64,000 bases of DNA from NCBI GenBank assembly GCA_038049695.1, contig CP142455.1, positions 34,881,501-34,945,500 of the forward strand, written 5' to 3'. The position numbers and the translations under genes were made by a program. The number at the start of each line of letters is the position of its first letter. The stretch's first letter is position 1. Below, piece by piece: positions 1 through 64,000 of the stretch. The notes under the pieces are model-generated. The model was not told the origin of the DNA and ran no database searches. It saw nothing but the letters and a program-made list of their open reading frames with translations. The stretch is from Cinnamomum chago (Eukaryota > Streptophyta > Magnoliopsida > Laurales > Lauraceae).

Positions 1-329
1 GGATATCCTAAATTAACTAAAGGTTGGCTATTCTATAATCCTAGAGAGCAAAAAGTGTTGGTGAGCACCAATGTGGTTTTTCTGGAGGAAGATTATATGA
101 TGGACCGGAAATCTTTAGAAAAAGGTGATCTTGGAAGAGATTCAAGAGAAATCAATTCCAAATCCAAGTATGACCGAACTTAAGGAAAAACCGCCCTTAC
201 CAGACCCAGTAGTTACACCAGTGCCTCATTGTAGTGGGAGAATAGTCAGGCCCCCTGACAAGTTCTTGTTCTTGGGAGAGTCTTACGAGGCAATCCCGGA
301 AGAACTGAAACAGGATCCCTGTAAATATG

Positions 330-1905
330 ATGAAGCAATTAATGACATAGATTCGGGACGTTGGCAAGACGCTATGAAAGCTGAGATGGAGTCTATGTAC
401 TCTAATCAGATCTGGACACTTGTGGACTTGCCTGCCAATATCAAACCTATTGGGTACAAGTGGGTCTACAAGAGAAAGAGAGGACTAGATGGAAAAGTTG
501 AGACCTTTAAGGCCAGGCTTGTTGCGAAAGGGTATACTTAGAAAGAGGGTATCGATTATGAGGAAACCTTCTCGCCGGTAGCCATGCTCAAGTCCATCCG
601 GATACTCTTATCCATAGCGGCTCATCTCGATTACGAGATTTGGCAAATGGAAGTCAAGACGACATTTCTCAACGGCCATCTTGAGGAAGACATCTATATG
701 ATGCAACCAGACGGTTTTATAGCTAGTATCCAAAAGCAAAGAGTTTGCAAGCTGCAAAAGTCTATTTGTGGACTAAAGCAGGCATCTCGAAGCTGGAACA
801 TCCGTTTTGACCGGGCAATCAAATCATTTAGTGTTAGTCAAAGTCCAAATGAGTCATGTGTGTACATGAAAAATGAAGGTGACAGGGTAGTTTTTCTGGT
901 TTTATATGTCGATGACATCCTTCTCCTTGGGAAAGATATAGGAATGTTGTCAACATTAAAAGTTTGGTTAGCAAAGACTTTTGATATGAAGGACTTGGGA
1001 GAAGCTAGTTACATCCTAGGGATCAAACTCTATCAAAACCGGAAAAAGAGGATGATTGGCTTATCTCAAGCTACTTACATAGATAAGGTACTGGTACGGT
1101 TTGCCATGCAGGACTCCAAGAAGGGTATCACGCCTTTTAGGCATGGAGTGCACCTTTCCAAGGATCAGGGTCCCAAGACCCCGGAAGAAAAGGAGCAGAT
1201 GAGAGCAATTCCATATGCCTCGGCTGTTAGTAGCCTCATGTATGCTATGCTATGTACTAGACCGGATATCTGTCATCCAGGGGGCTTAGTCAGCAGATAT
1301 CAGTCTAACCCAGGTCATGACCATTGGACTGTTGTAAAATGTATCCTCAAGTACTTGAGAAGGACTAGAGATTACATGATGATTTACAGCAGTGATGAGC
1401 TGATTCCAGTCGGATACACAGATTCTGACTTCAAGCCGGACAAAGATTCCAAGAAATCCACCTCTGGTTATGTGTTTATGCTTAGCGGAGGAGCTATCAG
1501 CTAGAGGAGTATTAAATAGGAATGTACCATTGATTCCACTTCTGAGGATGAATATGTAGCTGCTTGTGAAGAAACTAAGGAAGCAGTATGGCTCAAAAGA
1601 TTTCTTTTGGAACTTGGAGTGGTACCTTTGGTGCGACAGCCGCTCACAGTTTACTGTGACAACAGCGGGGCAGTCGCTCAGTCCAAGGAACACAGGAGCC
1701 ATAAAATCCGAAAGCACGTACAGAGGAAGTAACACTTGGTTAGAGAGATTGTGTAGAGAGGTGATATTACAATCACCAAGATAGCTTCTGCGGATAATCT
1801 GGCAGATCCATTTACTAAGCCTTTGACCACCAAAGTCTTTGAGCGGCATGTAGACGGGATAGGCATGAGATGCAATCCTGACTGGCATGGAGCCCAAGCA
1901 GGAGA
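330..1905 (+). pseudogene. copia reverse transcriptase and RNase H remnant
   Basis: Visible RT motifs are KPIGYKWVYKRK near 450-485, the KARLVAKGY motif near 510-540, and the polymerase active-site box YVDDILLLG near 905-935. The SLMYAMLCTRPDI stretch near 1230-1270 is characteristic of copia RT. RNase H motifs follow (EYVAACEETKEAVWLK near 1550-1600, the CDNSGAV box near 1655-1680, ADNLADPFTK near 1795-1825). The product would be the polymerase/RNase H part of a pol polyprotein that copies element RNA inside a cytoplasmic particle. It is a fossil and not one open frame. Confidence 0.93.
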
Positions 1906-1906
1906 T

Positions 1907-3577
1907 TGTTAATTTTATGGTCTCAATACCAAGTATATGATGTATTAAATTGATTAATTTCTATATTTCTCAATACAATCATGTTTTTCTTTCATGAGAT
2001 GAATGGTGTTTAATTATATACTTGCACATAACCAATACGAATGACATAATGGTTCATGAGATGAACCGGAGTCCACAAGTATACTAGATGTAATACATGT
2101 GTGTGGATGAGATCCACATACAGGAGACACGTATTGCAAATCTTATACTTAAATATCTTCACAACCAGTGATGAGATTGGGCATCTCATCTGACAAGGTT
2201 GCAGCACTTTGATCACTATGAGATAGTGTGATTTGTCTCGATCATCAGAATGTAAGATTCTGGATCATGGTGCTGGTACATTAAATGTATAGAAGGACCA
2301 TGAGAAGCACCTTATATACACTTTCTTTACTTTAAGGACCGCTCTTATAATTCTCTAGCAATAGGCTCATAATCCTGAGGCATTAATGAACTCAAGTTTC
2401 TATCTATTCATTTGCTTTGAGTCACCAATGAGTGAGGCCAATTATAGGTCAACACCTCCGTGATTTGGGTACGTGGTAGTAGAGCTGTGGGAACATTCAA
2501 TGGTCAAGATGAAATCTATCTTTAATATCTCCTTGTGCCAATTAATGGATTTATCATTGGTAAGTGCGCACCCATTCCAATTAAGAGTTAATTGGATCAG
2601 TACCAAATGATCACTATAATTAATTGGGGCTCAAGGATAATAAGATATGGATCTAATTTGGTGGACAGGTCCAATTGATCCATGGATATAGATGGAGGGG
2701 CCTACTTGTGGTAATTGGGAAGTTTAGGGTCTTCATTGTAATTTATTCCTAAGACTGGAGTTCAATTGCATTTATATAGTGGAGCTATTTGCAATTAACT
2801 GTGGGCCCGGATCGCACATGAGATGTGGGGTCGCGTGTCCCAGTTGGAGCCAGCTTTCTAAGGAATCCCTAGTGGTCCCCAAGCTAGTCCAAGATATTAG
2901 AAAGTTACTATTCTTACTTGAGCTCTAAAAGGAAGGAATTAGAAAGTTACTATTTCTATTTGAAGTGGGACTTCTAATAATGGTAATAGTAAGCTACTAA
3001 TTTGTGTGGAAGTGTGACTTCTAATACAAATTAGTAAGAGAGTTAAAAGAGGAGTCATGAGGGCATAAATAAGGGAATAAACACCCTTGGACGTCCATGC
3101 AATATTCCATTATTGTGATTCACGCCTAGCCCATATTGTGCAAGAGTTGCACACTACTCTCTCTCTCCCTCTTCTAGTTCTCTTCTAGTTTCCTTCAGGG
3201 TTTTCTCTTGGAGATTCCGCCATCTTCTTGAGAAAAGAGATCTGATAAGAGGGTCATTGCGTGGAAGATCAATAGGTCTTGGAAATTCTTGTTTGATACG
3301 TGAAAGAGTTTCATCATCAAAGAAAGACGCAACTTCTCCATTAGAGCGCAACCGAGCTCCAAAGGTATAATCTACTTCCTTGCATGTTGTAGATTTTAAT
3401 GGATGCTTGTTGGCTGCTGTACTATCTTCTTAATAGGTTTATTTACTGATCATGATGGCTGAGATTGAAGACATGGATCCTGGATTGGGTTTTATAGCAT
3501 TCTGGACAGTTGATCTCTGAGTCAAGTGGTTCAAAAAGTTTTGAAAACCTATCCACGAGGCCCAACTATTTCCAACA
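1907..3577 (+). repeat. 3' LTR of the copia element
   Basis: The LTR begins TGTTAATTTTATGG directly after a purine-rich tract and ends about at TTCCAACA, so it is bounded by TG...CA. Length is about 1.67 kb. The same sequence recurs inverted at 4489-6164, which fixes both ends. Short pyrimidine-rich and ORF-like stretches inside it are not genes. Confidence 0.85.
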
Positions 3578-4488
3578 ACTTATTGGCTGGGTGACGTTGT
3601 TTTTGCTAAAGGAGATGGAACGCACATCAGGCCACACTGTATTTTTTCGGCTTGTCAGATGGCATTCAAAGAGCGGTTGGGTTTGGTGCCTGCTCTTTAC
3701 TCCTATTTATATACCGAACTACATGCTACTGCTTTTCTGGTTCGGCTTCGGCTCCCTATGAACAGGGTATTCTTAGCCCATATTTTTTATTCGTGGTATG
3801 TGTACCACTGTCCCGGCTTCCAACGATTGGGAGTTACACAAGATGATGACCCTTTTATGATTCGATTGGCTAGAGGGACCGCCGTGTCTGAATCTCTTTT
3901 GTCTGCCGGTTTGAGGATCCGATGTTTTAGGGACATCGAGATAGGGCATTAATGAAGCTTTCTCCATATTTGCAGAAGAAGGCTTTTGATTTTGGTGTCT
4001 CTCATGATTCCACCAGGGCAGGGTCGGGAAGACATTATTCTCTGACAAACGCATAAAAGATGTGGCTTTTCAACATACGCGTTGGTACGATGGTGTATCA
4101 TAGACATCTTTTCGTCGACATCCAGCCGTATGTCCCCTCGCATTTTACGCTGCAGTTGGGCTTTTCTCAAGGTGTTGTTGGAGCGCCCTCGAGCTTGGTG
4201 AAGCATTTTGGAGGTTTGCAGGACGGGAGAAAAGCATGGGCCTTTTACAGTGCAGAGGACACTACCGCCATGATTTCCTATCCTGAGTCGCCCACTTTTC
4301 GGACTATTGGCTTCACGAAATGGTAAAAGGAGAGCTTTTCGGTGTACCGGGGCCTTTCCAAGAAGGAGTTCGATTTCAAGCAATCTCTTAGGAAGGTTCT
4401 TGGTAGATCAGATGGCGTCTAACGAGAGGAAGATCTTGCTTTCCTTTCTGAAGAGAAGCATAAGATAGGCTTTCTTGGTGAACATGAC
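3578..4488 (+). pseudogene. plant mobile domain (PMD)-type coding remnant, N-side piece
   Basis: Translations on the + strand show an aromatic stretch (ALYSYLYTEL near 3690-3720, FYSWYVYHCPGF near 3785-3825) and then a block at about 4090-4325 containing VDIQPYVPSHFTLQLGFSQG. That block resembles the conserved PMD pattern of an aromatic residue, PY-P-RF and a QFG-Q box found in transposon-associated PMD proteins. I infer it is an extra ORF of an old Tat-like retrotransposon, because the matching C-terminal part resumes at 6165 and 16643, past later insertions. The region is decayed with several breaks. The PMD assignment is by pattern, not by search. Confidence 0.5.
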
Positions 4489-6164
4489 TATTGGAAGTAG
4501 GTGGGCCTCGTGGATAGATTTTCAAAACTTTTGACCCACTTGACTTAGAGATCAAGTATCTAGAAGGCCATAAACCACATCCAAGATGCAATCCCTCTTT
4601 CTCATCAATCATGTACAACAATATAACCTATCTAGAATATAGAAATCAGCAACTACATGCAACAAAATAATCTACAACAAGTAAAGAAGCAGATTATACC
4701 TTTAGAGCCCGGTAGTGCTCTAATTGAGGAAAAGACAACCAACTAGAACAAGAACTCTTCTTGAAGCAATTAGAGATCTCCAAGACCTTGTTGTCTTCCA
4801 CGCTATGACCCTCTATCAGATCTCTTTTCTTAAGAAGATGTGTGGCATCTTCAAGAGAAAATCGTACTAGAAACTCTAAGGAACTAGAAGGCAACTAGAA
4901 GAGAGAAGAGGAGAAGAAGAGTTGTGCAACACTTGCACTAGAGGCTCTTGGGCGTGGGTATTATGTCATGGACGTCCAAGGGTTGTATTCCCCTTTAAAT
5001 AGCCCTCAAGTCTCCTCTCTTATCTCTCTTACTAATTTGTATTAGAAGTCACACTTCCACACAAATTAGTAGCTTACTATTACCACTATTAGAAGTCCCA
5101 CTTCAAATAGAAATAGTAACTTTCTAATTCCTTTCTTTTATAGTTTAAGTAAAAATAGAATCTTTCTAATACTTGGGCTAGCGTGGGGACCACTAGGGAT
5201 TCCTTAGAAAGCTGGCTCCAACTGGGACACGCGACCCCACATCTCATATGTAATCCGGGCCCACAGTTAATTGCAAATAACACCACTATATAAATGCAAT
5301 TGCACTCCAGTCTTAGGAATAAATTACAATGAAGACCCTAAACTTCTCAATTACCACAAGTAGGCCCCTCTATCATTATCCATGGATCAATTGGAATAAA
5401 TTTGTCCCATCCAATCTTAGATCCACATCTTATTATCCTTAAGCCCCAATTAATTACAGTGGTCATCAGTGCCATCCAATCAACTCTTAATCGAGATGGG
5501 TACGCACTTACTAATGATAAATCCATTAATTGGCACAGGGGGATAATGTAGATAGATTCCATATTGACCATTGGATGTTCCCACAGTCCTACTACCACGT
5601 ACGCAAGACACCGAGGTGATGACCTACAGTTGGCCTCACTCATTGGTGACTCAAAGCAAATGAATAGATAGAAACTTGAGTTCATCAATGTTTCAGGATT
5701 AAGAGCCTATTAGTAGGGAATTATGAGAGCAGTCCTTAAATCGAGACAGTATTTCATAAGGTGCTTCTCATGGTCCTTCAATACATCCAATGTACCAGCA
5801 CTATGATCCAGAATCTTACATTCTAATGATTGAGACAAATCACACCATCACATAGTAATCAAAGTGCTGCAACCTTATCAGATGAGATGCCCAGTCTCAT
5901 CATTGGTTATGAAGATATTTTTAAGTATAAGATTTATGACACATGTCTCCCGTATGTGGATCTCATCCATATACATATATCACATATAATATACTAATGG
6001 GACTCGGTTCATCTCATGAACCATCATGTCATATGTATTGGTTATGTGCATTAAGTAATAAAATACAATTCATCTCATGAAAGGAAAGCATGATTTTATT
6101 GATGAATAAAGAAATTAATCAGTTTATTACATCAACTGATGGATTGAGTCCATACAATCTAACA
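4489..6164 (-). mobile_element. Solo LTR, copia, same family as 1907-3577, inverted
   Basis: Read on the minus strand, the segment starts TGTTAGATTGTATGGACTC at 6164 and follows the LTR at 1907-3577 along its whole length (about 1.68 kb), ending near 4489. Flanks are ATGAC (4484-4488) and AGGAC (6165-6169), a 5-bp target duplication with one mismatch. That supports a solo LTR left by LTR-LTR recombination. No internal region or primer site adjoins it. Divergence from 1907-3577 is clearly visible, so the two are not a pair from one insertion. Confidence 0.85.
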
Positions 6165-6287
6165 AGGACGTCATCAGATCAGGAGCTATATAAGAGATAG
6201 CTGGTGAGGTCTTGAAACAACTAGAGGAGGAGGAGGCCGAGATCGACACTTGGATGCAAGCGGAATGAACGAAGGTTTCCATGGAGT
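6165..6287 (+). pseudogene. PMD-type coding remnant, short middle piece
   Basis: This short piece lies between the solo LTR and the CACTA element. It encodes an acidic, coiled-coil-like stretch (EVLKQLEEEEAEIDTWMQ near 6205-6260). Its left end continues the segment stopping at 4488 and its right end continues at 16643, as shown by the target duplications of the two intervening elements. It has no independent function. Confidence 0.55.
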
Positions 6288-6316
6288 CACTACAAGAAAT
6301 TGCACTTTTGCCGGCG
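6288..6316 (+). repeat. CACTA left terminal inverted repeat
   Basis: The sequence begins CACTACAAGAAATTGCACTT and runs into the first TTGCCGGCG motif. It pairs imperfectly with 16611-16639. The AGT direct repeat abuts it on the left. Confidence 0.92.
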
Positions 6317-6900
6317 CTTATTAGTCTATAAAACGCCGGTGAACACCTTTGTCGGCGATTTCCCTTGCGCCGACAATACGCCGGTAAAAGCTTGTCAGCA
6401 ATAGCTTTTGCCGGCGAAAAAAGGTTAGCGCCGGGCAAAATAATACATTAACGGCGTTTTATTCGCCGGGAAAAGAGGTATAAAACGCCGTGAAAAGGCC
6501 TTTATTTTTCAATAATAAATTGATTAAAAACTTTTGCTGGCGTTTTTTTGCGCCGGAAAAACATTTATATTTTATGGATTTTTTTTTTCAAAATTTATTG
6601 CCGGCGTTTTTTCTGCGCCGGCAAAACATTTATATTTTATGGAATTTTTTTAAAATTTATTGCCGGCGTTTTTTCTGCGTCAGCAAAACATTTATATTTT
6701 ATGGATTTTTTTTTAAAATTTATTGCCGGCGTTTTTTTTGCGCCGGCAAAACATTTATATTTTATGAAAATTAATTTTCCAAAATTTTTTGCCGGCGTAT
6801 TTTGTTGCCGGGAAAACATTTATTTTTTTTAAATAATTATTTTGAAGGTGTTTTGCCGGCAAAAATGTTGCGCCGGCAATCAATATTCATTTATTGTATT
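6317..6900. repeat. CACTA left subterminal repeats with a tandem of about 62 bp
   Basis: The motif TTGCCGGCG and its inverse CGCCGGCAA recur every few tens of bases. From about 6530 to 6835 there is a tandem array of four to five units of about 62 bp. Each contains GCCGGCGTTTTTT, GCGCCGGCAAAAC and the AT stretch ATTTATATTTTATGG. Phe/Lys-rich open frames here arise from the repeat and are not genes. Confidence 0.88.
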
Positions 6901-7343
6901 TATTTGATTTTTTAATTTTTTTCCTGTATATGCATCATTACAACTTCCAACCTGTATCGTATGAAACTACTATTCTAGTATCTAAGACTAAATCTCCTAC
7001 ACACCCAACATCTATCTATTCAAAATATTCATTCCACTTCATATTAATATTCAAATATCCTTACAATATTAAAAGTACTTTACCATTACCATTACAAAAT
7101 AAAAATCCATGCTAACATTCTACTATTTGCCAACCTTCAAATGCCAATGAAAAATTACATCTTCATATACAATCATCTCATTGTTGCACCAATCCAACAC
7201 CTGCAACATTGTTCAAAAAAACTTCATACATCCTATTTTAACATATGGCAATTTGCTACTGTGCATCCATTTTTCCTTCATGTTCACTGCATCTTAGTTG
7301 CATGGAATCTTTCAACAAAAAACTTTCTTCAATTGCCCCATGG
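6901..7343. other. AT-rich CACTA interior, no gene seen
   Basis: The stretch is AT-rich with short open frames lacking recognisable motifs. It separates the left subterminal repeats from the first captured exon. Confidence 0.6.
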
Positions 7344-7409
7344 AATTCCAATGCAGATAAAAAGCTGGTTGACAGATCCAAGTGCCCCACGAATCTCAGT
7401 TGGTGATAT
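7344..7409 (-). pseudogene. Captured exon fragment: plastidic glucose transporter
   Basis: On the minus strand, an acceptor TTCAG (ending at 7410) is followed by ISPTEIRGALGSVNQLFIC and IGI. This matches the strongly conserved segment of plastid-envelope hexose transporters (major facilitator superfamily, pGlcT type), which follows a transmembrane helix and contains the PTEIRGALG loop. Similarity stops after about 22 residues, where the next helix should begin, so this is a fragment of one exon. It cannot make a transporter. A related sugar transporter of the same subfamily is the alternative source. Confidence 0.75.
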
Positions 7410-8982
7410 CTGAATGTAAAAAAAAATTTAATACTGCAATAGACATATTTCACTAAGCAGTATTTCAAAATAATGTAAATAAGAAGCATAGTTTAACTTA
7501 CTATGGGTGAAAAACAAAGTAGAGAAGCTAAACCTGCAATTTCAGAAATAAGGAGCAAATCAGCTGCCAAAGTTCTTCATAGTAAAATAATCCTATACAT
7601 AACTCAAAACAAAACTAGTTTCAATGTGTATTCTAATTGATATTAGTCTTAACATCATACATAATTCATGAACCCTGGCCCCTGCCCCACCATAGCAGCC
7701 TGTTTAACTGCCGGATGCTCTACATCACAGTTTTTTTTTCATTAAAAAAGAACACAAGTTCACCAATTTTACAAGCCTCCGGTTCTATTTAGGTAGAAGT
7801 CTGTTTTTTTTTTTACCTGTCAAGAGCTACAAGAGCTGTAAATCTACCCCCGCAAACAGTAAGTGATGGAAGCCTGATGCACAACATAGGTGTGCAGTGC
7901 AGTGCAGTTCAATCAATACGAGTAGAATTCTAACCATGGTTTGAAACTTTAAAGCCGAGTTAAACCTTTACATGGTGACGGTATTCCTTTAAAGGAAAAA
8001 GGTGCAAGACACTACCAAATACCAAATACTGGCCATTCTAATCTGGAGACTTTTTTTTTTAATTGCTCTAAATCCCACAACCGGGACCCACCAGCCAAAC
8101 CCAATAATAATAATAATAAAAGATGATAAGAGGAACGACAGTCAAAGTAATGGGATGACACTGTAGGCACCACCTGAGCTATTCTGGGATGTAAATAGCA
8201 ACACATTTACTTACTGGTTTCAGCTTTGCTTCAACCAATTATGTTAAACAAAAAAAAGAAAAGAACTAAAACAAGTATAGGAGCACACACTCCTGTAAAA
8301 GTGATCATTAGAAACTTTTTCTTAGAAGAAATTATCAAGCAATGAGTAGAACTTACATGTGTTAAATGACCCGTCATTTCCACTTGATTACACTCGATTA
8401 CCTTCCACCGATAAAAGTGAATCCCCATTTTTTCCAGTTTCAGTAGCTGTGGGGGTCTGTCTAAATGGAGGCCATTCTAACAGATGCATCCATTTTTCTC
8501 CTGGCAGATTAACTTGCCTTGAGAATTTAAACAGCAAGGAGAATCCAGCAGTTGTGGAAGTAATTGCATGAAAAAACAGGTCATGGTTAAAAAGCTAGTT
8601 TTCTCTCCTTTTCCTTCTTGCTGCTATCTCTGCAGCCCAGGCTTTGCCCACATCAGTCTGGAACTTTCCTACAGTCACATCCAGTCACCAAAATCTCATA
8701 TCTTTTGCACTACAGTGTGTGCTCTGTTTTGCCATCAGAGTAAGTTGGAAGAGGGAAGAAAAGAAAAGGAAATATATTCTACTTCTATCATCACTAACTA
8801 CTCAAGCATGATCACTGTTAAAGAAGAAGAAAAAAAAAATTACTCAGGCAAGGTTTACTAAGCTGGTCTTACTGCTTCCAAAAAAATACATTGATGCCTG
8901 GCAAGTGGCAACAGCAGGAAAACTCTACCACTAAAGTACATACTAGGATAACAAGCATGCCAAAATAAGGAAAAACATATAC
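7410..8982. other. CACTA interior, no confident gene
   Basis: Intron-like, AT-rich sequence with simple runs and a TAA repeat near 8100-8120. A pyrimidine-rich stretch lies near 8590-8640. No product was recognised on either strand. Confidence 0.5.
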
Positions 8983-9434
8983 CTGCGGTTGACTGGAAGA
9001 ACTCATCTAAATCTTTCCCTTGTTCTGCACAAAGCAAACATTTTCATCAAACTTGATGGTGGCTATCAGACAAAGCATTCATCATATTTCATTGTTGCTA
9101 ATTAAACAAAGCTAGCCATGATTCAGTTATCACCACAGATGAGTTTTTAAGGTCCAGCAAAGCTCCTACAACAATACCAAGGATTGGTGACAATTCTTGT
9201 TCATGAATTTATAATATTGAGAAAAGATAAGGGGTATTTTCAAATTCAATTTTTATTGGGATATTAACAGGAAATCAATTTTCCTTTTGACTTGTACGCG
9301 AAACCTTTCTGCTTCAACTGGAGATGGATTCCGGTATACATCTTCCAAATAGATTGAAAAAGATGACAATTGACCAGCAACAGAAGCAGCTAAACCAGAT
9401 CCATTAGCAACACTATTTTGTCCATGGGAATAAC
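8983..9434 (-). pseudogene. Captured exons of unidentified origin
   Basis: Two exon-like pieces are visible on the minus strand. The first (about 9258-9434) follows an acceptor TTTTAG and encodes SHGQNSVANGSGLAASVAGQ and then LSSFSIYLEDVYRNPSPVEA. The AGQ-SSF-IYL-D-YRNPSPVEAERF pattern looks like a beta-sandwich, filamin-type repeat, perhaps from a GEX2-like gamete membrane protein; this is a guess. The second (8983-9024) is 42 bp between an acceptor TGCAG and a donor GTATAT and reads QGKDLDEFFQSTA. Both share the strand of the other captured exons. I could not identify either firmly. Confidence 0.4.
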
Positions 9435-11041
9435 CTAAAAGGATAATAACCTGAGTTACTTGTAGAGAAATTTTAACTAAATTTGGAAACAAAAAAGTTA
9501 CAAGCAATATGAGGAAATCATGAAAAGAAGAGTGACAGGGAACTATACTAGAATTATATCTTGGGAAATTAACTGAATATGCTTTTGGATGCACCCCAAA
9601 TCATCAGAAGTTATATTGTTATAAAATTATACACGTTTATGTCCAATGGGTGTTTGGGGCAGCTTAAAAGCTTGGAAAACCACTTACTTACAGTGGCATA
9701 CTGTTTGACAACTTCTCTATGATAACAGAACACAAAACCAACTGCTGACAGTGATTTGGTGCGATAAAAGGTAAAACAGAGGACATAGCACCTAAATTGG
9801 TTTCTGATTTCCACATTACATATGCAGTGGGGTATATCACCATCCTTTGCTAAAAAACTGAAACCACTTGCTATTTGGGGTACATCCAAACACACAAAGC
9901 TAGAACATCTAGAACTAACAAATAACAAATCCTTTTATTGCTATATTCATATCAAGTATAAACTCACCTGGTTTTACCTTGAAAGGTAGAACTAACATCT
10001 AACTACTTAAATCATTTTCATTTCTTTATAAAATGTTTTTAAAATGGTTTCTCCAACATAGTTTTCTCTGTTCAAATCCAAAAACAATGGAGAATCACTA
10101 CTCCTAAAAAAGAAATGTGGTTCTCCACAAGGGATTCTCAACTCCTAATGGGGGATTCTCCACTTGTCCTTTCTCTAAATCCAAAAGCACCCTTTAAGAA
10201 TTACAAATAAACATCACAAATAATTCAGCAGTTTCTCTCCAACAAAAAGATTCCAACTACATACAATAAAACTAAGCTGCAGCATTAAGACACCCACACA
10301 AAATGAAACATTGAGGCAATGATTATCTGAACAAGTTGATATTCAGTCCATCTGCTTGCACTGAGTTAATTAAGGTTATGGCCTAACATGAGTTAATTAA
10401 AATCTTGATCTGCCTAACATGAGTTAATTAAGGTTATGGCCATCTGCTTGCACTTGCAGCCATGGAACCCATCTGGTTGACATGAATACAACCTATACAA
10501 CCCATGGAACCCATCTTGTACTGAATTCAAATGAAGTGTTGCAACCATCCCTTATGTTGCCTGAGTTTGTGCCAATTCAGAAGCGGAGAACATTCTTCTT
10601 AGGAATTCTACCAGTGGAATTAAAACCCTGGAAACTTGGAGAATTTTACATGCTCCCAAAACAGGAAGTAAGAGATATTAGATATACTTGGAGGAAGTAA
10701 GAGATATAAAAAATGTAGTACCTACCAAAATTCAGAATTCAATCAAAATCTCTATTAATATTACTTATCAAAAGACAAGATACTCCAATGGATGCTATTA
10801 GGCATAAATTTAACATGTAAATCTTAAGTATGGGAGACAACATGATATGGATACGTTCCCAATTTTGAAGTATCCATGTATCATAGACAAACATCTATTT
10901 TTCACTAAGACATAAAACAAGTCAATATCATTAAACTAATGTTCATTGTTCACATACACCAGTTCCATATGTATCAATTTACACTGTAGAGCTCCCTGTT
11001 TTACTCTAATCTAAAATCAATTAATGGAAACCTTGATTTAC
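9435..11041. other. CACTA interior, non-coding; small tandem duplication at about 10349-10462
   Basis: No gene was recognised. Near 10349-10462 the sequence GAGTTAATTAAGGTTATGGC and the flanking CATCTGCTTGCACT are repeated two to three times, a local duplication. The rest is AT-rich and intron-like. Confidence 0.5.
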
Positions 11042-11236
11042 CTCGGTGCTCATTTGCTTTTTCTTTTCCTTCTCCCTCTCATGCCACTTATAGATTGGGG
11101 TAAAATCACAGAGCTCAAATTTCTTAATCACATGGTTTCGGCCAAGTAGCACTTTCCAGTCATTCATGAAGTTGTCAATAAATTTCTGCTTTGTTGCATA
11201 TTCCGTTTCTTTCATCACTGCAAACATTGTAGCTAC
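11042..11236 (-). pseudogene. TOP1: Captured exon: DNA topoisomerase I (type IB), second of two
   Basis: Minus-strand translation gives VATMFAVMKETEYATKQKF and later NHVIKKFELCDFTPIY, WHEREKEKKKQMSTE. These are signature stretches of eukaryotic nuclear topoisomerase I at the start of its conserved core. The exon is bounded by an acceptor CTGTAG on the upstream side and a donor GTAAAT after the STE codons. The enzyme normally relaxes supercoils by nicking one strand through a tyrosine near its C-terminus. That domain and most of the core are absent here, so this is a dead fragment. Sequence is close to the expected plant consensus, suggesting recent capture or slow decay. Confidence 0.9.
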
Positions 11237-11428
11237 CTACAGAACTAATACTTTCAGCAGATACAAAAAAAAATAGTAAATCAAAGCTGCAGGTAAAGAA
11301 TAAAATGTATTTATCAAGGGCAACGGGCCACATGCAATGTGACAAGTGGAAGCAACAAGAATCACATGACAAGAAATGAAAAGAAATAGTGAAAGTGGTA
11401 CAAGATCATAAAAGATATTCAGCATCAC
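11237..11428 (-). other. Retained host intron of the topoisomerase I fragment
   Basis: A 192-bp intron with GT (GAAGAG|GTGATG) and AG (CTGTAG|GTAGCT) borders separates the EQEE codons from the VATMFAV codons in the correct phase. Retention of the intron shows that capture was from genomic DNA, not through an mRNA copy. Confidence 0.85.
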
Positions 11429-11822
11429 CTCTTCTTGTTCTGGAGTTAAATCAACTGGCTGTCCATTGTATGACATCTTAATCCCGTGAGGTTTGTATGG
11501 AGGAGGGAAAATGACACCATTGTGCTCCAATGTAGTCCACTTCTGCCCTCCACCGGAGCCAGGTGGCACCTTCAACGACTTTGAGTATTTAGAAGCTTTT
11601 ATAATCTTTTTTTATTTCTTGTTTGTTTAATTCAATTGGGAGGTGACAACCTTTGTTGGTTTCTTTGATAAGGATCGATTGTCTGATGAAACCGATTTTT
11701 TCACTCTCTGGGAAATTGGTATGTGATCATCATCATCATCCATCTTTGCTTCTTTTTTTACTTCCTTCTCTACCTTAATTTTGTTAGGCACATCCATCTT
11801 TGCTTCTTTTTTAACTTCATGT
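11429..11822 (-). pseudogene. TOP1: Captured exon: DNA topoisomerase I, first of two
   Basis: Minus-strand sequence encodes a charged linker (VEKEVKKEAKMDDDDDHIP, then ISQRVKKSVSSDN and SLSKKPTKVV) and [18 protein letters not shown], followed by [11 protein letters not shown] and the VDLTPEQEE codons at the donor. In plant topoisomerase I this is the junction of the basic N-terminal domain with the core. The block KKEAKMD occurs twice, a short internal duplication. A stop codon interrupts the exon upstream of KYSKS (QLN followed by TAA, near 11627), so it is not translatable as is. The upstream limit is approximate. Confidence 0.88.
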
Positions 11823-12189
11823 GAAATATACGTGTCTCATGTGTTTTTCAGGATGAAAAAAAATTAAAAACATTATAAAATGATGCGTGTTTCTGCAATA
11901 TTTTATGTTTTGGAAATTATAATCGCATGATGGCAGATTACTGAAACTAGTATGTAATGGCTGTTACTTTAAACCATGACCAGAAGGCAACTCGTATATT
12001 TCACTCTATAATTGGAAACTTTTATGCACAAGGGAAGACGCGTAAAATTCTTCAGGCAAGTTGATTTCAGGTGGGGATGAAACAACACCCTCAATGAGTG
12101 AAACTCTTGGTGTGAACTAAAAGTGGTGCACTTCATATCTTATTATACCAAGTTAAGACAAAGGAAAATAGAGATGTGCATGAGCATAC
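11823..12189. other. Spacer between captured topoisomerase I and thioredoxin-fold exons
   Basis: About 370 bp with no recognised coding sequence. The junction between two unrelated host genes must lie here. No target duplication or inverted repeat marks the joint by eye. Confidence 0.5.
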
Positions 12190-12648
12190 CTCATCATAAA
12201 GATAAGGAAAAGGATAAAATTTAGCTTCTTTTGCCATTAATTCTGGTCCGTCCTATAAGATTTAAGACGATTTAGAACATCAATGTACAAAAGAAAACTT
12301 CTTGATTGACCAAGAGAGTATCAACTATCAACTCCTTTTCCCATAAGCCAGAACTCATACAACTTCGAGGAGCTCATGTAGGGCCTTAGCATATAAGATA
12401 CCTGTGGGTAAGTAGCTACAGAATTTGAAGAGATTGCTATGACTGCTAGTCCCTTTTGTAACCTCACATGGGAAATATAATAGTGTTAATTACTTAGAGT
12501 GAGTTAACAATATTACAGAGCATATTGCATCACAATAAAGCAATAAACATTGGAAAGGAAGTCCTACATTTATATAGAAATTTGTTAGCTTCACAATATC
12601 CTTCTTTAGGTGTATAACAAATGGGCAGTGGTTGCAAATAAACATCAC
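12190..12648 (-). pseudogene. Captured exons 3-5: thioredoxin-fold / AhpC-TSA-like protein
   Basis: Three exons are bounded by consensus splice sites on the minus strand. Exon at about 12568-12648 encodes VMFICNHCPFVIHLKKDI; exon at 12402-12462 encodes KGLAVIAISSNSVATYPQ; exon at 12190-12252 encodes DGPELMAKEAKFYPFPYLYD. Together with 15361-15607 they match a plant thioredoxin-superfamily protein with a single resolving-type NHCPFV motif (peroxiredoxin-like AhpC/TSA fold). Exons are in the native order. Later exons (the expected DFGA-CTPEFFLF region) are missing, replaced by the topoisomerase I piece downstream. Confidence 0.85.
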
Positions 12649-15360
12649 CTACAAGCATCATATTGTTACTGTTAAGTGTCTTCTCCCAAACAGAAATAAC
12701 TAAATAATAATGAAAATTTTAAAAAAGAAAAACTACAGTCGGTGCAGGATTCCATACATAGTTGGTCCTGAATTTCATACACATGGTGCTGCAGTTTGGT
12801 CATTGAGACCCTTGACCATTGATCTGATGGGACAATGCTAATGGTGGAAGCCAAAATTCTTCAAGGCAGGTCCAGCCATCCACTAATTGGCCTTCTTAGA
12901 AATGAGGTAATAATCTTTTCTTTACTGTCTATTTGGTAGCTCAGAAATTTAAGGTTAAGGAACCCATATTCTAGTAAGATTTTTGAGCACTCCTCATTCA
13001 AGACTTTCCCAAAAGACAACGGTCCAGCTCATAGGCACAGAAAGTGATTAGGTGGTCAGAACACATTTGGTGAGATGAAGGATCACCACCGAAGAATAAA
13101 GCGTCTTAAACCATAATGATGTACCTTCCTTCTTTCCTTTTTTGAAAGGTAATGTGATGCACTTTCTTCAGGCAACTGTACTTACTCGGTAAAAGCCTAA
13201 AAGGTAACTATGCTGAAGTAAAGATGGCTATTTTGCAGCATATTTCAGGCCGGGAAAATCAGTGTTCCCACAATATCAAGCTAAACTGCTGAAGTTCCTT
13301 TGTGATAAAATAACAGTAATATGGATCTAGGTATACAATGTTTTTCCTCCTAAACACTAGCGTTTTAAAATGCTTACCATTTGTTCTGGATGAACACTTT
13401 GCAATTTGCTAATGCTCTAAAAAAAACCTTTAACTTTTAACATTGATGGACATAGAATACGATGTGCCATGCGTACTGAACTGCTCTCCATACTTCCATT
13501 CAAACTGCCTTTTAGCTTCAAGTATCCCAAGGGCCATGTGTTGATACTTGATACTCAAGTTTATGTTAGATAGGCAGTTGGCTGAAAAACTTTGTCTCAC
13601 CTTTATAATGAGTTTTATTTTATTAGCCGACCCTAGATTTTTGGATTAGGTTTGTTCAAAACATGATAATGATGATGGCAAAGGTGGAGTGCTGCGGGAA
13701 AGTTGGTTTGAGACTTTGAAATTACAGACTACAACAAAGTGAAGATAGAATTTTGGAATACAAAATAACTATTATCATTTCACATTATTTTTTAATACAT
13801 AGATCACTGCCAGCACCAAATCAGTGTCATAAATCTACCTAATATTCTAACTACCAGCTTACACTGCTGGATTCATGAATAAGTGGAGGCTGGACACACC
13901 TCTTGCATTTTCTGCTAGAATATGACATCAAGACATGGCATGGATGCAACATGGACACACTATGAATATGGCAGGATTAAGATTTTACACAAAATGAACG
14001 GAGTATCGGATCTGATATGTGACTCGTGTCATATATTTTTATTATCCAAAAAAATAATTTCGTAGTAATTAATGAAACCCCCTTTTCTAGGAATTCAAAA
14101 GGCCTGTTTGGATCCCTAGAATCCTGGTTACCTAGCAAATCAGATTACCAGAAGCTCAGTCACATGTGACGACTAATGAATTAATGATAGTTATAGCTGA
14201 GCGGAATTTAGTTAGATCCTCTGTAAATCTGAATACTTGGTGAGTTATGGACTTCTTCCCAGATGATCCAACCTTTTTAGAGTATTAGAGTTATGAAATA
14301 AATACTGCAATTGAATTAGAGGGAGATTTAGTTTACACATAAGGGGGATTCTAAAACAGGTAATGGTTTTTCCTTATCTTTTTCTTTAAGGTGATCCTAC
14401 ACAACCACGTGGGACCCATGAGTTTCCTAACAACTACTCATTTGAGTTTCAAAATTGTTGTAAAACTTGTTACCCCATAATTAGTTATTCCCTAATTAGT
14501 TACAAGCTCCACATCCCAATAAGGAAACCTCTATAGTTTCGAGAACCTTGATCGACTAGAAATCTCATTGGAAGTTAACTAAATAAGTATGGCCAGTCTC
14601 TTCTATCCCTTTCAAGTCTCAACTCAGCAAAGAGGAAGCCATCATCCTTGTTACAAGAGGGAGGTGCATGGGAGAAGATTCATCATCTTGAAAATCCATA
14701 TCACACTCCCACTCAAGTTCAAGCATGGATAGAAGCATGCCAGAACTCTAGTATAGTTTGGTTTTTTGTGATTATTTGCTTCGAGATCCACCATGAGCAC
14801 TGATTGGATATAGGATTCATAGCAAACTAACAGGGATATCCAAATGCCTGAACTCATGATTATGTGTAAACCAAGGTACTTCAACATGATATACATAAAC
14901 CCAAATGGGCCTAGAGGGAAATGCCAAACATGCCCTGAGGATGATGAAACATAATGAGCAGGATAAGGATCCATTTCAAATTTGGCTTGAGATAACAAGA
15001 GAAGATTAAACTGCAACAGGCTGGTAATTGAAGGGTTTTTTTTTTTGCATTTCCCTAATCAAACTCATATTAGAACATCCAAACATACACTAAATTTTAT
15101 TGACCACAACAAAACATAAAAAAAAGGTAAAATATAATATGTAATCCAGTATTGCCAACAAAGAAAAGTGGGTTGCTTAATATTGCAGTACAACTAGTTG
15201 GACTGACATCCATAATTGAAACCTGCAATCATCATATATATTATTCTGAGCATTAGTTGGGAAGGTGATTTAACATGGAATGACACACTAACCCATACAA
15301 ACTAGAACAAAATTACAAAACAATAAAGTAAAAGAAGGGCTGAAGAGAGTGAGTACTTAC
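12649..15360. other. Long intron-like region between captured exons 2 and 3
   Basis: About 2.7 kb of AT-rich sequence separates exon 2 (15361-15426) from exon 3 (12568-12648) of the captured thioredoxin-fold gene. It may be the native intron, possibly enlarged by small insertions. A stretch beginning GGCCTGTTTGGATCC near 14100 looks like a MITE end, but I found no partner. No gene was recognised. Confidence 0.45.
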
Positions 15361-15607
15361 CAGCAGAGCTGGATATGATTCAAAATCATCCAATTTCCAA
15401 ACTTTCCCTGTTAGAGGCTCTGGAAGCTGTTCAACCAAAGCCAGGAAGAGAACCCATCAAGATTTCATGCTAATTTGAAAGAAATGCAAGTGACCCAGAT
15501 TGGATTTTGAGGAAATACCTCGAAATCTGGAGCTCTAAAGCCCAAAGAGACGCCTTTTGAAACAGCTGAAGGTACAAAATTGGATCGAATAGAGTGGCTG
15601 CTGAACC
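15361..15607 (-). pseudogene. Captured exons 1-2: thioredoxin-fold / AhpC-TSA-like protein
   Basis: Exon 1 (15519 to about 15607) encodes FSSHSIRSNFVPSAVSKG, rich in Ser/Arg and possibly part of an organellar transit peptide, then GFRAPDFE before donor GTATTT. Exon 2 (15361-15426) begins after acceptor AACAG, encodes LPEPLTGKVWKLDDFESY and PALL, and ends at donor GTAAGT. The phase fits exon 3 at 12648 (VMFICNHCP). Expected partners are redox substrates; the fragment itself is truncated and probably inert. No start codon was identified with confidence. Confidence 0.82.
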
Positions 15608-15920
15608 TTTTTTTTCTTTACTTGTTTTCCTTTTTTAAAGATAGCTACCAATCTGTGAACTCTTGACCTCTTTAGGAATCAATGACATAAACTCCAAAAA
15701 GTCATATTAAGAATTATAAAGCTCTGGCACACTCCAAAAAGACATACCTATGCCATGCCCTTAAACTACAAGAAACAACAAATGTCCACTATGTTGTTCA
15801 TCCATTACCTATATGCTTCATGACTGATAGTGATGGTTCACCAAGTGTTGATGTGGTGGGCTCAGGCAAGTATAAACTAATAAAGTGTATCGTGCAAGTT
15901 CTCTAAACTGCAACATCCTA
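15608..15920. other. CACTA interior, no gene seen
   Basis: Non-coding sequence upstream (minus strand) of captured exon 1. If the captured exons are transcribed, a promoter would be expected here or in the right subterminal region. None was recognised. Confidence 0.4.
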
Positions 15921-16180
15921 GCTCTGAGGGAGATGGAGAGAGATGCAGAGAGATGAGGGAGATGGGCCAGGGACCGAGAGGGAGGGAGATGCAGAGAAAT
16001 GAGGGAGATGGGCGCTGCGAGATGGGCTGGACGAGGCGAGATTGGCCACCAACCGAAGGGGAGGGAGATGCAGAGAGAGGAGGGAGATGCAGAACGGGTT
16101 TGAAATGAGGGAGATGTAGAAGGGAGTTGCGATTTTTTGTTTATGCAGGAGGGAGATGTAGAACGGCTCGTTTTTTGTTT
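15921..16180. repeat. Purine-rich degenerate repeat (GAGGGAGATGCAGAG)
   Basis: Units around GAGGGAGATGCAGAGA recur irregularly about ten times. The complementary strand gives Ser/Leu/Pro-rich open frames that are artefacts of the repeat. It abuts the right subterminal repeats of the CACTA element. Confidence 0.75.
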
Positions 16181-16204
16181 TCATTTGGGTATAAGCAGAG
16201 GTTG

Positions 16205-16610
16205 TTTTATGATAACAATCCCGGCGCAAATAGTGCGCCGACAAAACTAATTATAAAATCACTAACCTAAATAAAAGCGCAATGCTCCAAATGAAGGCGC
16301 GAACGGAGGACATTTGCCGGTGAAGTGGGTAGAACGTCGGGAAAAATAATAACTTTGCCGGCGAAAAAATAAATGTGCCGGAAAAAAACTAACCTTTGTC
16401 TGGAAGAGCAATTACCTTTGCTGGCGAAAAAAATAAATCGCCGGGAAAAAGGAACTTTCCCGACGAAAAAAATAAATCGCCAGAAAAAAGCGGCCTTTTG
16501 CCGGCGATAATATGACGCCGAAAAAAATAAGTTTTTCCCTGGCGAAAACAGCTTTTTCGCCGGTAAAAGTTATACTTTTCCCGACATTTAATGCTTGCAC
16601 CGGGAAAAAA
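16205..16610. repeat. CACTA right subterminal repeats
   Basis: Short GCCGGCGAAAAAAATAA- and CGCCGGGAAAAA-type motifs occur about every 30 bp, with the same GCCGGC core as the left end but without the 62-bp tandem. Presumed transposase binding region. Confidence 0.85.
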
Positions 16611-16639
16611 CGCCAGTAATAGTGCAAATTGTTGTAGTG
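16611..16639 (-). repeat. CACTA right terminal inverted repeat
   Basis: Read inward, CACTACAACAATTTGCACTA pairs with the left end. It is followed on the right by the AGT target duplication (16640-16642) and then by coding-type sequence that continues the segment left of 6288. Confidence 0.92.
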
Positions 16640-16642
16640 AGT

Positions 16643-18290
16643 CCACTGGGAAAAACAGACTATCCAGTGAGGAGTCAAGTGAAAGTCCTGACTTTGACAG
16701 TGGGGTGGGTACCTCAAGCAAACCGACCCATAGAAGCAAGAGGAAGAGAGGGCAGCGCGGTAATAAGAGACGGTACAAAGACTCTCTTGATCTGGAAGTC
16801 CCTCTCACCATTGCTGAAGAAGTGTTAGGGGACGCTGATGAGCCTCCGGAAAAGAGGAATCGAGAAGAAGAGACTGCTGATGACGGTATGTTTTTTCCCT
16901 TTTCCTTTTATTTCATAGAAAAAAAATTATTTTGATCCGCTGCTCTCTTTCCTTTAGCAGAAGATGATGACTTGGCGATGCCCGAGGTTCCGGCCAACGA
17001 GGTGATGACGGATCCAATTGTGGCAGTTGAGGAAGAGCCAAGGGACTTTGGAGCGGTTCCAGAACCTTCATCTGGTATGATTTCTTTTTTCTTTTCCTCT
17101 TTTTTATTTTTCTTTGTCGCCATCTGCTGACAAATTTTTGTTTTCTTGCCAGCTGACTTGCTAGAGTGTTCTGACGACTTCAAGCCATCCATGGATGCGA
17201 CCTTTGACGATGATTCGGATGAGCTCGTGGAGGTAGAAAGTATTCCGCCGGTAATCGAAGAAGGTATTTGTAATAATAACCCTAATGATAATGGTTTTTC
17301 AATAGGATCATATTCACACCTTTTTTGTATTTTGTTGGCAGGTTGTGAGGTAACAGGAGAGGTTCCTCCGTCTTCCTCAGGGCAAGAGCAGGGGATGCCT
17401 GCAGCTGATCCAAAAGTAGGGACTTTTTCTACCAGTTTCAATACGGCAGGGGTGAAACCTTCTGAGGAGATTCCTTCGCTAGTGTCTTCGATTAGAAAGA
17501 GTTTGCTGATTACTCCTCCAATAAGGCATGACACGGGCGGCAGCCGACCGATGGAGAGGGGCGAGCCTTCATAAGGGCCGTCTCTTTAGTATGCGAAGAA
17601 AGTGTTAAAGAGCGTCTTGAGCTCATGGATCAAAATTCTCTCTTCTGGCCGCTTGGAAGCTGGCTTCGGCATGATCAAGCATGTGCAAGACATTCTTGCT
17701 GATAGCGAAGAGGTCAATTTGGACATTACAAGTGCAAAGGCTTTTGTTGATGAAGTCATTGCTTTGGGCAACAAGTGGACTGAGACCAAGAGCTTCCCAA
17801 ATGGTGACTTCTTCAATGAGATGTTTTTGAAGCCTTCCGGCGAGGTCAAATCTGAACTGGATGATATCTCGCGGGCTCGAAAGAAGTTGGTTCGGGAGAG
17901 GAATGTCACAGAGTTGGCTATCTTCGAGGTAACACAAGACCTGCACCGTCCTGATAGGGAGGTCGTCGAGGCCAGGCAGCGTCTCGAGCTATTGGAGTAA
18001 CAAGCTGCTGCCAAATGAACCGCCATTGTAGAAGCTCATGCTAGAGAGGGAACTCTAATTCTCCATGTTGAGGAGGTTGACGGCAATCTCCGGAGGAAAA
18101 CTCAGGAATATGAGCAATGGAAAATTCTTTGGGAAGAACTTCCCCGTGCTGAAGATGGGTCGCGACGTTCTGCCGCATTTTATGGAAAGATTTTGAAGAA
18201 GCGTGGCCTGTAAGCTTTGGAGGCTGAGGCCAAGAGTCTGCTTGAGCAGTTGAATCTTTGGTTGAAGATCATGTTAAACTGAGCTCCTGA
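16643..18290 (+). pseudogene. C-terminal part of the old PMD-type gene, with introns
   Basis: After the CACTA element, + strand sequence encodes a basic/acidic low-complexity region (SKRKRGQRGNKRR near 16730-16770). Short acidic exons follow, separated by small T-rich GT-AG introns (about 16886-16960, 17075-17150, 17263-17340). A longer alpha-helical region comes next (about 17590-18000, for example GFGMIKHVQDILADSEEVN), with likely coiled coil to about 18280. The same plan (PMD, acidic exons, coiled-coil tail) is seen in the gene at 37601-49128. I infer an antisense extra gene of a degraded Tat-like retrotransposon. It is broken, with several breaks. Confidence 0.55.
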
Positions 18291-18479
18291 TTATTTTTTT
18301 TAACAAACTCTTTTCTTCTTTTCTTTAGTACCTCCATGTAAAAACATTTTTGGTACTCTATATACCTTTTACTTAAATTCTTTTTGATGAAAATGAGCAA
18401 AGTTGGATGAGAATGTTTGTTTGAAAACTTGATCAAAAGGTTATCATTTTGTGAAAAACTGTTGTCAAAGGATTGTTTT
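18291..18479. other. Short AT-rich spacer
   Basis: Probable 3' untranslated sequence of the PMD-type remnant, leading into the minisatellite. Nothing else was recognised. Confidence 0.4.
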
Positions 18480-19310
18480 GGCATGAAAGCCAGATTTTGT
18501 GGCAAAAAGCCTTTTTTTTAATGGCTTGAAAGACGAATTTTGAGATGACATGAACGCCAAATTTTGAGATGGCATGATAGACGAGTTTTGTGGCATAAAA
18601 GCCAAAATTTGGGTTTTTGGCACGAGAGCCAAAATTTGGGATGGGATAAAAGCCTAATTTTGGGTTTACAGTGTGAAAGCCAAAATTTTGTGGCATGGAA
18701 GTGGATTTTGTTTGTGTCATGGAAGCCGAAATTTGTTTGAAGCATGGGAGTCGAAATTTGTGTTAGGAATGGAAGCCGAAATTTGTTTGTGGCATGGGAG
18801 TCGAAATTTGTTTCTGGCATGGAAGCTGAAATTTGTTTTTGGCATGGAAACCGAAATTCGTTTATGGCATGGAGGCCGAAATTTGTTTGTGGCATGGAAG
18901 CCAAAATTTGTTGTTGGCATGGGAGTCGAAATTTGTTTTTGGCATGGAAGCTGAAATTTGTTTGTGGCATGGGAGCTGAAATTTGTTTTTGGCATGGAAG
19001 CCGAAATTTGTTTATGGCATCGGAGCCGAAATTTGTTTTTGGCATGGGAGCCGAAATTTGTTTATGGGATGGGAGCCGAAATTTGTTTTTGGCATGGAAG
19101 CCGAAATTTTTTTTTGGCATAGGAGCAGAAATTTGTTTTTGGCATGGAAGCCGAAATTTGTTTGTAGCATAGGAGCTGAAATTTGTTTTTGGCATGGGAG
19201 CCGAAATTTATTTTTGGCAGGGAAACCGAAATTTGTTTGTGGAATAGGAGCCGAAATTTGGTTTTGGCATGGAAGCCGAAATTTATTTTGGACATAGGAG
19301 TAGGGTCTGG
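18480..19310. repeat. 25-bp minisatellite
   Basis: From about 18690 the unit GCCGAAATTTGTTTTTGGCATGG plus two bases repeats every 25 bp about 24 times, alternating mainly GGGAGC and GGAAGC before GAAATTTG. The stretch 18480-18690 contains more divergent units (GCCAAAATTTTG...). Because 25 is not a multiple of 3, every frame cycles through the repeat and both strands give long but meaningless ORFs. Tandem arrays of this kind are typical of the 3' regions of Tat/Ogre retrotransposons. Confidence 0.93.
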
Positions 19311-19320
19311 GTTTTCAAAA

Positions 19321-19565
19321 ATGCAAGTATCGACTAAAAGTCGCCTCCTTGCTAAATGGTCTTGCAAGTATCGATGGAATGTCACATCCTTGCTAATTCA
19401 GTTGCGAGTATCGATGGAATGTCGCCTCCTCACAAATTTGGGTGCAACTATCGACTAAGCGTTGCTTCCTTGCTGGATGGTTTTGTAAGTATCGATGGAA
19501 TGTCGCATCCTTGCTCATCCGGTTTACGAGTATCGATGGAATGTCGCTTCCTTGCTTTTCAAAAA
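19321..19565. repeat. 41-bp minisatellite
   Basis: Six units of 40-41 bp contain AGTATCGATGGAATGTCGC and TCCTTGCT. The array lies directly after the 25-bp array and ends about 30 bp before the LTR at 19598. The unit sequence is unrelated to the 25-bp unit. Confidence 0.9.
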
Positions 19566-20839
19566 TATTATTTTGCGGGTACTGATTGAAACGTAGTTGT
19601 CGGATGTGAATTTTGATTCCCCCAGGGGAGGGAAATCGCCATTCATCTATATGTGTTATTTAAATTTTACATCGAAAATGAGGATTCCGACTACCCTCAA
19701 AATCGACGGATCACGATCGCTAGCTACGGTAACGGCTGTAACACCGTTCTTCGGCAAAAGCCAAAGAAAAATGGGAGAAAATAAGTGGGTGGGTTCTTCT
19801 CTCATCACACGACGGTTTTCCTGTCACATTAATTTGGGTCTCTTTAATATTGGGTCAATTCAGGGTTATGAGTCAAAGTCCAAATAAGGTTAATCCTCAC
19901 ATAGCATAATCATGGTGTATCCAAGTGAAATGAAATAATTAAAATAAAGAAAACAAAGGGGGGGAGGTCCCAAATATTTAAGAAGAGGATCGGCCCCGTT
20001 CCCGGGTACCCCCTTCTAATCCCTTGGCAAAATAGGGTTTAAAAGCTGACTTTTCAAATCAAGATGATGATGCAAATGAGACTTTGACTTGTGATTTCTG
20101 TGTTTTTCGTGTGCGATACACGAGTGATAAAGTGAAAAGCCGATGGGCTGTAATTGATTGAAGGTGGCCGATGGGCCGGTGTTTGTTTTAGAAGGCCGAT
20201 GGGCCGTGATTGATTTAGAGGTGGCCGATGGGCCGAAATAAAAGTATGCAACATGTGTGAAATCACTCATCTCATCTAATTATTCTCATTTATTCAATTT
20301 TAGAAGTCAGTTCTTTATTCCCTTTTATCATTAAGTTTGATTAAATATTTGGCACCTGAGGTAAAGGAAGAAATAAAGAAAATCTTTTTGGGTTTATTTT
20401 GTTGGCTTTATAGTTTTTATGGATTTTTGATATTGGGCTAGAAGGGCCTAACTAGGGGATCTTACTTGGATTTACGTGATTAATGCTTTATTACTGATCA
20501 TCGGATTAACCCTAACCTAAGGTCCTAGACCGCCCACATCAGCTTTCCCTGTCCCCTAACGGAACAGGAAAAGTGATGGAGCGAAACCTAATGCTCTAAG
20601 CTACCTAACGGGGAAATCCGATCTAATCCTAGGGTGCAAATAGCCTAAGTTTGATGGTTCATGCGCCTAAACAGTTTGTTAATCAAGGTTTTAGTCGATT
20701 CGGTTTGTTTTAAGTTATGAGTTGATAAAGAGTGATTTAGGGATGTTTTAAGGTTCTACTTAAGTTGTTTAAGGCTTGGGGATTTCAAGTTTTAATTTGA
20801 GAAGTGAAATGATGTCAGAATCGACGAACAGGGTTGGCG

Positions 20840-23600
20840 GAGGACTTGGGCGCCTAGGTCACTCTGGTGACCTGGGCGCCCATGCAGTGGCGCCCAAGTG
20901 GCTGTTTCTTGGTGGCTTAGCTAGTGGCGGTGGTATCGTTTTATCTTCGGAATCCCGGGGATTCTTACTTGATGAATTCTAATGTTCCAAATTGTTTTAA
21001 TTCTCTGGTGTTCAAATGTCAAAATTATTCGGATCCGGATTTTGAAACAAAACCAAGAATTCGCATTTTAGCGCAAATGAAAGGATAGGCGCCAAGGGGG
21101 TGGCGCCCAAGCGATGGCTTGTGTTCTTCAGGTATTCCAGATGGGACTAAGTTTTCGGTTTTTGGGATCTAGGGATTATGTTGGGTTCTGGTTTTAGTTA
21201 ATTTAAGTTATAAGGTGTTTAGTTATTTGTTTTTGGTCGAGGTAGTAGGTCGGGGTGAAAGTGTAGGATAGGCGCCACAGGGGTGGTGCCTAGGTGGTTG
21301 TCTGTTGGTTCGTAAGGGTTTTGGGTGCTAAGTCCGAATCGATTAAAGTTTTAAGTATTTTAAGTTAAAAGTGTTTTAATATGTGGATTGGGATTGGTTT
21401 GAATGTTAATTAATTAGGCTAAGTTGTTGGTCGGGGTTTTTATGAAAACAGGTAGGCTGGGCGCCCCGGGTGTGGTGCCCAGGTGGAAATGGAAGATAGG
21501 CGCCCAGGGGGTAGCGCCCAAGTGGACCGTTCTGTGGTTCGGGTTGGTCTTATGTTTTTAGGTGAATTTAAGTCCGAATTGGTTAAGGTTTCAAGTCTAT
21601 TGATATTAAAGTGTTTTAATGTGTTAATTGGGGTTAGTTTGAATATTAATTAGGTTAAATTGTTAATTTGGGGGATTTCCTAAGAATGCGTTGGCGCCCA
21701 AGGGGTGGTGCCTAGGTGGCTGTCTTATGGTTCGAGTCGGTTTCGTTTTTTTTAGGTTGATTTGAGGTTGAACTTTTATGGTTTGATGTATTTTAAAATA
21801 AAAGTGCTTTGATGTGTTGTTAGGATTAAATTAGGTTCTAATTAATTAGGTCTCTTTGTGATTCGGGAGGCTAGGCGCCCAGAGGGTGGCGCCTAGGTGG
21901 ATAGTTTTTTAAGTTTTGAGTTGGTTCAATGATCTTTAAGTTAATTTGAAGTCGGACTTCTAACTTCAATTGTTTTAAATTCAATGGAATTCTGAAGTGT
22001 TGATTATGATTGAATTCGGGTTTAGTTTCAAGTGGGGTTTCCTAGTGATTGGGTAGGATAGGCGCCCAGGGGGTAGTGCCCAAGTGGATGTGGAAGAATG
22101 GATGCACAGGGGGTGGCGCCCAGGTATCTGTTTTTATGGTTCGAATTGGTTTTATGTTTTTGAGTGAATTCAAGATCAAATTGATTGAGGTTTCAAGTCT
22201 TTTTAAATTGACAGTGTTTTAATGTATCGATTTGGGTCTAATTAGTTAAGTTTTAATTTCAATTGATGGTCTCCAAGGAAATGGGGTAGGATAGGCGCCA
22301 CAAGGGTGGTGCCTAAGCGGATTGATAGGCTGGGTGCCTAGGGGGTGGTGCCCAGGTGTCTGGTAATTGGTTTCGTGTTGGTCTTGTGCTTTTAAGTTGA
22401 TTCGAGTTCGAATTGATTAGGATTTCAGGTTTCTTAAGTCTAAAATTGTTTTATTATGTTAATTAGGATTAAATTTGGGTTGTGATTAATTAAAAGTTTT
22501 AATTAAGGGTTCCTTAGTGATGGGATAGGATGGGCGCCAAGAGGGTGGTGCCCAGGTGTCTCGGAAGGATGGGCGCCCAGGGGGTGGCGCCGAGGTGGAC
22601 TGTTTTGGGTTTTGTAGGTTTTGTGTTTTCGAGTTAATTAGAGGTTGAGTTGATTAGGGTTTTAGTTATTTCAGGTTTAAAATGTTTTACTGTGTTGATT
22701 CGGATTAATTTAAGGTTTTAATTAATTGGTTTAAGCTTTAACCGGGATGTCTTAGAGAATGAAGAGGTTGAGCGCCCAGGGGGTGGCGCCCAAGTGGCTG
22801 TGGAAGGATAGACGCCCAGGGGGTGGCGCCCATGTGACTGTGTTTTGGGTTTTAGGTGTTTTATGTTCTTAGTTGCTTTTAATCCGAATTAATTAGGCCC
22901 TTAAAGGGATTAAAGGTGTTCTTAATGATTTGATGGTTCTTAAATTAATTAATTATGATGTTCTAATTAATCTTAGGGTTTATCCTACTTAGGCGCTAAA
23001 TTCGATAACCTAGACTATCTAACTATTATTTTTGGGTTTTCTGGATATCTTTTTAATTTGTTTTTGGTTTCCCCTCTAATTTACTAAAAAGTAAGGAAAG
23101 AGAAGAAGTGATTTTATGTTTTATGATATTTTTTTGGGTTTTTTGTATGACTCTACGATTCAAATGATATGATGTGAAGTGTGACAAAAATGGTAATTCG
23201 AAGTTCAGAACACATCAAACAGCCAAACATCTCATTATCAAACAGTTTCTAAGTAAACTAAATGTGGAAGATCGAAAGTTATGCACGAAGATGGAAAAAA
23301 TCCACTTAGGCGCCACACCTGTGGTGCCTACCCTGCTCAGTCAGGGTTTTCAATGGATCACAATGAATGCACAAAAAAATCTTAGTATTTTCAACACAAT
23401 TTCCGATATTCAGCGACTGATGCGAATTCCTAATGCGAACTATTAATGATGCAGCTAGCAAATCCACGAGAAAACGATGCAACGGGCGAAGATTTAGAAC
23501 CCAGACCCAGCCTATCCGGGAGAGGGCAGGCGCCCAGGGGGTGGCGCTCAGCCTATCCGGGAGAGGGCAGGCGCCCAGGGGGTGGCGCCCAGCCTTTCTG
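20840..23600. repeat. GGGCGCC/GGCGCCC dyad array in the 3' LTR (main block)
   Basis: About 18 copies of a motif close to GGCGCCCAGGGGGTGGCGCC followed by CAGGTGG or CAAGTGG occur, for example near 20870, 21455, 21495, 21875, 22060, 22570, 22770, 22815, 23530 and 23570. GGGCGCC and GGCGCCC are inverted repeats separated by about 8 bases, so each unit is a dyad. Spacers are AT-rich and differ from each other. Further copies lie at 26460-27130 in the same LTR and at 62130-63890 in the other LTR. Confidence 0.85.
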
Positions 23601-23724
23601 CCAAGGGCTTTTCCCGATCTCTTTGATATAAATGATAATAATGATATTGTTAATGCGAGATCTAACCTAGTTATGCAATTAGAATTACGAAATCAATGCA
23701 GATCTACTATATTAGAATGAACCA

Positions 23725-25967
23725 TGAAAGTCCTAAGGATCCTAACCCTAGAGGGCGGGGGGGTGAATAGGGTGATCTTCATTTATGACCAATTTTAAAC
23801 AATTTTAACTTCTTTAGAACAAACTAGTCACAAGTGATGATTAATCATACAAGATGCGGAAGCTAACAAAAGAATCACCACAAAGCAATCACCATCACAC
23901 AAGGATTTATAGTGGTTCGGCCTCAATGCCTACATCCACTACTGGCTTGTGAACCAACACCCCACCGGATTTCCACTATTTATGCTTTTCAATAGGCTAA
24001 GCAATAACCCTTACAATATGCTTTTCAAGGCTTAGCAATATAACCTTTACAATGATGTTTTTCAAGGCTCAACATCAACCTATACATTATGCTTTTATAG
24101 GCTAAGCAATAACCTCTTCAACCATAGGTTGGTTATCTCACTAAATTAGTGTCTAACATACACTTGATGGAGATTCTATGAAGCTCATTACAATGCCTCT
24201 TAATTAGGCGGATATGGAAGTGAAAAACTAATACACACACACTATGAATGCAAAGATGAAAGTACATGATGTGTGTGTGTGTGATGTCCTCAATCATTTT
24301 GAAGATGAAAGCTCATAAATGTATGCCTAAGGCTTTTGAAAGTTTTAGCTCATAAAAACATTTATGATTGAGGAAAGAATGCAAGTCACATGTTAAAAGA
24401 AACAACTTGTTAATGATATCAAAGTTACACAAGTTGTATGAAATTAATTAGCTCTAAACATGTGATGCATAGGGATGTCAATCAAATCAACAATGTAGCT
24501 CATATAACATAAAAATAGATTTGATTGAAATTAGGGGACAAATCATATGTGATTATAAATACAACTTGAATATGATAGATATACCAATCAATGCAAAGCA
24601 AGTTGTGAAACTTTAAAACAATAATACATATGATTTGTAAAGTTTGTTGAATCCAAAGCATAAGATACATTTGAAAAGGATTTTCTTATGATGAAAAACA
24701 ACAACCAAAGATTCAACCAAGTATATGGATCATGTTACATCTAATTTCAAAGATGTTTCCATTAACATGATCTACTTAGATTTACCAAGGATAAAGTACT
24801 ACTTGGGTTGAATCAATGGTGATGCATCCAAAATAATAGATCAATTCAAAGTATAAAACATGCTAAGGATACAACACATCATAGGTTAACATGCTACTAA
24901 AGATTTATCAAAGATAAAACAAAACATGAAAACATATGATTTGTAAAGAAGTTGAATCCAAAACATAAGATACTTTTGAAAGTGATTTTCTTATGATGGA
25001 AAACAACAACCAAAGATTCAACCAAGTATAGGAATCATGTTACATATGATTTACCAAGGTTCTTTCATTAACATGATCTACTTAGATTTACCAAAGATTA
25101 AGTACTACTTGGATTGAATCAATGGTGATGTATCCAAAACAATAAATCAATTCAAAACATAAAACATGTTAAGGACACAATACAAACATAGTTTATCATG
25201 CTACAAATGATTTACCAAAAATAAAACAAAGCATGAAAAACATATGATTAAGGAAAGTAGAGCCTACTTGGTGATTTAACTTCATTAATCCAAGCTTTAG
25301 CTTTCCTAATGCTCCCCTTCATCCATTAGTTCTTTTCCCTTCTATTTGCCTCAAAACCCCTCAAGGAGGGCCTTAAAATTCCCAATTTTTGGCAAAGGAA
25401 AGAACTCATATTTATAGCAAAAAGTGCCCAACGGCTAGTCCTCGGTCGACCTGCAAACAAGTCTCGGTCGACCGGGATCACACAACGGTCAAATTTCTGA
25501 TCGTTGGAGCACTTTGGCCCTGACGGCCTGCAGTGTTCCCGGTCTACCGGGACCTCTGGGCCGGTCGACCGGCGACACTGCCGGATCACCCCCTTGGGAC
25601 AAAAAATCCCAATTTTTGCATATTTGAAGGTTTCTCTTGGAGGGGATTTTTGGGCCACTAAACCAAGCTTGAAAACATGTTTTAAATCATTCTAAGATGT
25701 TTAAAAAACATGAAACACACAAAGCCTAAAATGATTCAAAACTTTAAAACCAAAGGCTAGCTTGATTTCTAAAACTCTTTTCAAAATCAAATGCATCCAA
25801 GTTTTAAAAGCAAATCATGCATAAATTGATACTTTTACAAATCTTAAAAAAACAATGCATGAATAAAACAAGATTTCAAGTTTATCTAAAACAATGCAAG
25901 TGTGTGAATCAAATGATGCTTGAATGATTATGCATCCATCAAATTGCAATCTACAAAATCCCTAACA
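23725..25967 (-). mobile_element. Solo LTR, SIRE-like copia, inserted in the Tat 3' LTR
   Basis: On the minus strand it starts TGTTAGGGATTTTGTAGATT at 25967 and ends GGACTTTCA at 23725. It is flanked by a perfect 5-bp duplication AACCA (23720-23724 and 25968-25972). Both ends and the region with GGTCGACC palindromes match the LTRs at 38040-39816 and 43702-45481, so it belongs to the same family. It is longer (2.24 kb against 1.78 kb) partly because a block of about 307 bp is duplicated in tandem (24627-25250). Sequence divergence indicates an older insertion than 38040-45481. Confidence 0.95.
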
Positions 25968-26454
25968 AACCAAACATGTTTCTAGTATGATGAGATGCTA
26001 ATATCAGTTTTAACACAAGCTAATGTAGATCTATGATGCTCAAATCATCCTAAACATATTTCTAAGCATTTATACCAATGGAATGCAGTAAAAGAAAGGG
26101 GAGATCGAGGAATACCGGTATATGACGCGTTTCTCATGTTCCTAGAATGAAGCTTTCGCGAAATCCCATAGCCCCAATTAAAGATATGGAAGCCTTCTTC
26201 GTTACCTCTTCTTCTTCTTCTCTAGATCTGAAACTCTTTCTCTAATGGTGGCTACCTTTCTTCTTCTTCCTTATTCTCTATTTTCTCTCTTTTTCTTTAG
26301 GGTAGCCCCCTTTGCAAATGGGGTTAAGAGGGATTATATAGAGGCTTTGGGACAAGTTTAGGAGGGCTAGGGCTTCATTAATTCATGCTTCTAGAAGGTC
26401 TCACGGATCCCAAGGCGGCTTAAGTCATTTTAGGGTGAACTAGGGTTTGAGAGA

Positions 26455-27135
26455 GGGTGGGCGCCTATGGGGTGGCGCCCGGTGTAGATGCCCGGATGGT
26501 TTGGGTTTCGCTTTTGGAACTGGTCCCATTTGGAGTCGGGATCGAATGGCTAGATCTTTAGCTGGGGGGACCTACACTAGCGTTTAGTAGGCTGGGCGCC
26601 ACATGGGTGGTGCCTAAGTGGAGTCGATTCATTTTTGGAGTTCGGACCCTACGTTGAATGGCCCAGGTCTGTTTTCAGCCCAACTAGTGGAATTTGGAGG
26701 GTGGGCGCCCACCATGAGGTGCCTAGGTGGCCCTGGGCAGTATGGACACCCAGCACGGGGCGTCTGGATGGATTTCAGTAGCCTGGGCGCCACATGGGTG
26801 GTGCCTAGGTGATTTTGACCTCCTCTTGGGACAAACTTCGGAAGCTCATAACTTTTGACCCGTTTATCGGATTTGGACGTTCTATATATCGTCGAAAAGC
26901 TCTCGGAGTCAAGAATCAATGGTCTAAATGTCCCGATGATTAGGGGCTGGAAAAAATAGGGGGAACCTATGAACCAATGGAACCGGCTTCGTAACTTAGG
27001 CTAATCAGGTGACGTTAGGGCAAATTAGGGTTTGAGAAGTGCGGGCGCCCAGCCTAGGGCACCTATGTGATTCTGGAAACTGTGGGCGCCCAGCCTAGGG
27101 CGCCTATGTGTTTTTCAGTAGGGTGGGGTGCCACT
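26455..27135. repeat. GGGCGCC/GGCGCCC dyad motifs, second block in the 3' LTR
   Basis: Seven or more dyad motifs (near 26460, 26595, 26705, 26785, 27045, 27085 and 27130) occur in a background with the imperfectly repeated sequence CGGAAGTTCATAACTTTCGA (near 26836 and 27172). Same motif as at 20840-23600. Confidence 0.8.
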
Positions 27136-27665
27136 TGGGTGGTGCCTAAACGGATTTCGTCATTTCTTAACTTCGGAAGTTCATAACTTTCGACCCGTTA
27201 GTCGAATTTGGATATTCTATATATGGTCCGAAAGCTCTTGGAGCGTAGAATCTATTGGTTCATATGTAATAGTGATCGGACGTTGGAAAAAAGAAGGGAT
27301 ATTCAGATCAACGATTCTAACCTCCTGATTTGTGTTAGTCATATGATGCTTAGGCAAGTTAAGTGTGATCTTTGTGGGAATTGGCCTAAGCATGTCTTAA
27401 GTGGTCCGAAAAAGGTTCGAGTAGTGTCAGTGTCCGGCCCTTATGTGAATAATGGGTTTGACTTGGGATCTCGACGCGATTTGGCTTTTCTCTCACGAAT
27501 TCCTAGAAATCGTCGATCTAAGTCTAAAATTATCAACAAGCACCTTCATCATCATTAATTAATCTGAATTATGCCATTAACCATTCAATTATGGGTGAAA
27601 TGGGGGCACCGCTACATATGACAGGTATTTAAGGCTATCATAGGGGGTCAAATGAGCTGTCTACA

Positions 27666-27683
27666 GTATGCCCCTCTTTGGAG
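27666..27683 (-). promoter_or_regulatory. Polypurine tract of the Tat element
   Basis: On the minus strand CTCCAAAGAGGGGCATAC lies directly against the LTR start TGTAGACAG. A purine-rich run followed by TAC-TGTAGAC is typical for Tat/Ogre 3' LTR junctions. It primes second-strand synthesis in these elements and fixes the orientation. Confidence 0.8.
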
Positions 27684-29795
27684 AGCAACACGTGGAGAGT
27701 TGTGCTCCAAAGAAAGTAGACACACCACTCATGACTCACGGGAGCTTTTGAGCTCGCGGGAGTGGCCACCTACGGATGTATGCAATTACAAACTCGTCCT
27801 AAAAGTGAGGTTCACCTTTCTAGGATCGATCTTGATTCAGGGGGAAAAAGGAAAAAAGAAGAAGTTACGTGCCTACTGATTTGATTGAAAACCCGAGATC
27901 TGTGCCTCGGTGCCCGTGGTATTGCCACGTGGCGGGTTGGGAACTGTGCCCCGGTTGCTTAATTTAAAATGATGGTGGGAACTGTGCCCCAGTGGTCTGA
28001 ATCAGAAGTCGATCTTTCGATTAGCTAAGTCACCATTAGAATTTCATTTGCTCTTGCAATAGAGTTTATTTCAAATGGTCATATATAACGTCTTTTAACT
28101 TTCATCCACAGTTGAACGCTCAAGGCATAGTTAAAACTAACTAGTAATAATGGAGATCTTGAAGGCAATCACAAACATAGTTCAAGTAATGGTGCGAGGT
28201 ACATGTGAGAATGAGATTCTTTTTTTTTTTTTTTTGAAAAGAGATTTTTATTTTGAAACTCCGGTATGCATCGAAAAAGCTAAATCAATGGAAAATGTTC
28301 ACCGGAATAACCGTCACTCTCTAGGGATCTTGGTCTTCACCCAAGCTTGGATGAGAACCTGAGATAGATTCGATCATCATTTTGTGCTTATCATGGAGAG
28401 TTTTGAGTTATGTGGATTCCATTCTCCAACGTCAAGATTTGAGTCGGCAAACACCGCAATTCGTGATAACACGGTATTATGGTTGCCGTACCAATTATAA
28501 TCACTTAAGGGAGGCCTACGGCGACTCAATTTCCAGACATGAGGTAAAATCATGAAGATCCATAGTTAGGTATACTTACCTCAAGAGCTTTTCATAAATC
28601 CGACGATGGGGCTCATTACCGCTTTCTTTCGTCGTCCATTTGCAGAAGTTCGTGTCATTCATCTCCATCAGTGTGCTCGAAGGTCTTCCACCTTTGGTGT
28701 TTTCGATTTCTCTTTGGGAACCTCTATTGAACAAACACTAGAAGATTCTACATTTTTTGTCATTAGTATTCAGTAACAGCATCTTGCAAAAATATTACTT
28801 CAATTTTATCAATGGAGACAACACGAGGTGTGATGCACGATGATGGATGTATGCGTGATGGGACTAATGTTGTGCATGTGATGGGACCTTATGTGATGGG
28901 ACAATATTTGGTTTAACAAGGTGCGCCGTGTCTTTGTGTGTGCCTCTCTTAACTTCCTTTCTCTCTCTCTCCATTTTTTTTTTGTTTTTATTATTATATT
29001 TTTTATTTATTTTTGTTGTTGGTTTTTTTTTTTACATTATGATTATGATTATTATTTTTATCAATGATCATCATCAATTCTTGTTCGGGTTCAACTTTTC
29101 AAAGTTCTAGGACAATTTGGCTCAAAGAGGCACTTGGTTTTCTAAGGTGATGGATAGGCACCACAGGGGTGGTGCCCAAGCTGTTTGGACTTTGGTTCAA
29201 GGACTATGAAAGAAGACAGCTTGGGCGCCCAGGGGATGGCGCCTAGGTGGAGTTGCATAGACAGAATCCGTCTCGAAGTAGAATGCTGAATTTGGAAGAC
29301 AAGTCATCTAAACGTTTGAGGAGTGGCACCCGAGATGCAGTCCTAGTCCGTCTTAGAGTGGAGTTTTTTACTTCAAGAAAGCAGGTTGCACTTTGAGTTG
29401 GTTTCGAAGTAGAATTCCGATTTCAGGATAACAAGTGATCTGGGCGCCCAAGGAGTGGTGCCCAGACTGCATTTTGAGTTGGTCTCAAGGTAGAACTCCA
29501 AATTCTGGGAAGCATGTGACCTAGGTGCCAAAGGGGTGGTGCCCAGACTGAATTTTGAGTTAGTCTCGGAGTAGAATTTGTATACAGCGTAACGCACTAG
29601 GAATCCTTGTCCGAATGAAGGCTGGATTTCTAGAAAATAGGTGTTCTGGGCGCCCAGGGTGTGGTGCCCATGTGGGACTGCATATTTGGCACTTAGAGTC
29701 CCTGTCAAAGAGAAGCCCCAAATTCTAGGAGAAACAGGTGACCTGGGCGCCCAATTGCAGTTTGGGTCTTTTTAAAGTCCTCATGAGGTTCGAAC
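27684..29795. other. Tat internal region next to the 3' LTR, mostly non-coding
   Basis: No supported gene on either strand. It includes a short repeat GGGAACTGTGCCCC (near 27948 and 27980), long T runs near 28220 and 29020, and six more dyad motifs between 29150 and 29760, so the motif is not restricted to the LTR. Confidence 0.6.
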
Positions 29796-29802
29796 TCTCA
29801 TC

Positions 29803-29810
29803 TATATAAG
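29803..29810 (+). promoter_or_regulatory. Candidate TATA box of the antisense transcript
   Basis: TATATAAG is followed about 85 bp later by a splice-donor-like CAA|GTAAGC (29894), with a plausible capped leader between. The corresponding acceptor candidate is CTACAG at 31084, just before the ATG at 31101. This would give a leader intron of about 1.2 kb. The inference rests on motif spacing only. Confidence 0.45.
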
Positions 29811-30404
29811 TGAATCAAGGCTACGGATTTCCCACAACTCCTGCTCTTCCAGACTTCGAATCTCAGAACTTTCAAGCTCTTCTTTGCTCCCAAGTAAGCT
29901 TCCTCTCCACCCTTCTTTCTTTTGGGATGAATGGCACGTCTCATGTATGTATCTCTAATCGTCTGAATAGTTTCGTTGATCAACTTGGTATATAATTTCA
30001 GATTGAAGCATCTCTCTCTTTTTTTTCTTTCAATTACTCTTATTCTAATATTCAATTTGCTTTTATTTTCTTAGATTTATATGGCTGGTCATTCTTTTTA
30101 TCTTCGTGATCATGTTTTTGCCTTTTTGTTGCTTTTTTTTGTGTTTGGTGATTTTTTGTTTGATATTTCAGAATTATGTTCAGTTTGTTGGTTCTTTTGA
30201 CTTGTAGTTATTGTCACACACGTGCACGATCTTCGATTTGAATTTGAAACTAGTCTTATGCTCTTGTGTTAATGTTGGCTTTTGTCTTGGTGTGACGATG
30301 CTTTGTCTCACGTTTTCTTTATTTACTTTGTCAAGAATGTTTTATGTTATAGGCAAATCCCTCATGGTTAGAATTGGGGTGTCCTAATTGAAAAAGGATC
30401 AGCA

Positions 30405-30975
30405 GGAGAGGGTAGGCGCCACCCTTGTGGTGCCTATCTTCCTGGTTTACACTAAGGACTTGTGAACCCAGGTTTTGGGGTGTCTTTTCACATTCTGGTT
30501 CTCTCCAACCTCGCAGTATATTATAAAGGCACGACTCAAAGATACTAAGAGCCTTTACTTGGTCAAATAATGATCTCTTCATGGGAGATATTTCAAGGCT
30601 GGGATGGGCGCCACCCCTGTGGTGCCCATATGGTTTTTTTTTTGTTTGTTGGCTTGTTTGTCATAGGTATTTGTTTAACTCTCACTCTGTACTTTCAGTT
30701 GGTTACTATTGCATTATTTTCATTCTTATGGAGTTTCTTTTGTTAACATTGTGTTAGCTTCTTTCCTTTGTGTTAAGATGTTGTATTATATGGGCATGTA
30801 GTTTGGACCTCTTAGTTCTCAAAAAGGGTTTAGGACAGTCGTGCAGTACCTCTGAGAATATCATCAATAGATTTAAGCAGGCATGGTAGAATGACCAGAG
30901 CCGAACCCGTACTCTTCGGGGTGAATGCCTTGAAACAGACCTGGGCGCCACCCCAGGGGCGCCCAAGTGGCCCCT
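30405..30975. repeat. Dyad motifs GGCGCCAC...GTGGTGCC, internal copies
   Basis: Three variants (near 30413, 30607, 30945) have GGCGCC-ACC and GGTGCC/GGCGCC arms around a short spacer. They lie in the presumed leader intron of the antisense gene. Confidence 0.7.
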
Positions 30976-31100
30976 TGATTTTTTTTATGTCGTCTTTGGG
31001 ACCCTTCCAATTCTTGGAGTCTAAGCTTTTTGACTTGCTTTCACTATGTGAGAGATTTTTAAAGCTTTGTATGTGTATCTACAGGTCTTGTTCCATTTCA

Positions 31101-31892
31101 ATGGCTGGTGCTCCAGTATCCTCGTTTGTGGTTGATGGTGTCGAGGGCCCTTCCGCCTGCAAGCCTTATTCGCCAGGGGACGAATATTGGTCTCCTGGGG
31201 CTGAAAAGATGGGATATTACGGCTCTGAAGAACGGGTGGAATTCTATGTTGAACATGAATCTTCCCTTCCTGCTACCTATGATTGTGTATTTCAATTTGA
31301 AGAAATGATGGACAATCACATTGTGGACATTAGGCGCAGCAGATATGATTTATTGGTTATGAAGTACAAAGGCATCTGTGGGCTGTATGGTGACTTGTGT
31401 ATTGTGGGCAGGACCGCTCTGAATAGGTTGAATGGTTATGATGGGCTTCTAGAGGATCTACCGGCTTTCCTCAGCAGCATGCTCCAATTTCTTTTATGGA
31501 GCATGTTGGATGTCAGGGGAATGTTTGAGGTATGGAAGGCTACAAAGGCTGCCAATGTACGGGCTCCTATTATTGATTTTAATACCTTACATAGGCGGAT
31601 GGATCAATTGGAGCTCATGGCGATGTCTTGCCCCCACGAAGCTGAGTCGTCCGTTCCTCGGCGCTACAAAAAGTACTTCGAGATGCAAAATACTAGCCTT
31701 TCCGCACTTATCTACCCGGTGTACACTACTTATCTAAATGACTTTGAGCGTATTGGGGAGATTTGTGGTGCTTTCCTAGGTCCTCCAGATAATTTTAAAG
31801 AAGCGCAAAGGCAACTTGAAGCTTACATCGTCGGAATGGAAGCACGGATGGCTCGCTTCCATGTCTTTGACGGGATGGTCCATCCACTCTAG
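31101..31892 (+). CDS. Unknown 263-residue protein, antisense extra ORF of the Tat element
   Basis: An uninterrupted ORF starts at the ATG 17 bp after an acceptor-like CTACAG; the frame is open further upstream to 30891, but that part looks like leader intron. The protein starts MAGAPVSSFVVDGVEG. It contains an acidic/aromatic N-terminal half (EYWSPGAEKMGYYGSEERVE), a helical middle (RRSRYDLLVMKYKGICGLYG) and a C-terminal region with LHRRMDQLELMAMSCPHEAE and YKKYFEMQNTSLSALIYPVY. No signal peptide, clear membrane segment or known motif was recognised. Its being open in a decayed neighbourhood is notable. It lies on the strand opposite to the element's own genes. Function unknown; it could be an accessory protein or N-terminal partner of the PMD gene downstream. 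Confidence 0.6.
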   Translation: MAGAPVSSFVVDGVEGPSACKPYSPGDEYWSPGAEKMGYYGSEERVEFYVEHESSLPATYDCVFQFEEMMDNHIVDIRRSRYDLLVMKYKGICGLYGDLCIVGRTALNRLNGYDGLLEDLPAFLSSMLQFLLWSMLDVRGMFEVWKATKAANVRAPIIDFNTLHRRMDQLELMAMSCPHEAESSVPRRYKKYFEMQNTSLSALIYPVYTTYLNDFERIGEICGAFLGPPDNFKEAQRQLEAYIVGMEARMARFHVFDGMVHPL

Positions 31893-32971
31893 CTGATTCT
31901 TTGGGAAATTCTACTTTAGGCTAGGTTTTCCCTTTAAATAAATGTGGGGTTAGGTCATTAGGACCATCTTAGTTAATTATAGGCTCCATCTAGGGTATTG
32001 GGGCAAAGGTTGTGACCTCTGTTTTAGTCAATGTTTAAGATTTGGTTGATTCGGTTTATTGCTATAGTTATTGTTTGAAGACTCTGATTGGAGTTTAATA
32101 GAAGTTGATTTAGATTTTTACTCTTTCCCTTTCCTTTTTTTCTTTTTTTTTTATGTATAGATTATTATGTGGTAATGATTTTTTATCATGATATTAGTGA
32201 TGACGAGTTATGGAATTTGATGATGAATTATGATGGTTAGCTATTTGTCATTGATGTTTGATTATGATGGTGGTAATCATGATTATGATTTTATGTTTGT
32301 ACCCTTTTTTTTATATTAGATGTGTGTGCATGTTAATTGACATATAATGATGTGGGATACATGAGTAAATGCATGGAATTGGATCTTGGAATGATGCATG
32401 AACAATTAATGCATGATGCATATATGATGAGTCCATGGTTTATTTTAAAGCTGAATCAACTGACCTTTGTACATCGTTTGTGCTGCTTTTCCTTGTAGGT
32501 TGAAATGGACCACCGCTGTGCTGCTGATAATTGTGAATCTTGTCTAGTGCCGAGGTTGGCAGTCAAGCTAAGTCAAATCTTGCTAAGGCTGGATCACAAT
32601 TACTAATAGAGATTGATTTTTTTTTAACATGAGTTGTGAGTGGATTATGTTTCAACTTCATCCCCACTGATGTTTGAATAAATGTCAAGTTTGATCTTTT
32701 TTCATCTTTTTATTATTATTATTATTTTTAGTTAGATTAGATTTCAGTTCAGTTTTTTTTTTTTTTTAGACCTCCTGGGCGAGAGCAATAGGCCCACGTT
32801 TTGGGTGGGTCTTGTTCAAGGGGGCCTCACCATGTGATGGTGCTGGGCCATCACGCGCCCAGCCTTGGGCGCTAGGTCAAAACGGCTGGGGTCTTTTCCC
32901 CTTATTCATTTTTTCATTCTCTCTTTCCCTTTCTTCTTTCTTTCGTTTCTTTCTTTCTGTTCTTGCTTCAG
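31893..32971. other. AT-rich spacer between antisense ORF and exon-intron array
   Basis: The sequence is rich in ATGATG/GATTATGAT repeats (32160-32430) and T runs, with no supported ORF. Near 32770-32880 there is a GC-rich patch with one more GGCGC dyad variant (GCGCCCAGCCTTGGGCGC). Confidence 0.55.
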
Positions 32972-33484
32972 GTGAGGCGCAGGGGAGAGTGAGCAGGGAG
33001 AGCTGAGTGGAGAAAGAGGAGAAGCAGCAACACGTGTGGCTGCCGTCGGGTGAGTGGGTCTTAACCCCTCTTCTATTCTCTGTTTTCTCTTGTTCCCCCT
33101 TTTTTGTGACTGTTGTGGCCATTTTAGGTGGAAGCCGAGTGAGGAGGAGGAAACGGAGGAAGAGAGAGAGCCAGGTAGGGGGTTTCACTCCCTTCTTGTT
33201 TCATTCTTCATTCTCTCTTTCTTTCTCTCTTTTTTTTTTTTGGCTAACCTGTTGTTGTCACTTACAGGTGGGGGCCGAGTAGGCTGAGGGAGTGAGAACA
33301 GAGGAGAAGAGGGAGGAGAGTGAGGAGCCCGCCTCCCAGCTGTGGCCCAGGTATGTAGTTTCATTCTTCATTGTCTCTTTTCTGTCCATTTTTTTTTGAC
33401 TGACCTACTGTTGCTGTTTCAGGCAGAGGCTGAGTGAAGACGCAGAAAAAGTAGAGAAGGGTGAGGTAGGAGAGAGAAAATTAG
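32972..33484 (+). repeat. Tandem array of four exon-intron modules
   Basis: Four purine-rich blocks are each preceded by a pyrimidine tract ending CAG or TAG and each followed by a GT donor: 32972-33049 (GTGAGT follows), 33128-33174 (GTAGGG), 33268-33350 (GTATGT), 33423-33484 (GTACGT). Blocks start GTGGAAGCCGAGTGAG, GTGGGGGCCGAGTAGG, GCAGAGGCTGAGTGAA, so they are copies of one another. Introns are 72-93 bp with shared TTTCATTCTTCATTCTCTC and CTGTTGTTGTCAC-type segments. Period is 140-155 bp. They are likely duplicated leader exons of the antisense gene. Frames through the introns are artefacts. Confidence 0.7.
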
Positions 33485-33588
33485 GTACGTGGTTCCAATC
33501 CTTTCCTGTTTCATTTCTTCTCTCTCTTTTCCCTTTTTCTTTTGGTTTTGGACGGTGGTTGCAACGTGGGGTTTTGGGGCCCGATTTT

Positions 33589-36331
33589 TGTCACGCCCCC
33601 AAAAGTGAAACCGGGGTTATGCGTGAGATTAGGGCCAATTTAAAACTTTTCCAATGATAATAACATATCACTTGCCCTAATCGTGTCCCATCTAGATCGA
33701 AGACCGCTGTGAGGTATAAACATTTCCTCGAATATATCAAACGATAGCGGAAGCTTCATAAAACAAGAGGTATCTTATAGATGTATAGTTTAAGAGCAAT
33801 ATACTAAGTACCAAAGTTAAGGTTAAAGTTTAAGACTATAACAAAATATTAATTACAAGTAAAAAGGCCAAACTAAAACTAGGCCTAAACAAAAGTACAA
33901 AGAAACCAAAAGATGAAGCTAAGAGGATAATCGTGTAGCTCTCGCGTACGGGGGTCATCACGGCTATACAATGCCGTCCGTACTGTACTCTAAGAAGTCA
34001 TCAGGCTGATCTGCCTGAACTTCTTCTGTCATTTCCTCCGCCTCGGGGTAGAACTGCTCGGTACCTATGCACCAAGAGTAGCATCATCAACACAACGGAT
34101 GGCAAAACAATAGATATAGAAATCACATAGATATGCAGTACTAAAGAGAGTAAACGATAAACATGATTGTAAGAGATGCATAGCACTCTGATCGTAAGAG
34201 ATGCATTGCATTCAAATCATATACAAACTATCAAAGTAGGCGATCCACATAAGCCAATATATATCATCAAATGGGATAAAAACCCAATATCCAATATCCA
34301 AACAACCCGTAGCTCAAGTAGCTCTGGCTCCGTGAGCTCTGGCTCTATCTTGCTTAGAGGAACAAACAACTCGAGGAACAAACAACTCTCAGCTCAAGTA
34401 GTGCTGGCTCCGTGAGCTCTGGCTCTATCTCGCTTTGAGGATCAAACAACCCGAGGATAGTAACAGTCCTCTCACAGATGGTGCCCCAACTGTGTTGAAC
34501 GTTAACAGCTGAGTGGTGCCTGACACAAAGAATCCTAAAACATCGGTGAAGGGCTAGGCTCTTGTGCGAACAAGATTCAATACCAATAGAGAACTACTTT
34601 ATTCCAAATCAAATCGAACTCCAAACAAATACCAATAGTAGTCCTCTTTAAGCCTGACAATCAAACTCCCTAGCCACAACGCTTCAAACGAATATCGAAA
34701 TAAACGAAACAACAAAGGGGATCCTAAGTCCATCATCTAAGTTCTCAAAAGGATCCTCTAATAAAGTAAAGCAAATAGAACTAAAGAACATGCTCATCAC
34801 ATGTAGAAGATAGTACCCGAAGGTACCATTCGGAATCAAAGCGAATAAACAATCCAATCCTAAGTAAAGTGTCAACCCTGAAGCATCGCACAACATATTC
34901 AGTCAACGAAGGGGTTAGGGCTCGCGATACTCGGACGAACAATCTTCGTGCATAGATTTAAAGAAGAGTATCCCGTTGTCCCGTACCATTCAAGATTGAA
35001 CTAGGTTAGCTTCCGATGCAACCGGATCGGCAGTGACGAATGTCGGCTCAAGACATCCTCACAATAAGTCAAATGAGTCCTCAAATGGGTATCCAAAGGT
35101 CCACCAAAGTCCACCTTAAAACAGGGTAAAAATCCCTTCAAAAAGGAAAATTCACAAAATCTGCATAAGGCTCGGTCGACCCATGCCCCTGTTGTCCCGG
35201 TCGACCGGCACCTGCATGCCGGTCGACCGGCTAGCCTGCGGAAACTGGGCAGAGCCCCTGTTCTGGGCTGAAATGGGACTTTTCCCATTTCTCACTTCTG
35301 GGACCGGATAAGCAGTATATGTACAATGAAAAACAACTAAATTACAACTTGTAAAACTACTAATCAAGCCATTAATCACTAAATCCATTCCATTCAATCT
35401 ATAAACCATTTTATCATGTTTTCAATCTATTAATGTATCAATTGAGCCAAAACCATCTAAGACATGATTGAAGCATACAAATCAAGGTAAACAAACATAT
35501 CAATCATTAATATAGCTATTGACTTGCCTTGGTGATGTGATTGACTCTATTCAAGAAGAAAAAGGAAGGAGGAAGACACTTTAAAAGCTCCAAATGGGAT
35601 TAACACTCCTCCAAACCCAACAAGCTCCTACAAATGCATGCCAAGGGTCAAGGTGGGTCTTCCTAAACCACTTCTAACCAAAGAAGAAGAGGATGACATG
35701 GTTTCCAAGCTTTGGAAGCTTACCTTTAAGTGGGTTGTGGGTGAAACACTTAGAAAAGTGTATGGTTGGACTCTTGAAGGCTTGAGGAAGAGAGTTGGTA
35801 GCTTGGTTTCCTTCGCCGGAGCTCTGTGCTCGTCAACGGAGGAGAAAGAGATGAAGGAAGGAAGAGAAGAAGTAAGTCGGCTGCTATGCTGTGTTGTAGT
35901 TGAGTTGGGATAAATGGGATTGAAGGGAATGAGATAAGTATTAATGGGTTGGTAGGATACTTAAGTAAGTGGGTCTTGGGCTTGGGCTTTGGTTGATGGG
36001 TCAAGTTCCGGGTCGGCCTACGTATACAATTAATGGATTTCGGGCCTCTTCGACGCGTCGAATCAAAACGCGACCGAAGGCTAAAGTTCATGAAACGACG
36101 AAACCTACCCAATACACCCAAGCTCACCAAAACTCATAATCTCATGTAATCCCTAAAACCTTACCCAATTAGTAAAAATACTCTCTATCCTACCCAAACG
36201 CACTCCGAATCGTGCGAAACTTCGCACACGAGCTTCGGCGTTAAACCCAACTATTTAGACTCTAAACTAGCTTACTAACTAATCAAACAATTAATTATAA
36301 TTAATAGGCCATTAGGGGTCGGGATGTTACA
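33589..36331 (-). mobile_element. Solo LTR, Del/Tekay-like gypsy
   Basis: Read on the minus strand it begins TGTAACATCCCGACCCCTAA and ends TTGGGGGCGTGACA. Flanks are ATTTT (33584-33588) and GTTTT (36332-36336), a near-duplication with one mismatch. Start and end resemble the LTR at 49490-53673, and such ends are common in Del/Tekay chromoviruses. Length 2.74 kb. A cluster of perfect palindromes CCGGTCGACCGG lies at 35170-35231. Short frames inside (for example near 35640-35913) are not supported as genes. Confidence 0.85.
35170..35231. repeat. GGTCGACC palindrome cluster
   Basis: Three copies of GGTCGACC occur in 60 bp, two of them within longer perfect palindromes (35197-35208 and 35218-35231). 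Confidence 0.85.
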
Positions 36332-37600
36332 GTTTTGGCCAAAAGTAGCCATGGGCATGGTTGATTTTGGTGAGGGAAGAAGCGGGGAGTTGTCTCAGCC
36401 GTGAGGTTGGCAATTGCAGCCCCCTGATTCAGATTTGAAGAAAGATTACAGAACGGGGGGTCCTATGATAAAATCAGTTTGGGTGGAGAATGTAAATGGC
36501 TGTGAGTCGTTGGGATTGATGGGATGATGAGAAGTGGGGTTTGGTGTGGTTCATGGAGGTTAATGGCCATAATGGAGGTGGTTCAGTTCGTTGAACAATT
36601 ACATTAGCCTTGGAAGACAACATGGCGAATATGATTTTGGATTCTTAGCGCAGATCTTAACCACTGAAGGATTGGGCATATTTTTATTTTTCCATTCTTC
36701 ATTCAGGGATTTGTCCAAGTTTGTGGAGCATTTATTTTGTTTTGTTTCTGATAATACCATGATGTCTTTTATGCTCGCTTTTATAGTTGCGAATAAGTTG
36801 CAAATCTCCTGCTCTCTCTCTCTTTTTATTTATTTTTGTTTGTGTGTTTTTATTCTCTTTATTATTATTTCTTTTTGGTCGTGCTTGTATTTCTCATATG
36901 AGGAAACAAGCCGTGTGTTGCTTGATGAATTGCAATGGGGTTAAATGGAACGAAGTATGGACAAAGTGGAATGGTGGTGACTAGAGTATAGTTGTCATGA
37001 TCGTGATGGGACACGGGTTATGTACTGTTTTCAGATTCAGTCATTTGTTCTCGTTTCTCTGTCTCTCTTTTTTTTTGTGTTTTATTTTATTTTTATTATG
37101 ATATCTTGTAGCTTAGTGTGTTTTACTTTCTGTTGATCCATTCTTGTTTCATTTACGTTCTGTGAACCATGTTCTGTGTTGCTCTCTTTTGTTTTCATTC
37201 TTTTTTTTTTTTTCAAAGTGTGGTTGTGGGATGGAGTGTGATTTGGCCCAATGTGTGTAGTGATGATATGATGATGAAGCAATTATGGGGTGAGAAATTA
37301 GAATTGAGTGGGAGAGTTGGGTTGGATTGAATGTGATTCGTTTTGTTGTAGGCCTGTAGGATGTGTCTTGACGAGGTTGGCCTGGGTGAATGTGATTCGT
37401 TTTGTTTTAATATTTAGGTTGGATCCATAGCCATGATCTTTGGCTTCCCCTCCTTTTACCACTTAACTAATGAAGTTCACCACCTCTAAATCAGAAACAT
37501 TAGTAACCATCTCGGACTGATCTGTCTTTTGGGTTTACATGGACTGATGTTATGTTTTCATGCTCAATCTCTAATTTTGGCATTAAGTACAGGTTTATAG
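36332..37600 (+). other. Upstream (leader) region of the antisense PMD gene
   Basis: No supported coding sequence. It contains pyrimidine-rich runs and ends with an acceptor-like AAGTACAG eight bases before the ATG at 37601, as for the ORF at 31101. It probably holds leader introns. Confidence 0.45.
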
Positions 37601-38039
37601 ATGGCTATGACTAGGAGGGCTACTAAGCGTGCTTCTACGCTGATGGATGTTCTGGAAGGGGTTGGGGTAGATCCGGTCACTATTCCCCCGAGAAAGAAAC
37701 AAAAGGGGGAAGATAAATTGGAGAAGAAGCCTCATCTTGGAGATGAGATAAGAGCTGGGCCGGTAAAACTCGGTTGTCTTTATAAATCTCATACTTTGTT
37801 GGCTTCCGTTATCACTGATATTCTTTCCTCTGATGTTTGCGTTGTAGCATGTCCCTTTTGCTCGGGCTAGGGTCAGCTGGTTACAGATGAGGGACTGGTG
37901 GGCTGAGCTCCCTGATCGCTTAACAGATCGGGTGCGAGCGATGGGGTTCGGTGACTTTATGCCTATCGTTTCCTTCCGCACCGATCGCGCCCTCATTTGT
38001 GCTGTCTCTGAGAGATGGAGAGATGAGACGCACACTTTT

Positions 38040-39816
38040 TGTTAGGGATTTTGTAGATTGCAATTTGATGGATGCATAATCATTCAAGCATCATTTGATT
38101 TACACACATATGCATTGATTTATAAAATCTTGTAATCTTGATTTATTCATGCATTGCTTTTAAGATTTGTAAAAGTATCAATTTATGCATGATTTGCTTT
38201 TAAAACTTGGATGCATTTGTTTTTGAAAAGAGTTCTATCAAATCAAGCAAGCCATTGGTTTTATAATTTCGAATCTTTTTAGGCTTTTTGTGTTTCATGT
38301 TTTTTTAAACCACTTAGTTTGATTTAAAACATGTTTCCAAGCTTGATTTAATGGCCAAAAAATTCCCACTTGAAAAGACTTTGAAATATGTAAAAAATAT
38401 GCAATTTTGGGAATTTTGGTCCCGGGCCAGAAACGCTGTGTACCAGGTCGACCCGGGTAAGGGCCAGGTCGACCCGGTACACTACCGTTGGCCATTTTTC
38501 AAACGGTCACTTTTTTTACCGTTGTGAAGGCCAGGTCGACCCGGGAGTCATGGGGTCGACCGGGGACTAGCCGTTGGGCAATTTTTGAGTATAAAAAGTA
38601 GTTCTTTCCTTTGTCAAAGTAGGAGATTTTTAAGCCTTCTTTGAGGCATTTGGAGACAAGACAAAGGGGATGAACTAAGAGAGACCAAAGAATCTTTTGG
38701 AGAGCTAAAGCTTGGATTAATGAAGTTAAATCTCTAAGTAAGCTCTACCTCTCTTAATCATAAGTTATGTGCTTTGTTTAAATTATTGGTAAATGATTTT
38801 TAGCATGATAACTATGATGTGTTGAATCCATTCTTCTCTTAATCTTTGATCTAATTAAGATTGGATTCTTCACCTTGGTTTCAATCCAAGTTGTTTTAAA
38901 ACCTTTCTTAATCATGGTTAGCCAAAGTCTTTGATTTCCTTTAAAGCATGATTCTTTGTCTTGGTTGAAACCTAATTTGTTGTTTTCATTCATTTAAACT
39001 TTAGTTAAATTTGTTTAGTTTTGAAAATAGCATTGCACATGCATCACATGTTCTAAGTTAGTCATTTTCATACAACTTGTGAGTCTTTGATTTTCATGTC
39101 TTTAACAAGTTGTTTCTCATACATGTGATTTGCATTAAACTTCAATCAATCTTTTATGAGCCTTAAACTTTGAATTGCTTTAAGCAATATATTAATTGAG
39201 CTTTGTTTTTAACTTGATTGAAGTTATCACACACACACATCATGAGCATACATCTTTGCATTCATATAGTGTTTGTGTGAGTTGATTTACACTTTCAAAT
39301 TAGCCTATTTAAGAGGCAATTTCTTTGAGCTTAAAATTGTATCTCTTAGAGTGATCTTTTCTGAAGACAACTTCTTAGAGAAATCTTTTTCTTGTAAAGG
39401 TTATTGCTTAGCCTAAGAAAAGCATTGTGTAAAGGTTATTGCTTAGCCTAAGAAAAGCATCCTGTAAAGGTTATTGCTTAGCCTAGAAAAGCATATTGAG
39501 AGGTTGTTGTTTAGCTTAGAAAAACAACATTGTAAGGGTTATTGCTTAGCCTATTGAAAAGCATAAATAGTGGAAATCCGGTGGGGTGATTGGATCACAA
39601 GCCGGTAGTGGACGTAGGCATTGAGGCCGAACCACTATAAACCTTTGTGTTGTGGTGTTTGCTTGTGGTGATTGTTTATATTAGCTTCCGCATCTTGTTT
39701 GATTAATCATCACTTGTGACTAGTTTATGTTAAGAAGTTAAAATTTGTTTAAATTGGTCACAATTGTAGCTCACCCTATTCACCCCCCCTCTAGGGTTAG
39801 GACCCCAGGACTTTCA
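38040..39816 (+). repeat. 5' LTR of the SIRE-like element
   Basis: Begins TGTTAGGGATTTTGTAGATT and ends GGACCCCAGGACTTTCA. It includes a cluster of GGTCGACC motifs (38440-38570) and a tandem of about 33-bp units TAAAGGTTATTGCTTAGCCT (39410-39565). The ORF-like stretches in it recur identically in the other LTR and are not genes. Confidence 0.95.
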
Positions 39817-39818
39817 AT

Positions 39819-39830
39819 TGGTATCAGAGC
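39819..39830 (+). promoter_or_regulatory. Primer binding site (initiator tRNA-Met)
   Basis: TGGTATCAGAGC lies two bases after the LTR end. It is complementary to the 3' end of plant initiator methionine tRNA and is the usual priming site of copia elements. Confidence 0.93.
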
Positions 39831-39916
39831 CAAGTGCTCTATATTAGGATCAAGTGTTTTTGGAACTCTTGATTAGGTGTAAAAACCTAGAGTCAAAACC
39901 CTAGTGTTGTGCTTTT

Positions 39917-41356
39917 ATGAAAATCATTAGAATGGACTCCACTATGCTAGATTTTGTAGATTCTCCTAGACCCCTCACTCTTCCTTCTATTGGAGATTCA
40001 AACCCTCAATTAAATGAATCTCAATTTGATTCAAAAGAGGAAGAAAATGATTATAATGAAGATGACCTTCAACAAGCCTTTGAAGAATTATATGAACTAT
40101 CCTTAAAGATTGAGAAGAAAAATAAAAAGTTAAGAGAAGAATCTGTAAATCTAAACAAACAATTAGTTTCTTCAAAAGATGAACTTAGAGAAAAAGAAGA
40201 AGTAATAAAATGTTTGGACTCCAAGTTGGTGATCTCTTTAAATAACTTATCAAATATCAAAGATGAACAAAATGAGATTAAGATAAGTTATGATGAGCTT
40301 AAAAAGGAAAACCTAAATCTAAGAGATCAATTAAAAAGGCAAGACAAAGACTTTATCAATTTAGAATCCAAGTTGACAATTTCCATGGAAAATATGTCAA
40401 ATGTTCAAAGTAAGTTAAAAACCTTAGAACTTGGATCTAATGTTGTTAATGAACTTAATTTCAAATTAAAACTTACCAATGAAGGGCTAATCAAATATAA
40501 GGAAATTGAAAATGAACTTTCAAAAGTCAAAAATGAAAATTCAATCCTTATAACCAAAGTCACTCAGCTTGAAGTTTACAAACAAAAGTATGAGTGCAAG
40601 TTTACCCAAAGTAAAGAAAGACTTGAAAAATTATTTAAATTGGGTAAATCTCATGGAGATAGGACGGGTCTTGGTTTTGATAGGAATATTTCACATGACC
40701 CTAAATTCACCAACACTTTTGTGAAAGGTGAGTCCTCATTCTCTAGCACTCTTTCTCCTTTGCCCAAATCCAAATGTATTTATTGTGGCATTGAAGGGCA
40801 TTTTAGGTTTGAGAGCAAATTAAGAAGAAGCCATATGTCTAAACCCATCTTTGAACCCAAAAAGGTAGAATCAAAATCTATGAAGGGTAAGACACCAAAA
40901 AGCAAAGAAGACTCCAAAAAGATTAAACAAGTTAAATCAATTAAAATGGAGTCTCCTAAGATAGATTCTAAAAAGTTTAAACAAGTTAAACCAAGTTTAA
41001 AAGAATCTATGAACAAAAAGCTTCTCAACCTATCTCCCTTATATCAACCCATGAAAGAACTTTTGAATAAAGTAACTAAGTTAAATTTAAAATTCAAAAG
41101 TCAAATAAAGGGAGAATATAAGAAGAAAAGAAAAATGAACAAATCCCCAAAGAAACAAACTCACCAACATCAAAAGACTAATCACCAATCTAAGCTAAAT
41201 TTAGTCAAATCTAAATATCATGGAGATAAGTCCAAATTGAAAATTTATCAAGCCAAATCTCCTATAGTTGGTGAGACTTCCAAACTAGACCTCAAAGTTC
41301 AACCCTCTCAAGACCTTAGGTGGATTCCTAAAGTTATTTACTTAGACAAACCTTAA
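39917..41356 (+). CDS. Gag-like protein, C-terminal half type, of the SIRE-like element
   Basis: A single 479-residue ORF. Residues about 30-235 form a Lys/Glu/Leu/Asn-rich coiled coil (for example EKKNKKLREESVNLNKQ). A CCHC zinc-knuckle-like stretch with CIYCGIEGHF follows near residue 288. The basic tail (Lys/Ser/Gln rich) ends in a RWIPKVIYLD stretch, like the W-P-K box after the knuckle in SIRE gag. The N-terminal capsid fold of copia gag was not recognised. In the family, gag binds element RNA and assembles particles in the cytoplasm. The ORF stays open and is the only coding part left, so the element would need proteins supplied by a relative. Confidence 0.82.
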   Translation: MKIIRMDSTMLDFVDSPRPLTLPSIGDSNPQLNESQFDSKEEENDYNEDDLQQAFEELYELSLKIEKKNKKLREESVNLNKQLVSSKDELREKEEVIKCLDSKLVISLNNLSNIKDEQNEIKISYDELKKENLNLRDQLKRQDKDFINLESKLTISMENMSNVQSKLKTLELGSNVVNELNFKLKLTNEGLIKYKEIENELSKVKNENSILITKVTQLEVYKQKYECKFTQSKERLEKLFKLGKSHGDRTGLGFDRNISHDPKFTNTFVKGESSFSSTLSPLPKSKCIYCGIEGHFRFESKLRRSHMSKPIFEPKKVESKSMKGKTPKSKEDSKKIKQVKSIKMESPKIDSKKFKQVKPSLKESMNKKLLNLSPLYQPMKELLNKVTKLNLKFKSQIKGEYKKKRKMNKSPKKQTHQHQKTNHQSKLNLVKSKYHGDKSKLKIYQAKSPIVGETSKLDLKVQPSQDLRWIPKVIYLDKP

Positions 41357-43325
41357 GGCCTTGAACCTCCTTGACCAACCTACTCTTTTTAGTTAAATCA
41401 TATTGTTGGTCATGTTGCATTTGCATTTTGTTCTTTCTTAGTTACATTTCTTAAAATGCATTGTTTCTTTATGATCAATTGATTTTGTCTTCATGCGCCA
41501 TTCTAGTTCATATCATGGTTTTCAAAATCTTTTGATTATAATTTCATCATGTTAGATTTGCTTTTTGCATTCATTGAGTTACATGTTTTGTATTGCATTT
41601 CTATACATGATCAATTGATTGTGATTTCAAAAGCTTTCATAGCTAGAGTATTCATGATCAATTGTTGTTGTAAAATTTGGATTTTTCATAGATTTCTAAG
41701 TTATACTTTTATATGGAAAATCATTGTTTTGAAAAATCAACTTGTATGTGTTTCAATTAAGTTATATCTTTTAAAATACAATGTTGAAAATTGTTCTTCA
41801 AAGTCATTCTTTTTATGCTTATAGTTGGATTTTGTTTATTGAAATGATTTGAAGATTGTATGATTGGAAATGCTCTAAAACTTCATTAGGTATAATCATC
41901 AAAGCATGTTCCTTGATTCTCATTTCCTTGTTCCTTTGGTTACATCATCTTAGAAATGGAAATGAATATTGTTTGCATCCTTGCTTATTTGTTTACATTT
42001 TTTTTTATGCAAATAACTATTGGTTCCATGTATGGTTGTGATCTTAGTTATATTTGAAGATACCATACTAGAACTCTCAAATCCATCCTCTATGCCTTCT
42101 AGTCAATTCTTTTTGGATGGTTATGTTGTTGATTCATGTGTATTTTCAAAGTGATATCATCCTTATACATGTTTCAACTTCATAGTAGTGATCTTAATCA
42201 TATGAAACTCTTTGAAACCCATTCCTCATATTTCTGTATGGTTGATGGATATCTTAGATGTTGAATTCATATGATTTAGTCACTTTGAAAATTGCATGCA
42301 TTTCAAGCTATATCCTTTTGCATTGAAATTTATCTTGTTCATCACTATGCTCATTAGTTATATCATTCAAAGTGATGAATACCCTTTTATGATGCTTGAT
42401 GGAATTTTGTGTTTGTCACATCCTTGCTATTAATCATGTTGTCATATTCAATTGGTTTCCTTTGGAATAATTTTCATTGATTTAATATCCAATTGATGTC
42501 TTATCTTGTGTATGTGATAGACCTTGTGTACATTGGATTGAACTTGATAGTTATATATTTGTTCCATATCACACACCATTAGCATCATAATGTTCATGTT
42601 TGCCACCTCCCTCGCTCTTATAGGTATATCTCATGACCACCATGTTTATATGATCATAATCTTGGTTGGTTATTAGTTGAGGTTGGCTTCATGCTTGAAT
42701 TTTATTTCACTCATCTTGCACATGATAGTCATATTTTTTGATTGAATGAAATGATTTCAAAACTTACATAGCATATGATTTTCATAGTTAAATTATTTGA
42801 AGCTATGTTTAATAAACCCCATTTTATCATGGATAGCTCTAATTTGGATTTACCTTAATAGTTATATTCTTTATAACTCCATTTTAGAGTGATTGATTTA
42901 ATAGTCTTATCCTTAAATCTCAATTGGTATTCTTTGTTTTTCCAATTGGTATCCATGATTGCTTTTCTCTTTAGACCTTGCTTTCTTTTGGTAATTTGAT
43001 CATATTGAGCCCTATAGTTAAACAAATCTAATCCTTTCCTTGAAGTTGACCCTCAATTGGTAAAACCATCTACTTCTTGAACCACATAGTTATATCTTTG
43101 TCAAAAGTTTGACAAAAGAAGAGAATGGATTGAGGAGGAGTATAAACCTTCATAGGAAGTATTAGTTTTGATCAAATTGACCCTTGGATAGGCTTTGGAC
43201 CCTTAGAGACTACTTCCATACATGATAACCTGTTATGAATTTCATTTTCGATTTCTTTTGTTAACAGGTGCTGCTAAAGGTATTTTCCTTGTTTCATGTG
43301 TGTAGGTACCTTTGCAATTTAATGG
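41357..43325. other. AT-rich internal region without pol
   Basis: Nearly 2 kb of T-rich sequence without a supported ORF. Several short motifs (AAGTGAT, TTATATC, GATTGTGAT) recur loosely. In intact relatives this position holds pol and, in some, an env-like ORF; neither is visible. Confidence 0.65.
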
Positions 43326-43700
43326 CAAAGGGGGAGAGAGCATTCAAGTTCTCAAAAGGGTGAAGAGAATGTCCAAGCTTCCTAAGGAGAGAGTTTGTAT
43401 GATCTTCTACAGGGGGAGAGAATGCATATCTTGCCAAAGGGAGAGAGAGGCATGGTCAAAGGGGGAGAGCAAATAGAAGAAAGAAAGCTTGGAGCTAAAG
43501 AAGATGCTTGGCTAAAGAAAGAAAGATTGAAGAATGATCAAGCACCAAGCATCAAGAAGATTGAAGAAAAAGTCCAAGAGCCCAAGCTAAGAAAAGAAGC
43601 ATCCAAGAGATTTCAAGAGTTGTCCAGCTTAGGGGGAGCCAAAGACTTCGTGTGTTAATTCAATGATGAGTAAGTTGCCATCAAATTGCAAAGGGGGAGA
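43326..43700 (+). promoter_or_regulatory. Multiple polypurine tracts upstream of the 3' LTR
   Basis: CAAAGGGGGAGAG-type tracts occur near 43326, 43411, 43435, 43457 and 43630, and the one abutting the LTR is at 43689-43700. Only the last touches the LTR start. Multiple such tracts are a known trait of SIRE-type elements. A short Lys/Glu-rich frame (43395-43658) is a product of the purine bias. Confidence 0.8.
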
Positions 43701-43701
43701 T

Positions 43702-45481
43702 TGTTAGGAATTTTGTAGATTGCAATTTGATGGATGCATAATCATTCAAGCATCATTTGATTTACACACATATGCATTGATTTATAAAATCTTGAAATCT
43801 TGATTTATTCATGCATTGCTTTTAAGATTTGTAAAAGTATCAATTTATGCATGATTTGCTTTTAAAACTTGGATGCATTTGTTTTTGAAAAGAGTTCTAT
43901 CAAATCAAGCAAGCCATTGGTTTTATAATTTCGAATCTTTTTAGGCTTTTTGTGTTTCATGTTTTTTTAAACCACTTAGTTTGATTTAAAACATGTTTCC
44001 AAGCTTGATTTAATGGCCAAAAAATTCCCACTTGAAAAGACTTTGAAATATGTAAAAAATATGCAATTTTGGGAATTTTGGTCCCGGGCCAGAAACGCTG
44101 TGTACCAGGTCGACCCGGGTAAGGGCTAGGTCGACCCGGTACACTACCGTTGGCCATTTTTCAAACGGTCACTTTTTTTTACCGTTGTGAAGGCCAGGTC
44201 GACCCGGGAGTCATGGGGTCGACCGGGGACTAGCCGTTGGGCAGTTTTTGAGTATAAAAAGTAGTTCTTTCCTTTGTCAAAGTAGGAGATTTTTAAGCCT
44301 TCTTTGAGGCATTTGGAGACAAGACAAAGGGGATGAACTAAGAGAGACCAAAGAATCTTTTGGAGAGCTAAAGCTTGGATTAATGAAGTTAAATCTCTAA
44401 GTAAGCTCTACCTCTCTTAATCATAAGTTATGTGCTTTGTTTAAATTATTGGTAAATGATTTTTAGCATGATAACTATGATGTGTTGAATCCATTCTTCT
44501 CTTAATCTTTGATCTAATTAAGATTGGATTCTTCACCTTGGTTTCAATCCAAGTTGTTTTAAAACCTTTCTTAATCATGGTTAGCCAAAGTCTTTGATTT
44601 CCTTTAAAGCATGATTCTTTGTCTTGGTTGAAACCTAATTTGTTGTTTTCATTCATTTAAACTTTAGTTAAATTTGTTTAGTTTTGAAAACAACATTGCA
44701 CATGCATCACATGTTCTAAGTTAGTCATTTCATACAACTTGTGAGTCTTTGATTTTCATGTCTTTAACAAGTTGTTTCTCTTACATGTGATTTGCATTAA
44801 ACTTCAATCAATCTTTTATGAGCCTTAAACTTTGAATTGCTTTAAGCAATATATTAATTGAGCTTTGTTTTTAACTTGATTGAAGTTATCACACACACAC
44901 ACACATCATGAGCATACATCTTTGCATTCATATAGTGTTTGTGTGAGTTGATTTACACTTTCATATTAGCCTATTTTAGAGGCAATTTCTTTGAGCTTAA
45001 AATTGTATCTCTTAGAGTGATCTTTTGTGAAGACACCTTCTTAGAGAAATCTTTTTCTTGTAAAGGTTATTGCTTAGCCTAAGAAAAGCATTGTGTAAAG
45101 GTTATTGCTTAGCGTAAGAAAAGCATCTTGTAAAGGTTATTGCTTAGCCTAGAAAAGCATATTGAGAGGTTGTTGTTTAGCCTAGAAAAATAACATTGTA
45201 AGGGTTATTGCTTAGCCTATTGAAAAGCATAAATAGTGGAAATCCGGTGGGGTGATTGGATCATAAGCCGGTAGTGGACGTAGGCATTGAGGCCGAACCA
45301 CTATAAACCTTTGTGTTGTGGTGTTTGCTTGTGGTGATTGTTTATATTAGCTTCCGTATCTTGTTTGATTAATCATCACTTGTGACTAGTTTATGTTAAG
45401 AAGTTAAAATTTGTTTAAATTGGTCACAATTGTACCTCACCCTATTCACCCCCCTCTAGGGTTAGGACCCCAGGACTTTCA
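43702..45481 (+). repeat. 3' LTR of the SIRE-like element
   Basis: Near-identical to 38040-39816, beginning TGTTAGGAATTTTG and ending CCCCAGGACTTTCA, then the CTTTT duplication. Small differences include the length of a CA run near 44892-44904. Confidence 0.95.
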
Positions 45482-48400
45482 CTTTTCATTTCCCGCCCGG
45501 GGAAATGACGATCACATTGGAGGACATCGAGCGATGTTGGGGGTTGAGCGTGACGGGCCTCCCTATTTTCTCGAGAGCGAATGATGCCAAGGCCTCCATC
45601 ACACAATTACGCCTGCATAGGATGTTTGGGGCATGCCCCCAATCTGGCGTGGGGCAGATTGATGGAGAGTGGCTGAGGGAGGCATATAGCCCACAGAGGA
45701 AGAGGATCTTAGATAGTAAGTATTCCATTATTGCCTTGGTAGCCTTGTATCCTTCAGCTTCCATTATTTCTACTAATTGTTTCTCCTTGCTTCATCTCAG
45801 AGTGGGCCAGGAATCAGGCAGACTTCTTTGCTAAGCTGAGGGCAAGGATACCGGATTTGAAAGGTTTGCCGGTCAGAGGACGCGAGGGAAGCCTAGTCCC
45901 CACAGTGGCCGGGGTTAGGGCCGATGCCGGTAACACGTTGTTCCTTTTCCCTTAAATTGATTTTGAATCCAAAATACCCATGAGACTTGCACCTTTGACT
46001 TTCACCCTTTACCGACATCATTCAAAATTCCTTTGATAGGTGAGGGCCCCTCCTCTGGACGACCTCGATCTGCAGGCGGCCCCGTCGACGATGACGTAGT
46101 AGTGGTGGATGCCATTGAGAGTGATGAGGAGGCGAGTGGGAGTGATGACGATGCGGTTGAGTCCGAGGATCCGGACTTCGATGAGTTGGAGGGTGATCTC
46201 ATCGTGTCCGATGATGGAGATGACGAGATTGATGATGGGGATAGTGAGGACGAGGGGGTGAGGCCCCATCGGGTCGTTTCTGTTCGCATTGATGAGGGGG
46301 GTGATGGAGATGTGGGTAGAGGTGATGAGGGCGATGACGTTGGACCCTCTGAGGGTAAGCACTCGATCTAGCTTCCTTAACCGATCTCTAGTGCCTTGTA
46401 TATTTCTCATCCTTGTTTCTCATGTTCTTTTCTCTTTTGTTTCAGGATATGAATGGCGGGAGGTGCCCGTTGACGGGTATACTCGCCGGAAGAGGGTAGG
46501 GATACCTTGCGAGATTTTCCAAGTCGCGAGTGAGCACCGAAACATTTGGTAACTACTTTGTTCTCCATTCTGATTTTCAAATGAATTTCTTAGGTCAATT
46601 TGTATTGTGTAGAGAAAGAACAGGGGAGGCAAGCTGAGGTTCGTTTGAGGAGACCCAGGTTTATTTTGGCACGGTTGGGTGATGAGGAGCATCTCAGGGC
46701 TTTTCTTCTATTTTTTTTGGGGAGGTGTCTCTTTGCCAATGCGACTGGCAATAGAGCATCTGGCACCCTCATCCGATTCGTACAGGACTTGGATAAGGTT
46801 GGTGACTACGCTTGGGGGGCAGCCACCCTTGTATTTCTTTTCCGTAGTCCGGATTCGAGGTGCCGTGTTCAGTCTAGATGCAAGAGCCTTCGAAGGTTCG
46901 TGCCGATCATACAGGTTAAACCTTTATTCCGAATGCTGTGACCTTCAGTAGTTTCCTTTTCTTATCACGTCTCATGCCTCAGCTTTTGTAATAACAAAAC
47001 TTTGATTTTGAGCAGGTGTGGGTATGGGAGCGCATAGTGCAGTGTCGGCCTGAGCGCTTGTCGGCGAGGTTGAGTTGCACTCCCCGGGCTTCGCAGTGGT
47101 ATCCTAACGCAAATTTGCAAGGTTTTGCCGACATTCTACCCCCTGAGATGGCCGAGCGTATTAAAGCTCTTGGGATGAGGCCGGGCGAGCAAGGTTATCG
47201 GTTCATCTTGAATGAACTGAAAAACCATGAGGTATGCTCCTTTTCTTTCCTTTTGTTTTCTATGTTGAACGTCTGCTTCTCTTTGTTCTCATCAGCTACC
47301 TATATCATGGTTTATCAGGTGATTTGGCAGCCCTACCAGGGTGGTCCGGATGATGAGATGACTGTTGTCCAGGACGGGCATGCTTTATTTGAGAGGGACA
47401 TATGGCTCCACGCTCCTCAGGTAGCAGTCAGATTGATCGTCAGCCGAGTCGCGCGCCAACTGGGATGCCATCAAGCTATCCCTGCAGAGAGGTCCATCAT
47501 GCATTGATCGTACCCGGGGTCGGGTCTAAAAATGTTCAAGCGCCGCCATCCTTGCCGAAGAGAGATAAAAAAAACTGGAGAAAGAAAGGTAGGAAGGCTA
47601 CCTTTGACGTGGATGCTAGTGCCTGGGGTGATTATGAGGCATATTGGAAGACGACTTCACACCGGTATATACTCCCGGAGTCATACTCTTGTGGGGCCTC
47701 ATATTCTATTAGTAATTGCGCAGAAGCAGTTGAGGCCTCATCATTGACCCGGGTGAGCATTGAAGTTTTATTTGCTCTAATGTTGTCTCCTTTCATCGTG
47801 ACTCACATTGTTTCTTCCTTTATTTCTCAGGAGGAGATACCAGCTGTAGCGGGGCATTGGCAATCACGTCCATCATCCGAGGGACGGGGTGAGGTGAGGT
47901 TTTTATGAAGTCCCTAATTTCGCTTATGAGCTTCATGATCTCGGAGATACATGTTCTTCCCATCCCCTAACTGTAATTCTCATGTGTAACAGGGGACATC
48001 CGGGGGCGCAGCGTCCGATGCGGAGTCCATTCTCAGGGGAGAGATACTTCGACTGTCTCACCTAGTGGAGAACAAGGTATGACTTCTTGACTAAGTGTTT
48101 GGACCAAATGGTGTTCACCTCCATAGCAATGCTAATCATTTTTGGTGTAATGGCATGGTTCATGCTTTCATAGGACGCAGAGGTCGCGCGATTGAGGGCC
48201 TCATTGTCGGCCGAGAGGGTACGAAAATTGTCAAACTTAATTGGCCGCATGCAACCTTGTTTGTATCTCCCTTACTAACAGTGCTTTGGTAATAAGACCG
48301 CCGCGGGGAAAACGAAGTGGTCATTGAAGTATTGGCGGATTCTCGCGAGGTACGGGGTCACGGGGTTAATTTTTCATCTTGAATTCATGTTCATGATCTT

Positions 48401-49128
48401 TGGTCACTATGCAGGGTGGTAGGGATCAGGACACGTCTGAGGCCATGAGGATAGCATTGGAGGGTGAGCTTCAGATACTATGAGCTGAGGTGGATCGATT
48501 GCAGGTTGGTGAGGTTTATGCTTTTACTGCGTTCCTCTTTCGTATAACAACTGATTCCTAATTGTCTGCCTTTGTGATCTTTAGGAGGAGGCTCGTAGTG
48601 AGCGTGATAGAGCGCTTGCAGAGAGAGTTGCCTTAACGGCACAGGTATGGGTCCTACTTATGTGATACTTCAATCTCAATTTTTCATTCGTTGCTGATGT
48701 GGTTTGTAATCTTGTGGTGTGTAGGTCGACGAGTTGCGTGCCAAGCTCAGGAGCTTTGAGACCTCTGCACAAGTGAGGGTCTTTTCTTCCTTTTAAATTC
48801 CATGTCTGCGACTACAAGGTTTGGTCAATGTAATATTTCTTTAAATGTTGCCTTGCAGAGCAGTACCATTGTTGCTTTCGCTCCTCCGCCTCCCAGCTTG
48901 GCCGAGGAGAAGGCCCGCCTCCATGATCAGTACACCGAGTGCATGGATCGCATGGCGCGAGGTCATGAGGAGGTGGTTGCTGATATGCGAAGGTGCCTCG
49001 ATCGATATCGCCAGAGGGCGGAAGAGAGAGGTTATGCATTTTTTGACTCGATGCGAGCTCCTTCTCAACGTGCTCCTGGTCTAGCTTCATTTGCTTCATC
49101 GGCTCGTCATAGTGGAGCTGCTCCATAG

Positions 49129-49489
49129 GGTTATCGTTCTTCGATTGATCTCCTAAGGGTCCATCGGTGTTGTATTCATATGTGCTGGCCATGTATTTAT
49201 GTTGTTTCATGTTGTACTTGGCTCATGGCATGGGCTCATATGTATCTGGTTTGAGATGTATCACATGTGTGTATGCGCCATGTATGTGTAGTTGAGATAG
49301 TATGTTTAATGCCTTAGAAGTGCTATGGTTGATGTGGTTGATTGATGAGGAGCTTTTGTGGGGTGTCGGGGAATATATGAAGTGTTTTTATTCACAGGTA
49401 ACAGGTTTCTTGTATGAGGCCAAAAGGAAGGGGAAATGCTGCCGAAATTTTCCTAGAATTTCTTGAAATTCATGCTCTAGCATGGATCT
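49129..49489 (+). other. 3' flank of the antisense PMD gene
   Basis: T- and G-rich sequence with ATGTATGTG repeats after the stop at 49128, interpreted as the 3' untranslated region. No gene seen. Confidence 0.5.
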
Positions 49490-51019
49490 TGTGAGAACCC
49501 GACCCCTAATCTCTTGGATTAGTGTTGTTTTATTTGTGGATTAGTTCTTTTAGTGGGATTAGCATTTGTTGGATTGAGTTTGTGAGCTAGAATGGTTTTT
49601 CTTCTAGTTTTGGGCTTTTGAGTGCTTTGGTAGCTTGTGGGGCCCTTTGGGGGTTCCTTTTTCGGCTTTGCATTTTCTTGTGAGATTTTCCCAATTCGTT
49701 TCGTATTGTGTTTTTGGCCCGTTGCATTCATCTTGAGGAATCCTACAACTTTCATGTTGATTCCGTATCCATTTGTGAACCCGAAACCCGATTTCTTGGC
49801 CTCGAGGGCAAAACAGTCTTTTCACACCAAATTTGTACCCAAAACTCGATATTCTCGAAATCCGTGAAACATACACTTTTTGGAAACAAGATATTTCGAC
49901 GATCATTTCTTCCTTCTTCGTCAAATCCATCCGAGGTCCCGAATTAGATGATTTCAGCCACCCAAGTTCCTTAAGTTGTGGGACCCAAACCTCCTTGCTT
50001 ATAAGAGGAACCCATCCCCTTCCTCTTCCATTTTTCATTGTTCCAGCACAACCCTTTTGAGTCTAGGGTTTTCTTGCTTTCTCCTCTTCTTCTTGCTTCT
50101 TCATCTCCAAGCCACACCAATCTTGCACCAAACTAGAAATGGAGATCATCAATCTCTTCCTCTCCTTGCAAGCTTCATCTTGATAGCATTTTTGGAGAAA
50201 TCCATCAACATTGAGACCTTCCTTGAGCTTGTTCTTCTCATTTGAAAGTCATCCAAGTAAGTGTTCTTCTTCATCTTCTAGATTTGTAATCTTCTAGCCT
50301 TAGAGAAGCTCCACCTTGATTATTGAGAGGTTTCCTTGTCATTTCATTGTTTAACCCATTTTAGGGCTTTTTTGGGGGGGTTTTTGTAGAGATTGTGGAT
50401 CTTGAGCTTGAGAGGTGATTAGGAGCTTGTTTTGCTAGATTGGAACCCAAGGCAAGTGGATGAATGGATGGTTTTAATGTTATCAAAGTTTTATGAGAAA
50501 ATCCCAAGTTTATTTCTTGTTTTTGATCATTGGATACATGTTGCACATATGCTCCTTGTCACATATATATGGATTTCGAAATTTGCACATTAATGGTTGT
50601 TTCTATCTTGTTAATCTCTTGGAGAGGTATGCATTTCATTTGATCAAGTTTACTCATATGGTTTTATAAGGAATAGGATTGGTTTGGCTATTCATGGTTA
50701 TGTTTATGAGCTACATTGATTTGAAATTGATAATCATTTATAGAGTTGTGCTAAAACATCTTTGGTTATGGAAATGTGATCAATAGACCTTGTTTATCTA
50801 TAAATGTTGACTCAAATGAACCCTTGTCTATGATGGGAACTCCTCTCCTTGTTTGGGGATTGAATGTGAAGAAAGAGGTTGGATTTAATGATTCATTGAA
50901 GTCTTGATGGGAGTTTTATTGTAATTAGGATGTTGTTGAAGTAAGGAAAAACTCATTTGTATAAGTGTTGGAAAGGAAAAAGGAAGAGAAAGAGAGGAAC
51001 TGAACTGCCTGGAATTCAG

Positions 51020-51180
51020 TTTCTGGACAGTTCGCTCGAGCGACCATGACAGTTCGCTCGAGCGACCTGTCCAGAAAGGGATACGGGTTTTCCAGTAGCC
51101 TGGTCGCTCGAACGCATTTAAATAACCGCTCGACCGATGAGTTCGCTCGAGCGAACTCTTAGATTCGCTCGAGCGATGCA
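51020..51180. repeat. TTCGCTCGAGCGA palindrome cluster
   Basis: At least five copies of the CGCTCGA core occur in 160 bp, including the perfect 20-bp palindrome GAGTTCGCTCGAGCGAACTC at 51139-51158 and two TTCGCTCGAGCGAC units near 51030 and 51052. Confidence 0.88.
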
Positions 51181-51243
51181 GTCTGCCTAGCATGATGCGC
51201 TGGTACAGAAATTTCGGTGAGTCCAGTGGGTTTTGTGGACCTT

Positions 51244-51364
51244 GGCTCCAGACGCTCTCACATATGGTCGAGTGAGTCCAGTGGGTTTTGAGGTTTATTT
51301 TTCTTTGTGGACCTTGGCTAACCTCCTCGGACTCACTCGACCATATGTGAGAGCGTATGGAGCC
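51244..51364. repeat. 36-bp inverted repeat with 48-bp spacer
   Basis: Arm 51244-51279 (GGCTCCAGACGCTCTCACAT...) pairs with 51329-51364 (...ATGTGAGAGCGTATGGAGCC) with about one mismatch. GTGAGTCCAGTGGGTTTTG also occurs as a direct repeat near 51218 and 51272, so the left arm overlaps a local duplication. Confidence 0.85.
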
Positions 51365-52429
51365 GATGCTCGTCACGGTTGGTTCGGATGCATCGAAGTT
51401 CAATCCATTTCAATCTTGAACGGGATGGAACGACGCGATATCTTCTTTATATCTAAACATAAGTCTTGCCCTTGGTTATCGCAAATTCTATTCTTTTCGG
51501 TGACTGAATAGGTTGCTCGATGTTTCCGGATTAGTGTCATACCTAGGATGGACCGATTATAATCTTGATTCTTTTCTATTGTGATATCTAGTATTACCCA
51601 TAAGCTCATTTTAAGTTTTGAAAGTAGTAAAAGTGCATAAGGAGCCCGGAATGTCCTCAAACTCAAGGAGTACCAAGTAATTGTTATAATCGACATACGG
51701 GACCCCTATTCACTTAAATAGATCTTGAAACCGATATTTTTACCCGAAATTGTTATAGTTCATTGTTTCACCTCATTTCCCGAGATTTGCATCACATGAC
51801 TTGTTTCCCGAAAGCATTGAAGTTACACTAGTAACAGTTATTTGTCCCGAAATGTATTGCCCGATATGAAGTGACAGTGTGCCCTTGAGCACCCCCGTTT
51901 TACCCGTTTATTTATTGTACTTGATTTACTTGCATATATCCCGATTTGTTATTTGACCTATGAGTCGGCATCACTAAGCTTGGATACCTTGTCGGTTTGA
52001 TCCACCGATTTGGAAATCCCTCTCCCGTCCCGCCAGCTGCAGTTTGGATCCCGATACCCGGTTATTACCGTGGTCCCGTCCCGATACCCGGTTCGCTACC
52101 GTGGTCCCGTTCCCGTATATTTATATTGTATATATGATTAGCGTTGAGTCTCCTCACCTTGTGTGACTGAGACCAACGTCCCGTTATACTCTTGTCACTT
52201 CGGTGATAGAGGACTTAGCTTCTTGTGATTGCCATCTTGCCCGTTCCCGATTCCTTGGATACCCGACATGTTTTATATTGTTTACTCGCTTTCCGATAAA
52301 TGATTCGTTTCCTCTATGAAAGTTGTTATTTAAACAGGTGCTAATATTCTCCAATGTAAATTCAGTTATTATTATATTGTCTTCTGTTCCTTGTACCCGC
52401 ACATGTTTTAAATGGATGCCGGTTGGGCG

Positions 52430-53010
52430 AATACCCATGCTTTTACATATGTTTCAAACCATCGATGGTTTTACTAGATTTATGTGATTACACATGTTTT
52501 AAAGGAATACCCGAATTGTTAAATATCCGAGCTTGCATTATAGGACATTTGGTTTGTCAGATATCTATGTTTATACCTGTTTTTAAATGAATACCCGAAT
52601 TGTTAAATACCCATGCTTTGAAATATGTTTCAAATGACACTTGTTTTGCCAGATCACTATGTTTATACCGGTTTCAAATGAATATCCGATTTGTTAAATA
52701 TCCCTGCTTTGAGATGTTTTAAATGAACATTAGTCTTGTCAGATTTCTTTGGTTACACCTGTTTTAAACGAACACCCGGTTTGTTAAATATCCGTATTTT
52801 CACATATGTTTCAAATGGACTTTGGTTTTGCTAGACTACTATGAATGTCTGGTTTGTTGTATACTTATGTTTTTACTTAAGTTTCAAATGAACGTTGTTT
52901 TGGCCATACCGCTATATTTATACATGTTTTAGACGAACACCCGATTGTCAAAAATCTATGATTATAGATGATGTAGATGAACACATGTTTTATTAGATAT
53001 TCATGTTTTA
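52430..53010. repeat. Degenerate tandem array of about 80-110 bp units
   Basis: Six or more loose units contain CATATGTTTCAAATGA, TTTTACCAGA-like and AATACCCGAATTGTTAAATA. Units are diverged but in consistent order. Confidence 0.65.
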
Positions 53011-53673
53011 CCCATGCTTGAAATGAATACAGGTTTCCCCGAGATTCCCGACTTTACACCCGTTTAATTATATGCAGCATTCGATCGATTAGCATGATTT
53101 ATTATATGTTTTATTCTTTAGTATATTTGTTATCTTTTCATCCACCTGCCAGACCGTCGTGTCTGACCCACTACTTTTGGTACTCAGGTTCAGATTTCCT
53201 CGCCCCGAGTTGAGTGCTTTTGTTGGCTGTAGAGCCATGCTTTGCAGGTTGGTTTGTCGGCTATGTCATGTAGACATTGAGCTTGACATCGGAGCTACGT
53301 CACATTTGGGTAGTAGTTTATAGCTTTTTTTGTATGGCTTTTATTAGCCTTTTTCTTGGGATTCTTAATTAATGTACATTGATAATTGTAACTTGAACAT
53401 ATTTGGGAATGTAACATCCTGTTACTGTCAGCTCTGTAATTTATTGTGATGGTTACTCCAGTCTGATATGATTCTTGATATAATAGCTTAGTGCTAAAGG
53501 TTGAGTACGACGCGGAATCCGATGGCCACGGACTTCGGGTCGCAACGCCACAAATGCTTCCGCAAAATATTCAGAATGTGTTGTCTTCACACACGCGGAT
53601 CCTGGGAGAAGTAAAATACATTTATGCTTAATCCCATTTCCCGCCCCCGAGGTTTTGGTTCGGGGGCGTGACA

Positions 53674-54819
53674 GATCTCATATGGAAGGCCATTGGTAAT
53701 CAGAGATAGCCGGTAATGAAACCTATACAATAGATTGAATGACTACAACTTCGTTCCGGAGATGTAACATAGACCTAGGGTTCTCAGACAATGGGAGTAC
53801 CTGGGTATCTGATGCTTGTGGCCTAAGCAGTTCTATGTTTTAAGGCATTCACATTGCTAGCTATAAATGTAAAGATAGAAGTTCAAGATAACTGCATTTT
53901 TTTTAAATAGCACAACATGTGATATCATAGAAAGGTGTGAACAATAGGCATTTATAATTAAATTCATCATAAAGTATCATAACAGAGATAATTTATATAT
54001 CTCAAATTTAATCACCACCATTGTATTCTTTTCAAACCATGAGGAGTTGTGCGCAAAATTATGCATGTAAAATAAAAAAAATGCCCCAGCTTGTGGGATG
54101 TTTTGGATGTGACGGGGTTGGGTTCTCTGCAAGGTCTCGAAACAAACTTGTTAGTTTAATATTTTTAGGCCCCCTGCATAGTCTGGCTAAGGTAATATTT
54201 CCTTTCTCGGTAAAAATGTCAGGGGACCATTTTGGCACTCAAGCTTTGAGAAAAACAAGATTGAATTCATACCTTAGGAGATATGTCTTCCCTGCGTCCA
54301 ACCAAAAGTGATTAGTAGTCAAAGCATGCATGGGGTGCTTATGTGTGGGCTGGTGAGTGCTCGTGGCAATTGTGTATGTGATGAGGACCCAGATTGGGAA
54401 GCTGTGTGGGATAAAAATATATTTATATATATATATAAAAAAAATGCCCCAGCATAAGACTAGTGTTTATTTTAGCTGTGGGTGAGGGCGTAAGGGTAGA
54501 TTAGCTTCTCGATCCATAATTTCACTATGATGATAACGTGATCCCCCCTAACTTTCCTCTGGAGGTCGAGCCCTCACGGGCCCCCTTTTGTTGCTGCTTA
54601 GTCTTTTCGGCTAAACTTTGGAGAGTACTTGACTGCCTTCGGGGCTCATTCGTGAGTAATGTTCGTATGTGGGGTGGTGAGTCACCGTGCTACCTTAGTG
54701 TCGTGGCTTTCGACCACCTTCTGCTTAGTTCGCCCGATGAGTACCCATGTCACTTCAGCGAGCCTAATTCTAATAGAATTTTTTTTTTTTTGGTTTTTTG
54801 TTGGTTTTTTTTTTTTTTT
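53674..54819. other. Tat internal region, no gene recognised
   Basis: The sequence contains two AAAAATGCCCCAGC motifs (near 54075 and 54442) and an AT run (TATATATATATA near 54423). No supported ORF on either strand. Confidence 0.5.
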
Positions 54820-55250
54820 TACATGTGACTGTGCAATGCCCGGGCCCCTTAAGCTTTCTAATCAACCCATGAAACAAGCATTCAGCCAATGACTCCCAAA
54901 CCAAGTGGCTTTAGGGCACTAGGCATGTAAATACCCCTACGGGCTTACTAGCTCGAGTTAAAAAGGCTACGAACCCGGACTAGTAAAAAAAAACTTTTAT
55001 TCTTTTCAATATTTCTAACTAAATATTTTCTCGTCTCTTTTTTTTTTTTTTTTTTTGAGACATGTGACTGTGTAATGCCTAGGTCTCTTAAGCTTTCTAA
55101 TTAACCCATGTAACGAGCATTCAGCCAATGACTCCCAAACCAGGTGGCGTTAGGGCACTGGGTATATAAATACCTCTACGGGCTTACTGGCTAGGGTTAA
55201 TAAGGCTACAAACCCAAACTAGTCACGATTTATTTTTTTTGGATAAAAAA
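54820..55250. repeat. Tandem duplication, unit about 235 bp
   Basis: ACATGTGACTGTGCAATGCC at 54821 and ACATGTGACTGTGTAATGCC at 55060 begin two copies that run through TTCAGCCAATGACTCCCAAA and ACGGGCTTACTAGCT. Each copy is preceded by a long T run, probably part of the unit. Confidence 0.88.
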
Positions 55251-55439
55251 GCTTTCACGACATGGGCGATCCCACCTTCAAACCTTTACATTGGGTGACT
55301 TTAACGGTGCGAAATTTGTGTGGGGTAGACTCACCATTTTGTGTGTTTTTAAGTGTTGGTGTGTGTTTGAGTTCCAAGTTCGATCAATGTGCATCTCTTC
55401 GGTCCTCCTACGGGGTTTCTACAACTACGCTAAGGAGCA

Positions 55440-56220
55440 AGGAAGGTCATACTCCGCAAGAAGTAAGGAAGGGTCAAACTGTGTACCTTTTTATGTACAT
55501 AGCGTTCCATGGATCAAGGAGCTCTCTCCCTTCTGCATTTACTAGCCTGTATGCATTTCCAGAATATACTTCTTTAATTACATAAGGGCCTTCCCAATTG
55601 GGTCGTAACTTACCTCTGGGATGCGGAAGCTAGGATGGAGTGATGCGCTTTGGCACGAAATCACCAACTTTGAATCTTCGTTCTTTGACATGCTTGTTGT
55701 AGGCTCTAGCAATCCGCTTCCGATACACTTGTGCATGCTCTGTTGCCTTCATTCTTTTCTCAATGAGTAGGTCTAGCTGATGTAGTAGTGCTTCTTTCCT
55801 CTGGTCTTCTGTTATATCTTCATCTAACTGGACACACAGTGATGGGTGAAGGACCTCGAGTGGAAGGACTGCTTCCATTTCCTAGGTTAAAGAGTATGGG
55901 GTTTCTCCTGTAGGAGTTCTTATAGAAGTCCGGTACGCCCACAACACTTCAACCAAATGGACTGGCCAATCATTACCTTTGGCGGTTTGCACAGTCTTCT
56001 TGATGATCTTCAGTAAGGTCTTGTTGGTTGCTTCGGCTTGACCATTGGCTTGGGGATAATATGGGGTTGAATGATGCAGTTCTATATCATATTTTGTACA
56101 CAACTCATTCATTTGTTGAGATATAAATTGGGGGTAATTGTCTGTTATGAATACCTTAGGGATGCCAAACCTAGCTATTATATTCTTTTTAATGAATTTG
56201 ACTACGGAGGTAGCTTTAAT
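55440..56220 (-). pseudogene. Ty3/gypsy integrase remnant (core end and C-terminal domain)
   Basis: Minus-strand pieces include IPKVFITDN near 56150, YDIELHHSTPYYPQANGQAE near 56030-56090 (the gypsy integrase core with the catalytic Glu region), the VHLVEVLWAYRTS box near 55930, and C-terminal RRFKVGDFV near 55650-55685 followed by the RPNWEGPY box near 55590. No chromodomain was seen, as expected for Tat elements. Orientation matches the primer site at 60841 and the 3' LTR at 19598. Broken, with a few breaks. The N-terminal part and all of RT are not visible. Confidence 0.9.
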
Positions 56221-57409
56221 GACTACGGAGGTAGTTATTAATATGAATGCCTCGAGCAGTTCTTAAATCTCCTAATGTTGTCAACCAAGCTACCCTCTTG
56301 ACTACCCACTAATTTAGAGACATCCATTCATCATTAATAATCGTGGTTCATAGAGTAGTCCTGGTTTTGAAGCAATAGGTAAAATCTATAACCCATCTCA
56401 CTAATTCTACTCATGACCTTTTCTAGTCGCGATTGTTCCACTAGAGGGATTTTGTACTATTCCGGCTCGCCTATGCCTTTTATGATGACTAAACAATTTT
56501 GTTTTTATATTGTTTATACTTCTTTTTTTGGGTTTGTGATTTTTTTTTGAGTTTTTAGGGTTTTTTTGTGGTTTTTTTTTTGTTTGTTTTTTTGCATAAT
56601 CCTACGTAGTAACTAATTCATTTAGGCTTGCTTGAATTTGCAACCCTTCATTGGCATGAAGCCTAGGGTCTAGTATGATTGTGATTTTCCATTGTGTGTG
56701 CTACTGATGTATTGCGTATTTTGAATATTTTGACTATTCGAAAATGTGCGCGTTTAAGACCTCTTGACCTACGCGTTTTTATTAGTGAATATCTAGTCTC
56801 TGTCTTATCATTTTGCTCTCTCCGGAAACGAGAGCATTGAAATGTTTTGGACCTCCGCCATTTGGGCTTTGGTCTAATGACAACATATCTCACTTGTATT
56901 TTATTATGGTGTCTTTTTTGGAACCTGTGATTTGTTATTTTTTGTTCAGGTCCTAAAATGACGTATTTAGTCCATAAGTTTTTATTTTGCTTCATCCGGA
57001 AACGAGACCGTTAAAATATTTTAGACCTCCGCCATTTGGGCCTTGGTCTCATATTAAAAAGTTTCATATGTGTCTCATTATGTTGATTTCTTTGAGAACG
57101 TGGATATGACTTCGCTCGTTGAGGCATTAAGATAAGGCTATTATATTTGGGACCTTTAGTTTGCTCTCGCCGAAAACGAGAGCATTGAAACGTTTTGGAC
57201 CTCCGCCATTTGGGCCTCGGTCTTAAAGAGTTTGAACAATTAGGAGATTTGTGATCTCTGAATGATAATTCCCTATTTTTATTTGATGATCTCCGGTCTT
57301 TTGTTTTCCTAATTGTTCGACCCTTATCTTTTGTGTGAACCGTATGATTTTTCCTTTTTCTTTGGGCCCTAGGTTTTATTGTAGTGCGTCTAGCTTCCTT
57401 AAATGTAGT
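56221..57409. repeat. Non-coding region with three copies of a hairpin-forming motif
   Basis: Copies at about 56805-56875, 56985-57055 and 57160-57230 share GCTCTCTCCGGAAACGAGAG(C), then GTTTTGGACCTCCGCCATTT and GGGC-TGGTCT. GCTCTC and GAGAGC form a stem with a short loop in the first and third copies. Spacing is about 175-180 bp. The stretch lies between ORF1-like and integrase remnants, where gag, protease and RT would be expected. Confidence 0.7.
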
Positions 57410-60400
57410 TCATCCATGTTTTGGAAGGTGTGCTCTAAATTTTCTTTGTAACCTAGCAGACTTACATCGTGAAAGTCTTTGAGCAAGGGTGTAATCTTGA
57501 AGTTTTGGTTGTGTTACTACTGGATGGTCATGTGGGATAAGAATTTCTTCAGTCGTGTGGATTTTTACATTGTTCTTTGGGACTATCGGAATCTTAGGTG
57601 GCACGTTTGGGTTAACACCTGAAAGTTCTTCTACAGTCAAATCTCCGAAAGTCTTTCCTAGAGCTTTGGGAGTGGTCTCAATTCTTTCATGGAAACTAAT
57701 TGGATCAAACTCTGTTTGGTTTTCTAGTTTGCGAATGATCTCTGTTGTTGTGTTTGGATTTTACTCTTTATGGGCAGGGTACCATTCTAGGTGAAGGATC
57801 GGAGTTGGCTCAACTCTTGGTGATTGTCTCTTCTCAAAGTATTCTATGTAATCTTGGCTCATGATCAATGGATTGGTCAAGGGCGGGCATGGTAAACTTT
57901 TTAGAATACTCTGAAGTCTTAGTCTCGCATTTAGATGGGCCTTAATCAGGGATAGAACACAATTAGGCTCTATCTCATTGTGGAAGTCACGTTTGTCCTC
58001 TAAGATCCGTTTAATTATATTGTTATCCTTTGATCTTCTAAGAGGGTTTGACATATGAGGCTCACTAGTCAAGACATCATTTGATTGTGGTTCCTCCTCT
58101 AGGGTCTTTTCTACTGAGTGGTTAGGGTCTAGTTGAGGGCTTCCTTGTTGGACTTCAATGATAGGCCTAACAGTCTTTTGGTGTTGATTCTTAGGCGGTG
58201 CTTTGATTTCTATGATAGATTCGGATGGCTTTATTCGTTCTAATAGCATGCTTGACCTAATCGGCATCTTTCTAACCTCGGATTTGAGTTTCTCTATGTC
58301 CTCTTGTAATTTGTTAAACATGTTCGTATCTAAAAATTCAAATCCATACTCTTTGTTAGCCTTTCTTGGCTCAGCTGGTGTTGGAATGGGGTTAAGATGC
58401 ATTGGTTTGGGTTTAGGAAAGTCTTGTTCATCATTTGGTTGCATGTTTATTTGTCATTGGATCATGATTTGGGTTTTGCATGATGGTCTAGGATTCAAGT
58501 TCTTTCGTTTGTGACGCGGTCTATATCTTTTAGTGGTATTCGTCTTAGATTGAGATTCTGGATCTTGTATGATTTTGTTCGTATGGGTTTGGTATTTTAT
58601 TTCAAATGAAGATGGTTTAACCAGTCTATGAGTTTCCACACTTGATTCTAAGTCATTCGATTCAAACCTGATTGGTTCATGTGTTTCAAATCATATGACA
58701 TCAAAATCTTTAATTAATTCATCCACTCGATCCATTTGATGGTCAAGTATCTTCATCGTCGTCGTGAATTCAGATTCTTCATGTGGGTCATTAGGTTGTA
58801 CTATCTCGTCTGTCTTCGAATGAATCGTTATGTCTTTTATTTGTTATGTTGAATGATCTTCATTTGGTCGTGTTTGGGGTAGCATTTGTGATGTTGGTAT
58901 TTTTGATCGGATGATTGTTTGTGATTGATCTAGTTCGTTCATTTGATGCGTAGTGATCTGGGTTTTACCGCCCCAAGGTGTTTCATGTTGTTTGTAATCT
59001 TCATTAAGCATATCATAAAAGTCCTCAGGAGGCATGTCTTTAAAGATGGGGTCGTAAATCTCATCAGAAGATTCAAAAGTTTGGTCATTTGGTGCATCAT
59101 AGGTTACTTTAGGGGCTAAAGTTGTCAAATATGGAGGATCATAGGTCCAATTCTTGAGAACACGATCTATTGGGGGATTAATTATGGTATATGGCGTGTC
59201 TATGGTTTCTTCATTTTTGAGTTGATGGAAGGGAGCAAAATATGTTCTAAGAATTCGTATCCCCTCTTCTACCTCGTAGCCTTTCCATAATGTTGGGATC
59301 TTGATCCCTTCAGTCATAAGTCTTCTTAGAGTTTCTAAGATTAATCCAAGTTCCCATTCTAGATATTCACCACCTATAAATTGTTCTCCTAGGGGTTTCC
59401 CTGTGTTTGCATATGGATCATTCTTTGGAGTGATACTCTTAAACCAGTCTAGGTTGGGCAACTCTAGCTCACTTATGTCCACCATCCTAGCAAACTCTTC
59501 CTGGATCTGTTTTCGAGATACTTTGGTTTTGCGTGGTAAAAATGGATTTTGGGTTTTAGCATCTGTGGTTGAGTTTCTGTCGTGGTTCTGATTGGATGTT
59601 TGACTAAGTTGGTCGGTCGGAGCATGAGTGAATTGTTGATTTATGATTGTAGGAGATTGGGTTGGTGGATGGATTGAGTTGGATGGCATGGTTGGGTGTG
59701 GCTGGAATGGGTCAACGATCATTGTAGGTGATGTTGTTTGGTTGAATTGTGAGGGTTGGTGGGATGATGGCTTTCATTGGATGGCACAGATTGGAATGGT
59801 TGATAGGTCGAATAAGGATGCATGGTTATGGAAGGTTGGATTGGTTGATTGAATTGATGAGGTTGGATGGTTTGGATTGGTGAAGGGATTTGATTGGATG
59901 GGATGGTTGGAATGGGTTGGTTGCTTTGATTAGACGAAGGAGTTTGATTGGATGGGATGGTTTGAAAGGATTGGTAGTCTTGATCAGGATGGATTAGGAT
60001 TTGGTTCGTCGTTATGTACTGTGTATTTTGGATGTAGATTCGTTGATTATTAAGGTTTAAATTTTGATTTATGTCATGATTAATGTTTTGATTGTTTAAA
60101 TTTGTGTGCATTGTGTTTTGATTTGGTTGAGTGTAATATTGTCGAGTTGGTTGGGAAGTTTGACATGATTGGGGATTATGGATTGGGCCATGGTTTGGTC
60201 TCGTGTGCTCATAAGAGGTGTGATTGTTTAAGTCTTCGTTTACGTAAAAGTGTCGTCTAGATCTAAGGGGAGAAGCTTCAGTTATTATAGTTTGGTTAGA
60301 AAGGTATTGATAATTTTGTGTTTCCTTATGGTAGTGTTGGTTTATATTCGTGTATGAGTTGTTTAAGTTCTGAAAATCTTGAGTCGTGTGGTTCATGTAA

Positions 60401-60472
60401 GATTGGTAATTTGAGTCGAGCATGTATGATGTTTGGGATGCAATTGTTCGATGTGGATTTTGATAGGCCATC
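57410..60472 (-). pseudogene. ORF1-like region of the Tat/Ogre element, Asn/Gln-rich N-terminus
   Basis: The region starts after a short leader downstream of the primer site. The first part (about 60472-59722) begins MAYQNPHRTIASQTSY and is extremely rich in Asn, Gln, His and Ser with repeated IPSNQ/QPIQ motifs. A more ordered part follows (59720-58844) with EEFARMVDISELELPNLDW and EWELGLILETLRRL. Then come a Lys/Glu/Pro-rich part (58444-57761) and a short terminal piece (57640-57410). No capsid, zinc-knuckle or protease motif was recognised. Position fits the extra ORF that Ogre-type elements carry before gag. It is broken, with several breaks. Function in the family is unknown. Confidence 0.65.
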
Positions 60473-60840
60473 TTATATTTGATTTCCAAAGCAATTATCA
60501 AACAATGTCATGTAACACCAAGAGAATTTTTTGGTTCAAAATAGAAGGGAGGGAAGAGGAGAGAAGGTTTTTTTTTTCTTTTCTTTTTTTGGAGTTCTTT
60601 TTTCTTTTTTTTTTTTAGTGATGAAAGGGGAAAGTTTTAATGATGGTTTTTTTTTATTTTGTTATAATTAGGGAAGGCTTCAGTAGGCGGTATATTCAGA
60701 CCTAAGGTTTAAATTTTCTGACTACACTCATAAAAACCCTAAACTGAATGGGACACGGACATCTGATCATTGACCGGATGTTCGTGTCCTAGAATAAAAC
60801 TCCAGAAAGACCCAAATAAGTGACAAGAAAACAAAAGAGG
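60473..60840 (-). other. Leader between primer binding site and ORF1-like region
   Basis: About 370 bp with a long A/T-rich and pyrimidine-biased stretch; no ORF expected. It represents the 5' untranslated leader of the Tat element. Confidence 0.6.
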
Positions 60841-60857
60841 TCCCATCACGATCACCA
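60841..60857 (-). promoter_or_regulatory. Primer binding site of the Tat element
   Basis: On the minus strand TGGTGATCGTGATGGGA starts three bases after the LTR end. Its complement reads TCCCATCACGATCACCA, which has the form of a tRNA 3' end including CCA. Ogre elements are known to use tRNA-Arg; I could not verify the amino acid here. Confidence 0.75.
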
Positions 60858-60860
60858 GGC

Positions 60861-63800
60861 TGTCGGATGTGAATTTTGATTCCCCCAGGGGAGGGAAATC
60901 GCCATTCATCTATATGTGCTATTTAAATTTTACATCGAAAATGAGGATTCCGACTACCCTCAAAATCGACGGATCACGATCGCCAGCTACGGTAACGGCC
61001 GTAACACCGTTCTTCGGCAAAAGCCAAAGAAAAATGGGGGAAAATAAGTGGGTGGGTTCTTCTCTCGTCTAATGTGCTGCCGGCAACACACGACGGTTTT
61101 CCTGTCACATTAATTTGGGTCTCTTTGGGTCTCTTTAATATTGAGTCAATTCAGGGTTATGAGTCAAAGTCCAAATAAGGTTAATCCTCACATAGTATAA
61201 TCATGGTGTATCCAAGTGAAATGAAATAATTAAAATAAAGAAAACAAAAAGGGGGAAGGTGCCAAATATTTTAGAAGAGGATCGGCCCCGTTCCCGGGTA
61301 CCCCCTTCTAATCCCTTGGCAAAATAGGGTTTAAAAGCTGACTTTTCAAATCAAGATGATGATGCAAATGAGACTTTGACTTGTGATTTATGTGTTTTTC
61401 ATGTGTGATACACGAGTGATAAAGTGAAAAGCCGATGGGTTGCAATTGATTGAAGGTGGCCGATGGGCCGGTGTTTGTTTTAGAGGGTCGATGGGCCGTG
61501 ATTGATTTAGAGGTGGCTGATGGGCCGAAATAAAAGTATGCAAAATGTGTGAAATCACTCATCTCATCTAATTATTCTCATTTATTCAATTTTAGAAGTC
61601 AGTTCTTTATTCCCTTTTATCATTAAGTTCGATTAAATATTTGGCACCTGAGGTGGGGGAAGAAATAAAGGAAAAATCTTTTTGGGTTTATTTTGTTGGC
61701 TTTATAGTTTTTATGGATTTTTTATATTGGGCTAGAAGGGCCTAACTAGGGGATCTTACTTAGATTTACGTGATAAATGCTTTATTATTGATCATCGGAT
61801 TAACCCTAACCTAAGGTCCTAGACCGCCCACATCAACTCTCCCAGTCCCCTAACGGAACAAGAAAAGTGATGGAGCGAAACCTAATGCTCTAAGCTACCT
61901 AACGGGGAAATCCGATCTAATCCTAGGGTGCAAATAGCCTAAGTTTGATGGTTCATGCGCCTAGACAGTTTGTTAATTAAGGTTTTAGTCGATTCGGTTT
62001 GTTTTAAGTTATGAGTTGATTAAGAGTGATTTAGGGATGTTTTAAGGTTCTACTTAAGTTGTTTAAGGCTCGGGGATTTCAAGTTTTAATTCGAGAAGTG
62101 AAATGATGTCAGAATCGACGAACATGGTTGGCGGAGGACTTGGGCGCCCAGGGGGTGGTGCCTAGGTCACTCTGGTGACTTGGGCGCCCAGGCAGTGGTG
62201 CCCAAGTGGCTGTTTCTTGGTGGCTTGGCTAGTGGCGGTGGTATCGTTGTTATCTTCGGAATCTCGGGGATTCTTACTTGATGAATTCTAATGTTCCAAA
62301 TTGTTTTAATTCTCTGGTGTTCAAATGTCAAAACCATTCGGATCCGGATTTTGAAACAAAACCAAGAATTCGCGTTTTAGTGCAAATGAAAGGATAGGTG
62401 CCATGGAGGGGGTGGCACCCAGGCGATGGCTTGTGATCTTCAGGTATTCCAGATGGGACTAAGTTTTCGGTTTTTGGGATCTAGGGATTATGTTGGGTTC
62501 TGGTTTTAGTTAATTTAAGTTATAAGGTGTTTAGTTATTTGTTTTTGGTCGAGGTAGTAGGTCGGGGTGAAAGTGTAGGATAGGCGCCATAGGGGTGGTG
62601 CCTAGGTGGTTGTCTGTTGGTTCGTAAGGGTTTTGGGTGCTAAGTCTGAATCGATTAAAGTCTTAAGTATTTTAAGTTAAAAGTGTTTTAATATGTGGAT
62701 TGGGATTGGTTTGAATGTTAATTAATTAGGCTAAGTTGTTGGTCGGGGTTTTTATGAAAACAGGTAGGCTGGGCGCCCCGGGTGTGGTGCCCAGGTGGAA
62801 ATGGAAGATAGGCGCCCAGGGGGTAGCGCCCAAGTGGACTGTTCTGTGGTTCGGGTTGGTCTTATGTTTTTAGGTGAATTTAAGTCCGAATTGGTTAAGG
62901 TTTCAAGTCTGTTGATATTAAAGTGTTTTAATGTGTTAATTGGGGTTAGTTTGAGTATTAATTAGGTTAAATTGTTAATTCGGGGGATTTTTTAAGAGTG
63001 CATAGGCGCCCAGGGCGTGGTGCACAGATGGCTGTCTTATGGTTCGAGTCGGTTTCGTATTTTTTAGGTTGATTTGAGGTTGAACTTTTATGGTTTGATG
63101 TATTTTAAAATAAAAGTGTTTTGCTGTGTTGTTAGGATTAAATTATGTTCTAATTAATTTGGTCTCTTTGTGATTCGGGAGGCTAGGCGCCCAGAGGGTG
63201 GCGCCTAGGCGAATAGTTTTTTAAGTTTTGAGTTGGTTCAATGATTTTTAAGTTAATTTGAAGTCGGACTTCTGACTTCAATTGTTTTAAATTCAATGGA
63301 ATTTTGAAGTGTTGATTATGATTGAATTCGGGTTTAGTTTCAAGTGGGGTTTCCTAGTGAGTGGGTAGGATAGGCGCCCAGGGGGTGGTGCCCAAGTGGA
63401 TGTAGAAGAATGGGCGCACAGGGGGTGGCGCCCAGGTATCTGTTTTTATGGTTCGAATTGGTTTTATGTTTTTGAGTGAATTCAAGATCAAATTGATTGA
63501 GGTTTCAAGTCTTTTTAAATTGACAGCATTTTAATGTATTGATTCGGGTCTAATTAGTTAAGTTTTAATTTCAATTAATGGTCTCCAAGGAAATGGGGTA
63601 GGATAGGCGCCACAGGGGTGGTGCCTGAGCAGATTGATAGGATGGGCGCCTAGGGGGTGGTGCCCAGGTGTCTGGTTTTTGGTTTCGTGTTAGTCTTGTG
63701 CTTTTAAGTTGATTCGAGTTCAAATTGATTAGGGTTTCAGGTTTCTTAAGTCTAAAAGTTTTTTATTATGTTAATTAAGATTAAATTTGGGTTGTGATTA

Positions 63801-64000
63801 ATTAGAAGTTTTAATTAAGGGTTCCTTAGTGATGGGATAGGATGGGCGCCAAGAGGGTGGTGCCCAAGTGTCTCGGAAGGATGGGCGCCCAGGTGGATTG
63901 TTTTGGGTTTTGTTGGTTTTGTGTTTTCGAGTTAATTAGAGGTTGAGTTGATTAGGATTTTAGTTATTTCAGGTTTAAAATGTTTTACTGTGTTGATTCG
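60861..64000 (-). repeat. 5' LTR of the Tat/Ogre-type element (partial, runs off the right edge)
   Basis: The segment aligns from its first base (TGTCGGATGTGAATTTTGAT on the + strand) with 19598 to about 22700, with small substitutions and differences in dyad-motif content. The rest of the LTR (about 2.7 kb) lies beyond the window. Confidence 0.9.
62130..63900. repeat. GGGCGCC/GGCGCCC dyad array in the 5' LTR
   Basis: About 15 dyad motifs in the same order as at 20840-22600. Several units differ between the two LTR copies in arm sequence or in the presence of one arm, whereas the AT-rich spacers are nearly unchanged. Confidence 0.85.

Follow-up and report, generated by a model that had tools for sequence, protein, structure and literature searches.

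The window, a stretch of 64,000 nt of the Cinnamomum chago genome (GCA_038049695.1, contig CP142455.1; window coordinates are used throughout), very probably carries a decayed member of a Tat (Ty3/gypsy) retrotransposon family of Ogre type, in which an accessory unit lying antisense between integrase and 3' LTR is a family feature. This unit, with its open gene of 263 codons (ORF263) and a many-exon plant mobile domain (PMD) gene, has a family-wide linkage and orientation as well as conserved promoter-like and splice signals. Codon comparisons between subfamilies show purifying selection on both antisense proteins.

Boundaries, lineage and size of the element copy

A single LTR retrotransposon copy, read on the minus strand, occupies 19598-66751 and extends beyond the window end. 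Its parts and the insertions nested in it are as follows.

19598..27665, minus: 3' LTR, ca. 5.8 kb once the insertion at 23725-25967 is removed
23725..25967, minus: nested solo-LTR-like insertion in the 3' LTR, TSD AACCA, kin to the LTRs of the Copia-like element nested at 38040
27666..27682, minus: purine tract adjoining the 3' LTR, read from the sequence
about 33590..36332, minus: nested solo-LTR-like insertion, flanks that by eye agree in 4 of 5 bases
38040..45481, plus: nested Copia-like LTR element, TSD CTTTT, interrupting PMD exon 2
49490..53673, no strand assigned: nested LTR-type insertion, TSD GATCT
55633..56262, minus: integrase remnant (core 55885-56262, Pfam rve E=3.6e-9)
57764..60507, minus: ORF1-like frames
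60839..60857, minus: primer binding site of tRNA-Arg type, adjoining the 5' LTR
60861..64000, minus: 5' LTR within the window, continuing to 66751 in the extended stretch L009

An earlier note on this DNA had taken the repeats beginning at 19598 and 60861 for the LTRs of one element, and this holds, given their K2P distance of 0.037 over 5826 sites, the primer site and the purine tract. The minus-strand primer site, polypurine tract, integrase and ORF1-like remnants that it had described were all located (the integrase by its Pfam rve match), and a Pfam scan of the ORF1-like frames matched no family. The primer site, TGGTGATCGTGATGGGACC, begins 3 bases past the 5' LTR, and we take its letters to be the complement of tRNA-Arg. 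It fits the primer type of Ogre elements, which is tRNA-Arg (PMC9289625), and the LTR length of ca. 5.8 to 5.9 kb lies inside the Ogre range of 1.9 to 6.5 kb given in the available part of PMC6431247. The window copy has no reverse transcriptase (RT) and has also lost the region with the additional RNase H, a domain that is present between RNase H and integrase, as in Ogre, in relatives L049 and L053. Primer site, LTR length and this domain of the relatives all support the Tat/Ogre assignment of the earlier note. A family devoid of RT altogether would be a wrong reading, as L049 has RT.

Because the four nested insertions total 16.6 kb, the element's own size is ca. 30.5 kb, which rules out the inflated span of 41 kb previously ascribed to it. 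Without these insertions, its internal region amounts to ca. 18.8 kb, compared to 11 to 13 kb for Ogre in the available text of PMC6431247. The insertion at 33590-36332 is missing from L042 and, as judged by distance, from L043 and L044, and the one at 49490-53673 is missing from L040, L043, and L044.

Anatomy of the antisense unit

On the plus strand, a TATA box, the 263-residue ORF, a module array and a multi-exon PMD gene were found much as anticipated by the earlier note.

29802..29809, plus: antisense-unit TATA box, CTATATAA
29891..29898, plus: leader-exon splice donor CAAGTAAG
31072..31084, plus: splice acceptor preceding the ORF263 start
31101..31892, plus: ORF263, an open antisense gene of 263 codons, no Pfam family
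31937..31942, plus: AATAAA-type poly(A) signal past ORF263 (motif present in 25 of 29 close copies)
32969..33490, plus: purine-rich exon-like cassettes
37601..37762, plus: PMD exon 1
37848..38039, plus: PMD exon 2, first part
45482..45715, plus: PMD exon 2, second part
45801..47231, plus: PMD exons 3-7 and introns
47330..49128, plus: PMD exons 8-16 and introns, exon 12 uncertain

Among the 29 close copies examined, the distance between TATA box and donor is exactly 89 nt in all 18 that have both motifs, and two promoter types occur. ORF263 gave no match to PF04195 (Transposase_28, typical of Retand ORFs) and no relative of solved structure, each at E up to 1, and a structural lead was dropped because its helical model (mean pLDDT 48.9) is too poor for comparison.

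The PMD gene spans 37601-49128 and has about 16 exons and ca. 15 introns in our model, more than the ten or so introns first proposed. A profile search, suggested at that time as a check, matched PF10536 with 50.7 bits at 45466-45831 (E=1.9e-13), exceeding the curated cut-off of 34.9, and with 31.7 bits at 46995-47504 (E=1.2e-7), which falls under it. The gene is not intact in the window copy, as had been supposed, but broken by the nested element in exon 2, two in-frame stops and one frameshift. Its intron positions are common to the window copy, L046 and L054, with exons that are mostly 41% to 70% alike, and exons 4-7 are missing in L044, L054, and L055. A TATA near the PMD gene was set aside as its promoter, since of nine copies, eight lack the motif TATA[AT]A[AT] throughout the 458 to 1400 nt preceding exon 1, and the ninth (L044) has only TATATAT runs.

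Codon constraint, linkage and competing explanations

Between subfamilies, dN/dS is 0.05 to 0.12 for ORF263 and 0.08 to 0.11 for those PMD exon pairs whose estimate is finite, with dS saturated in both cases; values around 0.1 for both proteins show purifying selection on the block, which the earlier note had suggested as a check. In ORF263, the window copy and L039 differ at 62, 39, and 124 first, second and third codon positions, respectively, with a pN/pS of 0.23 in frame; of the other frames, four have values of 0.94 to 1.47 and the fifth, a minus frame, has 0.36. Across the 29 close copies, the mean pairwise distance is 0.057 in ORF263 versus 0.10 to 0.18 around it. For PMD, the comparison of the window copy with L043 was discarded as proof of selection: dN/dS is 0.61 and exons diverge about as much as introns (6.1% and 5.7%), so there is no constraint to be seen in that pair.

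It is conceivable, though we consider it rather unlikely, that the two genes were selected formerly or in other members only and that the sampled copies are passengers. Singleton variants of ORF263 (213 replacement to 101 synonymous), ORF263 stop codons in 9 of the 29 close copies, and the PMD deletions and RT losses of several copies would fit such decay. However, codon variants shared inside the close family are still constrained, with 45 synonymous to 47 replacement changes where neutrality would give 1 to 3.35, and 20 of the 29 copies have no stop in ORF263. Less probable still is that the unit works not through its proteins but as antisense RNA, either in regulation of the sense genome or as a source of small RNAs against it; the available text of PMC7264820 discusses antisense transcripts of such elements that pair with their genomic RNA, but the frame-specific codon constraint on ORF263 and the low dN/dS of PMD between subfamilies show selection at the protein level.

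A genome search gave 145 ORF263 matches that merge into 131 loci. At 69 of these, PMD exon 6 lies no more than 20 kb away, always on the same strand and downstream (69/69; median 4.05 kb; 110 of 150 genome PMD matches used), compared to a mean of 0.81 and a maximum of 4 after 200 position shifts. Around the other 62 ORF263 loci, exon 6 of PMD is missing inside 20 kb. Of the 102 merged PMD loci, 33 are without ORF263 inside that distance and a single one has its nearest ORF263 downstream instead of upstream. The expectation that other copies carry the block is thus borne out at those 69 loci but not throughout, since no PMD exon peptide was found in the stretch examined for 4 of the 15 other copies read directly. 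Integrase lies on the strand opposite the block in all eight other copies in which it could be clearly recognised, and relatives carry gag, protease, G-patch, RT, RNase H, additional RNase H, and integrase on that strand as well. That a host gene fragment or PMD-bearing DNA transposon landed by chance in the window copy alone is therefore highly improbable: PMDs are known from host genes and MULE transposons (PMC5418596, in part) and that of the window copy is broken, but the identical pairing and orientation at so many loci refute a single late event, and the constant order relative to integrase in those eight copies also speaks against it; capture by an ancestor prior to amplification is possible.

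Predicted expression and relation to known elements

The antisense unit is predicted to be transcribed and spliced. Transcription would begin at the TATA promoter by the 3' LTR and proceed opposite to the genomic RNA, and a short leader exon would be joined across an intron of ca. 1.2 kb to ORF263. In most linked copies the second gene, PMD (ca. 16 exons), follows after ca. 4 kb, and it may use the same leader as ORF263. The introns would persist because they are wrong-strand in the genomic RNA and are copied rather than spliced out. Both proteins would probably act in the nucleus, and that of the PMD gene may be a competitor of MAIN and MAIL1, the host's PMD proteins in silencing. Taken together, we tentatively propose a model, possible rather than probable, in which one conserved promoter serves two genes through a fixed-length leader that is alternatively spliced to ORF263 or, via the variable cassette array, to PMD, the intron-rich gene being kept through reverse transcription by its place on the non-genomic strand and possibly acting as a decoy of the MAIN/MAIL1 pathway.

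Antisense additional ORFs (aORF-3R) of the Tat lineage are described for maize Grande (gene23, with its own reported promoter and a nuclear product), rice RIRE2, and Silene Retand in the available texts of PMC7264820 and PMC11963269. Like these, the Cinnamomum family has, in many copies, coding sequence that lies antisense to gag-pol in the interval from pol to 3' LTR. Unlike Retand, where Transposase_28 (TRP28) ORFs occur in 97% of clusters (same sources), it has the unnamed ORF263 and a many-exon PMD gene, and the word "intron" appears nowhere in the main texts of these two papers as available. PMDs are reported in 57% of Ogre elements, along with an additional RNase H between RNase H and integrase (PMC6317226, in part), the same place as in the Cinnamomum family; that survey took ORFs of at least 250 codons and would therefore miss a gene of many small exons. 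The excerpts of PMC5418596 and PMC7156037 distinguish PMD-A clades encoded by Gypsy elements from the host's PMD-C proteins MAIN and MAIL1 with their silencing role, and the Cinnamomum element resembles other angiosperm Ty3/gypsy elements in carrying a PMD; for the Gypsy copies, these excerpts mention neither strand nor exon structure. The giant planarian Gypsy-like Burro elements share its very long internal region and accessory coding capacity, but there the accessory domains are part of a giant polyprotein or adjoin it, and no antisense spliced unit is described in the available text (PMC6431247).

As PMDs of Ogre elements are already published, and so are antisense genes driven by a separate promoter (Grande), the Cinnamomum family shows a known arrangement in an unusually elaborate form. 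It offers an example of a retroelement keeping a many-intron gene over long times, a conserved antisense promoter-like region that is directly testable, and a case for asking whether retrotransposon PMD proteins counter the silencing pathway of host PMDs, and it warns that surveys of uninterrupted ORFs overlook genes of such structure.

No spliced cDNA was recognised by eye among the database relatives and no transcript was seen; two of them (P0001 and P0008) look genomic because both read through intron sequence. Avocado has ORF263 relatives, and one avocado gene model fuses ORF263 with PMD exon 3 sequence. Fragments of these antisense genes have been deposited as ordinary plant proteins in Persea and Cinnamomum database entries.

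Element boundaries and nested insertions

The repeats starting at 19598 and 60861, which the earlier note had taken for the LTRs of one element, indeed form the LTR pair of a single Ogre-type Tat copy read on the minus strand; they align over 5826 sites with a K2P distance of 0.037, which corresponds to ca. 1.4 or 4.6 million years at substitution rates of 1.3e-8 or 4e-9 per site per year. With its end at 66751, the 5' LTR extends past the window edge into the continuing DNA (L009), and the flanking 5-mers GTAGT and GTCGT are identical at four of five bases. On the minus strand, a tRNA-Arg-type primer site begins three bases after the 5' LTR, and a tract of purines lies just ahead of the 3' LTR. 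The span includes an integrase core and four nested insertions:

23725-25967, nested insertion 1
about 33590-36332, nested insertion 2
38040-45481, nested insertion 3
49490-53673, nested insertion 4
55885-56262, minus strand, integrase core

Perfect 5-base duplications flank three of the four insertions. Among other copies, L043 lacks insertions 3 and 4 and, judged by distance, also insertion 2, which is missing from L042 as well, while L040 and L044 are devoid of insertion 4. Together the insertions account for ca. 16.6 kb of the 47.2 kb span, leaving an element of ca. 30.5 kb with an internal part of ca. 18.8 kb.

Within one nested element, an open frame of 479 codons (39917-41356) gives only a weak Pfam match and carries what we take to be a zinc-knuckle-like motif. 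The LTR interiors (21453-22612 and 62765-63924) contain recurrent GGGCGCC...GGGTGGTGCCCA motifs, with similar ones close to ORF263, the 263-codon plus-strand frame. Immediately outside the 3' LTR lies a tandem array of a 25-nt unit (18582-19375), and a reverse transcriptase frame of Copia type (RVT_2, E=2.5e-48) adjoins an inverted repeat with arms of ca. 1.7 kb (584-1504 and 1906-6165).

Linkage and orientation of the antisense block across the family

The antisense block of ORF263 and a plant mobile domain (PMD) gene is a feature of the family. Across the genome (1.06 Gb, 14 contigs), ORF263 has at least 145 matches, 47 at ≥85% identity, 92 at 55-79%, two at 41-47% and four at 30-32%. PMD exon 6 lies within 20 kb in 69 of 131 merged loci, always on the same strand and downstream (69/69) and at 3.4-4.5 kb in 41 of them, compared to a mean of 0.81 and a maximum of 4 in 200 position-shift trials; this count covers copies with PMD exon 6 and the 110 strongest of 150 PMD matches. 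Seen from the PMD, 68 of 102 merged loci have a same-strand ORF263 upstream, in one the nearest ORF263 lies downstream, again on the same strand, and 33 lack it within 20 kb.

Of 15 other copies read directly, 11 encode peptides of PMD exons on the same strand as ORF263 (L042, L043, L044, L046, L048 and L051-L056, with L051 represented by its last exon only). The stretches read in L040, L047, L049 and L050 contain none, though L050 has a PMD match 17 kb downstream and L040 retains DNA resembling the end of the last PMD exon. The earlier note's refuting case, in which other copies lack the block, does not apply to these linked loci or to the 11 copies with PMD exon peptides.

Integrase is opposite in strand to the block in all eight copies where it is clear (L040, L043, L044, L049 and L052-L055), and so is a weak 29% match in L046 that was excluded from this count. 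Also opposite to the block are gag, protease and G-patch in L044 and L045; reverse transcriptase (RT), RNase H, additional RNase H and integrase in L049; and these domains from RNase H onward in L053, where the slice ends. In the window, L040 and L043, ORF1-like sequence directly adjoins the integrase remnant, and L044 shows no RT match between protease and integrase. RT is absent from four of the five copies whose relevant stretch was read; since L049 has it, RT has not been lost across the whole family.

PMD exons 4-7 were not found in L044, L054 and L055, where earlier and later exons are present, a deletion form seen in several copies. Weaker PMD matches (ca. 38-45% identity) repeatedly show open frames 255, 312 or 319 codons long and perhaps represent another, intronless mobile PMD family.

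Plus-strand genes, their signals and a possible role

ORF263 has no Pfam family; seven database proteins match it, of which two carry avocado protein names. The PMD gene occupies 37601-49128, and its ca. 16 exons, with exon 12 uncertain, were assigned from the Pfam domain, the splice sites and the peptides that the exons encode. The multi-exon gene of the earlier note is present as a spliced-type structure, but the intron number given there (about ten) was too low, and the window copy is disrupted by insertion of a nested element into exon 2 as well as by two in-frame stops and one frameshift. Its intron positions are common to the window, L046 and L054 despite exons that are mostly only 41-70% alike. 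Between the two genes (32969-33490), purine-rich cassettes recur about every 150 nt, each beginning with an acceptor-like sequence, and resemble a series of small repeated exons; comparable cassettes follow ORF263 in L011, L012, L026 and L039, and their number varies from 1 to 4 across five other copies (counted with one pattern).

Among 29 close copies, strict motifs identify the TATA box CTATATAA in 19, the leader-exon donor CAAGTAAG in 20 and the ORF263 acceptor in 20, and an AATAAA-type signal is found in 25. The spacing from CTATATAA to CAAGTAAG is 89 nt in 18 of 18 copies having both, across two types of promoter that otherwise diverge at many positions, and L039 places AAGTAAG 91 nt from TATAAA; seven copies (L013, L014, L017, L021, L033, L035 and L038) have unrelated sequence in this region. 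No TATA motif was seen in the 458-1400 nt ahead of PMD exon 1 in eight of the nine copies where this stretch was read, and the ninth, L044, has only TATATAT runs.

Plus-strand transcription would start from the conserved TATA box, with the leader spliced to ORF263; the PMD transcript may share this leader, and the proteins may act in the nucleus. In published work, 57% of Ogre elements have a PMD (PMC6317226), PMD-A clades are confined to Gypsy, and silencing roles are assigned to the host proteins MAIN and MAIL1 (PMC5418596, PMC7156037). Tat-lineage elements such as maize Grande, rice RIRE2 and Silene Retand have antisense extra ORFs between pol and the 3' LTR (PMC7264820, PMC11963269), gene23 of Grande being reported to have its own promoter and a nuclear product. 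Among the matches listed, which comprise titles and abstract openings with most subscription papers outside coverage, none concerns an antisense gene with many introns in such an element, but one may well have been described already. Competition with MAIN and MAIL1 seems the most natural role for the PMD protein, and we consider it possible, if rather unlikely.

Protein-level constraint

Purifying selection on the block, raised in the earlier note, is borne out for both genes in comparisons between subfamilies. Between the window and L039 (69% identity), ORF263 differs at 62, 39 and 124 sites in codon positions 1, 2 and 3, and pN/pS is 0.23 in frame versus 0.94-1.47 in four other frames, with one minus frame also low (0.36). 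Inter-subfamily dN/dS is 0.09, 0.12 and 0.05 for the three ORF263 pairs among window, L039 and L045, and for the PMD (exons 2, 6 and 7) 0.08 for window-L046 and 0.11 for L043-L046, all with saturated dS; for L044-L046 the dS estimate is infinite. Closer PMD pairs give 0.61 (window-L043), 0.21 (window-L044) and 0.17 (L043-L044), and pooled dN/dS of ORF263 in the 29 close copies is 0.43. Variants common to several of these copies are 45 synonymous and 47 replacement, and singletons 101 and 213, at a neutral expectation of 1 to 3.35. We read this pattern as constraint during multiplication of the element and decay after insertion.

L044 and L045 are mosaic, with PMD exons and LTR ca. 90% window-like in DNA and ORF263 only ca. 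65% in protein, which suggests module exchange between subfamilies. The locus they partly cover (G000:C6:533395-574421) holds three stop-free ORF263 copies on one strand at 20.1 kb spacing, an arrangement that would fit multiplication of LTR-internal units through unequal recombination.
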